64,000 nucleotides of DNA from Asticcacaulis endophyticus (lineage in GTDB: Bacteria; Pseudomonadota; Alphaproteobacteria; Caulobacterales; Caulobacteraceae): positions 1,293,722 through 1,357,721 of the forward strand of contig NZ_BMZB01000001.1 in assembly GCF_014652575.1 (NCBI RefSeq). Reading direction: 5' to 3'. The notes under the pieces are model-generated. The model saw nothing but the letters and a program-made list of their open reading frames with translations. It did not search any database and was not told where the DNA came from. The first letter of the stretch is position 1; every line of letters begins with the position of its first letter. Both the position numbers and the translations under genes were made by a program. Shown in pieces: positions 1-64,000 of this stretch.

Positions 1-101
1 GTATCGGGCTGGGCCTTGGGGCGTCACGCATTTTCCAGCGGCGTTAAACTGCGCGGGTTTTGTGTATTGGTTTTGTTCGCGCGAATGTTTAAGTTATTCG
101 G

Positions 102-3056
102 GTGACTCGCGATGCGCCCCCAACCCCTGTAACTGATGAGATCAAGCCTGCCGTCCTGCCGGACGCGCCGCCTTTGAGTTTCCGTGAGGTCTTACCGGGA
201 CAGTCTCTGGCCTTCCTGCCGTCCAAAGCGGGCCTGAGCAATGGCCACCAGACCCGCCGGATCGAGATCGTGCATTTGCGCGAACTGTGGGGCCGCGAAG
301 CTGTGCTGGTCGCCAATGCGCCGTTTATCCGGCAGCGCCTGTTTGCAGGCCGTGGCCACCGCGAAGTGCAGCATTTCGATGTGCTGGAACTGTTTGCCTT
401 TGTGCGTCCGGCGCAGTTTTGCGCCCCGTCAGTCGCGGGTGTGGCGCAGATTATGGGCTACGGCGAGCCGGACGGGCCGGAAGAAGGCGCGTGGGTTCTG
501 TTCCGGGTGGCCGAAGATTTGCTGTCTGAACTGGCCGCAGCGTCCGTGGCCTTCAGGCTGATGGCGCGGGCCAGCCTCAATTTTATGGCCAAAAACGGCT
601 GGGTGTGGGCGGGCGCGGTTGAGGCGGCGCTGGCGCGCAATCCGCTGCCGGCCGATTTTGTGATCCCGCCTGCGCTTGAGGTCTGGACGCTGCTCGACGA
701 ATGGGAGGATCAGGCCCCCGACGTACCGCCTAAATCGGTATCGGTAACTGAGGGCGAAATCGCTGACGCCCTGTCGCGCCATCTGGTTCGGGCCGGTCTT
801 GATGAACGCCGCCCTGAACAACTGGCCTTTGCCCAGTCGGCGCGCACCATTTTTCAGCCGAAATGGGTGATGGATCAGCCACACATGGTGTTGGCTGAGG
901 CGGGTACTGGCGTCGGTAAGACGCTGGGGTATTTGGCTCCGGCCCAAGCCTGGGCGCAAAAAGCGCAAGGCAAGGTGTGGGTGTCGACCTATACCCGCGC
1001 GCTGCAAAAACAGATTTTCAATGATACCCGCGCCCTGTTTGATACCGACGCTGAGCGCCAGATGAAGGTGGCGGTACGCAAGGGCCGCGAAAACTATCTG
1101 TGCCTGCTTAATTATCAGGAGCGGCTAACCGCAGTCAGTCAGACGCCGGGGGAGGCGATCATTGCGGGCCTGATGGCGCGTTGGGTCGTCTATAGCCGTG
1201 ACGGCGATATCATGGGCGGGGATTTCCCGACCTGGCTGCCATCGCTGTTGCCGGTTGGGTCGGGAGCGCATTTGTTTCAGTCGCTTAATCCGGCGGCACT
1301 GGTTGACCGGCGGGGGGAGTGCATCCATTCGGCCTGCGCCCATTACCGGGTGTGCTTTGTCGAAAAGTCTATCCGTAAGGCGAAATCGGCCCAAATCGTG
1401 ATCGCCAACCATGCCCTCGTGATGGCGCAGGCGGCCTATGAGTTGCACGCGGCCCAAAAAGCCAATTTGAAAGCGACCGATGACCGCAGCGAAGAACCGT
1501 CCGAAGTGCCGGTGCTGTCGCGCCTGATCTTCGACGAAGGCCACCATGTGTTCGAGGCCGCAGATTCGGCGTTTTCGACCGCTTTGTCGGGGTTTGAGGC
1601 GGCGGAACTGCGGCGCTGGATACGTGGCAACGAAGGCCACCGGCGGCGCTCACGCGGTCTGGAGCAGCGCTTAGGCGATCTTTTGGCGACGCGTGAGACG
1701 GCGCAGGATGCGCTCAAGGATCTGATCCGCGCCGCCCATGTTCTGCCGCAGGAAGGCTGGTCCCAGCGCCTGACGACGCGCACCCAGTCCGGCAATATGA
1801 TGGAACCGCTGGGGCCGATTGAGGCCCTGCTGGCCACGGTCATGAAGCAGGTCGAGGTCCGTCAGGCCGACACCACCTCGCGGTCGCGCTATCGTTCGGA
1901 GACCGAGGCGGGTGGTGAATGTGAAGCCCATCCGTGCCTGCCCGAAGTGGCTGAAGCGTCAAAGGCGGCGGCGGTGGCTTTGCGCGGGATCGAAGCGCCA
2001 CTGCTGGCGCTGGTGCGGGCAATCGAAGATGTTCTTGACGCTGAAAATACCGAACTGGAACCGCAAGAACGCATCAGGCTGGATGGGGCCCTGCGCGGGC
2101 TGGAGCGGCGGGCGCGGATCACGCTTCCGGCCTGGCGCGCTTTGTTGCAGCATATGGCCAATGACGAGGACGATGCGGGGCCGCCATCCAATCAACCGGC
2201 CTTTGTCGACTGGTTTGCGGCTGAAGCGGTGGGTGGCCGGGTGGTCGATGTCAGTCTGAACCGCCACTATGTCGACCCATCGATCCCGCTGGCCGAATAT
2301 GTGCTCAAACCCGCTCACGGCGTGCTGATGGCCTCAGCGACTTTGAGTGATGGAACCCATGAGGATCGGTTTGCGCTGGCGCGGCAACGGACGGGCGCCA
2401 ACCATCTGGTCATGGGGGCCAAGGATGTGCGCATTACTTCGCCGTTTGATTATGGCGAGCAGGCGCGGCTGTTTGTGGTCACCGATGTCGCCCGCGACGA
2501 TGCCCGTGCGCTGACGGCCGCCATGCGCGCGCTGTTTCTGGCGTCGCGCGGCGGGGGACTGGGGCTGTTTACCGCTATTCGCCGGCTCAAGGCCGTTTAT
2601 GAGCACCTGCACCGTCCGCTGGCCGAGGCCGGGATATCGCTGTACGCGCAACACGTTGATCCGCTCGATGTATCGGATCTGGTCAGCGTGTTTCGCTCAG
2701 AGCACAATTCCTGCCTGCTGGGCACCGATGCGGTGCGCGACGGTATCGACGTGCCGGGTGGTGCGCTGCGTCTTATCGCCTTTGACCGGGTGCCGTGGCC
2801 GCGGCCGGATGCCCTGCACCGTGCGCGCCGTGAGCATTTCGGGGGACGGCTTTATGACGATGCGCTGGTGCGGGCCAAACTCGCTCAGGCCTTCGGGCGG
2901 CTGATCCGGCGCAAAGACGATAAGGGCGTGTTTGTCATGCTCGATTCCGCCGCCCCGACACGTTTGTTTGAGAGCCTGCCCGACGGTGTGGTGTTGCAGC
3001 GCTGCACCTTGGCGGAGGCCCTGACGGCGATAGAGGCGTTTTTATATCCGGCTTAA
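102..3056 (+). CDS. DinG/Rad3-family ATP-dependent DNA helicase (Fe-S type)
   Basis: A 984-residue superfamily 2 helicase of the DinG/XPD group, which unwinds DNA from a single-stranded end and is linked to repair. Walker A (AGTGVGKT) is near residues 266-273. The motif II box reads DEGHH (about 477-481) rather than the textbook DEAH. Four cysteines between about residues 333 and 417 (contexts NYLC, GEC, SAC, RVC) sit where XPD-like helicases hold their iron-sulfur cluster. A C-terminal QAFGRLIRR motif VI is present. The roughly 250-residue N-terminal extension matches no domain I can name. The start is GTG with no strong ribosome binding site, so the exact N-terminus is uncertain. It is followed by an intergenic repeat and is probably monocistronic. 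Confidence 0.9.
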   Translation: MTRDAPPTPVTDEIKPAVLPDAPPLSFREVLPGQSLAFLPSKAGLSNGHQTRRIEIVHLRELWGREAVLVANAPFIRQRLFAGRGHREVQHFDVLELFAFVRPAQFCAPSVAGVAQIMGYGEPDGPEEGAWVLFRVAEDLLSELAAASVAFRLMARASLNFMAKNGWVWAGAVEAALARNPLPADFVIPPALEVWTLLDEWEDQAPDVPPKSVSVTEGEIADALSRHLVRAGLDERRPEQLAFAQSARTIFQPKWVMDQPHMVLAEAGTGVGKTLGYLAPAQAWAQKAQGKVWVSTYTRALQKQIFNDTRALFDTDAERQMKVAVRKGRENYLCLLNYQERLTAVSQTPGEAIIAGLMARWVVYSRDGDIMGGDFPTWLPSLLPVGSGAHLFQSLNPAALVDRRGECIHSACAHYRVCFVEKSIRKAKSAQIVIANHALVMAQAAYELHAAQKANLKATDDRSEEPSEVPVLSRLIFDEGHHVFEAADSAFSTALSGFEAAELRRWIRGNEGHRRRSRGLEQRLGDLLATRETAQDALKDLIRAAHVLPQEGWSQRLTTRTQSGNMMEPLGPIEALLATVMKQVEVRQADTTSRSRYRSETEAGGECEAHPCLPEVAEASKAAAVALRGIEAPLLALVRAIEDVLDAENTELEPQERIRLDGALRGLERRARITLPAWRALLQHMANDEDDAGPPSNQPAFVDWFAAEAVGGRVVDVSLNRHYVDPSIPLAEYVLKPAHGVLMASATLSDGTHEDRFALARQRTGANHLVMGAKDVRITSPFDYGEQARLFVVTDVARDDARALTAAMRALFLASRGGGLGLFTAIRRLKAVYEHLHRPLAEAGISLYAQHVDPLDVSDLVSVFRSEHNSCLLGTDAVRDGIDVPGGALRLIAFDRVPWPRPDALHRARREHFGGRLYDDALVRAKLAQAFGRLIRRKDDKGVFVMLDSAAPTRLFESLPDGVVLQRCTLAEALTAIEAFLYPA

Positions 3057-3197
3057 GAACGCCCCCTGTTGCAGGGGGAGCTGTCTTTGAGTTAACCTCA
3101 AAGACAGAGGGGGTAATATCGGACGATCCGGTTGTCTGATGCGCCAGTTACCCCACCACCCCCTTCGGGGTATCCTCCCCTCCAAGAGGGGAGGTTC
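3056..3197. repeat. GC-rich modular intergenic repeat, copy 1
   Basis: Bounded by AGAAC and GTTCT as terminal inverted repeats. Its left part is a CCCCCTGTTGCAGGGGG hairpin, then a hairpin with arms GTCTTTGAG and CTCAAAGAC, then AGAGGGGGTAAT. Its right part holds TTACCCC, a CCCCTTCGGGG hairpin and CCCCTCCAAGAGGGG. The same plan recurs at 22115-22280, 23086-23229 and 25951-26125. It could fold in RNA and may end transcription of the helicase gene. Confidence 0.8.
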
Positions 3198-3220
3198 TGT
3201 ACTGAGAGGGGATACCTTCC

Positions 3221-4288
3221 GTGACCGACGACACACTAATTGCCGCCGAGACACCCAAAAAAGCGCCGACCAAATGGGGGCTGGCCTGGCCGTTCCTGAT
3301 CGTGCTGATCGCCCTTGGGCTATGGAGCGCCTACTGGATCTATATGGCCCGCCAGGTTGAAACCAACCTGACCGCTCATCGTGAGGCTCTGATCCGGGCG
3401 GGGTATCATGTCCAGTACGATCCGGTCAGCGTGCGCGGCTACCCTTTTCGCATGTTCATGGAATTCAAAAAGGTTGAGGTCGTTGCCCCGTCCGGTAAGG
3501 GTTTTGCCGCACCGGTGATCGCCGCTGAGGCCAATGCCTATGCGCTTGATAAATGGGTGATGGTGGCGGAAAAAGGCCTCACCCTGTTGCGCGGGCGTCA
3601 TGAAGGCCTTGATCTGGGGCAGGTGACGGTGACCGGCGATGCCCTGCGCGCCAGTGTGTCGGGACTCAATAAGCCGGTTTATGATGTGGCCATCGAAGGT
3701 CTTAATCCGGTGTTTGTGTCGTCCGATCCGGCGCGGCCCTTTGCGCTGAATGGGGCTGAGCGGTTCGAGGCTTATCTGCGGCCCAACGCCAAGACCGCAG
3801 ATATGGCTGATATTCTGGTGCGCATCACCGGCGCTAAGGGCGATCCGTTGAGTCTGGCGGGCAAGATCGGCCAGACCAAGCCGTTCACCCTGCACTGGGA
3901 AGCCAGCGTCAATCACCTGTCGCAGTTTAAGGGCGTTGACTGGGGCCAAAGTGTTGAGGCCTGGCAAAAGGGCGGCGGGGCGTTGAGCGCTATGAAATCA
4001 TCGCTCAAGATCGAGGAGCTTAATCTGTTTCTGGAAAGCGACCTGATGAGCGTCGATTCAAACCGCCGCCTGAATGGCCAGCTCAAGCTCGAAATCTCAG
4101 GCTCAGGCGATCCGTTCGGGTTTTTGCTGTCGACTGGCCTGATTGATGCCCAGTACGAACCTCTGGCGCGGCCGCTGGTCGGGGTGCGCATGGTCGCCGA
4201 AAAGGCAGTGGTGATGAATTTCGAGTTCAGGGACGGCGGCACCTATACCGGCCCGCTCAAGGTTTCCGACGCCCCCAAGGTGTTTTAA
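3221..4288 (+). CDS. DUF2125 family membrane-anchored protein
   Basis: A 355-residue protein of the alphaproteobacterial DUF2125 family, whose function is unknown. A single hydrophobic segment at about residues 23-43 anchors it in the inner membrane. The remaining 310 residues should lie in the periplasm and look beta-rich, and the family signature region YDPVSVRGYPFRM is present near residue 68. The GTG start at 3221 is preceded by a good AGAGGGG ribosome binding site about eight bases upstream. It converges on the minus-strand gene ending at 4328. Confidence 0.85.
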   Translation: MTDDTLIAAETPKKAPTKWGLAWPFLIVLIALGLWSAYWIYMARQVETNLTAHREALIRAGYHVQYDPVSVRGYPFRMFMEFKKVEVVAPSGKGFAAPVIAAEANAYALDKWVMVAEKGLTLLRGRHEGLDLGQVTVTGDALRASVSGLNKPVYDVAIEGLNPVFVSSDPARPFALNGAERFEAYLRPNAKTADMADILVRITGAKGDPLSLAGKIGQTKPFTLHWEASVNHLSQFKGVDWGQSVEAWQKGGGALSAMKSSLKIEELNLFLESDLMSVDSNRRLNGQLKLEISGSGDPFGFLLSTGLIDAQYEPLARPLVGVRMVAEKAVVMNFEFRDGGTYTGPLKVSDAPKVF

Positions 4289-4327
4289 GTGATAAGCGCT
4301 TTGGCTGCCGATGCGCGTCTTGGACAC

Positions 4328-4840
4328 CTACTGGATCAGCACATAGTTGATATAAAACTCATCCATCGCCTCGGCTGAGGCATTGTTGAGCACCAGAGTG
4401 TCGAACTTGGCGTCCTTAAGCTTAAGGTCTTTCAGGCGCACATCGATGCGCGCCCAGTCACCCTTGGGCACCTTGACGCTCAGTTCAGCGCCCGAGACGA
4501 CCTTGTCGCCCAGCTTGGCCGACAGTTTGAATTCCTGCTTGCCCTTGGGGCCACCATGGACCAGCAGGGTGATCGTGCTAAAACCTGCCGGATCGAACGG
4601 CGCGCTGGTCTGAAAGGTCATGACGTTCCAGCCCGCCATGGTCACGGCCACAGGTTTTGAACCGTCGGCAAAGGCAAATTGCGCCTGATGTTTGGCCCAG
4701 CCACCGATCCACCAGCCGTTTTTCAGGCCATCGGCATATATAAGCACCGCTGTCGGGGTTTGTGCCTGTGTGCGCAGAGGTAGCAGCGTAAGAGCGGTCG
4801 TTCCGGCCACAAGGTGGCGGCGTGTGATGGCTGATGTCAT
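4328..4840 (-). CDS. Tat-exported carbohydrate-binding-like protein
   Basis: A 170-residue secreted protein. The N-terminus carries a twin-arginine motif (TRRHLVAG) and a hydrophobic run ending at LRTQAQ, so Tat export with cleavage near residue 26 is expected. The mature part is a single predicted beta-sandwich. It begins with an IYADGLKNGW motif and later has LLVHGGPKG and a WARIDVRLKDL strand. That pattern resembles the galactose-binding-like modules found at the ends of many glycoside hydrolases, but no catalytic domain is attached. A role in binding sugar polymers in the periplasm or at the cell surface is inferred from fold resemblance only. It is transcribed away from the chorismate mutase gene. 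Confidence 0.6.
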   Translation of the reverse strand: MTSAITRRHLVAGTTALTLLPLRTQAQTPTAVLIYADGLKNGWWIGGWAKHQAQFAFADGSKPVAVTMAGWNVMTFQTSAPFDPAGFSTITLLVHGGPKGKQEFKLSAKLGDKVVSGAELSVKVPKGDWARIDVRLKDLKLKDAKFDTLVLNNASAEAMDEFYINYVLIQ

Positions 4841-5077
4841 ATTATCTTCCCTGATTTTTATGTCGCCTTTTTCGGCGATTAAATAAATTTGTAATATGAA
4901 AGCTGTCGCCTGCCAAACCGGATTTACTCAAAGCGATTTGGAAATATAGAAATCTGTCCGGCTGTGGATTTTTATGCACAGTTGAATGGCCGCAAAAGTT
5001 TCAATTGCATCAATGTGATAGGCGGTAATCTGTCACAAAAGCCCGCTTGCGGGCCGCCTTTGAAATGGCTATGAAGT

Positions 5078-5953
5078 ATGACCATAACCTTGAGAGTGAC
5101 CACTTTTTCCGTGAACGCGCAAACCCCTCAACCGGCTGAGGCTCCGTCGCTGGAGTCCTTACGCAAACGCATTGATCAGATCGATGCCGATTTGTTGCGT
5201 CTGGTCGATACGCGCGCCAGTCTGGCCGAGGCGATAGCAACAGCCAAGGCCCATGAGGCGGCGGTTGAAACGGTTCACCGCGAACGGGTTCCGGCAGAGC
5301 ATATATCCTTGCTGCGTCCGGACCGTGAGGCCTTGCTGATCCGTAAGCTGTTGTCTGCACCGGGCCGTAAGGTGTCCGATGCGGTGATCATCCGCATATG
5401 GCGTGAACTGATCTCGGAATCTTTGCGTATTCAGGGTGCAGATCGCGGCGGTCTGCACCTTAATTTATGGGCCGGCGATAAGGCTGAGGTGATGCTGTGG
5501 GCGCGTCAGCGCTTTGGGGCTGCGCCTGCGCTCAGTCAGGCGGCCGATCCGGTGGCGGCGATTTTAGCGGCGCGCGATCCGCGCCATGTCGGGGTCATCA
5601 GCCTTGATCCCAAGGGCGGGGCATGGTGGGCGCGGCTACTGGCTGAGCCTCATGTCCGCGTCATGGCCGCACTGCCGGAAGACATAAACGGCCGTCCGCA
5701 GGCCTTGGGCGTGGCGTCATTGCAACCGGAACCGACAGGCAATGATGTGACTTTTTGGGTAACTGATTATGCCGGGGCGGATCATAAGCTAAGTGATATC
5801 CTGTCCCAGCGGGGTCTGATCGCGGATGCGATTTGTCAGGCATCGGGCTTGAAACTATGGGCTCTGACCGGCTATGTGCAGGAAGATGATGACCGCCTGA
5901 GCGGTTTTGGCAGCCTGTCCGGTGTGATCGGGGCGGCAGCCCGGATCTATTGA
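5078..5953 (+). CDS. Chorismate mutase-domain protein
   Basis: A protein of up to 291 residues with an N-terminal AroQ-type chorismate mutase helix bundle (about residues 25-110, starting LRKRIDQIDADLLRLVDTR). A roughly 180-residue C-terminal domain of alpha/beta character may sense or bind amino acids. The reaction is chorismate to prephenate on the way to phenylalanine and tyrosine. It lies 12 bases upstream of hisC, which fits a shared role in aromatic amino acid synthesis. The start is unsettled: ATG 5078 gives an odd N-terminus, while GTG 5096 or GTG 5111 would begin nearer the conserved part. A GCCCGCTTGCGGGC hairpin lies just upstream near 5040-5055. Confidence 0.8.
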   Translation: MTITLRVTTFSVNAQTPQPAEAPSLESLRKRIDQIDADLLRLVDTRASLAEAIATAKAHEAAVETVHRERVPAEHISLLRPDREALLIRKLLSAPGRKVSDAVIIRIWRELISESLRIQGADRGGLHLNLWAGDKAEVMLWARQRFGAAPALSQAADPVAAILAARDPRHVGVISLDPKGGAWWARLLAEPHVRVMAALPEDINGRPQALGVASLQPEPTGNDVTFWVTDYAGADHKLSDILSQRGLIADAICQASGLKLWALTGYVQEDDDRLSGFGSLSGVIGAAARIY

Positions 5954-5965
5954 AAGTTTAAGCTC

Positions 5966-7063
5966 ATGACCGATATCCTGACCCGTTTGCCGCAACCGAA
6001 ACCCGGCATCATGGATATCCACGCCTATGTCGGTGGAAAATCAAAGATCGAAGGTGTTGCCGAACCGATCAAGCTGTCATCTAATGAGAATGCGCTGGGC
6101 TGTTCAGCTTTGGCTTTGGCGGCCTATGATGAGGCCCGTGCCAAGCTGTTTCGGTATCCCGACGGGCTGGCCTCGCCTTTGCGATCAGCCGTGGCGGCCT
6201 ATCACGACCTTGAGCCGGAGCGGCTGATTTTTGGCAACGGCTCCGACGAAGTGTTCGGCATGCTCAACCAGACCTATCTGCAACCGGGCGACAATATCGT
6301 CACCGGTGAGTTCGGCTTTCTGGCTTACCGCATCAGCGCTCAGGCCTGCCAGTCGGAGGTGCGTCTGGCGCCGGAGCCTGAATTGCGGGTCGAAATTCCG
6401 CGCATTCTGGAACTGGTCGATGACCGCACCAGGATCGTTTATATCTCCAACCCCGCTAACCCGACCGGCACCTGGAATACCCCGGAAGAGATCGCCTACC
6501 TGCGCTCAGAGCTTGATCCCTCGGTTATTCTGGTGATCGACGAAGCCTATGCTGAGTTTGCCGATGAACCGACCTGGGAGACGTCGTTTGGTCTGGCGCG
6601 CGCCCACGACAATATTGTGGTGACGCGGACCTTTTCCAAGATTCACGGTCTAGCCGGTTTGCGGGTCGGGTTCGGTTATGCGCCAATCGGCATGATTGAG
6701 GCGATGGAGCGGATGCGTATGCCGTTCAACATCAACCTGCCCGCGCAATATGCGGCGGCGGCGGCCTTACAGGATCAGGCCCATATCGATGCCTCGCGCC
6801 AGCAGGTGCTGAACTGGCGGCCACGGCTCATTCAGGAGATCCGCGCTCTGGGGTATCGGGTGGAGCGCTCGGCGGGGAACTTCCTGTTGATCCATTTCGA
6901 CAGCGAGCAGGTGGCATCCGATGCCAATGATCACCTGATGCGTGAAGGCATCCTCATCCGCTGGGTCAAGAACTATGGCCTGCCCCAGGCCTTGCGCGTC
7001 ACGGTCGGTAAGGACGATGAAAACCGTGCCTTCCTCGAAGCCTTAGCGCGCTTTAAGGCTTAG
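5966..7063 (+). CDS. hisC: Histidinol-phosphate / aromatic aminotransferase
   Basis: A 365-residue fold-type I PLP enzyme of the HisC family, of the usual length. Landmarks are SSNENALG near residue 38, NPANPTGTW near 168, the DEAYAEF box near 192, and the Schiff-base lysine in TFSKIHGLAG (K225). HisC makes histidinol phosphate. In alphaproteobacteria the same enzyme often also transaminates aromatic keto acids, which would explain the chorismate mutase gene 12 bases upstream, probably co-transcribed. Confidence 0.9.
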   Translation: MTDILTRLPQPKPGIMDIHAYVGGKSKIEGVAEPIKLSSNENALGCSALALAAYDEARAKLFRYPDGLASPLRSAVAAYHDLEPERLIFGNGSDEVFGMLNQTYLQPGDNIVTGEFGFLAYRISAQACQSEVRLAPEPELRVEIPRILELVDDRTRIVYISNPANPTGTWNTPEEIAYLRSELDPSVILVIDEAYAEFADEPTWETSFGLARAHDNIVVTRTFSKIHGLAGLRVGFGYAPIGMIEAMERMRMPFNINLPAQYAAAAALQDQAHIDASRQQVLNWRPRLIQEIRALGYRVERSAGNFLLIHFDSEQVASDANDHLMREGILIRWVKNYGLPQALRVTVGKDDENRAFLEALARFKA

Positions 7064-7132
7064 ACAAGCAGCTTTGGCAGCCCCTTTGCAGACATCCTCC
7101 CATGCGTCTCAAAATGAGGATGGGGTAGGGCT

Positions 7133-7273
7133 GTGGGTCGTGCAGAGACTATATGGAAATTGCCGCAGATCGTTCTGCGTCGGGCCTTTGGGCATCTGAC
7201 CCGCCGCGACTATCACCTGGCCATGCTGATATTCTTGAGCGTGTTTATCTTCGCGTTTGTGGCCAATTCCTGA
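7133..7273 (+). CDS. Small single-pass membrane protein (46 aa), unannotated-size ORF
   Basis: A 46-codon frame beginning GTG at 7133, with a purine-rich GAGGATGGGG stretch upstream. The N-terminal half is basic (LRRAFGHLTRRDYHL) and the C-terminal half is a hydrophobic segment (AMLIFLSVFIFAFVANS), as in a small inner-membrane protein. Its TGA stop (7271-7273) directly abuts the TCA that is the stop of the opposing methyltransferase gene, so both stops lie in one TGATCA palindrome. The composition is far from random and the frame fills the gap exactly, so I think it is real. The function is unknown. Confidence 0.6.
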   Translation: MGRAETIWKLPQIVLRRAFGHLTRRDYHLAMLIFLSVFIFAFVANS

Positions 7274-8182
7274 TCAGAGCTTGCCCTCTTTTACCCCCAG
7301 AGCATCGGCCAACCGCATCTTGGCCGAACCGGGCCGTAGGGGCTTTTGCTGGCTCTCATGCGGTTTCCAGCCTGACAGGGTAATGATCTCAAACGTCGCG
7401 GTCACCCGTCCGTCATCCGTGCCAAACCGTGCCCGATAGAGCGCAAACGCCTTCGCCAGTATCGCCTTATTCAAACCTTTGCGCGGGCGGTCAAACAGGA
7501 TGTTGGTTTCCCCCATCGCCCGCAAATCCTGCAGCAATCGCAAGGGGTGCGCATAGGTCACGCTAACCTTATCGGCATCGACGACCGGCATGGCAAAGCC
7601 GGTGCGTTTCAACAAATCGACCAGATCATAGCTTTCGGCAAAGGGCGCGATACGCGGGCCATAGCCGCCGCGCACCTCCATTTCAGCCTCCATCAGCACG
7701 GTGCGCAGTTCGCGCAAGGTTTCCCCGCCCAACAACGACCCGATAAACAATCCGTCGCCTTTCAGGGCGCGCCGGATTTGCACCAGCACGCCGGGCAGAT
7801 CATTAACACTGTGAAGGGTAAGCGGTGCGACGATCAGATCAAGGCTGTCGTCCGCGAACGGCAGGGCTTCTTCGTCCAGCACCATTTGCAGATGACCATT
7901 GCCCGTGCGGCCCTTTGTCATAACCTCAGATATATCGGCCTCGATCAGGGTGCTGATCTTGGTCGCGGCATAGGACGATTTTAAACACTTGCCAAAGGTG
8001 CCGTCTCGGGCCCCAATATCGAGCGTCAGATCAAACGTGCGGTTGATGGCGCTGAGGGTATCTAAGGCATCTTCGACCGCGCGGATTTTCAGGAAACTGG
8101 CCGCCCCAAAGCCATCCGCCACGCGGTCAAGGCGGCGGGCGAGAAGTGAACGGTCAAACAGGCGCGGGGGAAGCTGGGTCAT
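7274..8182 (-). CDS. SAM-dependent methyltransferase, BioC/NDUFAF5-like
   Basis: A 302-residue class I methyltransferase. Motif I is LDIGARDG near residue 48, followed by IVAPLTLHSVNDLPG, as in the BioC / NDUFAF5 branch where an RRAL helix follows. The mitochondrial relative acts in complex I assembly, and bacterial relatives are often mis-named BioC. No biotin genes are near, so a BioC role is unlikely. I chose the ATG at 8182 (MTQLPPRLFDRSLL), which aligns with the conserved start, rather than a longer reading frame that would run into the divergent comF gene. The promoter region shared with comF is only about 21 bases long. Confidence 0.8.
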   Translation of the reverse strand: MTQLPPRLFDRSLLARRLDRVADGFGAASFLKIRAVEDALDTLSAINRTFDLTLDIGARDGTFGKCLKSSYAATKISTLIEADISEVMTKGRTGNGHLQMVLDEEALPFADDSLDLIVAPLTLHSVNDLPGVLVQIRRALKGDGLFIGSLLGGETLRELRTVLMEAEMEVRGGYGPRIAPFAESYDLVDLLKRTGFAMPVVDADKVSVTYAHPLRLLQDLRAMGETNILFDRPRKGLNKAILAKAFALYRARFGTDDGRVTATFEIITLSGWKPHESQQKPLRPGSAKMRLADALGVKEGKL

Positions 8183-8203
8183 GGGGCCGGGGGATAGGGG
8201 ACA

Positions 8204-9037
8204 ATGAATAACAGATGGGCGTTCATAGGCGAATTGCCAGCCAAGGTTAAGGGGCTGGTCAAAGATAATGGCCGTAACGTCGTGCGCAGTGTGATTGACG
8301 CCATCTATCCGGCGCAGGTGCTGGACCGCGATCCCCATGATCCGGTCAACTATGCCGCCCCGAATGAAGCAATGCTGCTGGGGGGGCTGTCGGCGGACAC
8401 CTGGGGGCAGATCCGGTTCTTAAGCGATGAGGGCTGCGATATGTGCGCGCGGCCGCTGGCGGGCGGGATTTATCTGGGGGCCGGCGGGCGCTGTGAAGGG
8501 TGCACGTCAAAGCCGTTTCCGTTTACGCGCACGCGGGCGGCCTGTCTTTATGGGGAGGCGTCCAAAAGCCTGATCCTGCCGTTCAAACATGCTGACCGCA
8601 CCGATATCGGCCCGATGTTTACGCAATGGATCGGGCGGGCCGCGGCGGAGTTGATCAGGGACTGCGATGTGATTGTGCCCGTGCCGCTGCATTGGACGCG
8701 GTTGTGGAGCCGGCGCTACAATCAGGCCGCTGAGATCGCAAGGCCTCTGGCGCGGCAATATGATAAGGATTATCTGGCCGATGGCCTGCGCCGGATTAAG
8801 GCGACCAAGCGGCAAAGCTCCCGAACCGAACGGGCTAAAAATGTCAAAGGCGCGTTTATGGTGACACCGGCGGGCGTGCGACGCTTACGCGGTCGCCATG
8901 TAGTGCTGGTCGATGATGTGTTCACGACCGGGGCGACCGTGCGGGCCTGCGCCGAGGCTTTGATGGCCGCCGGGGTGCGTCAGGTCGATGTGGCGGTTAT
9001 TGCCCGCGCCGCGCCAGATGTGGATGCGGCACTTTAA
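8204..9037 (+). CDS. comF: ComF family phosphoribosyltransferase-like protein
   Basis: A 277-residue protein with two CxxC pairs (CDMC, CEGC) near residues 85-105 that form a zinc ribbon. A phosphoribosyltransferase domain follows, with the PRPP loop VVLVDDVFTTGAT near residue 234. ComF proteins are tied to DNA uptake and processing of incoming DNA, although the family is present in many non-competent bacteria. The ATG at 8204 has a good AGGGGA site two bases upstream of the spacer. The downstream order grxC, nitrilase, DUF1178 is a common alphaproteobacterial cluster, probably one operon. Confidence 0.9.
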   Translation: MNNRWAFIGELPAKVKGLVKDNGRNVVRSVIDAIYPAQVLDRDPHDPVNYAAPNEAMLLGGLSADTWGQIRFLSDEGCDMCARPLAGGIYLGAGGRCEGCTSKPFPFTRTRAACLYGEASKSLILPFKHADRTDIGPMFTQWIGRAAAELIRDCDVIVPVPLHWTRLWSRRYNQAAEIARPLARQYDKDYLADGLRRIKATKRQSSRTERAKNVKGAFMVTPAGVRRLRGRHVVLVDDVFTTGATVRACAEALMAAGVRQVDVAVIARAAPDVDAAL

Positions 9038-9094
9038 TTATTCTGCATCTGGATTATATACAGTTTAACATAGCCCGTCAGTGGAAGTTGTTTT

Positions 9095-9349
9095 ATGGCC
9101 AAGATCGAAATCTATACCAAACCCTATTGCCCCTATTGTGAGCGCGCCAAGGCGTTGTTTGACAAAAAAGGGGCGGCCTACGAGGAGTTTGTGGCCTCCC
9201 ATGACCCGGAACTGCGCGCCCAAATGAACCAGCGCTCCGGTCGCAGCACCTATCCGCAGATTTTCATCGACGGCCTGCATGTAGGTGGGTGCGATGATCT
9301 GCTGGCGCTCGATTCGCGTGGCGGGCTTGATCCGTTGCTGGCAGGCTAG
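9095..9349 (+). CDS. grxC: Glutaredoxin 3
   Basis: An 84-residue glutaredoxin with the dithiol active site CPYC at residues 11-14. The glutathione-binding TYPQIFI cis-proline segment is near 54-60 and the GG(C)DD loop is near 65. It reduces protein disulfides and glutathione mixed disulfides in the cytoplasm. The next gene starts three bases after its stop, so translation is probably coupled. Confidence 0.95.
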   Translation: MAKIEIYTKPYCPYCERAKALFDKKGAAYEEFVASHDPELRAQMNQRSGRSTYPQIFIDGLHVGGCDDLLALDSRGGLDPLLAG

Positions 9350-9352
9350 ATA

Positions 9353-10186
9353 GTGGTCGATACTTTGAAAATCGCCCTTATTCAGTTGACCACGCCCGCC
9401 GATCAGGCGGTAGCGTTGGCGCAAGCCACGCCGCTTATTGAGCGAGCGGCGGCTGAGGGCGCGCAGCTTATCCTGACGCCGGAATGTTCCAACTTGATGG
9501 AAATCCGCAAGGATCAAAAAGCGCTGAAGGTCACGACGGCGGAGAACGATATCTGCGTTCAGGGCTACCGCGATCTGGCGCGGCGGCTCAAGGTGTCGAT
9601 CCTGATGGGATCGGCGATCGTTCTGGAAAAAGACGGCGACACCCGCGCCGTCAACCGTACCCTGCTGATCGGGCCGGACGGCGACTTTATCGACGCCTAC
9701 GACAAAGTGCATCTGTTCGATGTCGAACTGGCGAACGGCGAATCCTATAAAGAAAGCAATGGCATCCGTGGCGGCGCGCGCGCGGTGGTGACGGAGGTCG
9801 CGGGCGTCAAACTCGGCATGAGCATCTGCTATGATGTGCGTTTTGCCTATCTGTTCCGCGTGCTGGCCAAGGCCGGGGCGTTGGTGATCACCACGCCCGC
9901 GGCTTTTACCGTGCCGACGGGCAAGGCCCACTGGAAAGTGCTGCTGCGGGCGCGGGCGATTGAAACCGGCGCGTTTGTGCTGGCTCCGGCCCAAGGTGGG
10001 GCCCACGAAGATGGCCGTAAGACCTGGGGACATTCCCTGGTCATTGGGCCGTGGGGCGAGGTGATCGCATCACTGGATCACGACCGTCCGGATGTGCTGT
10101 TTGCCACGCTTGATCTGTCTGAAGTGGCCAAGGCGCGCGCGGCCCTGCCGCAGCTTAAGCACGATCGGGATATTGTCCTGTCATGA
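9353..10186 (+). CDS. Carbon-nitrogen hydrolase (Nit1/deaminated glutathione amidase type)
   Basis: A 277-residue nitrilase-superfamily enzyme with the full Glu-Lys-Cys catalytic set: E44 in TPECSN, K118 in YDKVHLFDVE and C159 in MSICYDVRF. The branch containing SICYDVRFAYLFR includes Nit1 amidases that remove deaminated glutathione. Placement next to glutaredoxin fits a thiol-housekeeping role, but the exact substrate is inferred. Translation starts at GTG 9353, three bases after grxC, and the stop overlaps the DUF1178 start by four bases (ATGA). Confidence 0.85.
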   Translation: MVDTLKIALIQLTTPADQAVALAQATPLIERAAAEGAQLILTPECSNLMEIRKDQKALKVTTAENDICVQGYRDLARRLKVSILMGSAIVLEKDGDTRAVNRTLLIGPDGDFIDAYDKVHLFDVELANGESYKESNGIRGGARAVVTEVAGVKLGMSICYDVRFAYLFRVLAKAGALVITTPAAFTVPTGKAHWKVLLRARAIETGAFVLAPAQGGAHEDGRKTWGHSLVIGPWGEVIASLDHDRPDVLFATLDLSEVAKARAALPQLKHDRDIVLS

Positions 10187-10659
10187 TCCGGTATGCGCTA
10201 AAGTGCCCGCACGCCCATGAGTTTGAGGCGTGGTTTTCGTCCTCCTCCGGTTTTGAGGATCAGCAGACGCGCGGACTGATTGAATGTCCGATGTGCGGCG
10301 CAACTGAGGTTGAAAAAGCCATCATGGCCCCCAGTGTGCGCACCACCAAGGGCAAGGACCCGGTTGCGGAAACGCACCGGGTTATGGCCGAGGCCGCCTA
10401 TCAGATGCGCCAGCACGTCGAGAAGAATTTTGATTATGTGGGTGAGGGCTTTGCCAAGGAGGCCCGCGATATCCATGAGGGCTATTCCAAAGACCGGCCC
10501 ATTTACGGCGAAGCGACACCGCAAGATGTGAAATCCCTGATCGAGGATGGCGTGCCGGTAGCCCCTTTGCCGGTGATGAAGCCGGTGGTTCCGCAAGCTG
10601 ATGTGCCCGTTATGCCGTCACCGTCACCAAAGCCTGCGGGCAGTTCAAAACTGAATTAA
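10183..10659 (+). CDS. DUF1178 family protein
   Basis: A 158-residue member of DUF1178, a family of small cytoplasmic proteins of unknown function common in alpha- and betaproteobacteria. It opens MIRYALKCPHAHEFEAWFSSS and carries a CPMCG knuckle near residue 32. With the first cysteine, this could bind zinc like rubredoxin or FmdB domains. The last 40 residues are proline-rich and poorly conserved. It is the last gene of the comF operon and is followed directly by a strong terminator. Confidence 0.85.
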   Translation: MIRYALKCPHAHEFEAWFSSSSGFEDQQTRGLIECPMCGATEVEKAIMAPSVRTTKGKDPVAETHRVMAEAAYQMRQHVEKNFDYVGEGFAKEARDIHEGYSKDRPIYGEATPQDVKSLIEDGVPVAPLPVMKPVVPQADVPVMPSPSPKPAGSSKLN

Positions 10660-10690
10660 AAAAAGCCCGGAGATGTCTCCGGGCTTTTTC
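10657..10690. terminator. Bidirectional rho-independent terminator
   Basis: A perfect stem of AAGCCCGGAGA paired with TCTCCGGGCTT around a two-base loop, flanked by A and T runs on both sides. It can end both the comF operon and the opposing DUF4167 gene. Confidence 0.92.
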
Positions 10691-10694
10691 GTAT

Positions 10695-11744
10695 TTAGGC
10701 TTCTTCGGAGGTGGGCTCGGCCTCAGCCTTTTTACGGCGGGGCGCACGCGGCTTTTTGACCGCCTCAGCCGGGGCTTCATCTGGCTCAGGCGCAGATACC
10801 GCTTCAACCTCACGCGGCGTACGGGGCGCGCGCAGGAAGGCCGGCAGATGGTCGGCATCGACATTGGCGGGCGGCGGCGTATAGGCCGGTTCCGCGACCG
10901 GCGCCAGAGGCACTGGCGCTAAGGGCACCGAGAAGGGCTCGGTTGAGGCGATGACCGGCGGCGCACCCAGCGGGTCGGCGACAATCTGCTCCTGTTCGTT
11001 CAGGCGCTGACTGCGGCGGCGCTCATAGCGCTCACGGCGGGTTTCGCGGCGATTGCCGTCGGCATCAAATTGGTCACGTTCAGGGCCCTTATCTGGGCCA
11101 CGATCTGCGCCCACGCGCTCAGGCGCACGTTCTTGCCCGCGTTCTGGGGCACGATCTGGCCCACGCTCAGGGCGCGGTTCACGCGGTTCTCTGGGCTCAC
11201 GCGCCTCATAGGGGCGATCACGGTTGCGGTCACGGTCATTACGGTCGCGATTGCGGTCGTTACGATCTCTGTCGTTGCGGTCATTACGGTCACGATTGTT
11301 GCGATCATCGCGGCGTGGGCGCTGATCGCCCTCAGCGGTAGTCTCATTCGTGTCATAGGACTCAGTTTCAGTCGCTTCGGCCTGAACGTCACCGCCCTCG
11401 TTTTCGCCATCGCCGTCTTCTTCGACGTCATAGAAGTTCGAGAACGGGTCACGCACCACAAATTCCGAGACGGCACGGGTAGGCTGCATCTGACGGATCA
11501 GGCGGAAATAATGCTCGGCGTGCTGCAGGTAGTTTTCGGCCAGAACCCGGTCGCCGGACGAATTGGCGTCGCGGGCAAGCTGCTGATATTTTTCGTAGAT
11601 GGTCTGAGCATTGCCGCGAACCTTGGCCCCTTCGGGGCCGGTGGATTCGTAGGCGCGGTTGGGGTTGTTGTTCTGCTGACCAGAGGGTTTAGTGGTATTG
11701 CGATTCCGGCCACGTTGCCGTTTCATACCCCTGAAATCTTTCAT
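10695..11744 (-). CDS. DUF4167 protein with arginine/aspartate-rich low-complexity region
   Basis: A 349-residue protein. The conserved DUF4167 part is at the N-terminus: QRGRNRN, then AKVRGNAQTIYEKYQQLARDA and ENYLQHAEHYFRLI, residues 5-95. The middle (about 135-185) is a run of RDRND/RNRD repeats, followed by an RGPDRAPERG-rich stretch and a proline/alanine-rich C-terminus ending in RRKKAEAE. Arginine-rich repeats like these usually bind RNA, but no function is established. Either ATG 11744 or ATG 11726 could be the start. It is downstream of prmC on the same strand, 287 bases away, and that gap shows no gene. Confidence 0.85.
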   Translation of the reverse strand: MKDFRGMKRQRGRNRNTTKPSGQQNNNPNRAYESTGPEGAKVRGNAQTIYEKYQQLARDANSSGDRVLAENYLQHAEHYFRLIRQMQPTRAVSEFVVRDPFSNFYDVEEDGDGENEGGDVQAEATETESYDTNETTAEGDQRPRRDDRNNRDRNDRNDRDRNDRNRDRNDRDRNRDRPYEAREPREPREPRPERGPDRAPERGQERAPERVGADRGPDKGPERDQFDADGNRRETRRERYERRRSQRLNEQEQIVADPLGAPPVIASTEPFSVPLAPVPLAPVAEPAYTPPPANVDADHLPAFLRAPRTPREVEAVSAPEPDEAPAEAVKKPRAPRRKKAEAEPTSEEA

Positions 11745-12031
11745 GTGTGTGCGACCGTTCTATACGCTTCGCCCGCATTGGGGCGGCAAATTTTCGTAAA
11801 TCCAGCAAATGCTTATGGTTATTCGGATGGATACGACCATAGTATTTGGTGATGTCTTTTGGGTCGGTTTGTGCGCGCGGGGTGGCCCCGTATGAAATAC
11901 CCGTCGTGCGCCCGACCAGCCTGCTTCGCCCAATTTACGTGATACGGACTATTCGTATCACCGCAGGCGTTAACAAGGGATGGAAGACACCCCTTGATTA
12001 GCGGCAAATCAATCAAACGCCAAGCGATTTT

Positions 12032-12898
12032 TTAAAGTACGAATTTTTGGCCGATCACGATGCGCGGGTTTGTCGACAGGTCGAGCAGGGTGTGGACGTT
12101 GATAAATCCCGCCTCTTTCATAATCTTTTCAACCGCTTCGGATTGATCATAGCCGATTTCGATATAGGCCATGCCGTCTTTTTTAAGGACGCGGAAAACG
12201 TCGGGGATAAGCTCGATATAGGCTTGCAGGCCGTCCGGTCCGCCGTCCAGCGCCAGAATCGGGTCGTGCTCTTTCACTTCCGGATCAAGGGTGGGGATAA
12301 CCTCTGAGCGGATATAGGGCGGGTTTGAGGCCACGAAATCAAAGCTGTCATCGGCCATGCCGACCGCCCAGGAGGTGCGTAAAAATGCCGCACGTCCCGC
12401 AAGACCCAGATTGGCGGCATTTTCGCGCGCGACCGCCAAGGCTTCTTCGGAAATGTCGGTGCCGAGGCCGCGCGCGGCTGGACGCTCCGCCAGAATCGAA
12501 AGCAGAATTGCGCCGGAACCGACGCCCAGATCGGCGACCTGAAACGATTGCCCCTCTTCGGTGCGCTTTAGGATCAGATCAACCAGACATTCGGTCTCCG
12601 GACGCGGCGACAGGACGTGAGAATTGATATTGAGCATCAGTTTCCAGAAACCCTTGCGGCCTAAGATCCGCGACACAGGCATGCGCTTGAGGCGCTTTGA
12701 CAGGTAATCTTCGAGGGTGGCGACCTGATCCGCCGTCAGCGGACGATACGGGTCGGTGATAATATCAGCGCGGCTGGCGCCGGTAGCGGCTTCCAGCAAC
12801 AGGCGGGCGTCAATGGCTGGGGAATCGAGGCCTGCGGCCTTGAGGCGGGCTTGGGCGGATTTCCAGGCGTTGACGAGGGTGGTTGTTGTTTCGGTCAT
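12032..12898 (-). CDS. prmC: Peptide chain release factor N5-glutamine methyltransferase
   Basis: A 288-residue enzyme that methylates the glutamine of the GGQ motif in release factors RF1 and RF2. The N-terminal helical domain includes VSRILGRKGFW near residue 78. The Rossmann domain has DLGVGSGAI, and the signature catalytic NPPY box is near residue 185. I take the ATG at 12898 (MTETTTTLVNAW); a longer frame starts at TTG 12910. Its substrate gene prfA is about 8 kb away instead of adjacent as in many bacteria. Confidence 0.92.
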   Translation of the reverse strand: MTETTTTLVNAWKSAQARLKAAGLDSPAIDARLLLEAATGASRADIITDPYRPLTADQVATLEDYLSKRLKRMPVSRILGRKGFWKLMLNINSHVLSPRPETECLVDLILKRTEEGQSFQVADLGVGSGAILLSILAERPAARGLGTDISEEALAVARENAANLGLAGRAAFLRTSWAVGMADDSFDFVASNPPYIRSEVIPTLDPEVKEHDPILALDGGPDGLQAYIELIPDVFRVLKKDGMAYIEIGYDQSEAVEKIMKEAGFINVHTLLDLSTNPRIVIGQKFVL

Positions 12899-12989
12899 GG
12901 AGGAACTCAAAAATCTATGGGCGTGGGCTCAAGGCGCGAGCCCTCAAACAGCGAAGCGGTAGGGCAAAAACAAGCGTTAGCCCCGCCCA

Positions 12990-13829
12990 TCAGAAGTACC
13001 GCGCCACCATCATATAGTTGACCGCTATATCGTTCGACAACGCCCATTGGTCAAGTATCGGGTTATAACTGACCCCCACGGCCGGATCAGGCGTCAGGTC
13101 AGTTTCCGACAGAAAGTCCTCGATTTCGGACGGTTTTAAGAACTTGTTCCAGTCGTGGGTCCCTTGCGGCACCCAGCGCAGCACGTATTCCGCCGCCACG
13201 ATCCCGAGAGCGAAGGATTTGGTCGTCCGGTTGAGCGTGGCCACAAACATCAACCCGCCGGGTTTAACTAAAGACGCGCAGGTTTTCAGGAACTCACGCG
13301 GATCGGCAACGTGTTCGATCACTTCCATGCACAGAACGACATCGAACAGGGGTTCGCCCGACGCCGCCAATTGTTCCACGGTCTGCGCCAGATAGCGGAT
13401 ATCAAGCCCGTCTTGCGTCGCGTGGGCCTTAGCCGTGCCGATGTTTTTTTCCGACGCATCAAGGCCAGTGACCTCAAAGCCCATCCGTCGCATGGGTTCA
13501 CTCAACAACCCGCCGCCGCAGCCGACATCAAGCAGGCGCATATGGTCAAAGGGGTGAATATCGTCACCGTCAAGATGCGAAAAATGCATCAGGCAGGTAT
13601 CGCGGATAAAGCGCACGCGGGTCGGATTGAACTTATGCAGAGGCGCAAACTCGCCCTTAACGTCCCACCATTTGGCGGCCAGCGCTGAAAAACGCGCCAC
13701 TTCGGCTTCGTCGATCGAAAATCCACTCGCCGGTGAATTTGTCGCATCCGTTACGTCTTTTGCGGAATTTTCACCGCCAGAGGCCGTGAAAGCTTGCGTT
13801 TCGGGAATATTTTTTCGCGTAAGCGCCAT
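12990..13829 (-). CDS. ubiG: Ubiquinone biosynthesis O-methyltransferase UbiG
   Basis: A 279-residue methyltransferase for both O-methylation steps of ubiquinone synthesis. The UbiG signature [20 protein letters not shown] is near residues 47-66, followed by motif [14 protein letters not shown] near 98. A 40-residue N-terminal extension is longer than in the E. coli enzyme. It is divergent from lysC, with a 153-base shared promoter region. That arrangement is common in Caulobacterales. Confidence 0.93.
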
Positions 13830-13982
13830 TTTTTATGTCCATTTCGCGGGCGAAACCGGTGCGCAACTCTTGCAGGCTGCGCGTCATGTCGCTAAATATG
13901 CCCGCCTTGAGCGACGGGCAAGCTTTAAGAATAGGTCTTCATAGCATCTTTTGTACGTCAAACAGTCAGGATTTGTATCACA

Positions 13983-15239
13983 GTGACTCGCTTAGTCATG
14001 AAATTCGGCGGCACGTCCATGGCCGATCTGGAGCGCATCCGCCGGGCGGCGCGTCTGGTCGCGGCAGAGGTCGATGCCGGTCATAATGTCGCCGTCGTGG
14101 TCTCGGCCATGTCGGGCAAGACCAACGAACTGGTCGCCTGGACCGATGGCGCCGGTAAGCCCACAGGTAAGGCCTTAGAAGGCGATGACGAATATGATGT
14201 TGTCGTAGCCTCCGGTGAACAGGTGACCGCAGGTCTTCTGTCGATGGTTCTGCGCAACATGGGCTATGACGCCATCTCGATGATGGGCTGGCAGGTGCCG
14301 ATTATTACCTCCGACATTCACGGTAAGGCCCGTATTCTCGACATCCCCCCCGCAAAGCTTGAGACCGCGCTTGATGCCGGTCAGATCGTGGTCGTGCCGG
14401 GCTTTCAGGGTGTCACCGAATCCGGTCGCATCACGACGCTGGGCCGGGGTGGTTCGGATACGTCGGCTGTGGCTGTGGCGGCGGCGGTAAAGGCGATTCG
14501 CTGTGATATCTATACCGATGTCGACGGGGTCTACACCACCGATCCGCGCGTCGAAGCCAAGGCCCGCCGCCTCAAAAAGATTTCATTTGAAGAGATGCTG
14601 GAAATGGCGTCCCTTGGGGCCAAGGTGCTTCAGACCCGCTCGGTCGAGCTGGCCATGGGGCAGCGTATGCCGGTGCGCGTGTTGTCTTCTTTTGTGGAGC
14701 CGGGCGAAAATATTGATCAGGGCACCATCGTGTGCGACGAGGACGAAATCGTGGAAAAGCATATTATTTCCGGCGTGGCCTTCAGCCGTGATGAAGCCAA
14801 AATCACCCTTCTGGGCCTGCCAAATAAGGTCGGCGTGTCGGCAGCGGTGTTCTCAAAGCTGGCGCAGGCCAACATCAATGTCGACATGATCGTTCAGTCT
14901 GAAAAGCGCTCCGGTGACTATGCCAACCAGTTGTTCACCGTCGGCAGACGTGACGCTCAGGCTGCCGCCGACATCATGAACGCGGCCAAGGACGAACTGG
15001 GTTATGATACGCTGAAAGTCGATGAAAACGTCGCCAAGGTCTCGATCGTCGGCGTCGGTATGCGCTCGCACACCGGCGTGGCGGAAACCATGTTCCGTGC
15101 TCTGTCCGATAAGGGCATCAACATTCAGGTGATTTCGACCTCTGAGATCAAGATTTCGGTGCTGATTGACGAAGCCTATACCGAGCTGGCCGTGCGCGCC
15201 CTGCATGCGGCATACGGTCTGGACAAGATAGGCGTGTAA
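13983..15239 (+). CDS. lysC: Aspartate kinase
   Basis: A 418-residue monofunctional aspartokinase, the first step toward lysine, threonine and methionine. The kinase domain starts with the KFGGTS motif (residues 6-11) and contains the TTLGRGGSDTSA segment near 155. Two ACT domains in the last 150 residues should bind lysine and threonine for feedback control. Translation begins at GTG 13983. A rho-independent terminator follows. Confidence 0.95.
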   Translation: MTRLVMKFGGTSMADLERIRRAARLVAAEVDAGHNVAVVVSAMSGKTNELVAWTDGAGKPTGKALEGDDEYDVVVASGEQVTAGLLSMVLRNMGYDAISMMGWQVPIITSDIHGKARILDIPPAKLETALDAGQIVVVPGFQGVTESGRITTLGRGGSDTSAVAVAAAVKAIRCDIYTDVDGVYTTDPRVEAKARRLKKISFEEMLEMASLGAKVLQTRSVELAMGQRMPVRVLSSFVEPGENIDQGTIVCDEDEIVEKHIISGVAFSRDEAKITLLGLPNKVGVSAAVFSKLAQANINVDMIVQSEKRSGDYANQLFTVGRRDAQAAADIMNAAKDELGYDTLKVDENVAKVSIVGVGMRSHTGVAETMFRALSDKGINIQVISTSEIKISVLIDEAYTELAVRALHAAYGLDKIGV

Positions 15240-15286
15240 AGCCTAATGGGCGGATGAGTTTCGGCTCATTACGGATATGTGAGTGT

Positions 15287-15320
15287 AAAAACGCCGCACG
15301 GCTTGACCTGCGGCGTTTTT
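15287..15320 (+). terminator. Rho-independent terminator after lysC
   Basis: The stem AAAAACGCCGCA pairs with TGCGGCGTTTTT around a ten-base loop, ending in a T run. Confidence 0.9.
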
Positions 15321-15387
15321 CTATGGTGTGGGTATGCCAAAAATATAATAGTTACGTTCAGGGCTTCGATTAGGGAATAGAGTCACT

Positions 15388-17649
15388 ATGAAATCCGGTC
15401 TCGCCATCAAGGGCCAAAGAGGGCTGCTGCGCCAGATCCGTGAGGTCATGGCCGACGGTACCACCGCACAGGTCAGACTTGATGCCGTGGTGCGCATCAT
15501 TGCCAATTCGATGGTGGCCGAGGTCTGTTCGATCTATCTGCGTCGTACTTCCGAAGAACTGGAACTGTTCGCCACCGAAGGTCTGAACCGCGCCGCCGTC
15601 CACAATACCCGCCTGCGTTTGACCGAAGGTCTGGTCGGTGAGGTTGCCCGCGCCGGTGCCCCGCTTAATTTATCGGACGCACCGGCTAATCCAAACTTTG
15701 CCTACCGTCCGGAAACGGGCGAAGACCCCTATAACTCGTTCTTAGGGGTGCCACTGCTGCGCGGCGGGCGGACCATTGGCGTCCTGGTCGTGCAAAACCG
15801 CGCCATGCGCCACTATCAGGAAGAAGAGGTTGAGGATCTTCAGATCATCGCCATGGTTCTGGCCGAAATGGTGGCGGCGGGCGATCTTCAGGTCTTTGAC
15901 GAACTGAAGGACATTGAGCTTGCGCCCCATAAGCCGGAGCGGCTCAAGGGGGCGGCGTTCTCAGACGGCATCGCCCTTGGGGTCGTTATACTGCACGAGG
16001 TGCCGGTCACGCCTGAGCACCTGCTGTCAGATGATCCGGTGGCCGAAGAGGTGCGCCTGCTGACCGCGATTACGTCGCTGCGCGAACAGATTGATGAGAT
16101 GTTTGAGGGCCAGCACGGTCTGGCCGGGCCGACCTTTGACGTGCTCGAAACCTACCGCATGTTTGCCCATGATCGCGGCTGGACGCGCAATCTGGTCGAG
16201 GCGGTGCGCTCAGGCCTGACGGCCGAAGCCGCCGTTGAGCGCGTCCGTAATGAGCAGCGCGCCCGGATGAACTCAGCCCGTGACGCCTATATGCGCGAAC
16301 GCCTGCATGACCTCGAAGATCTGGCCAATCGGCTGTTGCGGGTGCTGGCGGGCAAGAGCACCGTGGCGCGCGAAATCCCTGAAAATTCCATTCTGGTGGC
16401 GCGTGATCTGGGCCCGGCGGACCTGCTGGAATATGACCGCAAGAAGCTGAAAGGCATCTTGCTGGAAGAAGGCTCGGCCGCTGCCCACGCGGCTATTGTG
16501 GCGCGCGCCTTGCAAATCCCGTGTGTGGGCAGGCTCAATGGTCTGCGCGACCGGGTCAGTCAGAACGATGCCGTTATTGTTGATGGCGAAACCGGCGAAG
16601 CGTATCTGAGGCCGCGTCCCGACATTATTGGTGCCACCCACGCCCGTATGGATGTCCGCGCCCAGAAACGCGCTGAGTTCATCAAGATCAAGAACGTCCC
16701 GGCCATTACTAAGGATGGCCACAGCGTCGCCATGCTGATGAACGCCGGTCTGGAGTTTGATCTTGAGATCATGCACGAAACAGGGGCTGAGGGCATTGGA
16801 CTGTTTCGTACCGAATTTCAGTTCATGGTCTCTGAGGATCTACCGCGTCTCAAGCGCCAAACCGAACTTTATGAACGGGTGATGGATGAGGCCGTCGATA
16901 AGCCGGTGACCTTCCGCACCCTTGATTTGGGTGGGGATAAGATTCTGCCCTATATGGAGACCGAGCGCGAAGAAAACCCGGCCCTGGGATGGCGCGCCGT
17001 GCGTATGGGCCTTGATCGTCCGGCCTTGCTGAGGATGCAGATACGCGCTCTGATCATCGCCGCGCGTGGCCGCGAGTTGCGCATCATGTTCCCGATGGTC
17101 GCCTCGATTGATGAGTTCCGTCAGGCGCGCGAATGGGTCGATGTCGAAATGGCCTGGGCCAAGCGGCGCGGGCGGGCTTTGCCGTCAGTGTTGCGGGTCG
17201 GGGTGATGATCGAGTGTCCGTCCCTGCTGTGGCATCTGGATGCCCTGCTGCCGATGGTCGATTTCGCCAGCGTCGGCACCAATGACCTGACGCAGTATCT
17301 GTTTGCCGCCGACCGCACCAATCCGCGTGTGGCCGAGCGTTATGACGTGCTGTCGCCGCCGATGCTGCGGGCCTTGTCGTCGATCCGTCAGGCGGCGGAT
17401 GAGAGCGGCACGCCGGTGTCAGTCTGCGGTGAAATGGCCGGTAAGCCGCTGGAAGCCTTTGTGCTGGTTGCGCTGGGGTTCAACCGTCTGTCGATGCCGC
17501 CCGCAGGCATTGGTCAGGTCAAGCGCATGATCCTAAGCTGCGACCGTGAGGCGGCGTCAAAGGCCATCACCCGCATGATGACGAGTTCATACAGTTCGCT
17601 GCGCAGCGAAATTCTGTCGTTAGCGAGAAAGCTTAATGTAGACCTCTAA
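15388..17649 (+). CDS. ptsP: Phosphoenolpyruvate-protein phosphotransferase of the nitrogen PTS (EI-Ntr)
   Basis: A 753-residue regulatory enzyme I. A GAF domain (about residues 20-165) precedes the PEP-using enzyme I body. The phosphorylated histidine is H367 in AAAHAAIVARAL. PEP-binding landmarks are LDLGGDKILPY near 515, SVGTNDLTQY near 630 and the active-site VCGEMAG near 678. It passes phosphate to NPr and EIIA-Ntr, which sense nitrogen state, and its GAF domain typically binds glutamine. The position after lysC is a conserved alphaproteobacterial arrangement. Confidence 0.94.
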   Translation: MKSGLAIKGQRGLLRQIREVMADGTTAQVRLDAVVRIIANSMVAEVCSIYLRRTSEELELFATEGLNRAAVHNTRLRLTEGLVGEVARAGAPLNLSDAPANPNFAYRPETGEDPYNSFLGVPLLRGGRTIGVLVVQNRAMRHYQEEEVEDLQIIAMVLAEMVAAGDLQVFDELKDIELAPHKPERLKGAAFSDGIALGVVILHEVPVTPEHLLSDDPVAEEVRLLTAITSLREQIDEMFEGQHGLAGPTFDVLETYRMFAHDRGWTRNLVEAVRSGLTAEAAVERVRNEQRARMNSARDAYMRERLHDLEDLANRLLRVLAGKSTVAREIPENSILVARDLGPADLLEYDRKKLKGILLEEGSAAAHAAIVARALQIPCVGRLNGLRDRVSQNDAVIVDGETGEAYLRPRPDIIGATHARMDVRAQKRAEFIKIKNVPAITKDGHSVAMLMNAGLEFDLEIMHETGAEGIGLFRTEFQFMVSEDLPRLKRQTELYERVMDEAVDKPVTFRTLDLGGDKILPYMETEREENPALGWRAVRMGLDRPALLRMQIRALIIAARGRELRIMFPMVASIDEFRQAREWVDVEMAWAKRRGRALPSVLRVGVMIECPSLLWHLDALLPMVDFASVGTNDLTQYLFAADRTNPRVAERYDVLSPPMLRALSSIRQAADESGTPVSVCGEMAGKPLEAFVLVALGFNRLSMPPAGIGQVKRMILSCDREAASKAITRMMTSSYSSLRSEILSLARKLNVDL

Positions 17650-17650
17650 T

Positions 17651-17852
17651 TCATACCTCCCCATTTTAATGGGGAGCCGGGCGGCCGGTGCCGGGGACCG
17701 CACGAGTTTACGTAGTAAACGAGATGTGGTGGTGGGGGTTCTTTGAGGCATCAACATCCATAAACAAAGGTAAGGTTCCTCTAACAAGGCCCCCCCTCCG
17801 TCATTTCGCTGTCGCTCAATGCCACCTCGCCCGGCAAGCCAGGGGAGTATAA
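17651..17852. repeat. GC-rich intergenic repeat region, copy 5
   Basis: This fills the gap between ptsP and the GGDEF-EAL gene. A CTCCCC/GGGGAG hairpin lies near 17657-17677, a TTTACGTAGTAAA inverted repeat near 17707-17719, and a module starting CCCCCTCCGTCATTTCGCT at 17791. That last module is nearly identical to one at 28662-28702. No gene is seen. Confidence 0.7.
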
Positions 17853-17902
17853 TGCATATCAAAAGTACACTGAGGCGTAAGCCGAAGGACTTTTGATATG
17901 GC

Positions 17903-20146
17903 TTACTTCATCATCGCCATTGACTGCGACACTGACGTGGTCGTGCGCGCCGAGGTTTGGATGCGTGTCTTAACAGGTGGTGCGACCTGAACAGCCAGCA
18001 GGGCATCGATCTCTTCGACCTTGACCGGCTTTGAGAACAGGAAGCCCTGAATGATCGGGCAGCCGGCCTGTTTCAGGATACTACGCTGCTGCTTGGTTTC
18101 GACCCCTTCGGCGACGATGTTCAGGTGCAGAGCCTTGGCCAGCTTGACGATGGCGCGGATGACCGCATCGGCTTCGGCATCAACCCCAAGGTTCGAGACG
18201 AATGAGCGGTCGATCTTGATCTTATCGACCGGATAGCGGCCGAGATAGCTTAAGCTCGAATAGCCCGTGCCGAAATCATCAAGGGCGATGGTGAAGCCCA
18301 TACTGCGCAGGTCCTTAAGGATGATCTGGGTCTGATGGTCGTCGTTCAGCAGCACACCTTCGGTGATTTCAATCTCGATGCGCGTGGCCGATACACCGGT
18401 CTCATTCATCATTTCCTTAAGGCGCGGGATAAACTGGCCCCCGCGCAACTGGGTGGCCGAGACATTGACCGCGACCTTAAGCCCCGGCCAGCGATGACTA
18501 TCCATCATGGCGCGGCGCATGATAACGGCCCCAAGATCGATCATCAGGTTGCACTCTTCGGCCAGCGGAATGAAGTAGCCGGGTGAGATCGGACCGCGCT
18601 CACGGTGAGTCCAGCGGGCCAGCGCTTCGACGCCGACAATGGTGCCGAAATGATCGACCTGCGGCTGATAGACCACGTCGATTTCTTCGCAATGAATGGC
18701 TTCGCGCAAGCCCGTTTCCAGCATCTTGCGCAGCTTGATGGTCGCGTCCATCTCAAGCTCGAAGAAGGCGTACTGACCGCGGCCCAGTTCCTTGGCGCGG
18801 TAGAGCGCAAGGTCCGCTTGACGCAGCGCTTCGGCCGGTTCGACATCGGCATCGCTGATCAGGGTCACACCGATCGAGCACGAGCAGAACACCTGACCGG
18901 AATCCAGCGTCACCGTGCCAGTCAGGTTTTCCTGAATACGCTTGGCGAGCGCCGAGGCCGAATGGCCGTCGGTATCGGTCTGGATAATCACAAATTCATC
19001 ACCGCCAAGACGGGCCAGAGTATCACCGGCACGGATCATCGAGGAGATCCGGCTGGCGCAGTTGCGGATTAGCTCATCCCCCGCCTGATGGCCGAGCGTG
19101 TCGTTGACATCCTTGAAGCGGTCAAGCCCGATGCAGAAGACGGCGACATTGCCGCCCAGACGGCGCACGCGCTCGGTCGCCTGGGTCAGGCGATCGGCAA
19201 ACAGGGTGCGATTGGGCAGGCCGGTCAGGCCATCATGCAGGGCCATGTGCTTGGCCTTGGCCTCTGAGGCAATCAGGCTGCGGGCGGCGCGCTGTGACTG
19301 GTGCAGCATCAGCACGGCTACGGCCCCAAGGCCCAAAGACACCAGCAGTACAGGCCCAAGCGCGCCAATAAAAAGCTTACGGCCCGGTGTTTCAGGCATC
19401 CATGACAGATGCAGCAGCGGACTCCCGGCGTCGTCATTGAAAATGACATTAGCACTGCCGGGCAGGGCGGTCTGACCCGGACGCAGCATGCGCACATGGC
19501 TCAGGGCATAGCTGTCGGCCAGGGTGGTCAGTTCGGAAGCAGAAATTTCCCGCCCGCCCATAATAACGAATGGCTGGTTGCGGGTGATCTGGCTTCGGCG
19601 GTCAGTGCTGATAAGCGCCGCGCCAAAAGCATAGACACGGCCGTTGACGCGGATCAGTTTGCCGTACTTGGTTCGGGTGGCGTCTTTTTGGATCAGCTTA
19701 CGGGTTTGCGGATTAAAATTCTTGCGTACGTCCAGGAGAAGACTGCGGGCTTCGGTCGAAAATCCGTTATAGCTGCGGGCCGGAATTTCTTTGCCCTTAC
19801 GTGAGGCAAACACCGGTGTGTTCTGATCATCAAGCAGATATGCCAGCTCAAAGCCCAGAATATTCTTCATGTAGTCGCCGTAGACGTTTTGCACCCATCC
19901 GTGGTTATAACTGTGATCGGTGTTCCTGACGGCTTCGTCCCATATGGCCATGGGGTTAAGCAGGACTGAACTTTCGTTGACCAGATTTTGAATGCCGGCG
20001 CGCACCAGATTTTCTTCGCGGACACGGGCGGCCCGGTCGGTTTGTTCGGCCCAGACCCACAGGCTGCCCACCAGCGCACATACTGCGGCAAGCACGATCA
20101 GCGCCATCGGCGCGATCAGTTTAAATTCACTACGTTCTTTGGTCAC
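17903..20146 (-). CDS. Membrane GGDEF-EAL protein with CHASE4-type sensor
   Basis: A 747-residue c-di-GMP enzyme. A signal-anchor helix (about residues 13-33) leads into a periplasmic CHASE4-like sensor with the MAIWDEAVRNTDHSYN motif, closed by a second membrane helix near 265-285. The GGDEF domain has an intact GGDEF active site (LARLGGDEFVII). The EAL domain has VEALARW and the DDFGTGYSSLSYL loop, so both synthesis and breakdown of c-di-GMP look possible. I prefer GTG 20146 because a GAGG site lies six bases upstream; a TTG one codon earlier is spaced too close. Confidence 0.9.
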   Translation of the reverse strand: MTKERSEFKLIAPMALIVLAAVCALVGSLWVWAEQTDRAARVREENLVRAGIQNLVNESSVLLNPMAIWDEAVRNTDHSYNHGWVQNVYGDYMKNILGFELAYLLDDQNTPVFASRKGKEIPARSYNGFSTEARSLLLDVRKNFNPQTRKLIQKDATRTKYGKLIRVNGRVYAFGAALISTDRRSQITRNQPFVIMGGREISASELTTLADSYALSHVRMLRPGQTALPGSANVIFNDDAGSPLLHLSWMPETPGRKLFIGALGPVLLVSLGLGAVAVLMLHQSQRAARSLIASEAKAKHMALHDGLTGLPNRTLFADRLTQATERVRRLGGNVAVFCIGLDRFKDVNDTLGHQAGDELIRNCASRISSMIRAGDTLARLGGDEFVIIQTDTDGHSASALAKRIQENLTGTVTLDSGQVFCSCSIGVTLISDADVEPAEALRQADLALYRAKELGRGQYAFFELEMDATIKLRKMLETGLREAIHCEEIDVVYQPQVDHFGTIVGVEALARWTHRERGPISPGYFIPLAEECNLMIDLGAVIMRRAMMDSHRWPGLKVAVNVSATQLRGGQFIPRLKEMMNETGVSATRIEIEITEGVLLNDDHQTQIILKDLRSMGFTIALDDFGTGYSSLSYLGRYPVDKIKIDRSFVSNLGVDAEADAVIRAIVKLAKALHLNIVAEGVETKQQRSILKQAGCPIIQGFLFSKPVKVEEIDALLAVQVAPPVKTRIQTSARTTTSVSQSMAMMK

Positions 20147-20380
20147 CAAAGGCCTCGTTTTGAGGAGAAAGCATTCTACTGTGGTAACGGATACACGAAA
20201 GGTGTTAAATTAACGCAAACGGAAATCATTGTAATTTAAGGGTTTATTAAGATTTGTGTGTCGCGTGATCACACTGATTTGCGTAATTTGATGCCACAGG
20301 TTTGCCGACGAAATCCCTTGACGAACAGGGTGTTGCGATGTCTTTAAGCCGCAAACCCACGCATTTTCAGGATCGCACAC

Positions 20381-20995
20381 ATGAAGCTTATCATCGGTAC
20401 GGGATCACCCTTCGTTCGCAAGTGTCGCATCGCGGTGCGTGAAAAAGGTCTGACCAATCAGGTCGAAGAATTTATGACGGCGGCGACCGATGACGCGCCG
20501 GAACTTCTGGCTATTAATCCGATCTCCCAGATCCCGGCCCTGCAAACCGATGAAGGCGTAAATTACTTCGACTCCGCCCTGATCTGTCAGTGGCTGGACG
20601 CGCATTTTGACAGCGGGCTTAAACTCTATCCGATGGGTGGTGAAGCCCATTGGCGGGTGCGGCGTCTGGAAACCCTGGCTGATGGCCTGATGGAAATGAC
20701 GGTTAAGATCGTTCTTGAAAATCGCAGACCTGAATCTGAGCGCTCACCGATGTGGCTGACGCGCTGGGAGCGTAATCTCCTGCGCGGCTTTGCTGTGGCC
20801 GAAGCTGAATGTCCGACTCTGGATGAGGTCGAACAACACGGTCTTGATATGGGGTCGATCACGCTGGCGATTGCGGCGACCTATCTGGAGTTCCGCTATA
20901 CGCATATCGAGTGGCAGGCGTCATCGCCGAAGCTGGTGGCTTTGGCGGAAGCACTGGAAAAGCGCCAAAGCTTTATCGACACATACCCCCGTTAG
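20381..20995 (+). CDS. Glutathione S-transferase family protein
   Basis: A 204-residue soluble GST. The N-terminal thioredoxin-like domain starts MKLIIGTGSPFVRKCRIAV and has the NPISQIPAL cis-proline loop near 46. The glutathione-binding segment after it reads FDSALICQWLD, with the usual D/E-S pair. The C-terminal half is all-helical. The substrate cannot be told from sequence. It lies 40 bases upstream of prfA and may be co-transcribed. Confidence 0.88.
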   Translation: MKLIIGTGSPFVRKCRIAVREKGLTNQVEEFMTAATDDAPELLAINPISQIPALQTDEGVNYFDSALICQWLDAHFDSGLKLYPMGGEAHWRVRRLETLADGLMEMTVKIVLENRRPESERSPMWLTRWERNLLRGFAVAEAECPTLDEVEQHGLDMGSITLAIAATYLEFRYTHIEWQASSPKLVALAEALEKRQSFIDTYPR

Positions 20996-21035
20996 GTGTT
21001 AAAGGCGCGGTCACAAATTCTGTAAGGTGTTCCCC

Positions 21036-22112
21036 GTGATCCGTCTGCCGCAACAAAAGCTTGATCAGGTGCTTGATCGTTTCAAAATGATCGAAGCCCG
21101 CATGGGTGCGGTCACTGACGGTACCGAAATCGTCAAGCTGTCGAAAGAACATGCCGAGCTTAAGCCGGTCGCCGAAGCGGTCGAGCGCGTGCTGAAAGCC
21201 CGTTCGCAGGTGCCGGAGCTTGAGGAACTGATCGCCCTCAAAGACCCAGAATTGTCGCCGCTGGCCGAAGACGAGTTGCAGGAACTGAAAGCCAGCCTGC
21301 CGGAACTGGAACGCGGCGTGGCCTTGCTGCTGGCGCCCAAGGACAAGGACGAAAACGCCTCGGCCATTCTCGAAGTCCGAGCGGGCACCGGCGGTGACGA
21401 AGCGGCGATCTTCGCGGGCGACCTGTTTCGCATGTATAGCCGCTATGCGGTAACCCAAGGCTGGCGCGTTGAAATCGACTCGATCAGTGAGGGCGACGCC
21501 GGCGGCTACAAGGAAATCATCGCCTCGGTCACCGGCGACGGCGTGTTCGGCAAGATGAAGTTTGAGTCCGGTGTTCACCGCGTGCAGCGCGTCCCGGCCA
21601 CCGAAACGCAAGGCCGCATCCATACCTCGGCGGCGACGGTAGCGGTGCTGCCCGAAGCCCAGGACGTTGAGATCGAAATCCTCGACAAAGACATCCGCAT
21701 CGACACCTACCGCGCGTCGGGCTCCGGGGGTCAGCACGTCAATAAGACCGATTCCGCCGTGCGCATCACCCACATGCCGTCGGGGATCGTGGTGACCTCT
21801 TCGGAAAAGTCGCAGCACATGAACCGCGCGATTGCCATGCGCAACCTTAAGGCGCGACTGTACGATCAGCAGCGTCAGGCGCTTGATACCGCCCGTTCTG
21901 ATGCCCGTAAGTCCCAGGTGGGGTCGGGGGATCGCTCAGAGCGCATCCGCACCTATAACTACCCGCAAGGGCGCATCACCGATCACCGCATCAACCTGAC
22001 CATCTATAACCTGCCGCAGTTTATGGAAGGCGATATGGCCAGCATGATCAACGCCCTGATCGCCGAAGATCAGGCCGAGCGTCTGGCTATGCTTGAGGAC
22101 GAGATGGGATAA
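21036..22112 (+). CDS. prfA: Peptide chain release factor 1
   Basis: Release factor RF1, which reads UAA and UAG. The codon-recognition motif PAT is in [12 protein letters not shown], and the peptidyl-hydrolysis GGQ is at residues 231-233 ([15 protein letters not shown]). I take GTG 21036 ([13 protein letters not shown]) because an AAGGTG site is properly spaced ahead of it. GTG 21027 would add three residues with no site. The usual neighbour prmC is not downstream; an intergenic repeat and a MOSC gene follow instead. Confidence 0.94.
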
Positions 22113-22114
22113 AT

Positions 22115-22280
22115 AGAACCTCCCCTCAAGGAGGGGTTTGACGCCAACAAACGATCCAGTGAATCGTTTGTCAGTCATGGGGAGGCCTGATTTATCAGGC
22201 CGGAAGGTGGGGTCATTACCCCCTCTTTTATTTGATGCGGAACATCAAATAAAAGCTCCCCCTGCAACAGGGGGAGTTCT
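22115..22280. repeat. GC-rich modular intergenic repeat, copy 2 (inverted orientation)
   Basis: Bounded by AGAAC and GTTCT. It reads as the reverse of copy 1: CCTCCCCTCAAGGAGGGG first, then an AAACGAT/ATCGTTT hairpin and a CAGGCCTGA/TCAGGCCGG stretch. ATTACCCCCTCT, a hairpin with arms TTTATTTGAT and ATCAAATAAA, and CCCCCTGCAACAGGGGG follow. The arms differ from the other copies but still pair. Confidence 0.8.
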
Positions 22281-22294
22281 AAGAAAGGGTTTTT

Positions 22295-23077
22295 ATGTTC
22301 ACCATATCCGGTCTGTACCGCCACCCGATCAAAGGCTTTACGCCAGAGCCGTTACAGGTGGCTAGCTTGGTCGAGGAAGGCTTTTTTCCGTTTGACCGGC
22401 TGTATGCGCTGGAGGTCGGGCCGTCGGGATTTACCGCCGAAGACCCTAAGTTTTTGTCCAAGATGAAGTTTGCCGTGCTGGCGCGCTTTGCCGCCGTGGC
22501 GCGGTTAAAAACCCGCTATGATGAGATCGCTGAGACCTTTCGCATCGAAGATGAGGACGGCTCGGTTGAGGTATTTGACCTAACGCAAGCCGCTGCCCGT
22601 ACCTCACTGGCGCGCCATGTGGAAAACGTGCTGGCCGCCCATGAAGACTACGACCCGGTGCGCTTTCCGCTAAAGCTGCTGGAAACGCGGGTGGATCATC
22701 ACCGCTTTACCGATTCGGCCAAGGGGTTTGTGTCGCTGCTCAATCTTAATTCGCTGAAGGATTTAGGCGCGAAGATTGGCCATGATCTTGATCCGTTGCG
22801 CTTGCGGGCCAATGTGTGGATGAAGGGGCTGCCGCCATTTGTTGATCATGATTGGGTGGGCAAGACGATCAAACTGGGTGATCACGGGCCGGAGTTAGAG
22901 GTCTTGAAACCGATCGTGCGCTGTGTGGCGACCCATGTGAACCCGGAGACGGCCGCGCGCGATGTCGATCTGGTGGCGGCGTTGTTTGAGCACTACGGCC
23001 ATCGCGATTGTGGCATCTATTGCCGTGTCATCCGCGCAGGCACTGTGCGCGTCGATGATATCGGCCATGTGATGTGA
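22295..23077 (+). CDS. MOSC domain protein with N-terminal beta-barrel
   Basis: A 260-residue protein of the MOSC_N plus MOSC architecture, related to mARC and YcbX molybdenum-cofactor enzymes that reduce N-hydroxylated compounds. The N-terminal barrel begins GLYRHPIKGFTPE. The MOSC part carries RLRANVWMKGLPPF and the VRCVATHVNPET segment, with the cysteine that ligates molybdenum in relatives. The ATG has an AAGAAAGGG site. The physiological substrate is unknown. Confidence 0.82.
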   Translation: MFTISGLYRHPIKGFTPEPLQVASLVEEGFFPFDRLYALEVGPSGFTAEDPKFLSKMKFAVLARFAAVARLKTRYDEIAETFRIEDEDGSVEVFDLTQAAARTSLARHVENVLAAHEDYDPVRFPLKLLETRVDHHRFTDSAKGFVSLLNLNSLKDLGAKIGHDLDPLRLRANVWMKGLPPFVDHDWVGKTIKLGDHGPELEVLKPIVRCVATHVNPETAARDVDLVAALFEHYGHRDCGIYCRVIRAGTVRVDDIGHVM

Positions 23078-23085
23078 CGTAAAAT

Positions 23086-23229
23086 AACTCCCCCTGTTGC
23101 AGGGGGAGCTTTCATTTGATCCTGATCAAATGAAAGAGGGGGTAAATTAGCGCAATTGTGTGTTTAAATACCCCACCTTCCGGCCCGGAAGATCGGGCCT
23201 CCCTCCTCCCCTCCCAGAGGGGAGGTTCT
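23086..23229. repeat. GC-rich modular intergenic repeat, copy 3
   Basis: Same orientation and order as copy 1. It has CCCCCTGTTGCAGGGGG, a hairpin with arms TTCATTTGAT and ATCAAATGAA, and AGAGGGGGTAAAT. TACCCCACC, a CGGCCCGG-type hairpin and CCCCTCCCAGAGGGGAGGTTCT follow. Confidence 0.8.
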
Positions 23230-23265
23230 AATATGAGCCGCGACAAAATTCCGCATGCGTTGCCC

Positions 23266-23295
23266 CTTGTGTGATCCATATATCACACCATATCA
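23266..23295 (+). promoter_or_regulatory. Candidate heat-shock (sigma-32) promoter with palindrome for clpB
   Basis: CTTGTG (23266-23271) and CCATATCA (23288-23295) are spaced 16 bases apart, which fits the proteobacterial sigma-32 pattern of CTTG and CCCATNT-like boxes. The spacer contains a perfect inverted repeat TGTGAT-N6-ATCACA (23270-23287), which could be a protein-binding site. A leader of about 60 bases runs to the clpB ATG. Confidence 0.6.
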
Positions 23296-23358
23296 GGTTC
23301 ATGTCGGCGGTTGCTCAGTAGAGGGCCGCCCATAATTTCCGCCTTCTGAGGGGATGCC

Positions 23359-25938
23359 ATGAACATCGAAAAATATACCGAAAAAACCCAGTCTATTATC
23401 CGCGCCGCCCAAGGTTTGGCGCAGGCGAACAGCTATCAATATTTCACGCCAACCCACCTGCTTAAGGCCATGCTGGACGACAAAGACAGCCTGTCGAAGC
23501 ACCTGATTGAGCTGGCGGGCGGCAATGCCACGGCCTTTGTCGGTGCAGTCGATCAGGCGCTGACGAAACTGCCTTCGGTCACCGGCGGTGGTCAGCAGCT
23601 TTACATGCACAACGACACGGCTAAGGTCTTTAACGACGCCGAATCCGAAGCGGCCAAGGCGGGCGACAGCTTTGTCACGCCTGACCGTTTGCTGATCGCC
23701 ATCGCGGGGCTTAATGATAGCGCGCCACTTCTCAAAGCCGCCGGCGTCACCGCCAAACAATTACAGGAGGCGCAAGTGAACTTTCGCAAAGGCAAACCCG
23801 CCAATTCCGCCTCCGCCGACGAAGGCTTTGATGCGCTTAATAAATATGCCCGCGACCTGACCCAAGCCGCGCTTGACGGCAAGATTGACCCCGTCATTGG
23901 CCGCGACGAAGAAATCCGGCGCACCATTCAGGTTCTGGCGCGCCGCACCAAGAACAACCCTGTCCTGATCGGTGAGCCTGGGGTGGGTAAGACCGCCATT
24001 GTCGAAGGGTTGGCCATGCGCATCATCAATGGTGATGTGCCGGAATCGCTTAAGGACAAGAAGTTGTTTTCGCTCGATATGGGTTCGCTGATTGCGGGCG
24101 CGAAATACCGCGGTGAGTTCGAAGAACGCCTTAAGGCTGTCCTCAACGAGGTGACGCAAGCCGAAGGTCAGATCGTGTTGTTTATTGACGAAATGCACAC
24201 CCTGGTGGGCGCCGGGAAATCGGACGGCGCGATGGATGCGTCAAACCTGCTCAAGCCGGCTCTGGCGCGCGGTGAATTGCACTGTGTCGGCGCCACGACC
24301 CTTGATGAATACCGTAAGCACGTTGAAAAAGACGCCGCGCTCGCTCGTCGGTTCCAGCCGGTGTTTGTGTCGGAACCGACGGTTGAGGACACGATTTCGA
24401 TCCTGCGCGGCCTGAAAGAAAAGTACGAAGTCCACCACGGCGTGCGCATTTCCGACAGCGCGATTGTCTCGGCGGCGACCCTGTCCAACCGCTATATTGC
24501 CGACCGTTTCCTGCCGGATAAGGCGATTGATTTGATCGACGAAGCGGCATCCAGAGTTAGAATGGCTGTCGATTCCAAGCCCGAAGAACTGGACGAAATC
24601 GACCGCCGCGTCGTGCAGCTTAAGATCGAACGCGAGGCGCTGAATAAGGAAACCGACGCCGGATCGAAAACCCGTCTGGAACGCCTCAGCGAAGAACTGT
24701 CGGATCTTGAGAAGCAATCGGCTGACCTGACGCAAAAGTGGAAGGCCGAAAAGGATAAGGTCGGGGCCGCCGCCACGGCGCGTGAAGCGCTCGATCGGGC
24801 GCGCATCGAACTGGCCAATGTTCAGCGCGCCGGTGATCTGCAAAAGGCGTCGGAGATCCTGTACGGGCAAATCCCCGCGCTGGAAAAGCAGTTGGAACGG
24901 GCCGAAGCGACCTCTCAGGAAGCCCCGTTGACGCCGGAAGTCGTGGATTCCTCCCAGATCGCGCAAGTCGTGTCGCGCTGGACCGGCATCCCTGTCGATA
25001 AGATGCTGGAGGGCGAGCGCGATAAGCTGCTGCGCATGGAAGATGAATTGCGTAAGCGGGTCGTGGGTCAGGATGAGGCGCTGGAAGCCGTGTCTGATGC
25101 CGTGCGCCGGGCGCGGGCGGGCCTGAAAGACCCGAACCGCCCGATCGGTTCGTTCCTGTTTCTGGGGCCAACCGGCGTCGGTAAGACCGAACTGAACAAG
25201 GCCCTAGCTGAGTTCCTGTTTGATGATGAGGCGGCCATCACGCGGCTGGATATGTCTGAATATATGGAAAAACATTCCGTATCGCGCATGATCGGCGCCC
25301 CTCCGGGCTATGTCGGTTATGACGAAGGCGGGGCCTTGACCGAGGCGGTGCGCCGTCGTCCCTATCAGGTCGTGCTGTTCGATGAGGTCGAAAAAGCCCA
25401 CCCGGATGTGTTCAATATCCTGCTGCAAGTGCTGGATGACGGCAGGCTAACTGACGGGCAGGGGCGTGTGGTCGATTTCCGCAACACCCTGATCGTCATG
25501 ACGTCGAACCTGGGGTCACAATATCTGGTCAGCATGAGTGAAGAGACCGATATTGAAACCGTGCGGCCGCTGGTCATGGACGATGTCCGTCGTCACTTCC
25601 GACCGGAGTTCCTAAACCGGATCGATGAGACTATCCTGTTCCATCGTCTGGGTCGGGACAACATGTCGGCCATTGTCCGCATTCAGCTCAAAGGCATCGA
25701 AAAGCGCCTGTCTGAGCGCGGTATGAGTCTGGTGATTGATGACGCGGCGCTCAGCCACTTGGCCGAACGTGGCTATGATCCGGCTTATGGTGCACGTCCG
25801 CTGAAACGGGTCATCCAGAAGGAACTGGTCGATCATATCGCCAAGTCGATCCTCAGCGGCGCACTGGCCGATGGCGATGTCATCAGTGTCGGTTACGACG
25901 GCGAGGAACTGGTGATTCAGAAACCGACGGTAAACTAG
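23359..25938 (+). CDS. clpB: ATP-dependent disaggregase ClpB
   Basis: An 859-residue hexameric AAA+ chaperone that pulls proteins out of aggregates together with DnaK. The Clp N-domain covers residues 1-145. The first ATPase has Walker A GEPGVGKT (205-212) and Walker B VLFIDEMH, and a coiled-coil M-domain (about 410-525) follows. The second ATPase has GPTGVGKT (603-610). Walker A-2 continues ELNKALAEF, slightly different from the usual ELCKALA. The M-domain separates ClpB from ClpA and ClpC. The start ATG has a GAGGGG site. Confidence 0.96.
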
Positions 25939-25950
25939 GGGCAAGCCCCT

Positions 25951-26125
25951 AGAACCGATTGACCAGAGGTTACCAACATTATCTCCTCCCTATCGCGCTA
26001 GCGATGGGGAGGTGGCAGACCGCCTTCGGCGGGATGACGGAGGGGTAACCTTTAGGTCAGTGCCGTTTACCCCCTCTGATATGAGCTATGCTCAAATCAG
26101 CTCCCCCTCCAAGAGGGTGAGTTCT
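25951..26125. repeat. GC-rich modular intergenic repeat, copy 4 (inverted orientation)
   Basis: Bounded by AGAAC and GTTCT. It contains CTCCCTATCGCGCTAGCGATGGGGAG and CCGCCTTCGGCGGG hairpins, GGAGGGGTAACC, and TTTACCCCCTCT. A hairpin with arms GATATGAGC and GCTCAAATC (one mismatch) and CCCCCTCCAAGAGGGTG follow. It lies between clpB and the chemoreceptor gene. Confidence 0.78.
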
Positions 26126-26126
26126 T

Positions 26127-27173
26127 TTACGGCCGCTGCACCAATACCCCGCGCCAGCCGAGGCCAGCATAGGTCTCATAGCCTGGCGTTTTGTGATAGG
26201 CGGTGATGGTGCCGTCAGGATCACGGTAATGGCCCGACTCGCGGCCATCGGATTTGATCTGCACCCGCTCGGACAGGATGCCCTTGCCGTCCGACGCGGC
26301 GATAATCAGCCCCGACGCATCGACCAGCAGGGCGCGGGTTTTGGCTCGCTCCTCATCCCCCAGACGGATGCCGGTCATGATCGTCTGCGCCTGCGGCTGC
26401 CAGTCGAAATGCACCCCTAAAATTCCCAAAAGCTTGCCGTCCGCTTCGCCGCCCGCCCGCACACCGGTGGCATAGGTCGCAATCTGCGCCCCGTTCAGCA
26501 GTGGCTCAGTGGTGATATCGGCGACCGCGAAATCATTACCGCTATGGAGGGCGCGGGCGCGCTGGAACCAGTCACGACCGGCGACATTCTGACCTGAAAC
26601 ACCGTACTGCCCCGGCCGGCCTGAGGCGATAATCTGGCCGTTCAGGTCACACAGCCATAGGTCGATATAAACCGTATAGGCATCGAGGATCACCCCCAGC
26701 CGCTTTGAGGCATAGGCGCATTTGTCGGCCGCGGGATCGGCGGCGGCGTCCACCATGGCCGCATCGGTCGCCCACCAGCGCACATCGCAGGTGCGCTCAT
26801 AAAGGTTGCGGTCAATCAGCTCAATGGCATTCAGCGCCAGATCGGTCAGGCGCGCGCCTTGAGATTGCAGGGCCATGTCCTGCGTCAGTCTCTCTAAGGT
26901 ATCGAACTCACCGCCCAGCTCTTTGGCCAGTGCCGACGACAACCCTTCGACTTCGGTGGAAATGCCGCGCACTTCATCGGCCACGACCGAAAACCCGCGG
27001 CCCAGTTCCCCGGCGCGATTGGCTTCGATCAGGGCGTTAAGCGCCAGAATCTTAAGCATGTTGGTGACCGAGCGGATGTCGCGCACCTTACCGTTGGTAA
27101 CGGCTTTGGCCTTGGCGGTATGGGCGATGATATCGTTGACGCTAACGGGTTTGACGGCTTCGGTTACGGACAC
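26127..27173 (-). CDS. Soluble chemoreceptor-like protein: MCP signalling tip followed by C-terminal Cache sensor
   Basis: A 348-residue protein with no membrane segment. The N-terminal 100 residues contain the receptor hairpin tip LALNALIEANRAGELGRGFSVVADEVR (residues about 44-70), where CheA and CheW normally dock. The C-terminal two thirds look like a Cache/PDC ligand-binding domain: IDLWLCDLNGQIIASGRPGQY, AGRDWFQRA, and a second LLVDASGLIIAAS repeat. This is the reverse of the usual order, in which an external sensor precedes the signalling part. The GTG start at 27173 has a strong GGAGGGGG site; a longer frame has no support. It may sense a cytoplasmic ligand. Confidence 0.75.
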   Translation of the reverse strand: MSVTEAVKPVSVNDIIAHTAKAKAVTNGKVRDIRSVTNMLKILALNALIEANRAGELGRGFSVVADEVRGISTEVEGLSSALAKELGGEFDTLERLTQDMALQSQGARLTDLALNAIELIDRNLYERTCDVRWWATDAAMVDAAADPAADKCAYASKRLGVILDAYTVYIDLWLCDLNGQIIASGRPGQYGVSGQNVAGRDWFQRARALHSGNDFAVADITTEPLLNGAQIATYATGVRAGGEADGKLLGILGVHFDWQPQAQTIMTGIRLGDEERAKTRALLVDASGLIIAASDGKGILSERVQIKSDGRESGHYRDPDGTITAYHKTPGYETYAGLGWRGVLVQRP

Positions 27174-27309
27174 GGTTCCCCCTCCGGCTACCAGACGATG
27201 TGGTAAGATATGCAACCATGTTCCTGAAATGTTAATTAACCATAAAGGCATCCTTGGCCTAATGCGTTTAGTATACCATTCCTGCTGCGCTTTACTAAAT
27301 ACGTTACCC

Positions 27310-28587
27310 CTAAAGCTTATCCATAAGTGAATACCAGCTCAGGCCCGCGATGAGGGCGGGGGTACGCAAGGCTCGCCCGCCCGGAAATGGCGGCACCGGC
27401 AGGCGGCTCAGCAGGTCGATATCGCGACCATCCCCCGATACGGCATGTGCGAGCAATTTGCCGAAATAGGGGGCCAGCACCACCCCTTGGCCGGAATATC
27501 CGGCGGCGCACAGGAAATTGTGAGAAAGCTGAAGCACGAATGGCGCGCGGGTCAGGGTGATGGCCAGCGTCCCGCCCCAGCCGTGGCTGATGTTGACGCC
27601 CTCAAGCTGCGGATAAATTTTGAGCATGTTTTTGCGCACAAAGGCGCGGATATCCTTGGGGAACCACGGCGTATAGTTTTCGCCTCCGCCAAACAGCAGG
27701 CGGTTATCAGGCGTTTTGCGCCAGTAGTTAACCACAAAGCGCGAGTCGGCGGCGGCGTAATCATTGGGCAATATGGCCGCATCAGTCAGCGGTTCAGTCG
27801 TCAGGATGAAGTTGTTGATCGGTAGAACTTTCGCGTCGGCCTCATCGCTCAGGCCGTGCATATAGCCATTACCGCACAGCAGGACATGATCGCAGAGGAC
27901 GCGGCCCGTTTCGGTCATCACCTCATAGCCTTCGCCCTTGGGCGTGATTGCGGTCACGCGGCTGTGTTCATAAATCTGCGCGCCCAAACTGCGGGCGGCC
28001 TCGGCCATGCCGAGCGCGAGTTTGAGCGGGTGCAGGTGTCCGCCGCCCATATCCAGTATGCCGCCGTGATAGACATCGGTGCCCAGCTCGGTCGCGACCT
28101 CGGATTTGGTCAGGATACGGGTTTTGTCATAGCCATAGTTTGTGCGCACAAACTCGGCATAGGCGATGTCGTCCGTCGCAAACTTCGGGCGGTGCCAAGC
28201 GTGGATCAAACCCTGTTTCAGGTCGCAGTCGATGCTGAACTCAGCGATCAAGCCGTGCAGACTGGCCAGCGCGGCCTGCGACATATCCCAGAAAGCGCGG
28301 GCATCATCGGCCCCAAAGAGGCTTTCCAGATGCTGCGGATCGAGGCGCTGCCCCACATGCATCTGCCCGCCATTGCGCCCCGACGCGCCGGAGCCGATGC
28401 GCGCCCCTTCCAGCAGCACGCACTCTATGCCGCGTCGTCGTAACTCGATAGCCGCCCCCAGCCCCGTGTAGCCCCCGCCGATGATACAGACATGGGTTCT
28501 GACATCGCCGTTCAAGGCTGGTAATGCCGCCGGTATGTCGGCGGTTTGAGTGTACCAGGAGTCTATTGGGTGGCCGGTGTTTTTCAT
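27310..28587 (-). CDS. puuB: FAD-dependent oxidoreductase, gamma-glutamylputrescine oxidase (PuuB) type
   Basis: A 425-residue DAO-family flavoenzyme. The dinucleotide-binding motif CIIGGGYTGLGAAIEL is near residue 32, the FAD-contacting GSGASGRNGGQ near 63 and a C-terminal GYSGQGVVLAPYFGKL near 375. GASGRNGGQ and the C-terminal motif are typical of PuuB and related amine oxidases. It lies downstream of a puuA-like gene on the same strand, so a role in polyamine breakdown through gamma-glutamyl intermediates is likely. ATG 28587 is preferred to GTG 28596, which sits too close to the ribosome binding site. Confidence 0.75.
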   Translation of the reverse strand: MKNTGHPIDSWYTQTADIPAALPALNGDVRTHVCIIGGGYTGLGAAIELRRRGIECVLLEGARIGSGASGRNGGQMHVGQRLDPQHLESLFGADDARAFWDMSQAALASLHGLIAEFSIDCDLKQGLIHAWHRPKFATDDIAYAEFVRTNYGYDKTRILTKSEVATELGTDVYHGGILDMGGGHLHPLKLALGMAEAARSLGAQIYEHSRVTAITPKGEGYEVMTETGRVLCDHVLLCGNGYMHGLSDEADAKVLPINNFILTTEPLTDAAILPNDYAAADSRFVVNYWRKTPDNRLLFGGGENYTPWFPKDIRAFVRKNMLKIYPQLEGVNISHGWGGTLAITLTRAPFVLQLSHNFLCAAGYSGQGVVLAPYFGKLLAHAVSGDGRDIDLLSRLPVPPFPGGRALRTPALIAGLSWYSLMDKL

Positions 28588-28597
28588 TTTCAACACT

Positions 28598-28727
28598 TCT
28601 CCCTCTCCCTGCTTGCGGGGAGAGGGTTGGGGTGAGGGGCAATTAAGGCGTACAGCCCTATGCCCCCTCCGTCATTTTCGCTACGCTCAATGCCACCTCC
28701 CCCGCTGCGCAAGGGAGGAAAAGGGTG
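28598..28727. repeat. GC-rich intergenic repeat region, copy 6
   Basis: This lies between the puuA-like and puuB-like genes. It has a CCCTCTCCCTGCTTGCGGGG / GAGAGGG hairpin followed by TTGGGGTGAGGGG, a module widespread in proteobacterial genomes. A CCCCCTCCGTCATTTTCGCT module shared with 17791-17835 follows, then a CCTCCCCCGCTGCGCAAGGGAGG hairpin. Confidence 0.7.
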
Positions 28728-30131
28728 TTACACACTCAACAGCAAGAACTCCCGTTCCCACGGGCTGATGGTGCGCATGAAGGTCTCGTACTCGTGCTGT
28801 TTGACGCGCGAATAGGCGGTGATGAATTGCTGGCCCAGAATCTCGGCCACAGGCTCAGAGCGCTCCATCTTGATCAGGGCTTGAATGAGACTGTAGGGCA
28901 TGTCGCCGGACGGCACTTCGCTCATATCCGTGTCGACGGGAGCGGCCGGTTTATTGGCCTCCATCATGCCCAGATAGCCGGTCGCCAGCACGCCGGCGAT
29001 GGCCAGATACGGATTAGCGTCCGATGACGGAATCCGGTTCTCAAGCCTGCGGTTTTCGGCATCGGACGGCGGCACGCGCAGGCCTGCGGTGCGGTTATCA
29101 TAGCCCCAATGGGTGTTGACCGGCGCGCCGGACCCGCGCGACAGGCGCCGGTACGAATTGACATAGGGCGCCAGCAGCGAGGTGATCGCCGGCATGTATT
29201 TCTGCTGACCGGCAATAAAGTGGAAAAAGGCTTCGGTTGGCTCACCGGTTTTCGGGTCGGAAAACAGGTTGTTGCCGGTTTGCGCATCCAAAACCGACTG
29301 GTGGATGTGCATGGCCGAACCGGGCTCCAGCGCCATCGGCTTGGCCATGAAAGTCGCGTAGATATCGTGCTCCAGCGCCGTTTCCTTGATGGTGCGCTTG
29401 AACATGAACACCTGATCAGCCAGTTCGAGCGGATCGCCGTGACGCAGGTTGATTTCCATCTGGGCGACGCCGGATTCGTGGATCAGGGTGTCGATCTCCA
29501 ATCCCTGGCTTTCCGAATATTCGTACATGTCCTCAAACAGGGCATCAAATTCATTGACCGCCGAAATCGAATAGCCCTGACGACCGGTTTCAGGCCGACC
29601 CGACCGACCGGTCGGGGGTTTGAGCGCATAGTCGGGATCGATGTTTTTTTCGACCAGATAGAACTCAAGCTCCGGCGCAATCACCGGCTTCCAGCCCTTA
29701 TCGTGATAGAGTTTGAGCACGCGCCTGAGCACCTGACGCGGGCTTTCCTCAACGGGGCGGCCATCGGGTAAAAAGGCGTCATGGATGATCTGGGCGGTTG
29801 GATCGTTGGCCCATGGCACGACGCTTAGGGTGTTGAAATCAGGCCGTAAAAACACGTCGGTATCGGACTGAACCGTGCCGACAATGCCCTCTAAGTCCGG
29901 GAAATCGCCGGTGATGGTCTGGTAGAAAATCGACAGCGGCAGGTTCATGGAGCCGACCTGAATGAACTTGCGCACCGGCATGATCTTGCCGCGGGCGACG
30001 CCGGCAAGGTCCGGCACCATGCATTCGATTTCTTCGATATTCTGGGAGGCGCACCAATCGGCCGCTTCACGGATGTCTTTGGCGCCGCGCTTATTGTAGC
30101 CGGTTTTGGGACGTTTGGATTTGGACTTCAT
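28728..30131 (-). CDS. puuA: Glutamine synthetase family protein, gamma-glutamylputrescine synthetase (PuuA) type
   Basis: A 467-residue glutamine synthetase fold. It has the VPDLAGVARGKI N-terminal domain motif near 40, the ELEFYLVEK active-site strand near 150, the ATFMAKPM and GSAMHIHQS catalytic segment near 275 and NTHWGYDNRTAGLRVP near 340. There is no adenylylation loop tyrosine of housekeeping GlnA. The divergence from GlnA and the downstream puuB-like gene point to ligation of glutamate to an amine such as putrescine. Other puu genes are not present here. Confidence 0.8.
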   Translation of the reverse strand: MKSKSKRPKTGYNKRGAKDIREAADWCASQNIEEIECMVPDLAGVARGKIMPVRKFIQVGSMNLPLSIFYQTITGDFPDLEGIVGTVQSDTDVFLRPDFNTLSVVPWANDPTAQIIHDAFLPDGRPVEESPRQVLRRVLKLYHDKGWKPVIAPELEFYLVEKNIDPDYALKPPTGRSGRPETGRQGYSISAVNEFDALFEDMYEYSESQGLEIDTLIHESGVAQMEINLRHGDPLELADQVFMFKRTIKETALEHDIYATFMAKPMALEPGSAMHIHQSVLDAQTGNNLFSDPKTGEPTEAFFHFIAGQQKYMPAITSLLAPYVNSYRRLSRGSGAPVNTHWGYDNRTAGLRVPPSDAENRRLENRIPSSDANPYLAIAGVLATGYLGMMEANKPAAPVDTDMSEVPSGDMPYSLIQALIKMERSEPVAEILGQQFITAYSRVKQHEYETFMRTISPWEREFLLLSV

Positions 30132-30265
30132 GGGTATGACTTTGAAGAGGGCTTTTAGGACGCAGCTTATGTGTGTATGGCTTGATCATGGAGAGGTCGC
30201 GGATATTTTCAACTGAAAATGTCTGTAAGTATCCGGCGGCTACGTAAATGTGATCACAATATCTT

Positions 30266-31042
30266 ATGCCCGTTATACCTCTAAATTCCGCAAATGATAG
30301 CCGTCTTGAACCCTATCGCCATGTCAAAGACCGTGACCTGACCGGGCGGCAGGGCCTGTTTATGGCCGAGGGCAAGGTGGTGCTGGAGCGGCTGTTTGCC
30401 TCGCCTTTGTGTGAGACGGTGAGCGTCCTTACCACACCCGCGCGGCTTGAAGGCTTAAGCGTGCCCGACGATGCGCCAGTCTATATCGTCGATCAGGCGG
30501 TAATGGATGCGGTGGCGGGCTTTCCGATCCATCGCGGTTATCTGGCCTTGGGGCGATACGCGCCGCCGCAAAGCCTTGAGGACATTTTGGCGCAAACAGG
30601 CCGGTTGCGGGTTATGGCCTTAAGCGCCATCGCCAATACTGACAATATGGGCGGGCTGATGCGCAATGCGGCGGCCTTTGGGGTTGATGCGGTGGTTCTG
30701 GATAGTGCCTGCTGCGATCCATTTTACCGGAAGGCTATCCGCGTCAGTGTCGGCGGGGCTCTGGTAGTGCCGCACTATCGGTTGGGCGCGGGGCAGAGTT
30801 TGCTAGAGGTACTTAACACCCACGGCCTGACCGCCTATGCCCTAAGCCCGGCGGGTGATCAGGTGCTGGATCAGATCGTGCCCGCAGAACGCTCGGCATT
30901 TTTACTGGGGGCCGAAGGGCCGGGCCTGAGGCGTGAGATACTTGATACCGCCATTAGTGTGCAGATACCCATGCATGGTGGCTTTGACAGCCTGAACGTC
31001 GCCACCACCAGCGGGATCGTGCTTTATCACCTGTGCCGGTGA
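30266..31042 (+). CDS. SpoU/TrmH-family RNA 2'-O-methyltransferase
   Basis: A 258-residue knotted methyltransferase. A small substrate-binding N-domain (EPYRHVKDRDLTGRQGLFMAEG) precedes the SPOUT domain. The three SpoU motifs are SAIANTDNMGGLMRNAAAFG near 115, LLGAEGPGL near 212 and IPMHGGFDSLNVATTSGI near 232. It modifies ribose in rRNA or tRNA; the target site cannot be read from sequence. Confidence 0.88.
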   Translation: MPVIPLNSANDSRLEPYRHVKDRDLTGRQGLFMAEGKVVLERLFASPLCETVSVLTTPARLEGLSVPDDAPVYIVDQAVMDAVAGFPIHRGYLALGRYAPPQSLEDILAQTGRLRVMALSAIANTDNMGGLMRNAAAFGVDAVVLDSACCDPFYRKAIRVSVGGALVVPHYRLGAGQSLLEVLNTHGLTAYALSPAGDQVLDQIVPAERSAFLLGAEGPGLRREILDTAISVQIPMHGGFDSLNVATTSGIVLYHLCR

Positions 31043-31095
31043 TTTTTTTACGCGCATTTGTATCTGAAAACCGCTGCACACTTTTCAGAATGCGC

Positions 31096-32085
31096 TTAGT
31101 TCAAGCCCTTATAACCCTTGAACCAGGTCGCGAACCGTTCCAGTCCGTCTTTGAGCGGGGTGGAGGGCGCATAACCGGTGACGGCCTTGAGCTTAGATAC
31201 ATCGGCATAGGTGGTGGTGACATCACCGGGCTGCATCGGGCGCATGATCTTGTTGGCCTCACGGCCAAGTGCGGTTTCCAGCGTGGAAATCATCTCCATC
31301 AGGCCGACCGGCTGGTGGGCGCCGATATTGTAGATTTCGTTTTTGCCACCGGCAGGTGGGTGGTCGAGTACACCGATAATGCCTTCGACGATATCATCAA
31401 TATAGGTGAAGTCGCGGTGCATGTGGCCTTCGCCGTAAACCTCGATAGCCTCGCCCTTCATGATCTTTTCGGAGAAGCTGAAATAGGCCATGTCGGGGCG
31501 GCCCCACGGGCCATAGACCGTAAAGAACCGAAGGCCCGACTGTGGAATACCGTACAGGTGGCTGTAGGTGGTGCTCATCAGTTCGCCCGACCGCTTGGTG
31601 GCGGCATAGAGCGAGACGGGCTCATTTACGCGGTCGTCTTCGCTGAATCCATCACCGGCCAGAGGACGGTCGCCGTACACAGATGACGATGAGGCATAGA
31701 CCAGATGCTCAAAGCCTTCGACCGCGCGGCAAGCCTCAAGGATGCTTAAGTGCCCCTGAAGGTTCGAGCGCTGATAGGCAAACGGGTTTTCGATCGAATA
31801 GCGCACCCCGGCTTGAGCGGCGAGGTGAATGATGCGGGTAATACCGGCCTCAAGCACCAGATCTTTGACGGCCTCCGCCTCAGCCACATCCATCTTCACA
31901 AAGCGAAAGGCCGGGTGATCATTAATCTGATTCAGGCGGGCGTGTTTAAGTTCCGGATCGTAATAGTCATTGACGATATCAATGCCGACCACGGTTTCGC
32001 CGCGCGCCAACAGGGCACTCGCTACGTGAAAGCCGATAAAGCCCGCTACGCCCGTTACCAGTATCGCCGTCTTAGCCAATGTCAC
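31096..32085 (-). CDS. NAD-dependent epimerase, UDP-glucuronate 4-epimerase type
   Basis: A 329-residue extended short-chain dehydrogenase. NAD is bound at TGVAGFIGFHVA (about residues 10-21). The catalytic serine region is YASSSSVYGD and the YxxxK pair is YAATK. The VNDYYDPELKHARL insert and RFFTVYGPWGRPDMAYF match the UDP-glucuronate to UDP-galacturonate epimerases used for cell-surface polysaccharides. The GTG at 32085 has an AAAGGG site; the longer frame starts at TTG and adds 14 poorly supported residues. Confidence 0.85.
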   Translation of the reverse strand: MTLAKTAILVTGVAGFIGFHVASALLARGETVVGIDIVNDYYDPELKHARLNQINDHPAFRFVKMDVAEAEAVKDLVLEAGITRIIHLAAQAGVRYSIENPFAYQRSNLQGHLSILEACRAVEGFEHLVYASSSSVYGDRPLAGDGFSEDDRVNEPVSLYAATKRSGELMSTTYSHLYGIPQSGLRFFTVYGPWGRPDMAYFSFSEKIMKGEAIEVYGEGHMHRDFTYIDDIVEGIIGVLDHPPAGGKNEIYNIGAHQPVGLMEMISTLETALGREANKIMRPMQPGDVTTTYADVSKLKAVTGYAPSTPLKDGLERFATWFKGYKGLN

Positions 32086-32330
32086 CGAACCCTTTTCGCC
32101 TGTCCCTGCGGCGTGTTTAAACGCCAATGACCCTTACGTCACGCACAATATGCCGGACGGGCTTAGAAAAGGTTTATGACTTGCCATCACCGCATTGATC
32201 ATATTTATTAGGTCCATAAACAGCCGCCGCCGGTCAACGGACGGCGATTTCGGGCGGATTTCCGGCATAACTGAATAACCGAGGGATCATCTAAACCGGC
32301 GCTGAAAGTGTGCGCCGCGTGGGAGGATTT

Positions 32331-33539
32331 ATGTCTTTTCTGACTACAGCCCTTAAGGCTCTGGCCTTTTTGGGGGCATTATCGTGCGCGTCAACAGCAT
32401 TGGCCCATGAAACCCTAAAGCTTGAGGCCCCCAAGCCCGATCTGGCGGCGACCCCGCCGATGGGCTGGAATTCGTGGAACAAGTATAAGTGCGATATCAA
32501 CGAGGCGATGGTGCGCCGTCAGGCTGACGCCATGGCGTCGTCCGGCATGAAGGACGCGGGGTACAAGTATATTGTCATCGACGATTGCTGGCAAAAAAGC
32601 CGCGATGCCGACGGTAATATTCTGGCCGATCCTGAGCGCTTTCCGTCGGGCATCAAGGCTCTGGCTGATTATGTCCACTCCAAGGGGTTAAAGTTCGGGC
32701 TTTATTCCGATGCGGGGGTGCTGACCTGCGGCGGACGTCCGGGCAGCCGGGGCTATGAGTTTCAGGATGCCCGCCAATATGCCGAATGGGGCGTTGATTA
32801 TCTGAAATACGACTGGTGCTACACCGGCTCCATGGATGCTGAAGCCGCCTATACGATCATGGCCAAGGCGCTGCGGGCTTCGGGGCGGGATATACTGCTG
32901 TCGATCTGCGAGTGGGGCGATAATGAGCCGTCGAAATGGGCAGCGGTGCCCGGCCATATGTGGCGCACGACCGGGGATATCTTTGACGCCTGGGAAGGCA
33001 AGTCGGGCTATTCCATCGGGATGACCAATATTCTGGATAAACAGGTCAATCTGTGGAGCCATTCCGGGCCGAACCAATGGAACGATCCGGACATGCTCGA
33101 AGTCGGCAATGGTGGCATGACCAAGACGGAATACGAGGCGCACTTTTCGCTGTGGGCCATGCTGGCGGCTCCGCTGATCTCAGGCAACGACCTGTCGACC
33201 ATGAGTGAGGAAACGCTCAAAATCCTGACCAATAAGGATGTCATCGCGGTCGATCAGGACCCGCTCGGCCAGCAGGCACGGCGCATCTGGAAAGAGGGCG
33301 ATCTCGAAATCTGGGCCCGGCCATTAAAGGGCGGCGATCGCGCGGTGGTGCTGTTCAACCGTGGGGCTGAGGCCAAAACCATGAGCGTAAGCTGGGATCA
33401 GATCGATCTGCCCGCCGGTTTGCGCGCCGATGTCAAAGACCTGTGGTCCAAGACGGTGACCAAAGGCGTCAAAGGCACATTCGGCGGCACGGTGGCTTCA
33501 CACGGCGTCATCATGGTGCGGATAACACCGAAGGTTTAA
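32331..33539 (+). CDS. Secreted alpha-galactosidase, GH27
   Basis: A 402-residue glycoside hydrolase that removes terminal alpha-linked galactose. A Sec signal peptide ends near STALA (residue about 24). The catalytic barrel starts TPPMGWNSWNKYKC. The predicted nucleophile is D161 (YLKYDWC) and the acid/base D216 (RTTGDIFDAW), and the substrate-binding QWNDPDMLEVGN motif follows. A beta-sandwich closes the C-terminus. ATG 32331 is well supported by GGGAGG seven bases upstream. It is convergent with the GntR gene and marks the start of the sugar island. It may serve galactomannan or raffinose-type sugars rather than xyloglucan, whose galactose is beta-linked. Confidence 0.9.
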   Translation: MSFLTTALKALAFLGALSCASTALAHETLKLEAPKPDLAATPPMGWNSWNKYKCDINEAMVRRQADAMASSGMKDAGYKYIVIDDCWQKSRDADGNILADPERFPSGIKALADYVHSKGLKFGLYSDAGVLTCGGRPGSRGYEFQDARQYAEWGVDYLKYDWCYTGSMDAEAAYTIMAKALRASGRDILLSICEWGDNEPSKWAAVPGHMWRTTGDIFDAWEGKSGYSIGMTNILDKQVNLWSHSGPNQWNDPDMLEVGNGGMTKTEYEAHFSLWAMLAAPLISGNDLSTMSEETLKILTNKDVIAVDQDPLGQQARRIWKEGDLEIWARPLKGGDRAVVLFNRGAEAKTMSVSWDQIDLPAGLRADVKDLWSKTVTKGVKGTFGGTVASHGVIMVRITPKV

Positions 33540-33550
33540 CGACCGGCTGA

Positions 33551-33583
33551 AGGCCGTTGCTTCCTTTTGGGCGGCAACGGCCT
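33551..33583. terminator. Hairpin between convergent genes
   Basis: AGGCCGTTGC pairs perfectly with GCAACGGCCT around a 13-base loop containing TTCCTTTT. It lies between the alpha-galactosidase stop and the GntR gene stop. It lacks a long T run, so it is a weaker terminator candidate. Confidence 0.55.
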
Positions 33584-34289
33584 AATGCGCCGTTTCGGGC
33601 TGGAATGAGGCCAGAAGCTCCAGCGATTCCAGAAGAATTGCCCGCATGGCTTTTTCAGCCCCCACAGCGTCGCCGTTTTCAATCGCTAACAGAACCGCTT
33701 CGTGGGCGGGGATGGAGGCGGTATGGCCCGCAATCTTGTTCGTCAGACCGATAGAAATGCGCAGGGCCGTATTGATCAGGGCCCTCAGTTGCAGAAAGAA
33801 CGGATTGCCTGATGCCTTGAGGATGGCGACATGGAAATCAATGTCGGCGGCAAGGGCCGCATCATGGTCGTGGAGTTCGTTACGCATGCCGTTCAGGCCG
33901 TCCCTGATGGCGCGGATTTCAGCCTTATTGGCGCGCTGGGCGGCAAGGGCTGCGGCCACGGGCTCGATCGCCAGGCGCACCTCAGTGAATTCGCGATAGA
34001 TCTTGTTGGAATATTGCCGCTCCATCAGCCAGCGGGTGACATCCGGGTCGAGCAAATTCCAGTGGGCGATCGGCTCTACCTTGGTGCCCTGACGCGGACG
34101 CGCGCTCAAAAGGCCCTTGGCGGTCAGCATTTTCACGGCTTCGCGCGCGACGGTCCGGCTGGCGCCAAAGCGTATGCATAACTCCGCTTCGGTCGGAAAG
34201 CCGTTCTTGTCGAAATCGCCGATCACGATCGATTGCCCCAGGGTCTCAAGCAAACCGTATGTGAGGCTGGCGCCACGTTGGGTACGCAT
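33582..34289 (-). CDS. GntR-family (FadR subfamily) regulator, DgoR-like
   Basis: A 235-residue regulator. The winged helix (about residues 15-75) includes FPTEAELCIRFGASRTVAREAVKML. The all-helical FCD ligand domain follows, with its metal-binding Asp and His residues (EVRLAIEP, DIDFHVAIL, PAHEAVLLAI). The overall pattern, including WNLLDPDVTRWLME after the HTH, resembles DgoR, the galactonate-responsive repressor. Galactose released by the nearby galactosidases could be oxidised to galactonate, making that a sensible ligand, but this is inference. Confidence 0.82.
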   Translation of the reverse strand: MRTQRGASLTYGLLETLGQSIVIGDFDKNGFPTEAELCIRFGASRTVAREAVKMLTAKGLLSARPRQGTKVEPIAHWNLLDPDVTRWLMERQYSNKIYREFTEVRLAIEPVAAALAAQRANKAEIRAIRDGLNGMRNELHDHDAALAADIDFHVAILKASGNPFFLQLRALINTALRISIGLTNKIAGHTASIPAHEAVLLAIENGDAVGAEKAMRAILLESLELLASFQPETAH

Positions 34290-34748
34290 GTTTCTCTACC
34301 TTGCCTTTTTATGCTCGCTTATCGCGAGTCATTATATATGAAATTGTGGACGGCTACCTTTAATCGGCAAAAAACGATGATTTTGTCCAGTCTAAATGAC
34401 TGCAAATACACAATTTTTCCCAAATTGTGGGGTTTTCAGGAAACAGTTTAGGCTTCCCCCGCCGCTCAATTTTGTCAACATCCCCTATTGGACACGCTTT
34501 TCAATGATAGCGCTATCAATTTTGGCTTGCTGTTTCAATTTTTGATGATACATAAATTTGTAAGATAAAATAGCTCGTCGCGTGCCAAATAAATAATACC
34601 GCGGCAAGGGCAAACATCGGGAAGAGATGGTTAAGGGACATCCCACTTGCGGCCGAGAGCGCAACGCATGACGTTGGCGCATGCTTGGCGTATACTCCCG
34701 GCAAACAAATGATGACTTCAGAGGGAGCCGGGCAACCGGAAATTCAGT
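34290..34748. promoter_or_regulatory. AT-rich divergent control region between the GntR gene and the GH35-GH31 operon
   Basis: This 459-base stretch holds no convincing gene. It contains a TCATTATATATGAAA element at 34329-34343 just ahead of the GntR gene. A perfect inverted repeat CACAATTT-N5-AAATTGTG lies at 34409-34429 and a LacI-type palindrome at 34505-34518. A TTTGTAAGATAAAATA element at 34557-34572 recurs with one change at 45554-45569. A minus-strand frame across 34485-34844 runs through the operator and into the GH35 gene and is not believed. Confidence 0.7.
34505..34518. promoter_or_regulatory. LacI-type operator O1 (perfect 14-bp palindrome)
   Basis: TGATAGCGCTATCA is a perfect palindrome with the central CG typical of LacI-family operators. 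It lies about 230 bases before the GH35 start. Near-copies precede xylX (46892) and xylE (51859), and a LacI regulator gene lies in the same island. Confidence 0.75.
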
Positions 34749-36416
34749 ATGATATCCGCACACGCAAAGCTGACGCGTCGTTTTCTGATGGGCGCCTGTG
34801 CCAGCCTGATAGTGGTGTCGTCGGCCATGCCAGCACTGGCGCAAGCCGTAAAAGATCTGCCGCGCATTGAGAAAAAGAACGGCAAGGCGGCGTTGTTTGT
34901 CGATGGCGCACCCTATCTGATCCTGGGGGCGCAGGCCAATAATTCGTCAAACTATCCGTCGCAACTACCCAAGGTCTGGCCCGCGTTAAAGGACATCCAC
35001 GCCAATACGCTGGAGATTCCGGTGGCGTGGGAGCAGATCGAGCCCATGGAAGGTCAGTTCGATTTTTCCTATGTCGATGAACTGGTTAAGCAAGCCCGCG
35101 CGAACAATGTCCGGCTGGTGCTGCTGTGGTTCGGAACGTGGAAAAATACCTCGCCCAACTATACGCCGGACTGGGTGAAGCTGGACAATAAACGCTTCCC
35201 GCGCATCACCAAAAAAGATGGCACGGTGTCTTACTGTCTGTCGCCGATGGAGCGCACGACGCTGGAGGCTGACAAAAAGGCCTTCGTTGCCCTGATGACG
35301 CACCTGAAAAAGATCGACGGCGATCAGCACACGGTCATCATGATCCAGCCGCAGAACGAGAGCGGCACCTATGGTTCGGTGCGCGACTATTCGCCCAAGG
35401 CCGAAAAGGTGTTCGCCGGTCAGGTTCCGGCGGCGCTTCTGAAAAAGAAGGGCATCGCAAAGGGCGGGACTTGGTCGCAAGTCTTTGGTAAACACGCCGA
35501 TGAATATTTCCACGCCTGGCATATCGCCAGCTACATCAATGAGATCGCGGCGGCCGGACGCAAGGTCTATGACCTGCCGATGTTTGTGAACGCGGCCTTA
35601 CGTGAGCCGCTGGTTGAGGTTGGGCCGGAGACCTACTCCTCTGGCGGGCCGACCCATAATGTCATCGACATCTATCAGGCGGCGGCCCCGGCCATAGATA
35701 TCATCGCCCCCGATATCTATAAGCGCGACTCGGCCAATTATGAGGCGGCCCTTAGCCACTACACCAAGCACAACAATCCGCTGTTCGTGCCGGAAACCGG
35801 TTCGGATACCGAATTTGCCCGCTATATTTTCAGTGTCTTCGGGCGTGGCGGGATTGGCTTTGCGCCGTTTGGCATCGACTATACCGGCTACACCAACTAT
35901 CCGCTGGGTGGGCGTCACATCAACCCGGAGGGCCTAAAGCCGTTCCGTGAGAAGTACGCTCTGTTTGCCCCCATGATGCGCGAGTGGGCCAAGATCGCCT
36001 ATGAGAAACCCGTCTGGGGCGTGGCCGAGGCCGATGACCGTAAGCCGCAGTCGATTGACCTTGGCGGCAAATGGAAGGTCGATGTCATGTACGGCGAATG
36101 GCAGTTCGGCCTGACCGAATGGACTTGGCTTGGCAAATTCGACCCCGTACCGGGCCGTGAAAAGCCCAACGGCGGCATCGTCATCGCGCAGCTATCCGAA
36201 GATGAGTTTCTGGTCACCGGCGTCCATGCCCGCCTCAATTTTGGCGTGGGCGACAAGCAAAAAGGTAAGAACCTGATCTTCCGCGCCGTAGAGCAGGGCC
36301 ACTTTGAAAACGGCAAGTGGGTGGTAGATTTCGTCTGGAACGGCGATCAGACCGACTACGGCCTAAACCTGACCGGGGAACCGGCTGTCCTTAAAATCAA
36401 ACTCGCTACCTACTAA
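34749..36416 (+). CDS. Exported beta-galactosidase, GH35 with DUF5597 domain (xyloglucan type)
   Basis: A 555-residue exo-beta-galactosidase. The N-terminus has a TRRFLMG twin-arginine-like start and signal peptide to about residue 32 (MPALAQA). The barrel carries the proposed acid/base E204 in [10 protein letters not shown] and nucleophile E349 in [10 protein letters not shown]-terminal DUF5597 beta domain (from about 390) completes the protein. This layout matches the Cellvibrio xyloglucan beta-galactosidase Bgl35A, which strips beta-1,2-galactose from xyloglucan side chains. The alpha-xylosidase follows 20 bases later, so the two are an operon, apparently under LacI operator O1. Confidence 0.87.
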
Positions 36417-36436
36417 ACGATACAGGGAAGACGATT

Positions 36437-39307
36437 ATGAAACCATTTATGTTTGCCCCCGCTTTTGCAGCCCTGCTGATGGCCAGCACGGCGCTTGCGG
36501 GCTCATTTGAAAAAACCGCCACCGGTATTGTGGTCAAGCCTGACAGCGGCCCGGCCAAAGAAGTGCGTCTTGAGGTCATCAATGACTCGGTCATCCATGT
36601 GCTGGCGGTCGATGATCCGGCCCGCCCGCAAATCGAATCCCTGATGGCGATGGCCAAACCTGCGGGTGCCTTCACGGTCACCGGTGCTGCCGATACGGTC
36701 ACGCTTGATGCCGGTAAGGCCAAGGCGGTGGTGTCCCTGAAAAGCGGGCTGATCACCTTTCAGGACGCCAGCGGCAAGACCCTGCTCGCGCAAGCCAAGG
36801 CCGACATCACACCGGTGCTGGTCGAGGGTAAACCCTATGTCGCCACCCACGCCCAGTTCAATAAGGGCACCTCTGAGGCATTTTATGGTCTGGGCCAGCA
36901 CCAGAACGCCCAGATGAACCTGAACGGTGAAAACGTCGAGTTGCGCCAGCACAATATGGACATCGGTATTCCGTTTGTCGTCTCCGACATGAACTACGGC
37001 ATCCTGTGGGACAATAACTCGGTCACGCGTTTCGGTAACCCGGTCCGTTTTGGTCTGGCCAGCCGTGATCTGAAGCTGACCACACCCGATGGCAAGGCCG
37101 GTTTGACCGCCAAATACTATGTCGACGGTAAGCTGATCCTGACCCGCACTGAGCCCGATGTCCGCTACCAGTTCCTGAGCGATGTCGACAAATATTGGCC
37201 GAAAGATGCCGCCCTGACCAAGGAAGCCACCACCGGCAAAAAGGTCAAGGTCGTCTGGGAAGGCACCATGACCTCCGACCAACCGGGCGTGCATAAGATG
37301 CGCCTGTTCGCGTCCGACTATGCGACCCTTAAAGTGGGGGATAAGACCCTTTTTGATCATGATATCTGGCGCATGGGCTGGAATGCCTGGTACAACAATT
37401 TCGAGCAAAGCTTTGAAGCCGGTAAGCCGGTTCCGCTTAGCCTCGAATGGGAGCCGTCGGGCGGCCTGATTTCCCTGCATCACTCCAACCCGGAACCCGA
37501 TGCCGATAAGCACTCCCTGCGCTTTACCTCTGAGGCGGGCACGGGCCTGAACTACTATTTCATCGCGGGCAAAGATATCGAAGGCGTGATCGGCGGCTAC
37601 CACCACGTCACCGGCACCCCGCCGATGATGCCGAAATGGGCTTACGGTTTCTGGCAGTCGCGTCAGCGTTATGAAACCCAGGATCAGTTGCTGGGTGTGC
37701 TCAAAACCTACCGCGACAACAAATGGCCGATCGACAATATTGTGCAGGACTGGTTCTACTGGCCGGAAGACCAGTGGGGCAGCCATAAGTTCGATCCGAC
37801 CCGCTTCCCTGATCCCAAGGGCTTAGTCGATAAGGTACACGCTCAAAACGCCCGCATCATGATCTCGATCTGGGGCAAGTATTATCCGAACACGGATAAC
37901 TATAAGGAATTTGACGCTAAGGGTTATATGTGGACCAAGAACGTCGAACTGGGCTTCAAGGACTGGGTCGGCCCCGGCTACCTCAACAGCCACTATTCAC
38001 CCTACAACAAAGAAGCCCGCGACATCTATTACCGCCAGATGAAAGAAGGTCTGGTGAAATACGGCTTCGATGCGTGGTGGATGGACAATACAGAGCCTGA
38101 CGTGCGCTCAAACACGTCGCCTGAGGAATTTGCCGAACTGATCACCCCGACCCAGATGGGGCCGGGCGCGCTGGTGCACAACGCCTATGCGACCATGAAC
38201 ACGCAGGCCATGTACGACGGCCTTAAGGTCGATCAGCCCGATACCCGCCAGTTCATCCTGACCCGCTCAGGCTTTGCCGGTGTTCAGCGCAACGCCGCGG
38301 CCCTGTGGTCCGGCGATGTCGTCGGCACCTGGGATAACCTGTACGATCAGATCTCAGCCGGTGTGCAGACGGGCTTCTCCGGTGTGCCCAACTGGACCCA
38401 CGACATTGGCGGTTATGCGCAGGAAACACGCTTTCAGGGTAATGATGTCGGTGGCTTGCAGGAAAACCGTGCGGCTGGTGGTACCGGCACGGCTGAGGAC
38501 CTGAAAGAATGGCGTGAGCTGAACCAGCGCTGGTGGCAGTTCGGCACCTTCTCGCCGCTGATGCGCTCGCACGGCGAAGGGGTGAAGCGCGAAATCCACG
38601 AAATCTCGCCCGAAGGCTCGCCCATGCGCGTCAACATGGTGTGGTTCCTGGAACTGCGCTACCGCTTGATGCCGTACATCTATTCGGCGGCGGCTGACAG
38701 CCACTATGCTTCGGCCCCGATCATGCGCGGCTTTGCCCTTGATTTCCCGACGGACGCCAAGGCTAAGAACGTCAACGACCAATACATGTTCGGTAAGTCG
38801 ATCCTGGTCGCCCCGGTGACTAAGTATCAGGCCACGTCGCGCAGCGTCTACCTGCCGATGGGCGCTGACTGGTATAATGCCTATACCGGCGCGAAAACCA
38901 CAGGCGGTCAGACGATCACGGTTGATGCGCCGCTCGATCAGATCCCGCTGTTTGTCAAATCCGGTGCGATCGTGCCTATGGGCCCGGTCATGCAGTATGT
39001 TGATGAAACACCGGACGCGCCGCTGACCCTCAATGTCTATACCGGCGCTGATGGCAGCTACAGCCTCTATGAAGATGATGGTGTGTCTAACGCCTACATC
39101 GAGGGCCAGTTCAGCCGTATCCCGTTCGCCTATAACGACAAGACCGGTGAACTGAAGATCGGTGCCCGTTCGGGCAGCTATAAGGGCATGGTCGCCAGCC
39201 GCACGTTCAAGGTCCGCTTTATCAAGGACGGCGGCAAAACCACCGACTTTGACGCAGCCGACCGGACCGTGACCTATACGGGTAAGGCTGTGACCGTGAA
39301 ACGATAA
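36437..39307 (+). CDS. Exported alpha-xylosidase, GH31 with inserted PA14 domain
   Basis: A 956-residue GH31 enzyme with a Sec signal peptide (MKPFMFAPAFAALLMASTALA). The N-terminal beta-sandwich is interrupted by a PA14-like module (about residues 225-350, with VHKMRLFASDYATLKVGDKTLF). The (beta/alpha)8 barrel follows, with nucleophile D550 (WWMDNTEPD) and acid/base D627 (LWSGDVVGTW). The PA14 insertion is the hallmark of the Cellvibrio xyloglucan alpha-xylosidase Xyl31A, which removes unsubstituted terminal xylose from xyloglucan oligosaccharides. It sits directly downstream of the GH35 gene, the same pair order as in known xyloglucan loci. A GGGAAG site precedes the ATG. Confidence 0.92.
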   Translation: MKPFMFAPAFAALLMASTALAGSFEKTATGIVVKPDSGPAKEVRLEVINDSVIHVLAVDDPARPQIESLMAMAKPAGAFTVTGAADTVTLDAGKAKAVVSLKSGLITFQDASGKTLLAQAKADITPVLVEGKPYVATHAQFNKGTSEAFYGLGQHQNAQMNLNGENVELRQHNMDIGIPFVVSDMNYGILWDNNSVTRFGNPVRFGLASRDLKLTTPDGKAGLTAKYYVDGKLILTRTEPDVRYQFLSDVDKYWPKDAALTKEATTGKKVKVVWEGTMTSDQPGVHKMRLFASDYATLKVGDKTLFDHDIWRMGWNAWYNNFEQSFEAGKPVPLSLEWEPSGGLISLHHSNPEPDADKHSLRFTSEAGTGLNYYFIAGKDIEGVIGGYHHVTGTPPMMPKWAYGFWQSRQRYETQDQLLGVLKTYRDNKWPIDNIVQDWFYWPEDQWGSHKFDPTRFPDPKGLVDKVHAQNARIMISIWGKYYPNTDNYKEFDAKGYMWTKNVELGFKDWVGPGYLNSHYSPYNKEARDIYYRQMKEGLVKYGFDAWWMDNTEPDVRSNTSPEEFAELITPTQMGPGALVHNAYATMNTQAMYDGLKVDQPDTRQFILTRSGFAGVQRNAAALWSGDVVGTWDNLYDQISAGVQTGFSGVPNWTHDIGGYAQETRFQGNDVGGLQENRAAGGTGTAEDLKEWRELNQRWWQFGTFSPLMRSHGEGVKREIHEISPEGSPMRVNMVWFLELRYRLMPYIYSAAADSHYASAPIMRGFALDFPTDAKAKNVNDQYMFGKSILVAPVTKYQATSRSVYLPMGADWYNAYTGAKTTGGQTITVDAPLDQIPLFVKSGAIVPMGPVMQYVDETPDAPLTLNVYTGADGSYSLYEDDGVSNAYIEGQFSRIPFAYNDKTGELKIGARSGSYKGMVASRTFKVRFIKDGGKTTDFDAADRTVTYTGKAVTVKR

Positions 39308-39431
39308 GATTGCGGTCTTTGGCCATCTAATACGCAGTCTGCGCTTGCAGGTACTAAATGTACCTGCGGCGCTTGCCGGCTATTATATGGCTCAAATCTC
39401 CCAATCTTATATTCGAGCCTGATTTTAAACT

Positions 39432-39464
39432 AAAACCCCCGCCGGAGCGATCCGGCGGGGGTTT
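39432..39464. terminator. Strong bidirectional rho-independent terminator
   Basis: AAACCCCCGCCGGA pairs with TCCGGCGGGGGTTT around a four-base loop, with A and T runs on each side. It ends the GH35-GH31 operon and the opposing GH74-esterase-GH29 operon. A second hairpin without a T run, GCAGGTAC-N5-GTACCTGC, lies upstream at 39347-39367. Confidence 0.93.
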
Positions 39465-39465
39465 G

Positions 39466-39654
39466 TTATTTGCGCTTGAACGGCAATGGCCGGTCGGGGT
39501 CGATGTTGAGGCTCACCAGCCACGCCCTAACGGCCTCGACCTTGCGGGCCTGCTCCAGCTTCTGTTCGCAGATCATGTCCTCGACCGCCCACATATAGGT
39601 GCGCAATTTGCGGGCGTAGAGGCTGATCGGGCAGCAGGGGTCATCAACAGGCAT
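39466..39654 (-). CDS. Small hypothetical protein (62 aa)
   Basis: A 62-residue frame 26 bases downstream of the fucosidase gene and ending two bases before the terminator, so it fits as the last gene of that operon. The sequence has two adjacent cysteines (DDPCCPISLYARKLRTYMW), a third cysteine (MICEQKLEQ) and a basic end (PLPFKRK). It is soluble, mostly helical and not obviously low-complexity. I do not recognise a family. The ribosome binding site (GAGGAA) is rather far upstream, so it may not be translated. Confidence 0.5.
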   Translation of the reverse strand: MPVDDPCCPISLYARKLRTYMWAVEDMICEQKLEQARKVEAVRAWLVSLNIDPDRPLPFKRK

Positions 39655-39680
39655 TAAGGCGCGGGTTCCTCATGGGCGGA

Positions 39681-41315
39681 CTAAACCAGAGTCTGGCCGG
39701 TGATTTTCAGCACCGGCGTTGCGGCCGGACGCTGAGCGGGCAGTTTCACATTTAGTCCGTCTGGAGACAATTCAAATTCCAGAGGTTGAGCTATACCCAA
39801 AAGTTCAACACGTTCAATAGTGGCTTTGGAAGTGAGCGTATTTTTTGCGAACGTGGTTATGAGCATCTGCCCGCCTTCAGGCCAGTCCTGAGCCAGCGCA
39901 TAAAGCGCGCCGTCCTTGGTGGTGAAGCGGATATCCTGAGCGGTAAAGGGTTTGGCGGCGGCTTCGTTCTGGTGTCCGGCACCGACTTCGGTCGGGCCTT
40001 CCCCAAACGTATGCCACGCGCGGGTGCCAAATATGGCCTCGCCATTAACCGCCATCCACGCCGCCATGTCCTCTAGGATCACCACTTCTTTCTCATCGAT
40101 TTCGCCATTGCCGCGAATCGGGATCGACAGCAACAGGTTGCCATTCTTTGAGACCGCATCGGTCAGCAACTGAATGACGTGCTTGGCGGACTTATAGCCA
40201 TCGCGCTCATAAAGGCCGCGATCATAGTGCCAGTTGCCGATGCAGGTGCAGGTCTGCCAGTATTCGGGGCGCAAGTACGCTGACGCCCCGCGCTCGACAT
40301 TGTTGGTCAGGGCCTTGGCCTGCGTGGCATCCAGCTTATTGCCGGTGACTACGGCCTCATTCTGTCCGTGCCATTTGGTGCTCTGGTTGTAGAGATAGGC
40401 CGTCGCCTCAAGGCCGACCCCGGCTAATGGGGTGACATAGTTGTCCATATAGACAAAATCGGGTTTGTACTTATCCATCAGGTCGTTCTGACGGGCCAGC
40501 CATTGCTTTGCGTAATAGGGGTTATTTTTCGGCTGAGCTTCGGTCCATTCGCCGGAGGTTTTGTCGTTAAACGCCTGCATGTCTTTGATGGACGTAATGC
40601 CATCGGGCGGCACCATGCCTTCGGCCCGTCCGGTGTAAAGCTCCTGCGGATCAAGGCCGTCCCACCATGTACCCTTGCCGTCCTTTTTGGTCAGGCGGAA
40701 GGCGTCATAGCGCACGCCCTTAAGCGGTCCCTCGGCGTCATAGCCGTAAGCCGTCTGCCACCAGTGCCAGGCGTGGGCCGAGTGATTGGAGACGCCGAAC
40801 CGTAAGCCTTCGGCCTTGACCAGCTTTTCCCATGTCCCGACGATATCTTTCTTGGGGCCGACGCGGACGCTGTTCCATGCGTGATATTTGGAGTCGTACA
40901 GATCGAGATTGTCGTGGTGGTTGGCCATAGCGACGATATATTTCGCGCCCGCCGCCTTATAGAGCTTGGTCAGGGTTTCCGGGTGCCACTTATCGGCTTT
41001 CCACTGACCGATGATGTCCAGAAAGCCGGTTTTGCTCGGGTGACCATAATTTTTGACGTGGTGGTCGTAGTAGAAATTACCCTGCATATACATCTGACGG
41101 CCGTACCAGTCGCCGGCTTCGGGCACGCACTGTGGCCCCCAGTGCGCCCAGATGCCGAGTTTGGCGTCCTTGAACCATTCCGGGGTCTGGTAGTTCTGAG
41201 ACAGAGACTCCCAGGTCGGTTTGAATTTTACCGGTTTCGCACTAGCCGTGGGTGCTATTGCGGCGGCAGTCAGCGCCGAGCCGGAGGCCAGAAGATCGCG
41301 ACGGGTGGTGGTCAT
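39681..41315 (-). CDS. Exported alpha-L-fucosidase, GH29
   Basis: A 544-residue GH29 enzyme. The N-terminus TTTRRDLLASG is a Tat signal. The barrel begins WFKDAKLGIWAHWGPQCVPE and carries VAMANHHDNLDLYDS. The catalytic nucleophile is predicted as D291 in DFVYMDNYVT. A beta-sandwich of about 100 residues follows. It removes terminal fucose, which in xyloglucan caps the galactose side chain. Known Proteobacterial xyloglucan loci often use GH95 for this step, so a GH29 here is a variation. Its ATG overlaps the stop of the acetylesterase gene by four bases. Confidence 0.9.
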   Translation of the reverse strand: MTTTRRDLLASGSALTAAAIAPTASAKPVKFKPTWESLSQNYQTPEWFKDAKLGIWAHWGPQCVPEAGDWYGRQMYMQGNFYYDHHVKNYGHPSKTGFLDIIGQWKADKWHPETLTKLYKAAGAKYIVAMANHHDNLDLYDSKYHAWNSVRVGPKKDIVGTWEKLVKAEGLRFGVSNHSAHAWHWWQTAYGYDAEGPLKGVRYDAFRLTKKDGKGTWWDGLDPQELYTGRAEGMVPPDGITSIKDMQAFNDKTSGEWTEAQPKNNPYYAKQWLARQNDLMDKYKPDFVYMDNYVTPLAGVGLEATAYLYNQSTKWHGQNEAVVTGNKLDATQAKALTNNVERGASAYLRPEYWQTCTCIGNWHYDRGLYERDGYKSAKHVIQLLTDAVSKNGNLLLSIPIRGNGEIDEKEVVILEDMAAWMAVNGEAIFGTRAWHTFGEGPTEVGAGHQNEAAAKPFTAQDIRFTTKDGALYALAQDWPEGGQMLITTFAKNTLTSKATIERVELLGIAQPLEFELSPDGLNVKLPAQRPAATPVLKITGQTLV

Positions 41316-43261
41316 GGAATGGCCTCTTCAAATGGAATAGCAGGCAGGTCTTGGTCGGAATAGAGATTAACATAGGGCGCGTCGGCCCAGGCATAGCGCA
41401 CGAATTTGGCGTCCGGCGTGTTGGCGGCTTTGAGCGTGACACTCATACCCGACACATCGGCGGCCACGAACCGGCAGGTTTTGGCCGCATCGCAGACCTC
41501 AAACCCGATAGCCTGAGCCGAGGAATAGGTTTGAAGCGCGCTATCAAACGTGATGACGATATCGGCACCGCTGCGCATCACCTTGACCGGCTGCGGGCCG
41601 CCGGAGGCAACAGTTTCACCATAGGCGACTTTGCGCGCCGCCAGCGCCAGACGCTGCCCAATCACGGTTTTTTGGGTGGGGTGGATATCAACGCGGTCAC
41701 CGATATCTATGGCGACGGCCAGCCCTGTTTTCGGGTCGGCACCCACCGCCCGTCGCTGAGCTTCGCGCAGTTCGGCCCAAGCGGATTGAGTTGGCGCCTT
41801 GGCCACCGGCCCGAAATTAGCCAGTTGCACCACCATAAACGGCAAATCCGGCGCCTCAAACGCGCGCCGCCAATCAGAAATCAGGGCGGGCAGCAGGCGG
41901 GCATATTCGGCGGGCTGAGAGACATTGGATTCGCCCTGATACCAGGCCGCCCCTTTGAGGGTGTAGGGCGCAATGGGCGCGATCATACCGTTATAGAGGT
42001 TGGTCAGGCCGCTGGTCGCCAGCCACGGGGTCGAGGGCGAATTTTTAAGCGCCGTGAGCGGGGCCGAGACCTTATATTTCCACTGAGCGGGCAGGGTGAC
42101 GCCCGATCCGTCCGCAAACGCGATCCGCCGGTCATCAGGTTTGCCCCACAATCCGCCGCCGCCGCCGGAATCGTAGGCGCGCACGGCAATGACGTTCTTA
42201 CCGGCCTTAAGCGTCCCCGCCGGAACGGCGTAGGTGCGTGGCGCGTTCCAGCTTTCGGTGGTGCCCACGACCTTGCCGTTCACGAACGTAGTGTCGCCGT
42301 CATCGACCGGGCCGAGTTCAACTACGGCGGCCTGTTTTGCCTGCACGGCGGTCAGCGTGACCGAGGCGCGATACCAGATCACGCCATCGAAGAAGGTCAA
42401 TTCCGGCTTGCCAGCACTTTCCCAGAACTGATCAACCGTGATGGCGTCCCAGCCTCTGTCATCGAAATCACGCGTCGCCCATGTGGCCTTAGTTTTGGCA
42501 TCCGGTTCATTGGTGTTCCACCAGTTGAGCATGATCGCCTGCCACTCGGTTTTGGCGCGGGCCTCATCGCGGCTGTAGGTTTTCAGCGTTTCAAGGCCCT
42601 GATGATAGGTTTTCAGATCGCGCAACGCAGGCTCTGACATCCACGACTGAATGGTGGTGCCGCCCCATGACGAATGGATCATGCCGATGGGGACTTTCTG
42701 CGTTTTTTGCAACTCCTTGGCCATGTAGTAACAGACCGCCGAGGTATCGCCGGTCGTCTCTGGCCCCGCAGTGCGCCACGCCAATCGTTTGGGCAGGGTG
42801 TCTAGCGGGTTCGGTTGCGCATCGCGATCCACCGTCACAAAGCGGATATCCGGGTTGGCCGAGTTCTGGATTTCGTTGTAGGCGTTGGTGGCGTATTTGG
42901 TCTGAAACTCCATGTTCGACTGACCCGAACACAGCCAGACATCGCCCATGACCACATCGTTCAGGGCTGTGGTTGAGGTGCCGCTGGTGGCCTTAAGTGT
43001 GTACGGCCCACCGGCCTTGGTGGCGGGCAGGGTCGCCGTCCAGTGACCCTTGGTGTCGGCGGTGACGGGCACTGACACACCGGCCAATTCAACCATGACC
43101 GGTGCATTTGCAGCCGCCGTGCCCCAGACCTTGACCGGCGTATCCCTTTGCAGGACGGCATGGTCGCTGAAGATATTGTCAAAAGCGACCTGCGCCCACA
43201 CTGGTGAGGCAGCACTTATGGACGCCCCCAAAGCCGTAACGACCGTCAATAAAACCCGCAT
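41312..43261 (-). CDS. Secreted SGNH acetylesterase (sialate O-acetylesterase-like) with inserted jelly-roll domain
   Basis: A 649-residue carbohydrate esterase with a Sec signal peptide to about residue 23. The catalytic serine is S115 in CSGQSNMEF, and the distant Asp-x-x-His is near residues 524-527 (DRVDIHPTQ). Between the two halves of the esterase fold lies a GH2-like jelly-roll domain (about residues 255-375, DFDDRGWDAITV and WYRASVTL). Annotated relatives act on O-acetyl groups of sugars. Here, next to fucosidase and xyloglucanase, removal of acetyl groups from the galactosyl residues of xyloglucan is the likely job. It is coupled to GH29 by an ATGA overlap and starts nine bases after GH74. 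Confidence 0.87.
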   Translation of the reverse strand: MRVLLTVVTALGASISAASPVWAQVAFDNIFSDHAVLQRDTPVKVWGTAAANAPVMVELAGVSVPVTADTKGHWTATLPATKAGGPYTLKATSGTSTTALNDVVMGDVWLCSGQSNMEFQTKYATNAYNEIQNSANPDIRFVTVDRDAQPNPLDTLPKRLAWRTAGPETTGDTSAVCYYMAKELQKTQKVPIGMIHSSWGGTTIQSWMSEPALRDLKTYHQGLETLKTYSRDEARAKTEWQAIMLNWWNTNEPDAKTKATWATRDFDDRGWDAITVDQFWESAGKPELTFFDGVIWYRASVTLTAVQAKQAAVVELGPVDDGDTTFVNGKVVGTTESWNAPRTYAVPAGTLKAGKNVIAVRAYDSGGGGGLWGKPDDRRIAFADGSGVTLPAQWKYKVSAPLTALKNSPSTPWLATSGLTNLYNGMIAPIAPYTLKGAAWYQGESNVSQPAEYARLLPALISDWRRAFEAPDLPFMVVQLANFGPVAKAPTQSAWAELREAQRRAVGADPKTGLAVAIDIGDRVDIHPTQKTVIGQRLALAARKVAYGETVASGGPQPVKVMRSGADIVITFDSALQTYSSAQAIGFEVCDAAKTCRFVAADVSGMSVTLKAANTPDAKFVRYAWADAPYVNLYSDQDLPAIPFEEAIP

Positions 43262-43270
43262 GATATCCCC

Positions 43271-45457
43271 TTACTGTTTTGCTTCCGGCAGTTTGAAATC
43301 GCCATATAACACGCCGCGCCCGTCTGTGCCGATATAGAGGCGGCCAAATACCTTGGGGTCGCCGGCCATGACGCCGCGGATCGAGCCGAACTGCTTTGAC
43401 GGCGTGGTCAACCTGACCCAGCGCGCGCCCAGATCGGATGAGAAATAAAGCCCTTCGCGGTCATTAAGCTTACCCCAGACAAACAGGGACGGATAGGTTT
43501 CACCCGGAGCCGACTTGCCAAAAGCGACCGCCCAGGCTTCCTGAAAACCGGGCAGGGTGGAAAAGGTCTTGCCGCCATCATCTGAGACATTGAGCCCGTT
43601 CCAGCCACCGACCCACAGGTGCCCTTCATTGCCGGGGGCGGCCCGCATCCGCCCGCCCCAATCGACGGCATTTGAGGTTACGACCTTAAACGTCAGGCCG
43701 CCGTCTTCGGAGGCATAGACCGTCTTTTTGCGGTTATCATAAAGGTAGAATTTCTTAGGGTTCACCCGGTCGGCAATCGGGAAGATATGGCTTTCACTGT
43801 TGACCGGTGCGCCCGTCGACTTCACCCAAGTCTGGCCTTCGTCGGTTGAGACATAGGGCTCGGATTTGGCCGGCATCCACACCCACGACGCGCCATCTGC
43901 CGATACGCCGATGCCCATGGTCTGGTAATCATTGCCGGTGACGGTGGGGGGACGTGACGCAAAGCCCGTCCAGGTCTTGCCGCCATCTTCGGAATAATAG
44001 CCAAACGGCGGCCGGTCAGAGGTGCGCACGATCAGGCTGGGTTTGGCCTCGGCGAAGTCCATGCCGCGCGTGTGGACGCCGTTGGGATGGAAATAGGTCG
44101 AGTCTTTAGCCGAGGTCAGGTCGTCGTGCCTGAACCCGCCGATATCGCCCAGCGCTGAAAACACGGGGGCTCCCACAGGTGGCGAGACCAGTTCCAGAAC
44201 GGCGGTTTCTTCCAGTCCCTGATTGGTGAAGCGCCAGTTGAGCTTTGCGCCGGTATCGATGCTGGCCAATTCGCGGTTCTCCCACAGGCCATAGCCAGTG
44301 ACGTAGAACACCCGGCTGGAATCAAACGGATCGATATCGATATCGCCGATCCAGTGGCCTAGGTGGTCATGGCTGCCGCCCGCATAGGGCAACAGCCACG
44401 GCGCTTCGGAGGTGTCGAAGGCTGATTTTTTGCTCAAAGGCGTCCATGATTTCCCGCCGTTTGTGGATCGGAAAATCTCATCGCCCGACCCCCAGCGGTT
44501 GATCGTGGACACCACCAGCGTGCCGGGGTTTTGCTTATCCAGCGACAAGCCGGCATAGCCAAAGGTCTCAGTTGTGGGTTTAAGCGGGGTGATGTCGAAC
44601 CAGTGGTAGTTGTCGGGATCAAAGTGTCTGACCGCGCCGTCCTTGACGCCGTTAGGGCCGATCCCGTCGGCGAAGGTCATGAACAGCAGGCCGCCCGCAT
44701 CAAATTCGGCGTGGTGGGGCATCAGGCCCTTGGGGGTGCCGGGCACCGCGACCCAGGTCGCACCGTTATCATGAGACGCATAAAAGCTTTTGCCGTCTTT
44801 CGCTTCGACGCCCGCATAAAGACTGCCTTTCCCGTCCGGTAGGACCCACAGCACATGTTCGGCGGGCAGGGCATTTTTTGTCCATGTCAGGCCTGCGTCC
44901 GCGCTGCGCCAGAGGCCGTCACGGCTGGTGCCCAGCCACAGGGTCTGCGGGTTGGCCGGATCGACCACCAGACGCTCACCGGTAGAGCGACCATCGGCAT
45001 TCCCCCCCAGCCAGAACGGCAATTCCGTTTTGGTGAAGGTCTTGCCGCGGTCTTTGGAGATCAGGATCGCCCCTTTGCGGGCATTGCCGCCGAGATACTC
45101 GCCCGCCGCCAGATAAACGCGATCAGGGTTTTGCGGATCAAGACCGATCGAGAGTACGCCATAAAGCTGCGAATCGGCCTTGCCCAGAAAATCGAGCATC
45201 TGCACCCAACGTCCGGCGGCGCCATCAAAGCGGTAGGCCCCGCCGATATCGGTACGGGCATAGACAAGGCCCTTTTCGGTCGGGTGAAACACCACGCCGG
45301 GCACAAAACCGCCGCCCAGGATTTCGACATTCTGCCAGGTGTAAACGGGGGCTGTGGCCGGTTTTGGGGGCGGGGGCGGCGTTTGCGCCAGAGTTGTTGA
45401 TGTGAGCGCTAACATGGCGACTGACATCCCAGCCGCAATTAAACCTTCCCGTACCAT
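43271..45457 (-). CDS. Secreted xyloglucanase, GH74
   Basis: A 728-residue double seven-bladed beta-propeller enzyme that cuts the xyloglucan backbone. A Sec signal peptide is followed by a proline-rich linker (residues 26-33). Catalytic aspartates are predicted as D70 in ARTDIGGAYRF and D372 in IGDIDIDPFDSSR, both in the expected GH74 contexts. Repeated Asp-box-like turns (SKDRGKTF, SADAGLTW, SEDGGKTW) mark the blades. No cellulose-binding module is attached. It is the first gene of a three- or four-gene operon with the esterase, fucosidase and small ORF, and diverges from the LacI gene. Confidence 0.93.
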   Translation of the reverse strand: MVREGLIAAGMSVAMLALTSTTLAQTPPPPPKPATAPVYTWQNVEILGGGFVPGVVFHPTEKGLVYARTDIGGAYRFDGAAGRWVQMLDFLGKADSQLYGVLSIGLDPQNPDRVYLAAGEYLGGNARKGAILISKDRGKTFTKTELPFWLGGNADGRSTGERLVVDPANPQTLWLGTSRDGLWRSADAGLTWTKNALPAEHVLWVLPDGKGSLYAGVEAKDGKSFYASHDNGATWVAVPGTPKGLMPHHAEFDAGGLLFMTFADGIGPNGVKDGAVRHFDPDNYHWFDITPLKPTTETFGYAGLSLDKQNPGTLVVSTINRWGSGDEIFRSTNGGKSWTPLSKKSAFDTSEAPWLLPYAGGSHDHLGHWIGDIDIDPFDSSRVFYVTGYGLWENRELASIDTGAKLNWRFTNQGLEETAVLELVSPPVGAPVFSALGDIGGFRHDDLTSAKDSTYFHPNGVHTRGMDFAEAKPSLIVRTSDRPPFGYYSEDGGKTWTGFASRPPTVTGNDYQTMGIGVSADGASWVWMPAKSEPYVSTDEGQTWVKSTGAPVNSESHIFPIADRVNPKKFYLYDNRKKTVYASEDGGLTFKVVTSNAVDWGGRMRAAPGNEGHLWVGGWNGLNVSDDGGKTFSTLPGFQEAWAVAFGKSAPGETYPSLFVWGKLNDREGLYFSSDLGARWVRLTTPSKQFGSIRGVMAGDPKVFGRLYIGTDGRGVLYGDFKLPEAKQ

Positions 45458-45741
45458 ATCTGCTTCCCGTTATGTTTTTAGGGCTTGTTTCAGAACTCTT
45501 TCGCAAATTTTATTTTGCATTTGCGAAGGGGATTGCTGATCAAGCCTTTGATATTTGTAGGATAAAATATGACAGCGTTAGACAATAATGCAAGATGGAA
45601 AAGATTTCACAGGTGAAAATCGCGCCATTTGCTTTGAACGCGAAAGCGGATTATGGCTATAGCTGGTTGATTACATATCATTTTCATTATCATCGCCGGG
45701 GAAAGCGAGTGGTAATAAAATGAATAAGCTAGGGGAACAAC
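45458..45741. promoter_or_regulatory. Divergent control region between GH74 operon and LacI gene
   Basis: It contains an inverted repeat TTCGCAAA-N12-TTTGCGAA (45500-45527) and a TTTGTAGGATAAAATA element (45554-45569) shared with the GH35 promoter region. TGACAGCGTTAGACA at 45570-45584 is at best a degenerate LacI site, and a TTTCAC-AG-GTGAAA palindrome lies at 45605-45618. Which of these are used is unknown. Confidence 0.55.
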
Positions 45742-46794
45742 TTGGCGAGAAAAGTCGGGCGTCGCGGCGGCAATATAGTGACTATTCATGATGTGGCCCG
45801 TCATGTGGGCGTATCGCCCATGACCGTGTCGCGGGTCATCAATGGCGAAAAAAATGTGCGTGAGGAAACCCGTCAAAAGGTTCTGGCCTCGGTTGAGGCC
45901 CTCAACTATTCGCCGAATATGGCGGCGCGCAGTCTGGCGACGCAGGATGTGGCGCGGGTGGCCCTGCTGTATTCCAACCCGTCGTCGGCCTATCTCAGCG
46001 AGTTTTTGTTAGGCATCCTTGAGCAAAGCGCCCAGAGCGGCTGTCAGCTCACGATTGAGAGCTGTGACGGGCCCGAAGGGGCGGCGTCGGCGATTGAGAA
46101 GTTGAAATCTACCGGCACGGACGGGGTCGTGCTGCCCGCCCCATTGTCGGATTCAACGCGCGTGGCCAAGGCGCTTAAGGATCTCAATATCCCGTTTGTG
46201 GGCGTGGCGACGGCGCGGCCTTCGGCCGATATAACCTCGGTCAGTATCGACGACTATAAGGCTGCCTATTCGATGACCAAGCGCCTGATCGCGCTGGGGC
46301 ATCGCCGGATCGGCTTCATTAAGGGCCATCCCAATAACTACGGCAGCCAGCTTCGCTATGACGGCTTTGTGGCGGCCATGGCCAAGGCCGGGCTTGAGGT
46401 TGACGATTCGGACGTGGCCCAGGGCTATTTCACCTATCGCTCCGGCTTTGATGCGGCCGAAACCCTGCTGGGGCGTGAGGAACGGCCAACGGCGATTTTC
46501 GCCTCCAACGATGATATGGCCGCAGGGGCCGTGGCGACCGCCCACCGTCTGGGGCTGGATGTGCCGTCACAGGTCTCAATCGTCGGATTCGATGACACGG
46601 CCATGGCAACCATGGTGTGGCCGGAATTGACGACCGTGCGTCAGCCGATTTCGGATATGTCGGCGCTGGCGCTTAAACTGTTGCTGGATCAGATCCGGGC
46701 CAAACGCACCGGCACGCCCTACACGCCGATCCGTGAAATCCGGGATTTCTCCCTGATTGAGCGCCAATCGTCGGCTGCGGTAAGTGACGCTTAA
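45742..46794 (+). CDS. LacI-family transcriptional regulator of the xyloglucan/xylose genes
   Basis: A 350-residue repressor. The DNA-binding head is IHDVARHVGVSPMTVSRVINGEKNV (residues 15-39), followed by the hinge NYSPNMAARSLA and a periplasmic-binding-like effector domain ending VRQPISDMSALALKLLLDQI. I take the TTG at 45742 because AGGGGAAC precedes it at a good distance; GTG 45778 is the alternative. It lies between the GH74 operon and xylX. The three palindromic sites in the island make it the obvious regulator, with D-xylose, a xylose metabolite or a xyloglucan oligosaccharide as likely inducer. Confidence 0.9.
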   Translation: MARKVGRRGGNIVTIHDVARHVGVSPMTVSRVINGEKNVREETRQKVLASVEALNYSPNMAARSLATQDVARVALLYSNPSSAYLSEFLLGILEQSAQSGCQLTIESCDGPEGAASAIEKLKSTGTDGVVLPAPLSDSTRVAKALKDLNIPFVGVATARPSADITSVSIDDYKAAYSMTKRLIALGHRRIGFIKGHPNNYGSQLRYDGFVAAMAKAGLEVDDSDVAQGYFTYRSGFDAAETLLGREERPTAIFASNDDMAAGAVATAHRLGLDVPSQVSIVGFDDTAMATMVWPELTTVRQPISDMSALALKLLLDQIRAKRTGTPYTPIREIRDFSLIERQSSAAVSDA

Positions 46795-46891
46795 ATTTTT
46801 ACAGGTCATGTAAAATCTGACGGGGATGGCCCCAAAATTCGCACTGCACCATGAGTGTTTTGGCTTGACATGAGCCTGTCGGCAGCGCAAA

Positions 46892-46905
46892 TGGTAGCGC
46901 TATCA
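46892..46905. promoter_or_regulatory. LacI-type operator O2 before xylX
   Basis: TGGTAGCGCTATCA differs from a perfect palindrome at one base pair and matches O1 at 13 of 14 positions. It lies 124 bases before the xylX start, and the flanking A and T extend the symmetry. Confidence 0.75.
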
Positions 46906-47029
46906 TGGCGTAAAAGCTAACGGCGCGTTCAATTTTGACGGTTTTGGCAAAAATGCCAGAGCCGCCATGAAGTTGAGTGCGTGCGTTTTGCTAAATGCGC
47001 ACAAGGAAAAATTGAGGAAAAACAAGGCC

Positions 47030-48226
47030 ATGTCAAATGCCGACCACAGCCTGATCAGCGCCCTTCCCCAGGACTGGCGCGACGCGACCCTGATCGGGCG
47101 CATCCTTTTGCCGGAAGGCCCGACGCCGGTTATGGTGCGCGGTGGTAAGGTTTACGACATGACGCCGGTGGCGCCGACTGTGGCGCAACTGATGGCGGTG
47201 TGGCCTGAAAAGGGTGTCCCGGCGGGTGGGAAACTGCTCGGTGACCTCGAAGGCTTTAATTTCACGACCACATGGTCGGGTGAGGGGGCTGCGGATAAAC
47301 TGCTGTCGCCGATTGACCTGCAATGCGTCAAGGCCGCCGGTGTGACCTTTGCGGTGTCGGCGGTTGAACGCGTCATCGAAGAACGCGCCCGCGGCGATGC
47401 CGATAAGGCGCAAGGTATCCGCGATGCGCTGAAAGAACGTATTGGGGCCGATATCCGCTCGGTCGTGCCGGGGTCGGATGATGCTGCCAAGTTAAAAGAC
47501 GCCCTGATTGCCGATGGCATGTGGTCGCAATATCTTGAGGTCGCCATTGGCCCGGACGCCGAAGTCTTCACCAAAGGGCCGGTGCTGTCGTCGATTGGCT
47601 GGGGCGATGAGGTCGGTATTCGCTCGGATTCGACGTGGAACAACCCCGAACCCGAAGTGGTTCTGGTGGTCGATCCCAAGGGCCGTCCGGTCGGGGCTAT
47701 GCTCGGCAATGATGTTAATCTGCGCTGTTTTGAGGGCCGTTCGGCGCTGCTGCTGGGTAAGGCCAAGGACAATAACGCCTCGACCGGCCTTGGGCCGTTT
47801 ATCCGCATGTTCGATGACACGTTTGGCATTGACGATGTCCGCTCGGCCCAGCTTGATCTCGATATCACCGGGCCTGAAGGCTACGTGCTTAAGGGCAAGT
47901 CGAGCATGACCGAGATCAGCCGCGATCCGCTCGAACTGGTGCGTCAGACCCTGAGTGAGCATCAATATCCCGATGGTTTCATCCTGATGATGGGCACGCT
48001 GTTTGCCCCGACCCAGGATCGTGACGTTCCGGGCCGTGGCTTTACCCATAAGGTCGGCGATATCGTTAGCGTGTCATCGCCGAAACTTGGCACCCTGACC
48101 AACCGCGTGGTGACCTCAAAAGAGGCGAAGCCGTGGAATTACGGCATTGTCGATCTGATGCAGAATCTGGCCGGTCGCGGTCTGCTTAACGCCAGGACTA
48201 AACAGCCGCACGACGCGGTCGCGTAA
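47030..48226 (+). CDS. xylX: 2-keto-3-deoxy-D-xylonate dehydratase, fumarylacetoacetate hydrolase fold
   Basis: A 398-residue FAH-superfamily protein closely resembling Caulobacter XylX. In the Weimberg route that enzyme dehydrates 2-keto-3-deoxy-D-xylonate to alpha-ketoglutarate semialdehyde. The FAH-fold metal site is indicated by WNNPEPEVVLVVD near residue 205. ATG 47030 (MSNADHSLIS) is chosen over an upstream in-frame start because GAGGAA and AAGG precede it and the family begins there. It is first in the xylX-B-C-D run. In Caulobacter the semialdehyde dehydrogenase gene xylA comes next, but here it is absent. Confidence 0.9.
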   Translation: MSNADHSLISALPQDWRDATLIGRILLPEGPTPVMVRGGKVYDMTPVAPTVAQLMAVWPEKGVPAGGKLLGDLEGFNFTTTWSGEGAADKLLSPIDLQCVKAAGVTFAVSAVERVIEERARGDADKAQGIRDALKERIGADIRSVVPGSDDAAKLKDALIADGMWSQYLEVAIGPDAEVFTKGPVLSSIGWGDEVGIRSDSTWNNPEPEVVLVVDPKGRPVGAMLGNDVNLRCFEGRSALLLGKAKDNNASTGLGPFIRMFDDTFGIDDVRSAQLDLDITGPEGYVLKGKSSMTEISRDPLELVRQTLSEHQYPDGFILMMGTLFAPTQDRDVPGRGFTHKVGDIVSVSSPKLGTLTNRVVTSKEAKPWNYGIVDLMQNLAGRGLLNARTKQPHDAVA

Positions 48227-48256
48227 TTATAATAATACAGAAAGTGAATGGAACCG

Positions 48257-49006
48257 ATGTCGTCGGCTATCTATCCAAGCCTTAAAGGTAAAAAAGTACT
48301 CATCACAGGCGGCGGTTCCGGCATTGGTGCCGGTCTTGTCACCGCCTTTGTGCAGCAAGGCGCGCGCGTCCATTTCATTGATCTGGTCGATGAGGTATCG
48401 GCCACGCTTGATACCGGCGTTTTGGGTGTTACGCCCACATTCTATAAGTGCGATCTGACCGACACTCCTGCGTTGGAGGCGACACTCGCCGCGGTTCTGG
48501 CAGATGGGCCGGTCAATATCCTGCTCAATAATGCCGCCCGCGATGACCGTCATACCCTGTCGGAAGTGACCTCGGAATTCTTTGATAAGAACATCGCTGT
48601 TAACCTCAAGCATCTGGCCATGACGACACGCGTCATTGCGCCGGGCATGAAGACGGCCGGTGGCGGCGCGATCATCAATTTCGGCTCGATCTCCTGGCAT
48701 CTGGGCCTGCCCGATCTGGTGCTTTATGAAACCGCCAAGGCCGGTATTGAGGGTATGACGCGGGCCTTGGCGCGTGAGCTTGGCCCCGATAATATCCGCG
48801 TCACCTCGATCATTCCGGGCAATGTCAAAACCCCGCGCCAGATGAAATGGTACACCCCCGAAGGTGAGCGCCAGATCGTCGAATCGCAATGCCTGCCGGG
48901 CCGGATCGAGCCTAAGCATGTGGCGTCGCTGGCGCTGTTTTTGGCGTCGGACGATGCGTCGCTGTGTACCGGACATGGCTACTGGATTGATGCGGGATGG
49001 CGCTAG
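48257..49006 (+). CDS. xylB: D-xylose 1-dehydrogenase (NAD), short-chain type
   Basis: A 249-residue classical short-chain dehydrogenase that oxidises D-xylose to D-xylonolactone. NAD is bound at TGGGSGIGAG, and catalysis uses the serine in NFGSISWHLGL and the YETAK pair. It begins MSSAIYPSLKGK and ends CTGHGYWIDAGWR, as I remember for Caulobacter XylB. I therefore take ATG 48257 rather than ATG 48248, three codons earlier. It lies 30 bases after xylX. Confidence 0.93.
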   Translation: MSSAIYPSLKGKKVLITGGGSGIGAGLVTAFVQQGARVHFIDLVDEVSATLDTGVLGVTPTFYKCDLTDTPALEATLAAVLADGPVNILLNNAARDDRHTLSEVTSEFFDKNIAVNLKHLAMTTRVIAPGMKTAGGGAIINFGSISWHLGLPDLVLYETAKAGIEGMTRALARELGPDNIRVTSIIPGNVKTPRQMKWYTPEGERQIVESQCLPGRIEPKHVASLALFLASDDASLCTGHGYWIDAGWR

Positions 49007-49101
49007 GGATTTCACCGAAAAGTTTGGCGCGGCGCGCCAATACGTTTTTGGTGGGCCCTAAAAAAGAATAAAAACGCGGGCCAGAAATGCAGGACGGAAA
49101 C

Positions 49102-50001
49102 ATGGTCGCTAATTTTGAGGTTACCTGCGTCTGGGATCTAAAGGCTACGCTGGGCGAAGGCCCGATCTGGTCGGCCAAGGATCACGCCGTCTGGTTCGTC
49201 GACATCAAGTCGTCGAAAATCCATCGCTATGATGTCAGCATCGGCTCAAAACAGTCCTGGACCGCGCCGTCACCATGCGGCTTTATCGCACCGCGCAAAC
49301 GGGGTGGCTTCGTGGTCGGGTGCAAGACCGGGCTTTACCTGTTTGAGCTAAAAACGGGTGCGTTTGACCTCCTGACCCACATCGAACCGCACCTGCCGGG
49401 TAACCGCCTCAATGACGGTTTTGTCGATGCCAAAGGCCGCCTGTGGTTCGGATCGATGGACGATGACGAAGCCAATCCGACCGGCGCGCTCTATCGCTAT
49501 GATGCGCGCGGCTTAAAGAAAATGGATGACGACTACGTCATCACCAATGGCCCCGCCGTCAGCCCGGACGGTAAAACCCTCTATCACAACGATACCCTGA
49601 AAAAAGTCATCTACGCTTTTGATCTGGATGACGACGGCGAGATCACGGGTAAGCGCGTCTTTGCGCGACTGGACACCGAAGGCCATACCCCACCTCACGG
49701 CGAAGGCTATATGGACGGGCCGGTGGTCGACAGCGCGGGCAATGTCTGGAACGCGCTGTTCTTCGGCTGGGGCGTCAACTGTTATGCCCCCGATGGCCAA
49801 CTGATCCGGCGCGTCAAATTCCCGGTCTCCAACGTCACCAAGATCGCCTTTGCCGGACGCGATCTGAAAACCGTATATGCCACAACCGCCGCCAAGGGAT
49901 TGTCCGCAGACGACATTGCCGCCCAACCTCTGGCCGGCGGTCTGTTTAGTTTTGAAGCCGATATTTCCGGCCAACCGCAATATGAGATTGATCATGTCTA
50001 A
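49102..50001 (+). CDS. xylC: D-xylonolactonase, SMP-30/gluconolactonase fold
   Basis: A 299-residue six-bladed propeller that opens D-xylonolactone to D-xylonate. Landmarks are LGEGPIW near residue 14 (metal-ligand glutamate), NRLNDGFVDAKGRLWFGSM near 100 and ITNGPAVSPDGKTLYHNDT near 145, as in Caulobacter XylC. ATG 49102 has an AGGACGG site; an in-frame ATG at 49087 adds five residues. The last codons overlap the xylD start by eight bases, so translation is coupled. Confidence 0.9.
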   Translation: MVANFEVTCVWDLKATLGEGPIWSAKDHAVWFVDIKSSKIHRYDVSIGSKQSWTAPSPCGFIAPRKRGGFVVGCKTGLYLFELKTGAFDLLTHIEPHLPGNRLNDGFVDAKGRLWFGSMDDDEANPTGALYRYDARGLKKMDDDYVITNGPAVSPDGKTLYHNDTLKKVIYAFDLDDDGEITGKRVFARLDTEGHTPPHGEGYMDGPVVDSAGNVWNALFFGWGVNCYAPDGQLIRRVKFPVSNVTKIAFAGRDLKTVYATTAAKGLSADDIAAQPLAGGLFSFEADISGQPQYEIDHV

Positions 50002-51781
50002 GCGCACACCCGCCACCCCCAATGGCCGTTTCCGCTCTCAGGAATGGTTCGAAGCCCCCGGCCATATCGATATGGCCGCCCTCTATCTTGAGCGCTTCAT
50101 GAACTACGGCCTTACGCCTGCGGAACTGCGCTCGGGTCGTCCGATCATCGGCATAGCTCAGACTGGCTCGGACATATCGCCGTGCAACCGCATCCATCTC
50201 GATCTGGCTGATCGCGTCAAGGCCGGTATCCGCGATGCGGGCGGGATTCCGATGGAGTTTCCGTGTCATCCGATCTTTGAGAACTGCCGCAGGCCGACTG
50301 CCGCTATTGACCGTAACCTTAGCTACATGACGATGATCGAGATCCTGCACGGATATCCGATCGATGCGGTGGTGCTGACGACCGGTTGCGATAAGACGAC
50401 CCCTGCGGGCATCATGGCGGCCACCGCCGTTGATATTCCGGCCATTGTCCTGTCGGGCGGGCCGATGCTGGATGGCCATCACGAAGGCGATCTGGTCGGC
50501 TCCGGCACGGTCATCTGGCGGTCGCGTCGTAAGCTGGCGGCCGGTCAGATGACCGAGGATGAGTTTATCGAAGCCGCTGCGGCGTCGGCCCCCTCAGCGG
50601 GGCATTGCAACACCATGGGCACGGCCTCGACCATGAACGCGGTCGCCGAAACCCTCGGCCTCAGCTTGCCCGGTTGTTCGGCCATTCCGGCCCCTTATCG
50701 TGAGCGCGGGCAGATGGCGTATGAGACCGGTAAGCGCATCGTTGAGATGGCGTGGGAAGACTTGAAACCGTCGAAAATCCTGACCCGCAACTCGTTCCTC
50801 AATGCCATTGCTTTGGTGGCGGCGGTCGGCGGTTCGACCAATGCCCAGCCGCATATTGTGGCCATGGCCCGTCATGCCGGTGTTGAGCTGACCGATCAGG
50901 ACTGGATGGCGGCTTACGATATTCCGCTGATCCTTAATATGCAGCCGGCGGGTAAATATCTGGGCGAGCGCTTCCACCGCGCCGGTGGTGTGCCTGCCAT
51001 CCATGTCGAACTGCTCAAAGAAAACCTGATCGACGGGGATGTCAAAACCATTACCGGTAAGACGATTGCGGAAAACATTGTCGGGCGCGAAACCAAAGAC
51101 CGCGAGATGATCTACACGGTCGCTGAGCCCATGATGGAGCGGGCCGGGTTCCTGGTCCTCAAAGGCAATCTGTTCGATTTTGCGATCATGAAGACCAGCG
51201 TGATCTCGGATGAGTTCCGCACACGCTATCTGTCTAAGCCGGGTGCGGAAAACATCTTTGAGGCCAAGGCGGTCGTGTTTGATGGCTCAACCGATTACCA
51301 TGAACGCATCAATGATCCGGCGTTGAATATTGATGAAAACACCATTCTGGTTATCCGTGGCTCCGGCCCGGTCGGCTGGCCCGGATCGGCCGAAGTCGTC
51401 AATATGCAGCCGCCCGATGCCTTGCTGAAGCGCGGCATCACGTCATTGCCGACCCTGGGCGATGGCCGTCAATCGGGCACGGCGGATTCGCCGTCGATCC
51501 TCAACGCCTCACCTGAAAGCGCGGTCGGTGGCGGGCTGGCGTGGCTCAGAACCGGCGATGTCATCCGCATCGACATCAATACCGGTGCCTGCGATGCGCT
51601 GGTGGCCGATGAGGTCATCGCGGCGCGTAAAGCCGAGGGTATCCCGGCCTATCCGGCCAGCATGACGCCGTGGCAGGAAATCTACCGTCAGACGGTCGGG
51701 CAACTGCACACCGGGGCCGTCATGGAACCGGCGCTGAAGTTCACCCATATCGCCGAGCAGATGCCGCGTCATAACCATTAA
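49994..51781 (+). CDS. xylD: D-xylonate dehydratase (IlvD/Edd family)
   Basis: A 595-residue dehydratase converting D-xylonate to 2-keto-3-deoxy-D-xylonate. The three iron-sulfur cysteines are C64 (ISPCNRIH), C132 (TTGCDKTTPAG) and C205 (AGHCNTMGTAST). The sequence runs closely parallel to Caulobacter XylD from HIDMAALYLERFMNYG to the final PRHNH. I chose ATG 49994, overlapping the xylC stop; a longer open frame upstream is only the xylC shadow. It is last in the xylX-B-C-D run. Confidence 0.95.
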   Translation: MSKRTPATPNGRFRSQEWFEAPGHIDMAALYLERFMNYGLTPAELRSGRPIIGIAQTGSDISPCNRIHLDLADRVKAGIRDAGGIPMEFPCHPIFENCRRPTAAIDRNLSYMTMIEILHGYPIDAVVLTTGCDKTTPAGIMAATAVDIPAIVLSGGPMLDGHHEGDLVGSGTVIWRSRRKLAAGQMTEDEFIEAAAASAPSAGHCNTMGTASTMNAVAETLGLSLPGCSAIPAPYRERGQMAYETGKRIVEMAWEDLKPSKILTRNSFLNAIALVAAVGGSTNAQPHIVAMARHAGVELTDQDWMAAYDIPLILNMQPAGKYLGERFHRAGGVPAIHVELLKENLIDGDVKTITGKTIAENIVGRETKDREMIYTVAEPMMERAGFLVLKGNLFDFAIMKTSVISDEFRTRYLSKPGAENIFEAKAVVFDGSTDYHERINDPALNIDENTILVIRGSGPVGWPGSAEVVNMQPPDALLKRGITSLPTLGDGRQSGTADSPSILNASPESAVGGGLAWLRTGDVIRIDINTGACDALVADEVIAARKAEGIPAYPASMTPWQEIYRQTVGQLHTGAVMEPALKFTHIAEQMPRHNH

Positions 51782-51858
51782 TCTTAATTGAAATAACGGG
51801 AGAAATTCCGGCAGTCGTCACTCATTTTCTCGCGGGCAAGGGTGTATCCGCTTGAAAA

Positions 51859-51872
51859 TGACAGCGCTGCCA
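51859..51872. promoter_or_regulatory. LacI-type operator O3 before the xylose transporter
   Basis: TGACAGCGCTGCCA has one mismatched pair. The flanking AA and TT extend the symmetry to 18 bases. It lies 160 bases before xylE and shares the AGCGCT core with O1 and O2. Confidence 0.65.
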
Positions 51873-52031
51873 TTCATAGGTTTGAGACCGATACGCGCGC
51901 GGGCAACAACGCTTAATTTCCGCACATGAGCGCGACGGATCAGAGGAGGGCGCACGCAACCTAACGGCTGTGTGCGCTGATACAACAGGTGCATCACCAT
52001 CGTGGGGGTGGCCTTCAGGAAGGGATAATCA

Positions 52032-53468
52032 ATGACCTCGTCACAGGTTAAGGTGAATATGGGGCTTGTAATGGGGCTGGCGATTGGTGCCGCTCTGGGG
52101 GGCCTTTTGTTCGGCTACGACACCGCCGTTATTTCGGGTGCGGAAGCCTCAATCAAGCATAACTACATCCTGCCGAATATGGCGTGGGATGAAACCCAAA
52201 AGAACTTTTTTCACGGTCTGGCGGTCGGTATCGCGCTGCTGGGCTGCGTGATCGGTTCGGCCATCGCAGGGCCACTGGCGACCAAGTTCGGTCGTCGGGC
52301 GGGCATGATGATTGCCGCAGCCCTGTTTTTCGTATCGTCGATTCTGTCGGGTTTTCCGGAAACCTTTATCGCGCCGATCGGCACACTGGGTGTCGATACC
52401 CTGTGGCCCTATATGATTTACCGCGTCTTTGGCGGGATTGCGATTGGCATGGCGTCACTGATTTCGCCCATGTATATCGCTGAAATCGCCCCCGCCAAGC
52501 ATCGCGGGTTGCTGGTGTCTTTGCAACAGATCGCCATCGTGGTCGGCATTACGCTGGTCTATTTCGTCAATATGAAAATTGCCGAAGCGGGCCACGGCGA
52601 TGACACCTGGATCAATGCGCTTGGCTGGCGCTACATGCTGGCGTCGTGCGCCATTCCGGCGGCTTTGTTCCTGACGGCGGCGTTCCTGATGCCGGACACG
52701 CCGCGCTGGTACATGATGAAGGGCCATGAGGCCAAGGCCGAAAAGCTGCTGCATGAGCTGAATGATCCGGATACCGCCAAGGCGACGATGGCGGAGATCC
52801 GCGGCAGTCTGGTCAACCATTCGGGTAAGCTATTATCGTTTGGCTCAGGCGTTCTGCTGGTCGGTATTTTGCTGTCGGTCTTTCAGCAGGTCGTTGGCAT
52901 CAATGCGGTGCTTTATTACGCCCCCAGCATGTTCAAGAATGTCGGCATGGAAACCAATGCCGCCATGCTGCAAACCGTCATCATGGGCGTCGCGATGGTG
53001 GTGTTCACCATTATTGCCCTGTTCACGGTCGATAACTGGGGCCGTAAGCCGCTGTTGATCCTGGGCGCCGTGGTCATGGCGGTATCGCTGTTTTTCTTAG
53101 GTTATCTGTACCAGACCCATCAGCAGGGCATGATCTTTCTGGTGACGGCGATTGTCTACATTGCCGGGTTCTCCCTGTCGTGGGGGCCGATCGTGTGGGT
53201 GCTGCTGGCGGAAATGTTCCCCAATTCTATCAAGGGTACGGCCATGTCGATTGCGGTCGCGGCCCAATGGATCGCCAACTATATCGTGTCGCAAACCTTC
53301 CCGATGATGGACGGCAATTCGACGCTGATCGCGTTGTTTAACCACGGTTTTTCGTTCTATGTCTACGGGGCGTTCTCGGTTCTGGCGGCCATATTCGTGT
53401 GGAAGTTCGTGCCTGAAACCAAGGGCAAGACTTTGGAGGCTATCGAAGGGCTCTGGAAAAAGTCCTGA
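52032..53468 (+). CDS. xylE: MFS sugar:proton symporter, D-xylose type
   Basis: A 478-residue, 12-helix inner-membrane transporter of the sugar porter family. Family signatures are GGLLFGYDTAVISGA in helix 1, KFGRRAGMM after helix 2, PDTPRWYM before the central loop, QQVVGINAVLYY in helix 7 and VPETKGKTLE near the C-terminus. Position after xylD and its own LacI-type operator point to D-xylose import. A transporter for other aldoses cannot be excluded by sequence. A clear terminator follows. Confidence 0.88.
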   Translation: MTSSQVKVNMGLVMGLAIGAALGGLLFGYDTAVISGAEASIKHNYILPNMAWDETQKNFFHGLAVGIALLGCVIGSAIAGPLATKFGRRAGMMIAAALFFVSSILSGFPETFIAPIGTLGVDTLWPYMIYRVFGGIAIGMASLISPMYIAEIAPAKHRGLLVSLQQIAIVVGITLVYFVNMKIAEAGHGDDTWINALGWRYMLASCAIPAALFLTAAFLMPDTPRWYMMKGHEAKAEKLLHELNDPDTAKATMAEIRGSLVNHSGKLLSFGSGVLLVGILLSVFQQVVGINAVLYYAPSMFKNVGMETNAAMLQTVIMGVAMVVFTIIALFTVDNWGRKPLLILGAVVMAVSLFFLGYLYQTHQQGMIFLVTAIVYIAGFSLSWGPIVWVLLAEMFPNSIKGTAMSIAVAAQWIANYIVSQTFPMMDGNSTLIALFNHGFSFYVYGAFSVLAAIFVWKFVPETKGKTLEAIEGLWKKS

Positions 53469-53488
53469 TATTAAGGTAAGGTTGGCGA

Positions 53489-53517
53489 ACGGCGGGGTTA
53501 TCAGCCCCGCCGTTTTT
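53489..53517 (+). terminator. Rho-independent terminator after xylE
   Basis: ACGGCGGGG pairs with CCCCGCCGT around a loop of TTATCAG, followed by a T run. Confidence 0.9.
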
Positions 53518-53566
53518 GATTCAAAAAAAAGATAAAAATAATAATGAAACCGGGAAAGACGCCATC

Positions 53567-54472
53567 ATGTCCAATAGTATTGAGGGGGATACCCTCACCC
53601 TGAGCCGTGCGCGCGACGCGGTGTGCACCCTTGTGGCCGGAGATACGCGGCTTAAGATCGCGCCGCATCTGGGGGCTTCGACGCTTAGCCTCACCCATAA
53701 AGGGCGCGATTATTTGCGGCCCGCGCCGGATGGGGCAGACGATGTGCTGCAGACCGGCAATTTCCCGCTGGTGCCGTTTGCCAACCGGATCAAGAACGGC
53801 CATTTTGTGCTGGGCACCAAGGACATTCAGCTTAAGCCCAATCTGGGTGACCATCCCCATACCCTGCACGGTCAGGGCTGGCGCTCTGAATGGGAAGTTG
53901 CAGAGATTAGCGGGTCACGCGCGCGGCTGGTGTTCGATCACAGGTGCGGGGAATGGCCGTGGGATTACCGGGCCGAAGTCATCTATGAACTGCGCGACGG
54001 CGGTGTGCGGATCTATCTGTCGGTGACCAATCTGTCGCCGTGCGCCATGCCGGCGGGGCTGGGGTTCCATCCCTATTTCCTGAAAACGCCGCAGACGCGC
54101 CTTAAGGCCCATGTCGAAGGGGTGTGGCTATCGAGCGATGACTGCCTGCCGACCGAATGGCACGGCGGGGTCTATCGCGGCAAGGACTGGACGCGCGGCG
54201 ATGTAGTCGATGCGGATCAGTTGCTCGATCACTGCCACACCGAATTTAATGGCCGGTTTGATATCTTTGAAGGCGATGAGGCGACCCTGACGGTCAAGGC
54301 CTCACCCGATTGTCATTGGCTGCATATCTATGTGCCGCCGGGCGAGGATTTCTTCTGCGCCGAGCCGGTCAATCACATGCCCGATCCGTTCAATAAACCC
54401 AATTCCGGCCTGAAATGCCTCAAGACCGGTGAGCGGGCGATGATGTGGATGGACATGACCCTGCATGGTTGA
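53567..54472 (+). CDS. galM: Aldose 1-epimerase (mutarotase)
   Basis: A 301-residue GalM-fold protein that interconverts alpha and beta anomers of aldoses. The first active-site histidine is in HTLHGQGW (near residue 99), the second in GFHPYFL and the catalytic glutamate in FCAEPVNHM (near 265). Sugar dehydrogenases of the neighbouring pathways act on one anomer, so a mutarotase is useful here. ATG 53567 has a GGGAAAG site; the longer frame starts inside the xylE terminator. Confidence 0.87.
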   Translation: MSNSIEGDTLTLSRARDAVCTLVAGDTRLKIAPHLGASTLSLTHKGRDYLRPAPDGADDVLQTGNFPLVPFANRIKNGHFVLGTKDIQLKPNLGDHPHTLHGQGWRSEWEVAEISGSRARLVFDHRCGEWPWDYRAEVIYELRDGGVRIYLSVTNLSPCAMPAGLGFHPYFLKTPQTRLKAHVEGVWLSSDDCLPTEWHGGVYRGKDWTRGDVVDADQLLDHCHTEFNGRFDIFEGDEATLTVKASPDCHWLHIYVPPGEDFFCAEPVNHMPDPFNKPNSGLKCLKTGERAMMWMDMTLHG

Positions 54473-54484
54473 TTAGATCGCGGT

Positions 54485-54880
54485 ATGAAGAGAAACACTT
54501 TAGTCGCAATATTAGCTGCCCTGATAATGGCAATAGGCGCTTGGGGGGTATTTCCTCATATCATCTATGCCACGCGCGCAGATGAAATGCCCGCCAAATG
54601 GGACTTAAATTACGAAAATCTGAGTATTCAGCAGGTATATGAGAAAATAGGACCACCTGACGAAGATGGCGGCGTAAAACAATTACAAAATTGGGTTCAA
54701 AAGGAATGGTGGGGTTATAAACTTATCAAGATTGGTGCCGAAGATTTCAGATCAGATCGCACAGATTTCGATGTCTATTATAGCGTCCATGTTTATGGCC
54801 ATAAGCAGCAGATTTTCTTTGGGCCACCTGTAATTAAACATGTGGTCCTGAAACAGTCGGCTGCCTCTAAGCCTGATTGA
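54485..54880 (+). CDS. Hypothetical protein with N-terminal membrane anchor or signal
   Basis: A 131-residue protein I do not recognise. Residues 5-30 are hydrophobic (LVAILAALIMAIGAWGVFPHII) and serve as a signal peptide or anchor. The rest is polar with many aromatic residues (WVQKEWWGYKLIKIG, VYYSVHVYGHKQQIFFGPP), and an ENLSIQQVYEKIGPPDEDGG segment resembles the start of SmpA/BamE-like small outer-membrane proteins. The gene is visibly richer in A and T than its neighbours, which may mean recent acquisition. It sits 12 bases after galM, between the xylose and fucose blocks. Confidence 0.7.
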   Translation: MKRNTLVAILAALIMAIGAWGVFPHIIYATRADEMPAKWDLNYENLSIQQVYEKIGPPDEDGGVKQLQNWVQKEWWGYKLIKIGAEDFRSDRTDFDVYYSVHVYGHKQQIFFGPPVIKHVVLKQSAASKPD

Positions 54881-54930
54881 TCCAGTAAAAATGTATTGGC
54901 GCGTTAGCGGCAAACTTTTGAGTGAGCAGG

Positions 54931-55665
54931 TTAATTCACCCATCCTCCGTCGATGATATAGGGCTGACCCGTGATAAAGGCGGATTCGTCGGAGCCTAAG
55001 AAAACCGCCAGTGCTGCCAGTTCCTCGGCCTTGCCGAACCGGCCCATGGCTTGGCGCGACGTGAATTCGCTATAGGCCTTATCGAAGTCTCCGGTGTCGC
55101 GTAAGCGTTGCAGCAGGGACGGGGTCTCGACCGTGCCGGGGCAGATGGCGTTGCAGCGGATGCCTTGGGCGACAAAATCGGCGGCCACAGCCTTGGTCAG
55201 GCCGATAACCGCGGCCTTGGTGGCGCAATAGGCAAAGCGGTTGGGAATGCCTTTGATCGAAGAGGCAATCGACGACATGTTGATGATCGAGCCGCCGCCG
55301 TTTTTAATCATGTTCGGTAACACCGCGCGGATCAGGCGGTACTGGGCGGTGACGTTCAGGCTATTGGAAAAGGCCCAGTCATCTTCGTCGCAGTCAAGGA
55401 TCGTACCCGCGTGCACAAAGCCTGCGCAGTTATAAAGCACATTGATATTCGGAAACTCGGCGGCGATGGCCTTGATGGCCTCAGCATCGGTGACATCCAG
55501 CTTACGCGCGGTGACGCGGGGTATGGCGGCCAGTTCGGCCAGTGAGGCGTCATTGATATCGGCGGCGATGACGTGCGCCCCTTCGCGGACATAGGCTTCG
55601 ACGGTGGCGCGGCCAATGCCTTGTCCGGCGGCGGTGATCAGGGCGGTTTTGTTTTGCAGTCTCAT
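54931..55665 (-). CDS. Short-chain dehydrogenase, probable 2-keto-3-deoxy-L-fuconate dehydrogenase
   Basis: A 244-residue classical SDR with ITAAGQGIGRAT for cofactor, NMSSIASSIKG with the catalytic serine, and YCATK. The sequence, including VLYNCAGFVHAGTILDCDEDDW, resembles the Xanthomonas 2-keto-3-deoxy-L-fuconate dehydrogenase and its animal relative DHRS6. The role would be NAD-linked oxidation of 2-keto-3-deoxy-L-fuconate to the 2,4-diketo acid. It is the last gene of the five-gene fucose operon, one base after the dehydratase stop. Confidence 0.78.
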   Translation of the reverse strand: MRLQNKTALITAAGQGIGRATVEAYVREGAHVIAADINDASLAELAAIPRVTARKLDVTDAEAIKAIAAEFPNINVLYNCAGFVHAGTILDCDEDDWAFSNSLNVTAQYRLIRAVLPNMIKNGGGSIINMSSIASSIKGIPNRFAYCATKAAVIGLTKAVAADFVAQGIRCNAICPGTVETPSLLQRLRDTGDFDKAYSEFTSRQAMGRFGKAEELAALAVFLGSDESAFITGQPYIIDGGWVN

Positions 55666-55666
55666 G

Positions 55667-56917
55667 TCAGGCTCGTTTCAAAGGTAAACAGGCGGGGCCA
55701 ATTGGCTCAAACGCCTTATAGGTGAGGATAAATTCCTGATGGCCGAGGGCTTCGGATTTGGTGCGGGCACCGGCAGCGACCTTAAGCACCAGATCGGTGA
55801 TCTCAGAGCCCACTTCATCCAGCGTGGCGCGGCCTTCCATGATCCGTCCGGCATCGATATCCATGTCCTCAGCCAGTTTGCGGAAGGTCTCCGGATTGGC
55901 GCAAATCTTGATCACCGGCGAAATGGCTGAGCCCACGACCGAACCTCTGCCCGTGGTAAACAGGGTTATGTGCGCCCCACAGGCGATCAGTTCGACAATC
56001 TCAGCATTGTCGGAGATATTGGGAAAGCCAAAACGCGGCTCACCATCGGGCACCACATCCAGCAGGTAAAGCCCGCCGGTCGGGGGCTGATCGCCCGGTT
56101 TCAGAATCCCGCAGATCGGGGCTGAGCCTGACTTGGAATAGGCCCCCATCGACTTTTCTTCCTGGGTGGTCAGTCCGCCTTCGGCATTGCCGGGCGCGAA
56201 CGAGCCAAAGCCCATGATGGTGTAATAGCGTTCGGCCTTTTCGACGCTGGCCTCTAACGCGGCCCCCAGCTCCGGTGTGACCGCCCGGTCGGCCATGATC
56301 TTTTCGCAGCCGACCAGTTCGCCGGTTTCCTCAAAGATACAGGCCGCCCCCGCAGCCCCCAAAGCATCGAACGCGCGCCCGACGGCAGGGTTGGCCGTGA
56401 TACCGGAGGTGCCGTCCGAACCGCCGCAGATGGTGCCGATAATCAACTCCGATATGTCCATATCCACGCGCGGGGTCTGGGCGGCAATGGCCTGCATCCG
56501 TTTGACCGCTTCGACGCCTTTTTGAATGGTCGAGGCGGTGCCGCCGGAATTCTGGATCACCAGGGTTTCGACCGGACGACCAGAAGCTTCGATGGTGGTT
56601 TTGAGCTGTTCACGGTTAAAGCTTTCGCAGCCGAGCGAGATCAGCAGCACACCGCCGACATTGGGGTGGGTGGTCAGGGCCTGCATCATCTTGAAGGCAT
56701 AGGCATTGGGATAGCAGCCCGGAAAGCCGATTAGATGAACTTCGGGCGCATCGCCGATGGTCGCTGACGCCAACTGCTCATAGTCCGTAAAGCGGTTGAC
56801 GATGCCGCGCGCGACATGGTGGGCACATTCGACCAGATAGGCGACGGCAATGACATTGCGGATGCCTTTGCGGCCATCGGGCCTGAGATAAGCGGTGATG
56901 GCGGGGGTATTTAACAT
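55667..56917 (-). CDS. UxaA-family dehydratase, large (catalytic) subunit; probable L-fuconate dehydratase
   Basis: A 416-residue protein matching the C-terminal catalytic part of altronate/galactarate dehydratases. It has RKGIRNVIAVAYLVECAHHVA at the start, LIGFPGCYPN near residue 62, GTICGGSDGTSGITANPA near 165 and SGSAPICGILKPGD. The small SAF-domain part is a separate gene (57939-58229). Iron is the usual cofactor, via conserved histidines and cysteines. In Campylobacter, a two-gene UxaA pair belongs to the L-fucose locus, which supports L-fuconate as substrate. ATG 56917 overlaps the dehydrogenase stop by seven bases. Confidence 0.82.
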   Translation of the reverse strand: MLNTPAITAYLRPDGRKGIRNVIAVAYLVECAHHVARGIVNRFTDYEQLASATIGDAPEVHLIGFPGCYPNAYAFKMMQALTTHPNVGGVLLISLGCESFNREQLKTTIEASGRPVETLVIQNSGGTASTIQKGVEAVKRMQAIAAQTPRVDMDISELIIGTICGGSDGTSGITANPAVGRAFDALGAAGAACIFEETGELVGCEKIMADRAVTPELGAALEASVEKAERYYTIMGFGSFAPGNAEGGLTTQEEKSMGAYSKSGSAPICGILKPGDQPPTGGLYLLDVVPDGEPRFGFPNISDNAEIVELIACGAHITLFTTGRGSVVGSAISPVIKICANPETFRKLAEDMDIDAGRIMEGRATLDEVGSEITDLVLKVAAGARTKSEALGHQEFILTYKAFEPIGPACLPLKRA

Positions 56918-57939
56918 TCGACCAGAGCCTTGATAACGCCTGCCGATGGTTCGATCCATTGCGGCAAAATGTCGGGGAGTTCGGAAAGCTTCGCACGGTG
57001 GGTATTGAGCGCCGCGGTGGGAACGTGGCCCGCGATCATGGCGGCCAGCACGCCTTTGAAATCTTCCGGGGTGGCGTTGCGGCTGCCCATCAGGGTGGTT
57101 TCGCGCTTATGAAATTCGGGGTCGTTGAAGGTGATGTCGGCGGCCACAACCGAGATCAGCACATAGGTGCCGCCGTGGCCGACATAGCCAAACCCAGCCT
57201 CCATAGCCTTGGGGGCACCGGTCGCGTCAAACACCACATCGTAAAAATCGCCGCCGGTCAGTTGTGATAACTGGTCGCGGGTATCGTCGCCCACCAACAC
57301 GCCATGATCGGCCTTAAGTTCGCGCAGGCAGAAATCAATGCGTGGCTGGCGGCTGTCGATGACGGTGACCTCGGCCCCTCTGAGTTTGGCAAACAGGGCC
57401 GTGGCGATGCCGATGGGCCCGACCCCGACGACCAACGCCTTATGACCGGACTGCTCTTTTTGACTGGTTTGCACTTGGGCGCGGCGGACGGCATGGTGAC
57501 CGATGGCCAGAAACTCCAGCATGGCGGCTTCATCCAGACCGATGCCGGTGGCCTTAAACACAAAGCCTTCGGGGACGCTGATATATTCGCACAGCCCGCC
57601 GTCCATATGGACACCCAGAACCCGGATATTCATGCAGCAATTGCCCTTACCCTTACGGCAGGCCGCGCAGTGGCCACACGACATATAGGGCATGATATAG
57701 ACCACATCGCCGGGGCTGAGGTCTGAGCCTGCGGGGGCCTCGGCCACCTCACCGGACAGTTCATGGCCCATGACGCGCGGGTAGGTCAGGAACGGCTGAG
57801 TGCCCTTATAGATATGCATGTCCGTGCCGCAGATGCCGACGCGGCGGACGCGCACCAGCACCTCACCTTCGGCGCGTACAGGCCGGGGGCGTTGCGTGTG
57901 AACCAGCTTGCCGGGGGCTTCACAAATTACGGTATCCAT
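56911..57939 (-). CDS. Zinc-dependent alcohol dehydrogenase (sorbitol/galactonate dehydrogenase-like)
   Basis: A 342-residue medium-chain dehydrogenase. The catalytic zinc region is RVGICGTDMHIY (residues about 34-45) with MGHELSGEV. The structural zinc cysteines are in CGHCAACRKGKGNC, and the NAD fold begins ALVVGVGPIGIA. Members of this branch oxidise sugar acids and polyols, for example L-galactonate 5-dehydrogenase. It is inserted between the two dehydratase subunit genes with one- and seven-base overlaps, so it must act in the same pathway. Whether it oxidises L-fuconate, its keto-deoxy product or a downstream alcohol is unclear. Confidence 0.8.
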   Translation of the reverse strand: MDTVICEAPGKLVHTQRPRPVRAEGEVLVRVRRVGICGTDMHIYKGTQPFLTYPRVMGHELSGEVAEAPAGSDLSPGDVVYIMPYMSCGHCAACRKGKGNCCMNIRVLGVHMDGGLCEYISVPEGFVFKATGIGLDEAAMLEFLAIGHHAVRRAQVQTSQKEQSGHKALVVGVGPIGIATALFAKLRGAEVTVIDSRQPRIDFCLRELKADHGVLVGDDTRDQLSQLTGGDFYDVVFDATGAPKAMEAGFGYVGHGGTYVLISVVAADITFNDPEFHKRETTLMGSRNATPEDFKGVLAAMIAGHVPTAALNTHRAKLSELPDILPQWIEPSAGVIKALVEC

Positions 57940-58229
57940 CAGCTTACGGCCTTACGGGTGTGGGAGGGGATATAGTCGCTTTTCATATTGTGCAGATGGA
58001 CGTGATCGCCGCGTTTGGCGTCCGCCGTCATGGAGCCAATCGGCGCACCGTACTTCAGGATCTTATCACCGGCCTGCAAATCGCCGCGCGCGACCTTGTG
58101 GCCGACCTCAATGGCGGCGGGGATGGTGACGGTATCGCCGTCAATGACCGTTTCAAAGCCCGCCGCAATGGGGGCGCGGCACACCAGCACATTGTCGTCG
58201 GGATGCAAAAGGATAAGGGGGGTAATCAT
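57939..58229 (-). CDS. UxaA-family dehydratase, small SAF-domain subunit
   Basis: A 96-residue SAF domain corresponding to the N-terminal 90 residues of full-length UxaA. Landmarks are LLHPDDNVLVC, VEVGHK-like IEVGHKVARGDLQAGDKILKYGAPIG, and HVHLHNMKSDY. In UxaA this domain caps the active site. It is coupled to the aldo/keto reductase gene upstream by an ATGA overlap and to the dehydrogenase gene downstream by a one-base TGATG overlap. Confidence 0.85.
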   Translation of the reverse strand: MITPLILLHPDDNVLVCRAPIAAGFETVIDGDTVTIPAAIEVGHKVARGDLQAGDKILKYGAPIGSMTADAKRGDHVHLHNMKSDYIPSHTRKAVS

Positions 58230-59272
58230 GCGGATACAGGCGTTTCAGGTGTTGGGGCAGGTGTCGGGGCGGCGGATGGTATCAGACCGCCGGTTTTCAG
58301 ATCGTCCCACAGGGCGGGCGGAATTGGGTGGTGAAACAGGGCGGCATTGCTGCGCACTTCATCGGGCGTGGCCATGCCGGGTATGACGCTGGCGACCGCC
58401 GGATGGGCGAGCGGAAACTGCAAGGCCGCCGCCGCCAGAGGGACGTGGTGATCGGCACAAATGGCTTCGATGCGGTGCACCCGCGCGATGATTTCCGGCG
58501 GGGCGGGGGCGTAGTCATAAAACGGCGTGTGGCCATTGCCTACGCCAGTAATCAGTATGCCGGAATTGAACGGCCCGCCCAGAATGATCGAGACATTGCG
58601 TGCCACGCAGCGGGGCAGGAATGCTTCAAGTGGTGCCTGTTCCAGCAGGGTATAGCGGCCCGCCAGCAGGATAGCGTCCAGATCGGCATGATCCAGCACA
58701 TTGTCACAAATTTCGGTCTCATTGACCCCCAGCCCGATGGCGCCGATGCGACCTTCGGATTTCAGCGTTTGCATGGCTTTGAGGCCACCACTAAGGAACG
58801 CTTTCAGGTGATAATCATGGTCATCGCCATGGGTCAGTTGTCCCAGATCATGGGCCAGCAGAATATCGATATGATCGCGTTTCAGCCGTGTCAGGCTCGA
58901 CTCAAACGACCGCATCACGCCGTCATAGCTGTAGTCGAAATGCTCCTCGAACGGGTCGCCATCGACAAAGCCGTGGCGCTGGGTGCCGGACGGGGGCGGG
59001 GCGATGGGCGTCAGGACACGCCCGACCTTGGTGGAGACGATCACGTCATGCGGCAGAACGGCCCCTAAGCGACGCTCAGACAGGCCGTGGCCATAGCGCG
59101 GGGCGGTGTCGAAATAGCGAATACCCGCCTCAAGGGCCTTGGTCACGCAGGCGCTCGCCGCCTCATCGCCCAGCGGACGATAAAGATTGCCTATGGCGGC
59201 CGCCCCGAACCCAAGGGCAGGGACGCGCACACTGGTGCGGCCAATTAAATTCAAGGTGTCAGCCCCTGACAT
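58226..59272 (-). CDS. Aldo/keto reductase, probable L-fucose 1-dehydrogenase
   Basis: A 348-residue AKR of the D-threo-aldose / L-fucose dehydrogenase branch, which oxidises L-fucose to L-fuconolactone. The catalytic residues are visible: D and Y in FDTAPRYGHGLSE (near 54-61), K in VSTKVGR and H in ILLAHDLG. The last 20 residues are a proline/alanine/threonine tail (APTPAPTPETP) not typical of the family. It is the first gene of the operon that continues through both dehydratase subunits, and a strong palindrome lies directly upstream. Confidence 0.85.
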   Translation of the reverse strand: MSGADTLNLIGRTSVRVPALGFGAAAIGNLYRPLGDEAASACVTKALEAGIRYFDTAPRYGHGLSERRLGAVLPHDVIVSTKVGRVLTPIAPPPSGTQRHGFVDGDPFEEHFDYSYDGVMRSFESSLTRLKRDHIDILLAHDLGQLTHGDDHDYHLKAFLSGGLKAMQTLKSEGRIGAIGLGVNETEICDNVLDHADLDAILLAGRYTLLEQAPLEAFLPRCVARNVSIILGGPFNSGILITGVGNGHTPFYDYAPAPPEIIARVHRIEAICADHHVPLAAAALQFPLAHPAVASVIPGMATPDEVRSNAALFHHPIPPALWDDLKTGGLIPSAAPTPAPTPETPVSA

Positions 59273-59291
59273 TATGACGTTTCCGGTTAGG

Positions 59292-59309
59292 TTTCATTTA
59301 TAAATGAAA
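59292..59309. promoter_or_regulatory. 18-bp perfect palindrome before the fucose operon
   Basis: TTTCATTTATAAATGAAA is symmetric across its full length. It lies 20 bases upstream of the aldo/keto reductase start and downstream of the IclR gene stop, where it could act as an operator for the fucose operon. Confidence 0.7.
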
Positions 59310-59384
59310 TCATTCTTACTGATAAAAGTACGCTTTGGGCGCGCACAACTCAAGGCTTTTGTACGCTTACCGATAAAAAGCCGC

Positions 59385-60206
59385 CTATCGGATGGGGATG
59401 CGTTCGACGGTATCAACGCCGCCGAGCGATTTCGATATGGTCTGAACGGCGGTCTGGAGTTTGCGGGTGGCGTCCTCAAGGCTTTCGCTGCCGAGCGAGC
59501 GGATATAGGGGATGGTCAGGGCGGCGATGACGGTACCGTCGCTGAAGATCGGGCAGGAAATATCGGTAATCCCGTCGGTGAAATCGGAGCGGCGCTGTAC
59601 ATAGTTATTTTTCTGAGCAAACTGGCACAGCTCATCAAAGGTACGCCAGGTTTCGGGCGGAGTCTCCGCCATCAGTTCGGCGCGCCAGGCTTCTTTCATC
59701 TTGTGCGGCTGAAAGCTGAACAGGGTGATGCCGGAGGTCGATTTCACAACGGGCGCCTGATGGCCGACCCTTACCGAAAAGCCGAGATCACCGGGCGCTT
59801 CGACACGGGCAATGACGACGATCTGGTTGTCGGAGGCGATGGCGATATGACACGACTGGCGGGTCGATTCGCTCAAAGCCTGCATGATCGGCATAGCGCT
59901 GGCCAAAAGGTTCTGGCTGGGGCCGCGGCTCATGCCAAGCGAGAACAGCTTATTGGTCAGTTCCAGCCCGTCGCCGCGCAGGGCCGGGGCGACATAGCCG
60001 CGGTTTTCCAGCACCTGCACCATGCGGAACAGTTCGCTAACCGAGCGGTCAAGGTGGGCCGATATCTGCGACAGGGTCAGCGGGCGTTTATGGGCCGCCA
60101 GCAGTTCCAGCACATCAAGGCCTTTTTCTAACGCCGGGGCGCGGTATTTCAGGACGGTGGTTTCGCCCTCTTTATCGTCGTCACGCAGATTTTGGTGCAT
60201 ATTCAT
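59385..60206 (-). CDS. IclR-family transcriptional regulator of fucose genes
   Basis: A 273-residue regulator. The winged helix spans about residues 25-85 (LEKGLDVLELLAAHKRPLTLSQIS, RMVQVLENRGYV). The IclR effector domain covers 95-265, with SCHIAIASDNQIVVIARVE and SDFTDGITDISCPIF. IclR regulators also accompany the L-fucose locus in Campylobacter. Its start overlaps the fuconolactonase stop by four bases, placing it in the fucP-lactonase-iclR operon. The ligand is likely L-fucose or a pathway acid. Confidence 0.9.
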   Translation of the reverse strand: MNMHQNLRDDDKEGETTVLKYRAPALEKGLDVLELLAAHKRPLTLSQISAHLDRSVSELFRMVQVLENRGYVAPALRGDGLELTNKLFSLGMSRGPSQNLLASAMPIMQALSESTRQSCHIAIASDNQIVVIARVEAPGDLGFSVRVGHQAPVVKSTSGITLFSFQPHKMKEAWRAELMAETPPETWRTFDELCQFAQKNNYVQRRSDFTDGITDISCPIFSDGTVIAALTIPYIRSLGSESLEDATRKLQTAVQTISKSLGGVDTVERIPIR

Positions 60207-61066
60207 AGTGTTACCCCTGTTTCAGACTTAATTTTATAAAAGGTTTTGGCATTGGTGCTGAAGATTTTATCTGTGCTGTGGGTCGGCATGGCCCGCAGAT
60301 GGTTATGAACCTGATCGAACCATGACCGGTAAGACTGGCACAGATTGACGACCGGCCAGTCCGAGCCCCACATCAGTCGATCCGGCCCGAACTGCTCAAG
60401 CAGGTGATCCGCATAGGGCCACAGATCATCGATCGGCTGACCCGGCATCATTTCGGTGACCAGCCCTGACAACTTGGCATGGACATTGGGGTTACGGGCA
60501 ATAGCAGTGATCAGTTCGCGCCAGTGCCGCGTCTCTTCCGGATGGCTGTGGCGGCGGGCAATCGGGGGTTTGGCACCGTGATCAATGACGATGCGTAAAC
60601 CCGGATAGGTCTTCGCCAGCCGGTCAATCGCCGGCAGGTGGCGCGCAAAGATCAGGGCGTCGAAACTTAGATCATGTTGGGTCAGCGCCTCAAGCGCCGG
60701 TGCCACGACGGGCTGATTGATCCAGTCATCATCGGCAAGGGATTGCAGCATGGGCCGCACGCCTTTGAGTTTGGGCTGCTGCGCCAGATGGGCGATGCGG
60801 TCTGCGGCACCCCCGGCCAGCATATCGGCCCAGCCGACGACGCCTAAGATCAGATTATCATTGGCCGCGACCTCAAGCAGCCAATCTGTGTCGGCGTCAT
60901 GAGCTTGCGACTGCACCACTATGGTGCCGGACAGGCTGACGCCCACCGCCTCCGACCTCAGATCATCGAGCCCGAAATCCCGGTAGATCGGCCCAAGGCC
61001 AGAGGTTGGCCATTCATGGCCATTGCGTCCGATCTGCCAGAAATGATGGTGGGCGTCGATGACCAT
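60203..61066 (-). CDS. Amidohydrolase-family L-fuconolactonase
   Basis: A 287-residue metal-dependent TIM-barrel hydrolase of the COG3618 type. It begins VIDAHHHFWQIGRNGHEWP, has VIDHGAKPPIA in the middle and ends with the WGSDWPVVNLC motif carrying the catalytic aspartate. Relatives hydrolyse L-fucono- or L-rhamnono-lactones, and the neighbours point to L-fuconolactone. It lies seven bases after fucP and overlaps iclR by four bases. Confidence 0.87.
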   Translation of the reverse strand: MVIDAHHHFWQIGRNGHEWPTSGLGPIYRDFGLDDLRSEAVGVSLSGTIVVQSQAHDADTDWLLEVAANDNLILGVVGWADMLAGGAADRIAHLAQQPKLKGVRPMLQSLADDDWINQPVVAPALEALTQHDLSFDALIFARHLPAIDRLAKTYPGLRIVIDHGAKPPIARRHSHPEETRHWRELITAIARNPNVHAKLSGLVTEMMPGQPIDDLWPYADHLLEQFGPDRLMWGSDWPVVNLCQSYRSWFDQVHNHLRAMPTHSTDKIFSTNAKTFYKIKSETGVTL

Positions 61067-61073
61067 CCGGCCC

Positions 61074-62378
61074 TCAGTGTGTGGTGGCGACAGGCGTCGC
61101 GCTAAGGGGGCGCTTGGGCGATTTCAGTCCGTACCAGGCGATAACCGCAAAGCACAGGGCCGGGATGAAAATGGAGGTGCGGATATGAGACGCATCCGAA
61201 ATCAACCCCATCAGCGGCGGCAGCAAAGCCCCGCTGACGATGCTCATGACCAGAAGGGATGAGCCGGTCTTGGTCAGCGGCCCCAGGCCATCGACCGCTG
61301 TGGCGAAAATGGTCGGGAACATAATCGACATAAAGAACGAGGTGGCAGTTAAAGCATAGAGCCCGTAAAGCCCGCCGACGGCTGCGGCATAGGCGCACAA
61401 GCCGATATTGATGATCGCAAAGACCGCCAGAATCCGCAGCGGCGACAGGCGGCTCATCAGGGCCGTGCCGACAAACCGGCCGACAGCGAACAGAATCAGA
61501 GCGATAAACAGGAAGTTGGCGGCCTCTTTTTCCGGCATAGCCAGTTCGGACTGGGCATAGCGGATCATATAGCTCCAGATGCCGACCTGCGCCCCGACAT
61601 AGAAAAACTGCGCCATCACGCCAAACAGGAAATGTGGTTTGGCAAACAGGCCGCTTAAGGAACGGCCGGCAGAGACGGTTTCACCAGTATGCTCGTGGGT
61701 GTTTTCGGTCGCCGCCGCCGGGAACTTCGACAGGGCCACCAGCACCGCCCAAGCGATAATAATGGCACCGATGATCAGATACGGCCCCTGAACGGCCTGA
61801 GATTCGGAAATGTAAAAGGCCAGACGAGCTTGATCAGACAGGGCGCTCAAAGACGATTCGTTATGCTCGACCCCGGACAGTATATACTCCTTACCGACCC
61901 AGATGCCGGTAAGCGAGCCCAGCGGATTAAAGGCTTGCGCCAGATTAAGCCGGAAGGCGGCTTTTTCGGGCGGGCCCAGCACGGTGATCAGCGGATTGGC
62001 TGAGGTCTCTAAAAACGCCAGACCCGACGCGATCACGAAAAGCGCGCCTAAGAACCAGCTATATTGGTGATTGTCAGCGGCGGGATAAAACAGAAAAGCC
62101 CCGGCGGCAAACAGCAACAGGCCCGCGATAACCGCCGCCTTATAGCCAAAGCGGCGCATGAACAGCCCGGCCGGAATGGCCAGCAAGAAATAGCCCATGT
62201 AAAACGCCGACTGCACCAGACCCGATTGCAGGTCGGTCAGGCTGAACGCCTTTTTAAACTGGGGGATCAGCACATCATTGAGATTGTTGGCCATGCCCCA
62301 GAAAAAGAACAGACTGGTAATCAGAATAAGGGGCCAGAGCGCACCCGTTGCCGGGCGCGACATGTCAGATGCGCGCAT
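61074..62378 (-). CDS. fucP: L-fucose:H+ symporter, FucP-type MFS
   Basis: A 434-residue MFS permease with about 12 helices. FucP-family features are FFFWGMANNLNDVLIPQFKKAF in helix 1, QSAFYMGYFLLAIPAGLFMRRFGYK in helix 2, FLETSANPLITVLG in helix 4, and RLNLAQAFNPLGSL after it. It imports L-fucose and possibly related sugars. A GAGG site is seven bases before the ATG. It is first in the fucP-lactonase-iclR operon and diverges from the mutarotase gene across 162 bases. Confidence 0.88.
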   Translation of the reverse strand: MRASDMSRPATGALWPLILITSLFFFWGMANNLNDVLIPQFKKAFSLTDLQSGLVQSAFYMGYFLLAIPAGLFMRRFGYKAAVIAGLLLFAAGAFLFYPAADNHQYSWFLGALFVIASGLAFLETSANPLITVLGPPEKAAFRLNLAQAFNPLGSLTGIWVGKEYILSGVEHNESSLSALSDQARLAFYISESQAVQGPYLIIGAIIIAWAVLVALSKFPAAATENTHEHTGETVSAGRSLSGLFAKPHFLFGVMAQFFYVGAQVGIWSYMIRYAQSELAMPEKEAANFLFIALILFAVGRFVGTALMSRLSPLRILAVFAIINIGLCAYAAAVGGLYGLYALTATSFFMSIMFPTIFATAVDGLGPLTKTGSSLLVMSIVSGALLPPLMGLISDASHIRTSIFIPALCFAVIAWYGLKSPKRPLSATPVATTH

Positions 62379-62540
62379 GAAATATCCTCAACCTGTATGG
62401 GCGTTATTGTTTAAACTCGCCCTTTGTCAGACAGGACATCACATATAAATCAAGCCGTCAAATATGAAATTTACATTGTTGTCAAAAAGTGTAGGCGAGG
62501 ATAAAAATACCACGCATAACCCTAAAAACGGAGACGCCAC

Positions 62541-62894
62541 ATGACCTTAACCCGATATTGTTTCGCGCTTGATCTGCACAATGATGCCGCTTTGATTGAG
62601 CGTTATAAGGTCTGGCATCAGCCGGGGCAGGTGCCTGCGGCGATCGTGGCTTCCATCCGTGACGCCGATATCCGCAGCCTCGAAATCTGGCAGGCGGGTG
62701 ACCGCATGTTCATGATTATGGAGACGGGGCCAGAATTTTCAGCCGATGCCAAGGCGGCAGCGGATGCCGCTTCAGAAGACGTTCAGGCGTGGGAGCGGCT
62801 GATGTGGGAGTTTCAGAAACCCCTGCCATTTGCCAAGGCGGGCGAAAAGTGGGTTGAAATGACCCGTATTTTCGACCTTATTCAGCAGCCTTAG
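62541..62894 (+). CDS. L-fucose/L-rhamnose mutarotase (DUF718 family)
   Basis: A 117-residue ferredoxin-like-fold mutarotase. It has RYCFALDLHNDAALIERYKVWH at the N-terminus and IRSLEIWQAGDRMFMIMETG in the middle, then a helical end with WERLMWEFQKPLP. The family catalyses anomer exchange of L-rhamnose, and some members serve L-fucose in non-phosphorylating pathways. Being divergent from fucP, L-fucose is the likely substrate. A GGAG site precedes the ATG. Confidence 0.85.
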   Translation: MTLTRYCFALDLHNDAALIERYKVWHQPGQVPAAIVASIRDADIRSLEIWQAGDRMFMIMETGPEFSADAKAAADAASEDVQAWERLMWEFQKPLPFAKAGEKWVEMTRIFDLIQQP

Positions 62895-63058
62895 ATGAGG
62901 GCTGCAAAAAAAGCGCTTCACAGTTCCGGTCTGCCGGGATATCTGACGAAACAAATTGCCGGACAAATAGACCGGGTATTTATATGATAATTGCCTTGGG
63001 CCCCGTGTTCGGCTAAGGGGCATGGCAGCAGGTTTTAAAAGGTGCAGGGAAAGCGTTG

Positions 63059-64000
63059 ATGTTCGGTTTCGGTAAATCAAAAGCACAAAAAGGGGCAACC
63101 CAAACTCAGACGCTCAAAATCGGTCTGATCGGTTTAGGCAAGATCGCGGTCGATCAGCATATCCCGTCCATTCGCGCCAATAAAAACCTTGAACTGGTCG
63201 CCGGTGCCAGTCCCGGTTCGCGTCCGCAAGGGGTTGTGGCCTATAATACTCTGGCGGAAATGCTGAAAGCGCACCCGGAAATCGAAGCGGTCGCTGTCTG
63301 TACGCCGCCGCAGGTGCGGTTGAGCGTCGCGCGCCAAGTCATTGAGGCCGGTCGCCACGTTTTCCTTGAAAAGCCACCCGCAGCGACCATTGGCGAAGCG
63401 GAACTGATCCGTGATCTGGCTAAGGCTAAAGGCGTGTCGGCCCTGGCGAGTTGGCACTCACGCTATGCCCCGGCGGTCGAAGCGACCCGCAAGTGGATGG
63501 GTGAGCGTCCGATCAAGTCGGTCCATATAGTCTGGAAAGAAAATGTTCGTCAGTGGCATCCGGGTCAGACCTGGATCTTTGAGGCCGGTGGCATGGGCGT
63601 GTTTGATCCGGGTATCAATTCGTTGTCGATCCTGACGCGGATTGTGCGCGATACTGTGATTGTTAAATCAGCCGATCTGCATTTCCCGTCCAATTGTCAG
63701 GCCCCGATTCAGGTCGAAATGAACATGCAGACCGACAATGGTTTGGCGATCCGCGCCGACTATGACTTTCTGCAAACCGGCGTGCAGACCTGGAGCATTT
63801 TTGTCGAGTCTGAGTCAGGTGAAAAGCTTGTCCTGTCCATGGGCGGCACCGAGCTTGAGATTGACGGCAAGACGATCATCAAGGAAAAAGAGGCTGAATA
63901 TTCAGGCCTTTATGCTCACTTCTACGATCTGGTCAAAAGCGGCACCTCGGATGTCGACCTGAGCCCGCTGCGGGTCGTGGCGGATGCCTTCATGGTCGGC
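63059..64000 (+). CDS. Gfo/Idh/MocA-family D-galactose / L-arabinose 1-dehydrogenase (runs off the window end)
   Basis: The visible 314 residues cover almost the whole expected length, with the stop just beyond the window. The NAD(P) site is IGLIGLGKIAVDQHIP near residue 19, and the EKP catalytic motif is in HVFLEKPPAAT near 104. WHSRYAPAVE, RQWHPGQTWIFEAGGMGVFDPGIN and the C-terminal YAHFYDLVKSGTSDVDLSPLRVVADAF match Azospirillum L-arabinose and rhizobial D-galactose 1-dehydrogenases. The product would be galactono- or arabinonolactone. Galactose freed by GH35 and GH27 makes D-galactose the best guess. The 164 bases upstream show no terminator or clear operator. Confidence 0.83.
   Translation, partial: MFGFGKSKAQKGATQTQTLKIGLIGLGKIAVDQHIPSIRANKNLELVAGASPGSRPQGVVAYNTLAEMLKAHPEIEAVAVCTPPQVRLSVARQVIEAGRHVFLEKPPAATIGEAELIRDLAKAKGVSALASWHSRYAPAVEATRKWMGERPIKSVHIVWKENVRQWHPGQTWIFEAGGMGVFDPGINSLSILTRIVRDTVIVKSADLHFPSNCQAPIQVEMNMQTDNGLAIRADYDFLQTGVQTWSIFVESESGEKLVLSMGGTELEIDGKTIIKEKEAEYSGLYAHFYDLVKSGTSDVDLSPLRVVADAFMVG

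Follow-up and report, generated by a model that had tools for sequence, protein, structure and literature searches.

A proposed xyloglucan utilisation locus in Asticcacaulis endophyticus that is predicted to be wired to D-xylose

The window analysed here is a 64,000-nucleotide stretch of the Asticcacaulis endophyticus genome. We scanned 48 of its open reading frames for protein families (Pfam, NCBIfam cut-offs and PDB sequence matches) and added motif searches. The features of the island are as follows:

33582..34289, minus: GntR/FCD-family regulator, divergent from GH35 (Pfam; adjoins GH35 in relatives too)
34505..34518, no strand: xyl-box TGATAGCGCTATCA, predicted XylR operator between the divergent GntR and GH35 genes (exact match)
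34749..36416, plus: GH35 beta-galactosidase, Bgl35A type (PDB 3u7v, 5jaw, 4d1i, 7kmn)
36437..39307, plus: Xyl31A-type GH31 alpha-xylosidase carrying a PA14 insert (Pfam; PDB 2xvg, 7kmp, 5jou)
39681..41315, minus: GH29 alpha-L-fucosidase or alpha-L-galactosidase (Pfam; PDB 7snk, 7ljj)
41312..43261, minus: CE20-type acetylesterase (Pfam SASA and sub-cut-off BetaGal_ABD2; PDB 9ega, 9h4u, 7kmm)
43271..45457, minus: GH74 xyloglucanase (BNR repeats; PDB GH74 xyloglucanases such as 2cn2 and 5fkr)
45401..45414, no strand: xyl-box-like TGTGAGCGCTAACA within the GH74 signal-peptide codons (weak evidence)
45742..46794, plus: LacI-family regulator, proposed XylR (Pfam)
46892..46905, no strand: xyl-box TGGTAGCGCTATCA 5′ of xylX (motif match)
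~47030..48226, plus: xylX, 2-keto-3-deoxypentonate dehydratase type, FAA-hydrolase fold (Pfam; PDB 9kkt, 2q18)
48248..49006, plus: xylB, D-xylose 1-dehydrogenase (NCBIfam equivalog NF053674, over cut-off)
49087..50001, plus: xylC, lactonase of the SGL family (Pfam)
~50003..51781, start approximate, plus: xylD, sugar-acid dehydratase, IlvD/EDD (Pfam; NF009560)
51859..51872, no strand: operator-like TGACAGCGCTGCCA, C-type, 5′ of xylE (motif match)
52032..53468, plus: XylE-type D-xylose transporter (NF007484, over cut-off)
53567..54472, start picked by eye, plus: aldose 1-epimerase (Pfam)
54931..55665, minus: SDR of the L-2-keto-3-deoxyfuconate (KDF) 4-dehydrogenase type, FucF (PDB 8y4j, 8xwk, 8y11, E about 1e-88)
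55667..56959, minus: large part of a split UxaA/GarD-type sugar-acid dehydratase, proposed L-fuconate dehydratase (PF20629 and PF04295)
56911..57939, minus: zinc alcohol dehydrogenase lying between the two parts of UxaA (Pfam; synteny, found in three close genomes)
57939..58229, minus: small UxaA part, 96 aa (without Pfam match; assigned from position and conservation)
58226..59272, minus: aldo-keto reductase (AKR), proposed L-fucose/L-galactose 1-dehydrogenase (Pfam; PDB L-galactose dehydrogenases, best E 2e-29)
59385..60206, minus: IclR-family regulator, proposed FucR (Pfam)
60203..61066, minus: amidohydrolase, proposed L-fuconolactonase (PF04909; NF052480, E 5e-53, under cut-off)
61074..62378, minus: FucP L-fucose:H+ symporter (TIGR00885, over cut-off)
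62439..62468, minus: tandem TTYATATNTGA motif pair 5′ of fucP/rhaM, which may be a FucR site or a promoter (motif search)
62541..62894, plus: RhaM-family mutarotase, proposed L-fucose mutarotase (PF05336)
63056..64000, continuing 33 bases past the window end, plus: D-galactose/L-arabinose 1-dehydrogenase, Gfo/Idh/MocA (PDB 4ew6, 6jnj)

The genes that an earlier note had placed side by side (GH74, acetylesterase, GH29, GH35, GH31-PA14, xylX/B/C/D and a fucose set with FucP) are thus confirmed in place. The nearest solved relatives of the island GH35 and GH31 include Cellvibrio Bgl35A and Xyl31A: the GH35 protein scores under the Pfam cut-off and has 3u7v and Bgl35A (5jaw, 4d1i) as its best PDB matches, and Xyl31A (2xvg) is closest to GH31, whose PA14 match is sub-cut-off. 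The entries 7kmm, 7kmn and 7kmp are Xanthomonas xyloglucan utilisation locus (XyGUL) enzymes. The GH35 N-terminus is signal peptide-like. Among the 48 scanned frames there is no GH95, GH29 standing in its place, and no SusD family member, so that the SusC/SusD pair of Bacteroidetes polysaccharide utilisation loci is lacking there. No TonB-dependent transporter was found among the window frames scanned either; a homolog begins 4.1 kb past the window end, with genes for a pyruvate kinase and for GT87 between it and the island, and occupies this place in only 7 of the 25 genomes' regions examined. Of the six Brevundimonas transporters that adjoin GH35, it matches four at about 50% and the other two at 37-39%.

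All of xylX, xylB, xylC and xylD of the Weimberg-type (xylXABCD) set lie in the island, and xylD has an ortholog in 25/25 Asticcacaulis genomes. The xylA gene (ketoglutarate semialdehyde, KGSA, dehydrogenase) is absent from the xyl cluster; the best candidate of nine genome matches lies at C1:453580, about 890 kb from the island, and is 59% to the ALDH of a Brevundimonas xyl cluster. In the fucose set, the FucF-type SDR matches proteins (8y4j, 8xwk, 8y11) identified as L-KDFDH in PMC11199699, human 2ag5 scoring about as well, and by this likeness the predicted KDF 4-dehydrogenase step of oxidative L-fucose route 3 is present in the island. The large UxaA part, with an ortholog in 24/25 genomes, falls far under the cut-off of the NCBIfam galactarate dehydratase model. 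The oxidative fucose set proposed earlier is present with its FucP, but it has a split dehydratase of the UxaA/GarD type, and its lactonase scores 180.6 bits against the 400-bit cut-off of the NCBIfam L-fuconolactonase model. A 2,4-diketo-acid hydrolase (FucG) is not in the fucose cluster. The whole genome holds only two FAA-family matches besides XylX, one of which is a 2,4-didehydro-3-deoxy-L-rhamnonate hydrolase (over the NCBIfam cut-off, C1:228.5 kb) adjoining an L-rhamnonate dehydratase that also exceeds its cut-off. The earlier idea of complete downstream pathways in one island is not supported, as the KGSA dehydrogenase and the diketo-acid hydrolase are off-island, and the supposed galactose pathway shrinks to one Gfo/Idh enzyme for step 1, no further galactose oxidation step occurring among the window frames scanned.

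We compared promoters with the published XylR xyl-box TGGTAGCGCTAACA (PMC10380989, PMC7748154). At ≤1 mismatch the box was found at 25/25 xylX (21 exact), 23/24 xylE, 15/15 GH35 and 7/7 GH74 promoters, compared with 0/178 upstream regions of 12 other genes from the same regions and with 20/1000 (xylX), 13/960 (xylE), 15/600 (GH35) and 7/280 (GH74) shuffled controls. The A. endophyticus genome contains 27 exact sites versus 3 for the reversed pattern. The GH35 box, which has added support from a GH35 promoter footprint, is kept even in genomes with GH35 far from the island, and boxes were also found at the transporter past the window. In the five-genome clade, the GH74 box lies inside signal-peptide codons, and coding constraint could account for its conservation there; among 13 genomes examined that lack GH74, only 6 show a near-box at the CE20 promoter, and in one of these it falls beyond the projected start. 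For Brevundimonas, exact boxes stand 5′ of xylX in 6/6 and of the transporter in 5/6 regions examined, and of GH35 at 7 of 10 loci (not L021, L029 and L084). Promoter motifs support a tie between the glycosidase block and the xylose genes, and the switch that senses xylose probably also controls the genes that dismantle xyloglucan.

The proposed XylR shares 51% identity with a LacI encoded close to the xyl genes in Caulobacter sp. AP07, including the same SPMTVSRVIN segment, but no NCBIfam equivalog model scores it over cut-off. Operators of LacI paralogs are alike; in A. endophyticus the xylE site and one of the transporter sites are C-type, and a second LacI may be their user. A xyl-box was found at 0/23 fucP promoters, all 23 of which carry the TTYATATNTGA motif. 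Since the fucose operon lacks the xyl-box and bears a distinct motif, the island does not form a single regulon, and we predict two, the xyl-box set and a fucose operon with a different motif.

Conservation was assessed on contigs of 25 Asticcacaulis genomes by counting genes within 25 kb of xylX. The fucose set (uxaA2) and CE20 are each linked in 20/25, GH29 in 19/25, GH74 in 7/25 and GH35-GH31 in 5/25; the five genomes with GH35-GH31 in the island form one clade (support 1.000), and in most relatives this pair is located elsewhere. The fucose-xylose-CE20-GH29 core is typical of Asticcacaulis as a whole. For Brevundimonas we used 6 of 10 queried genomes, picked because contig numbers suggested linkage; in these the XyGUL lies about 18-50 kb from the xyl operon, the fucose set is likewise linked in two, and the same association shows a different gene order. 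Because linkage is conserved across a diverged genus, it goes beyond chance. The proposed link of a depolymerisation set to oxidative xylose and fucose genes is thus borne out for the core. The notion of a single evolved unit is not supported, given the fucose operon, with its own motif in place of xyl-boxes, and GH35-GH31, which lies in the island in one clade only.

We propose, with a probability of about 0.7, that the locus is a Caulobacteraceae XyGUL wired to D-xylose; from the gene families, synteny and motifs shown above we infer substrates, locations, binding and induction. The polymer would be cut outside the cell by GH74 and the oligosaccharides imported via the TonB-dependent transporter encoded just beyond the window. 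In the periplasm, CE20 would remove acetate, GH29 fucose, GH35 galactose and GH31 xylose, with xylose and fucose taken up by XylE and FucP. XylB, XylC, XylD and XylX would oxidise xylose to ketoglutarate semialdehyde, which an off-island dehydrogenase would complete. Fucose would be oxidised by the AKR, the lactonase, the split UxaA and the SDR, the last step falling to an off-island hydrolase that would be common to a rhamnose operon. Freed xylose would relieve XylR at the xyl-boxes 5′ of xylX, xylE, GH35-GH31 and the transporter, and probably also at that of the GH74/CE20 operon. The fucose genes would form a second regulon (IclR), and the GH35-GH31 block, which has the same operator elsewhere, would have joined the core in one clade.

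GH29 and the UxaA/AKR set could serve L-galactose, or L-galactose and L-fucose both, rather than fucose alone: exo-alpha-L-galactosidases are as close as fucosidases among the GH29 PDB neighbours, the AKR matches L-galactose dehydrogenases, and a D-arabinonate dehydratase of the UxaA/GarD superfamily is weakly active on L-fuconate and L-galactonate (PMC6336799). The FucP equivalog, the RhaM-family mutarotase and the KDF-dehydrogenase-type SDR argue for fucose, however, and we consider the L-galactose reading rather unlikely.

Still less probable is that xylose operon, fucose operon and glycosidases are independent loci, neighbours by chance with a substrate each, as the location of GH35-GH31 elsewhere in most relatives, the different motif at the fucose genes and the 430-500 kb that separate fucose and xylose sets on the same contig in G075 and G119 might suggest; yet CE20, GH29, xyl and fuc genes occur together in about 20/25 genomes, the association recurs in Brevundimonas, and the xylX operator is common to GH35 at all 15 promoters examined. 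GH31 and GH35 include other activities, and in the A. endophyticus genome XylR-type sites also precede a GH39/GH43 pair and lie at two genes resembling TonB receptors, so the predicted regulon is not xyloglucan-specific. Both points would suit a locus for xylan or mixed hemicellulose in which xyl-boxes mark xylose-responsive genes and GH74, CE20 and GH29 are accessory, but the solved relatives include Cellvibrio Xyl31A and Bgl35A and GH74 xyloglucanases, and GH10, GH11 and GH67 are absent among the 48 window frames, which leaves it the least probable of these readings.

The XyGUL proposed here belongs, as a variant, to a locus type described before in Xanthomonas, with which it shares linked GH74, GH31, GH35 and CE20 as well as adjoining xylose catabolism with an MFS transporter (PMC8245568). 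TonB transporters are part of the Xanthomonas locus, and the candidate counterpart here is the homolog past the window end. Beside the X. citri XyGUL (XAC1768-1777) lie genes for xylulokinase, xylose isomerase and an MFS transporter, all induced together by xyloglucan oligosaccharides, which runs against the earlier view that published loci as a rule cover polymer breakdown and uptake (PMC8245568). No xylose isomerase or xylulokinase adjoins the present locus, which has oxidative xylXBCD instead, an oxidative fucose set, and GH29 where Xanthomonas has GH95. It also has xyl-boxes, whereas none is reported for the xylE locus of X. campestris, which includes xylA1, and none immediately upstream of X. 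citri xylA1 (PMC7748154); PMC10380989 equates the xylA1 operon with that for xyloglucan. The Cellvibrio japonicus XyGUL likewise has GH35 Bgl35A, GH31 Xyl31A and a TonB-dependent receptor, but a GH95 fucosidase, and sugar catabolism is not mentioned in the part of its description consulted (PMC4285296); it is unlinked to endoxyloglucanase or esterase genes (PMC8245568). As in the Caulobacter crescentus XylR regulon, there are a LacI-type regulator, here the proposed XylR, a palindromic xyl-box and xylX/B/C/D, and TonB receptors are xylose-induced there (PMC10380989, PMC1790865). Steps of non-phosphorylating L-fucose route 3 (mutarotase, 1-dehydrogenase, lactonase, dehydratase and SDR KDF dehydrogenase; PMC11199699, PMC6336799) recur here with a split UxaA-type dehydratase and the final hydrolase outside the cluster; PMC6336799 compares its own cluster's fuconate dehydratase to the X. 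campestris enzyme, which is of the enolase type. What is new are the oxidative routes, the fucose set, the xyl-box wiring and the lineage-specific fusion of two blocks. The C. crescentus operon has the order xylXABCD, whereas here xylA is outside the operon and the predicted regulon reaches a xyloglucan set.

Physical linkage and a shared operator would thus connect a polymer-degrading locus to the pathways that consume the side-chain sugars it releases, with non-phosphorylating routes replacing the phosphorylating ones known from Xanthomonas, and xylose is predicted to signal xyloglucan, not xylan alone. We lean slightly towards a broader view, in which XylR doubles as a xyloglucan regulator in at least two Caulobacteraceae genera, holding transporter and glycosidases under D-xylose control via xyl-boxes, and clustering came after co-regulation: two blocks that already had the operator in common would have fused, in a single Asticcacaulis clade, into an island that also holds oxidative fucose catabolism. 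If true, this would lend itself naturally to testing the regulon-first evolution of gene clusters, and co-regulation before clustering is directly testable since Asticcacaulis genomes hold the two co-regulated blocks both apart and joined.

The window is a stretch of an Asticcacaulis chromosome (genome G000, C1:1293722-1357721). Its island joins predicted xyloglucan-degrading genes to LacI-xylXBCD-xylE and to an oxidative L-fucose set with FucP, and it yields a clear regulatory and evolutionary prediction. Its gene content was backed by Pfam, NCBIfam and PDB sequence searches, covering GH35, GH31-PA14, GH29, the CE20-type esterase and GH74; LacI, xylX, xylB, xylC, xylD, the XylE transporter and an aldose epimerase; the SDR, the two-part UxaA/GarD-type dehydratase (the proposed L-fuconate dehydratase), the zinc dehydrogenase, the aldo-keto reductase and IclR on the fucose side; and the lactonase, FucP, the RhaM-type mutarotase and a D-galactose/L-arabinose dehydrogenase. 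Structures have been solved for relatives of GH35 (Caulobacter 3u7v and Cellvibrio 4d1i among them) and of GH31 (Cellvibrio Xyl31A, 2xvg), and CE20 has its best PDB matches in 9ega, 9h4u and 7kmm; among named records, the CE20 gene is nearest to those of Asticcacaulis sp. UBA2476 (88%) and A. machinosus (84%). The Pfam matches for GH35 and PA14 and the NCBIfam match for the lactonase fall below cut-off, the sole NCBIfam match of the large UxaA part, galactarate dehydratase, lies far below it, and the small part (96 aa) has no Pfam match. The island LacI reached no NCBIfam equivalog cut-off, and a generic repeat search of the island returned just weak, chance-like families.

Across 25 Asticcacaulis genomes, orthologs of XylD (25/25) and UxaA (24/25) are nearly universal. 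Within 25 kb of xylX, counting only pairs on one fetched contig, we found the dehydratase gene uxaA2 in 20/25 genomes, CE20 in 20/25, GH29 in 19/25, GH74 in 7/25 and GH35 in 5/25. G075 and G119 have the fucose set and xyl on one contig but 430-500 kb apart; contig ends interrupt the measurement in G129, the two sets occupy separate contigs in G150, and G094 has no uxaA2 match. Gene blocks scattered in all relatives, which the earlier note would have taken as a sign of chance adjacency, are therefore not what the genus displays: the core linkage of uxaA2 and CE20 to xylX is kept genus-wide, and this conservation rules chance out.

The five genomes with GH35-GH31 inside the island form one clade (support 1.000, FastTree of xylX+xylB+xylD). 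In this window the left flank of the GH31-GH35-GntR-GH27 block is SpoU-GlnA-DAO. Among the ten further GH35 loci fetched, the block lies 6-11 kb from these genes in G109 and G114 and was not near them, within the fetched flanks, in the remaining eight. The placement of GH35-GH31 in a single clade, taken with these flanks, makes the island look like a fusion of this block with a xyl-fuc-CE20-GH29 core. The clade also has genes for a GH27 alpha-galactosidase and an NAD-dependent epimerase (31096-33539 here) next to the GntR-GH35-GH31 block; alpha-galactose is not known as a usual side chain of xyloglucan.

The regulatory part of the argument rests on the xyl-box, the predicted operator of XylR, for which we propose the island LacI. 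The published form of the box is TGGTAGCGCTAACA (PMC10380989 and PMC7748154). Sites in the island include:

34505-34518, xyl-box TGATAGCGCTATCA, upstream of GH35
45401-45414, xyl-box-like site of GH74, overlapping signal peptide codons (M-L-A-L-T)
46892-46905, xyl-box TGGTAGCGCTATCA, upstream of xylX

The pattern TGNNAGCGCTNNCA occurs at 27 sites in this genome, compared with 3 for the reversed pattern. Seven of the 27 are of the T-type form TGNTAGCGCTANCA: those of GH35 and xylX, one with no clear target, and others that lie ahead of, or overlap, the starts of two TonB-receptor-like genes, an MFS gene and a GH39/GH43 pair. At no more than one mismatch, a box was found upstream of xylX in 25/25 genomes (21 exact), xylE in 23/24 (9 exact), GH35 in 15/15 (7 exact) and GH74 in 7/7 (6 exact). 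By the same measure it was found in 0/178 upstream regions of twelve control genes (fucP 23, rhaM 18, IclR 24, aldose epimerase 24, Gfo/Idh 23, GH31 15, GH29 19, GH27 6, GlnA 7, SpoU 7, DAO 7 and ClpB 5), several of which are operon-internal, so that their upstream DNA is mostly coding. These counts include only matches with a recoverable 5′ end at an identity threshold set for each gene, so n varies, and the GH35 promoters are the 15 with fetched regions among 24 genomes with a GH35 match. Dinucleotide shuffles reached the box in 20/1000, 13/960, 15/600 and 7/280 cases.

LacI (13/24, 6 exact) and GntR (15/15) were kept out of both groups because they have intergenic regions in common with CE20/GH74 and GH35, respectively. 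CE20 was counted apart, with a box in 6/20 upstream regions and, among genomes without GH74, a near-box in 6/13 promoters. An alignment of eight GH35 promoters left only 43 of 536 columns invariant overall, yet 13 of the 14 box columns; these eight of 15 leave out G109, G114 and G145 as the most divergent, along with four that are close copies or neighbours, and in G109 and G114 the box lies just beyond the projected start. The GH74 box is inside signal-peptide codons throughout the five-genome clade and clearly upstream only in G085 and G075; the site in this window is possibly an intragenic operator and possibly a coding coincidence.

LacI proteins encoded near xyl genes in Brevundimonas, Steroidobacter and Caulobacter sp. 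AP07 have the segment SPMTVSRV, as does the island LacI; the LacI of contig 10 has SIKTVSRV instead, and its region carries TGACAGCGCTGTCA sites. This comparison supports, without proving, the assignment of the T-type sites to XylR. On contig 10 (14001-34000), this second LacI gene, together with TGACAGCGCTGTCA-type sites close to genes for G6PD and a GH3 enzyme, probably belongs to a separate glucose/cellobiose-type regulon. In eight Sphingomonas loci (L061, L064, L072, L073, L075, L078, L079 and L080), an exact TGGTAGCGCTCACA lies within about 130 bases upstream of a CE20 match, which suggests that the esterase would be under XylR-type control there also.

The earlier note suggested that the island is a single evolved unit. 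Because the xyl-box is absent from the upstream regions of fucP (0/23) and rhaM (0/18), where a different motif is present in 23/23 and 18/18, we rejected that reading; the two genes have one common intergenic region in many genomes. The fucP promoters carry TTTCATATTTGAC in 23/23, which here is part of a tandem TTYATATNTGA pair, and we infer that IclR, the proposed FucR, may bind this element. Control of GH29 and CE20 by the fucose regulator is not claimed, because the exact TTYATATNTGA is too rare in the regions concerned: it was found in the LacI-side intergenic region of 3/24 genomes (G085, G029 and G137), in 1/15 GH35/GntR regions (G109), and in 0/20 CE20 and 0/19 GH29 regions.

Downstream pathways for xylose, fucose and probably galactose had been placed within the island. 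The oxidative xylose and fucose genes are indeed there; the dehydrogenase finishing the xylose route and the diketo-acid hydrolase are not, and for galactose only the first dehydrogenase is, with PDB relatives that include L-arabinose dehydrogenases too. The best candidate for the final xylose dehydrogenase, at C1:453580, is 59% identical to a Brevundimonas xyl-cluster aldehyde dehydrogenase. By PDB sequence search the SDR matches a solved L-2-keto-3-deoxyfuconate 4-dehydrogenase, whose product also arises in L-rhamnose oxidation (PMC11199699). Of three matches to the FAA family in the genome, one is XylX; another exceeds the cut-off of the 2,4-didehydro-3-deoxy-L-rhamnonate hydrolase model and matches PDB 8gsr (E 3e-127). 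Because the SDR product is common to both routes and this hydrolase match lies off the island, fucose oxidation probably borrows the hydrolase of the rhamnose operon. This oxidative L-rhamnose operon, at C1 ~226.7-230.7 kb (L247, 4686-8709), contains a lactonase-family gene, an SDR, the diketo-acid hydrolase just named and an L-rhamnonate dehydratase (over cut-off). The zinc dehydrogenase (56911-57939) separates the two UxaA genes in G000, G060 and G149, which are close genomes, and was not seen there in the others compared; Caulobacter sp. 602-2 has a 67% homolog in its fucose cluster.

The linkage sought in other Caulobacteraceae extends beyond Asticcacaulis to Brevundimonas, in 6 of 10 genomes queried (6 fetched), and was not seen in the fetched regions of Caulobacter (G151 and G152). 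Brevundimonas sp. Root1279 has, over ~45 kb and in this order, the fucose set, GH74-GH29-CE20-GH31-GH35, a transporter and the xyl operon; a second Brevundimonas MAG links all three sets, with the xyl operon ~50 kb from GH35, and four further genomes link the xyl operon to the xyloglucan locus. Of the other four queried, G154 has xylX ~1 Mb from CE20, G158 and G159 have it on a different contig, and the last is G155. A close fucose dehydratase (~80%) was found in 2/10 Brevundimonas genomes queried. An exact box precedes xylX in 6/6 and the xyloglucan transporter in 5/6 fetched Brevundimonas regions, with two further exact sites in G156; in seven of ten GH35 loci of this genus an exact box stands at the transporter start, ~3.1-3.3 kb ahead of GH35. 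In three Steroidobacter/Povalibacter contigs (L067, L077 and L082) LacI-xyl genes lie within ~10 kb of a CE20 gene, an association that is possibly independent or transferred. A contig labelled Pseudanabaena biceps, a cyanobacterium (L089), carries GH35-GH31-CE20 43-53% identical to the island and may be contamination.

Described xyloglucan loci were said to encode generally breakdown and uptake. The Xanthomonas locus (PMC8245568) comprises two transporters, GH74, GH31, GH35, GH95 and CE20 and is adjoined by genes for an MFS transporter, xylose isomerase and xylulokinase; xyloglucan oligosaccharides induce the whole set. Because it adjoins xylulokinase and xylose isomerase, the joining of a xyloglucan locus to xylose catabolism is already published. 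The island differs in its oxidative use of xylose, which is phosphorylating in Xanthomonas, in having GH29 rather than GH95, and in adding a fucose catabolic set and xyl-boxes; PMC7748154 reports the X. campestris xylE locus without a xyl-box. Searches of the open-access literature turned up no report of such a locus in Asticcacaulis, Caulobacter or Brevundimonas, although one may exist; PMC5834485 describes GH29 and GH35 transcripts of Brevundimonas from sugarcane bagasse, in passages that do not give locus structure.

The scan of window ORFs detected no TonB-dependent transporter. One starts 4.1 kb beyond the window end (genome 1361866-1364913, window-equivalent 68145-71192), after genes for a GT87 protein and a pyruvate kinase; behind it come genes for a tryptophan-halogenase-like protein, an uncharacterised protein with a similar N-terminus, an MFS transporter, a ROK kinase and a carboxylesterase. 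Its identity to the transporter directly preceding GH35 is ~50% in 4/6 Brevundimonas xyloglucan loci and drops to 37-39% in the two others, and it occupies this position in the fetched regions of 7/25 Asticcacaulis genomes. Its promoter here combines one exact C-type (xylE-type) site with a T-type site that has a single mismatch; six of the seven genomes have both sites, in one case with the C-type site mismatched as well, and G104 has the T-type site alone.
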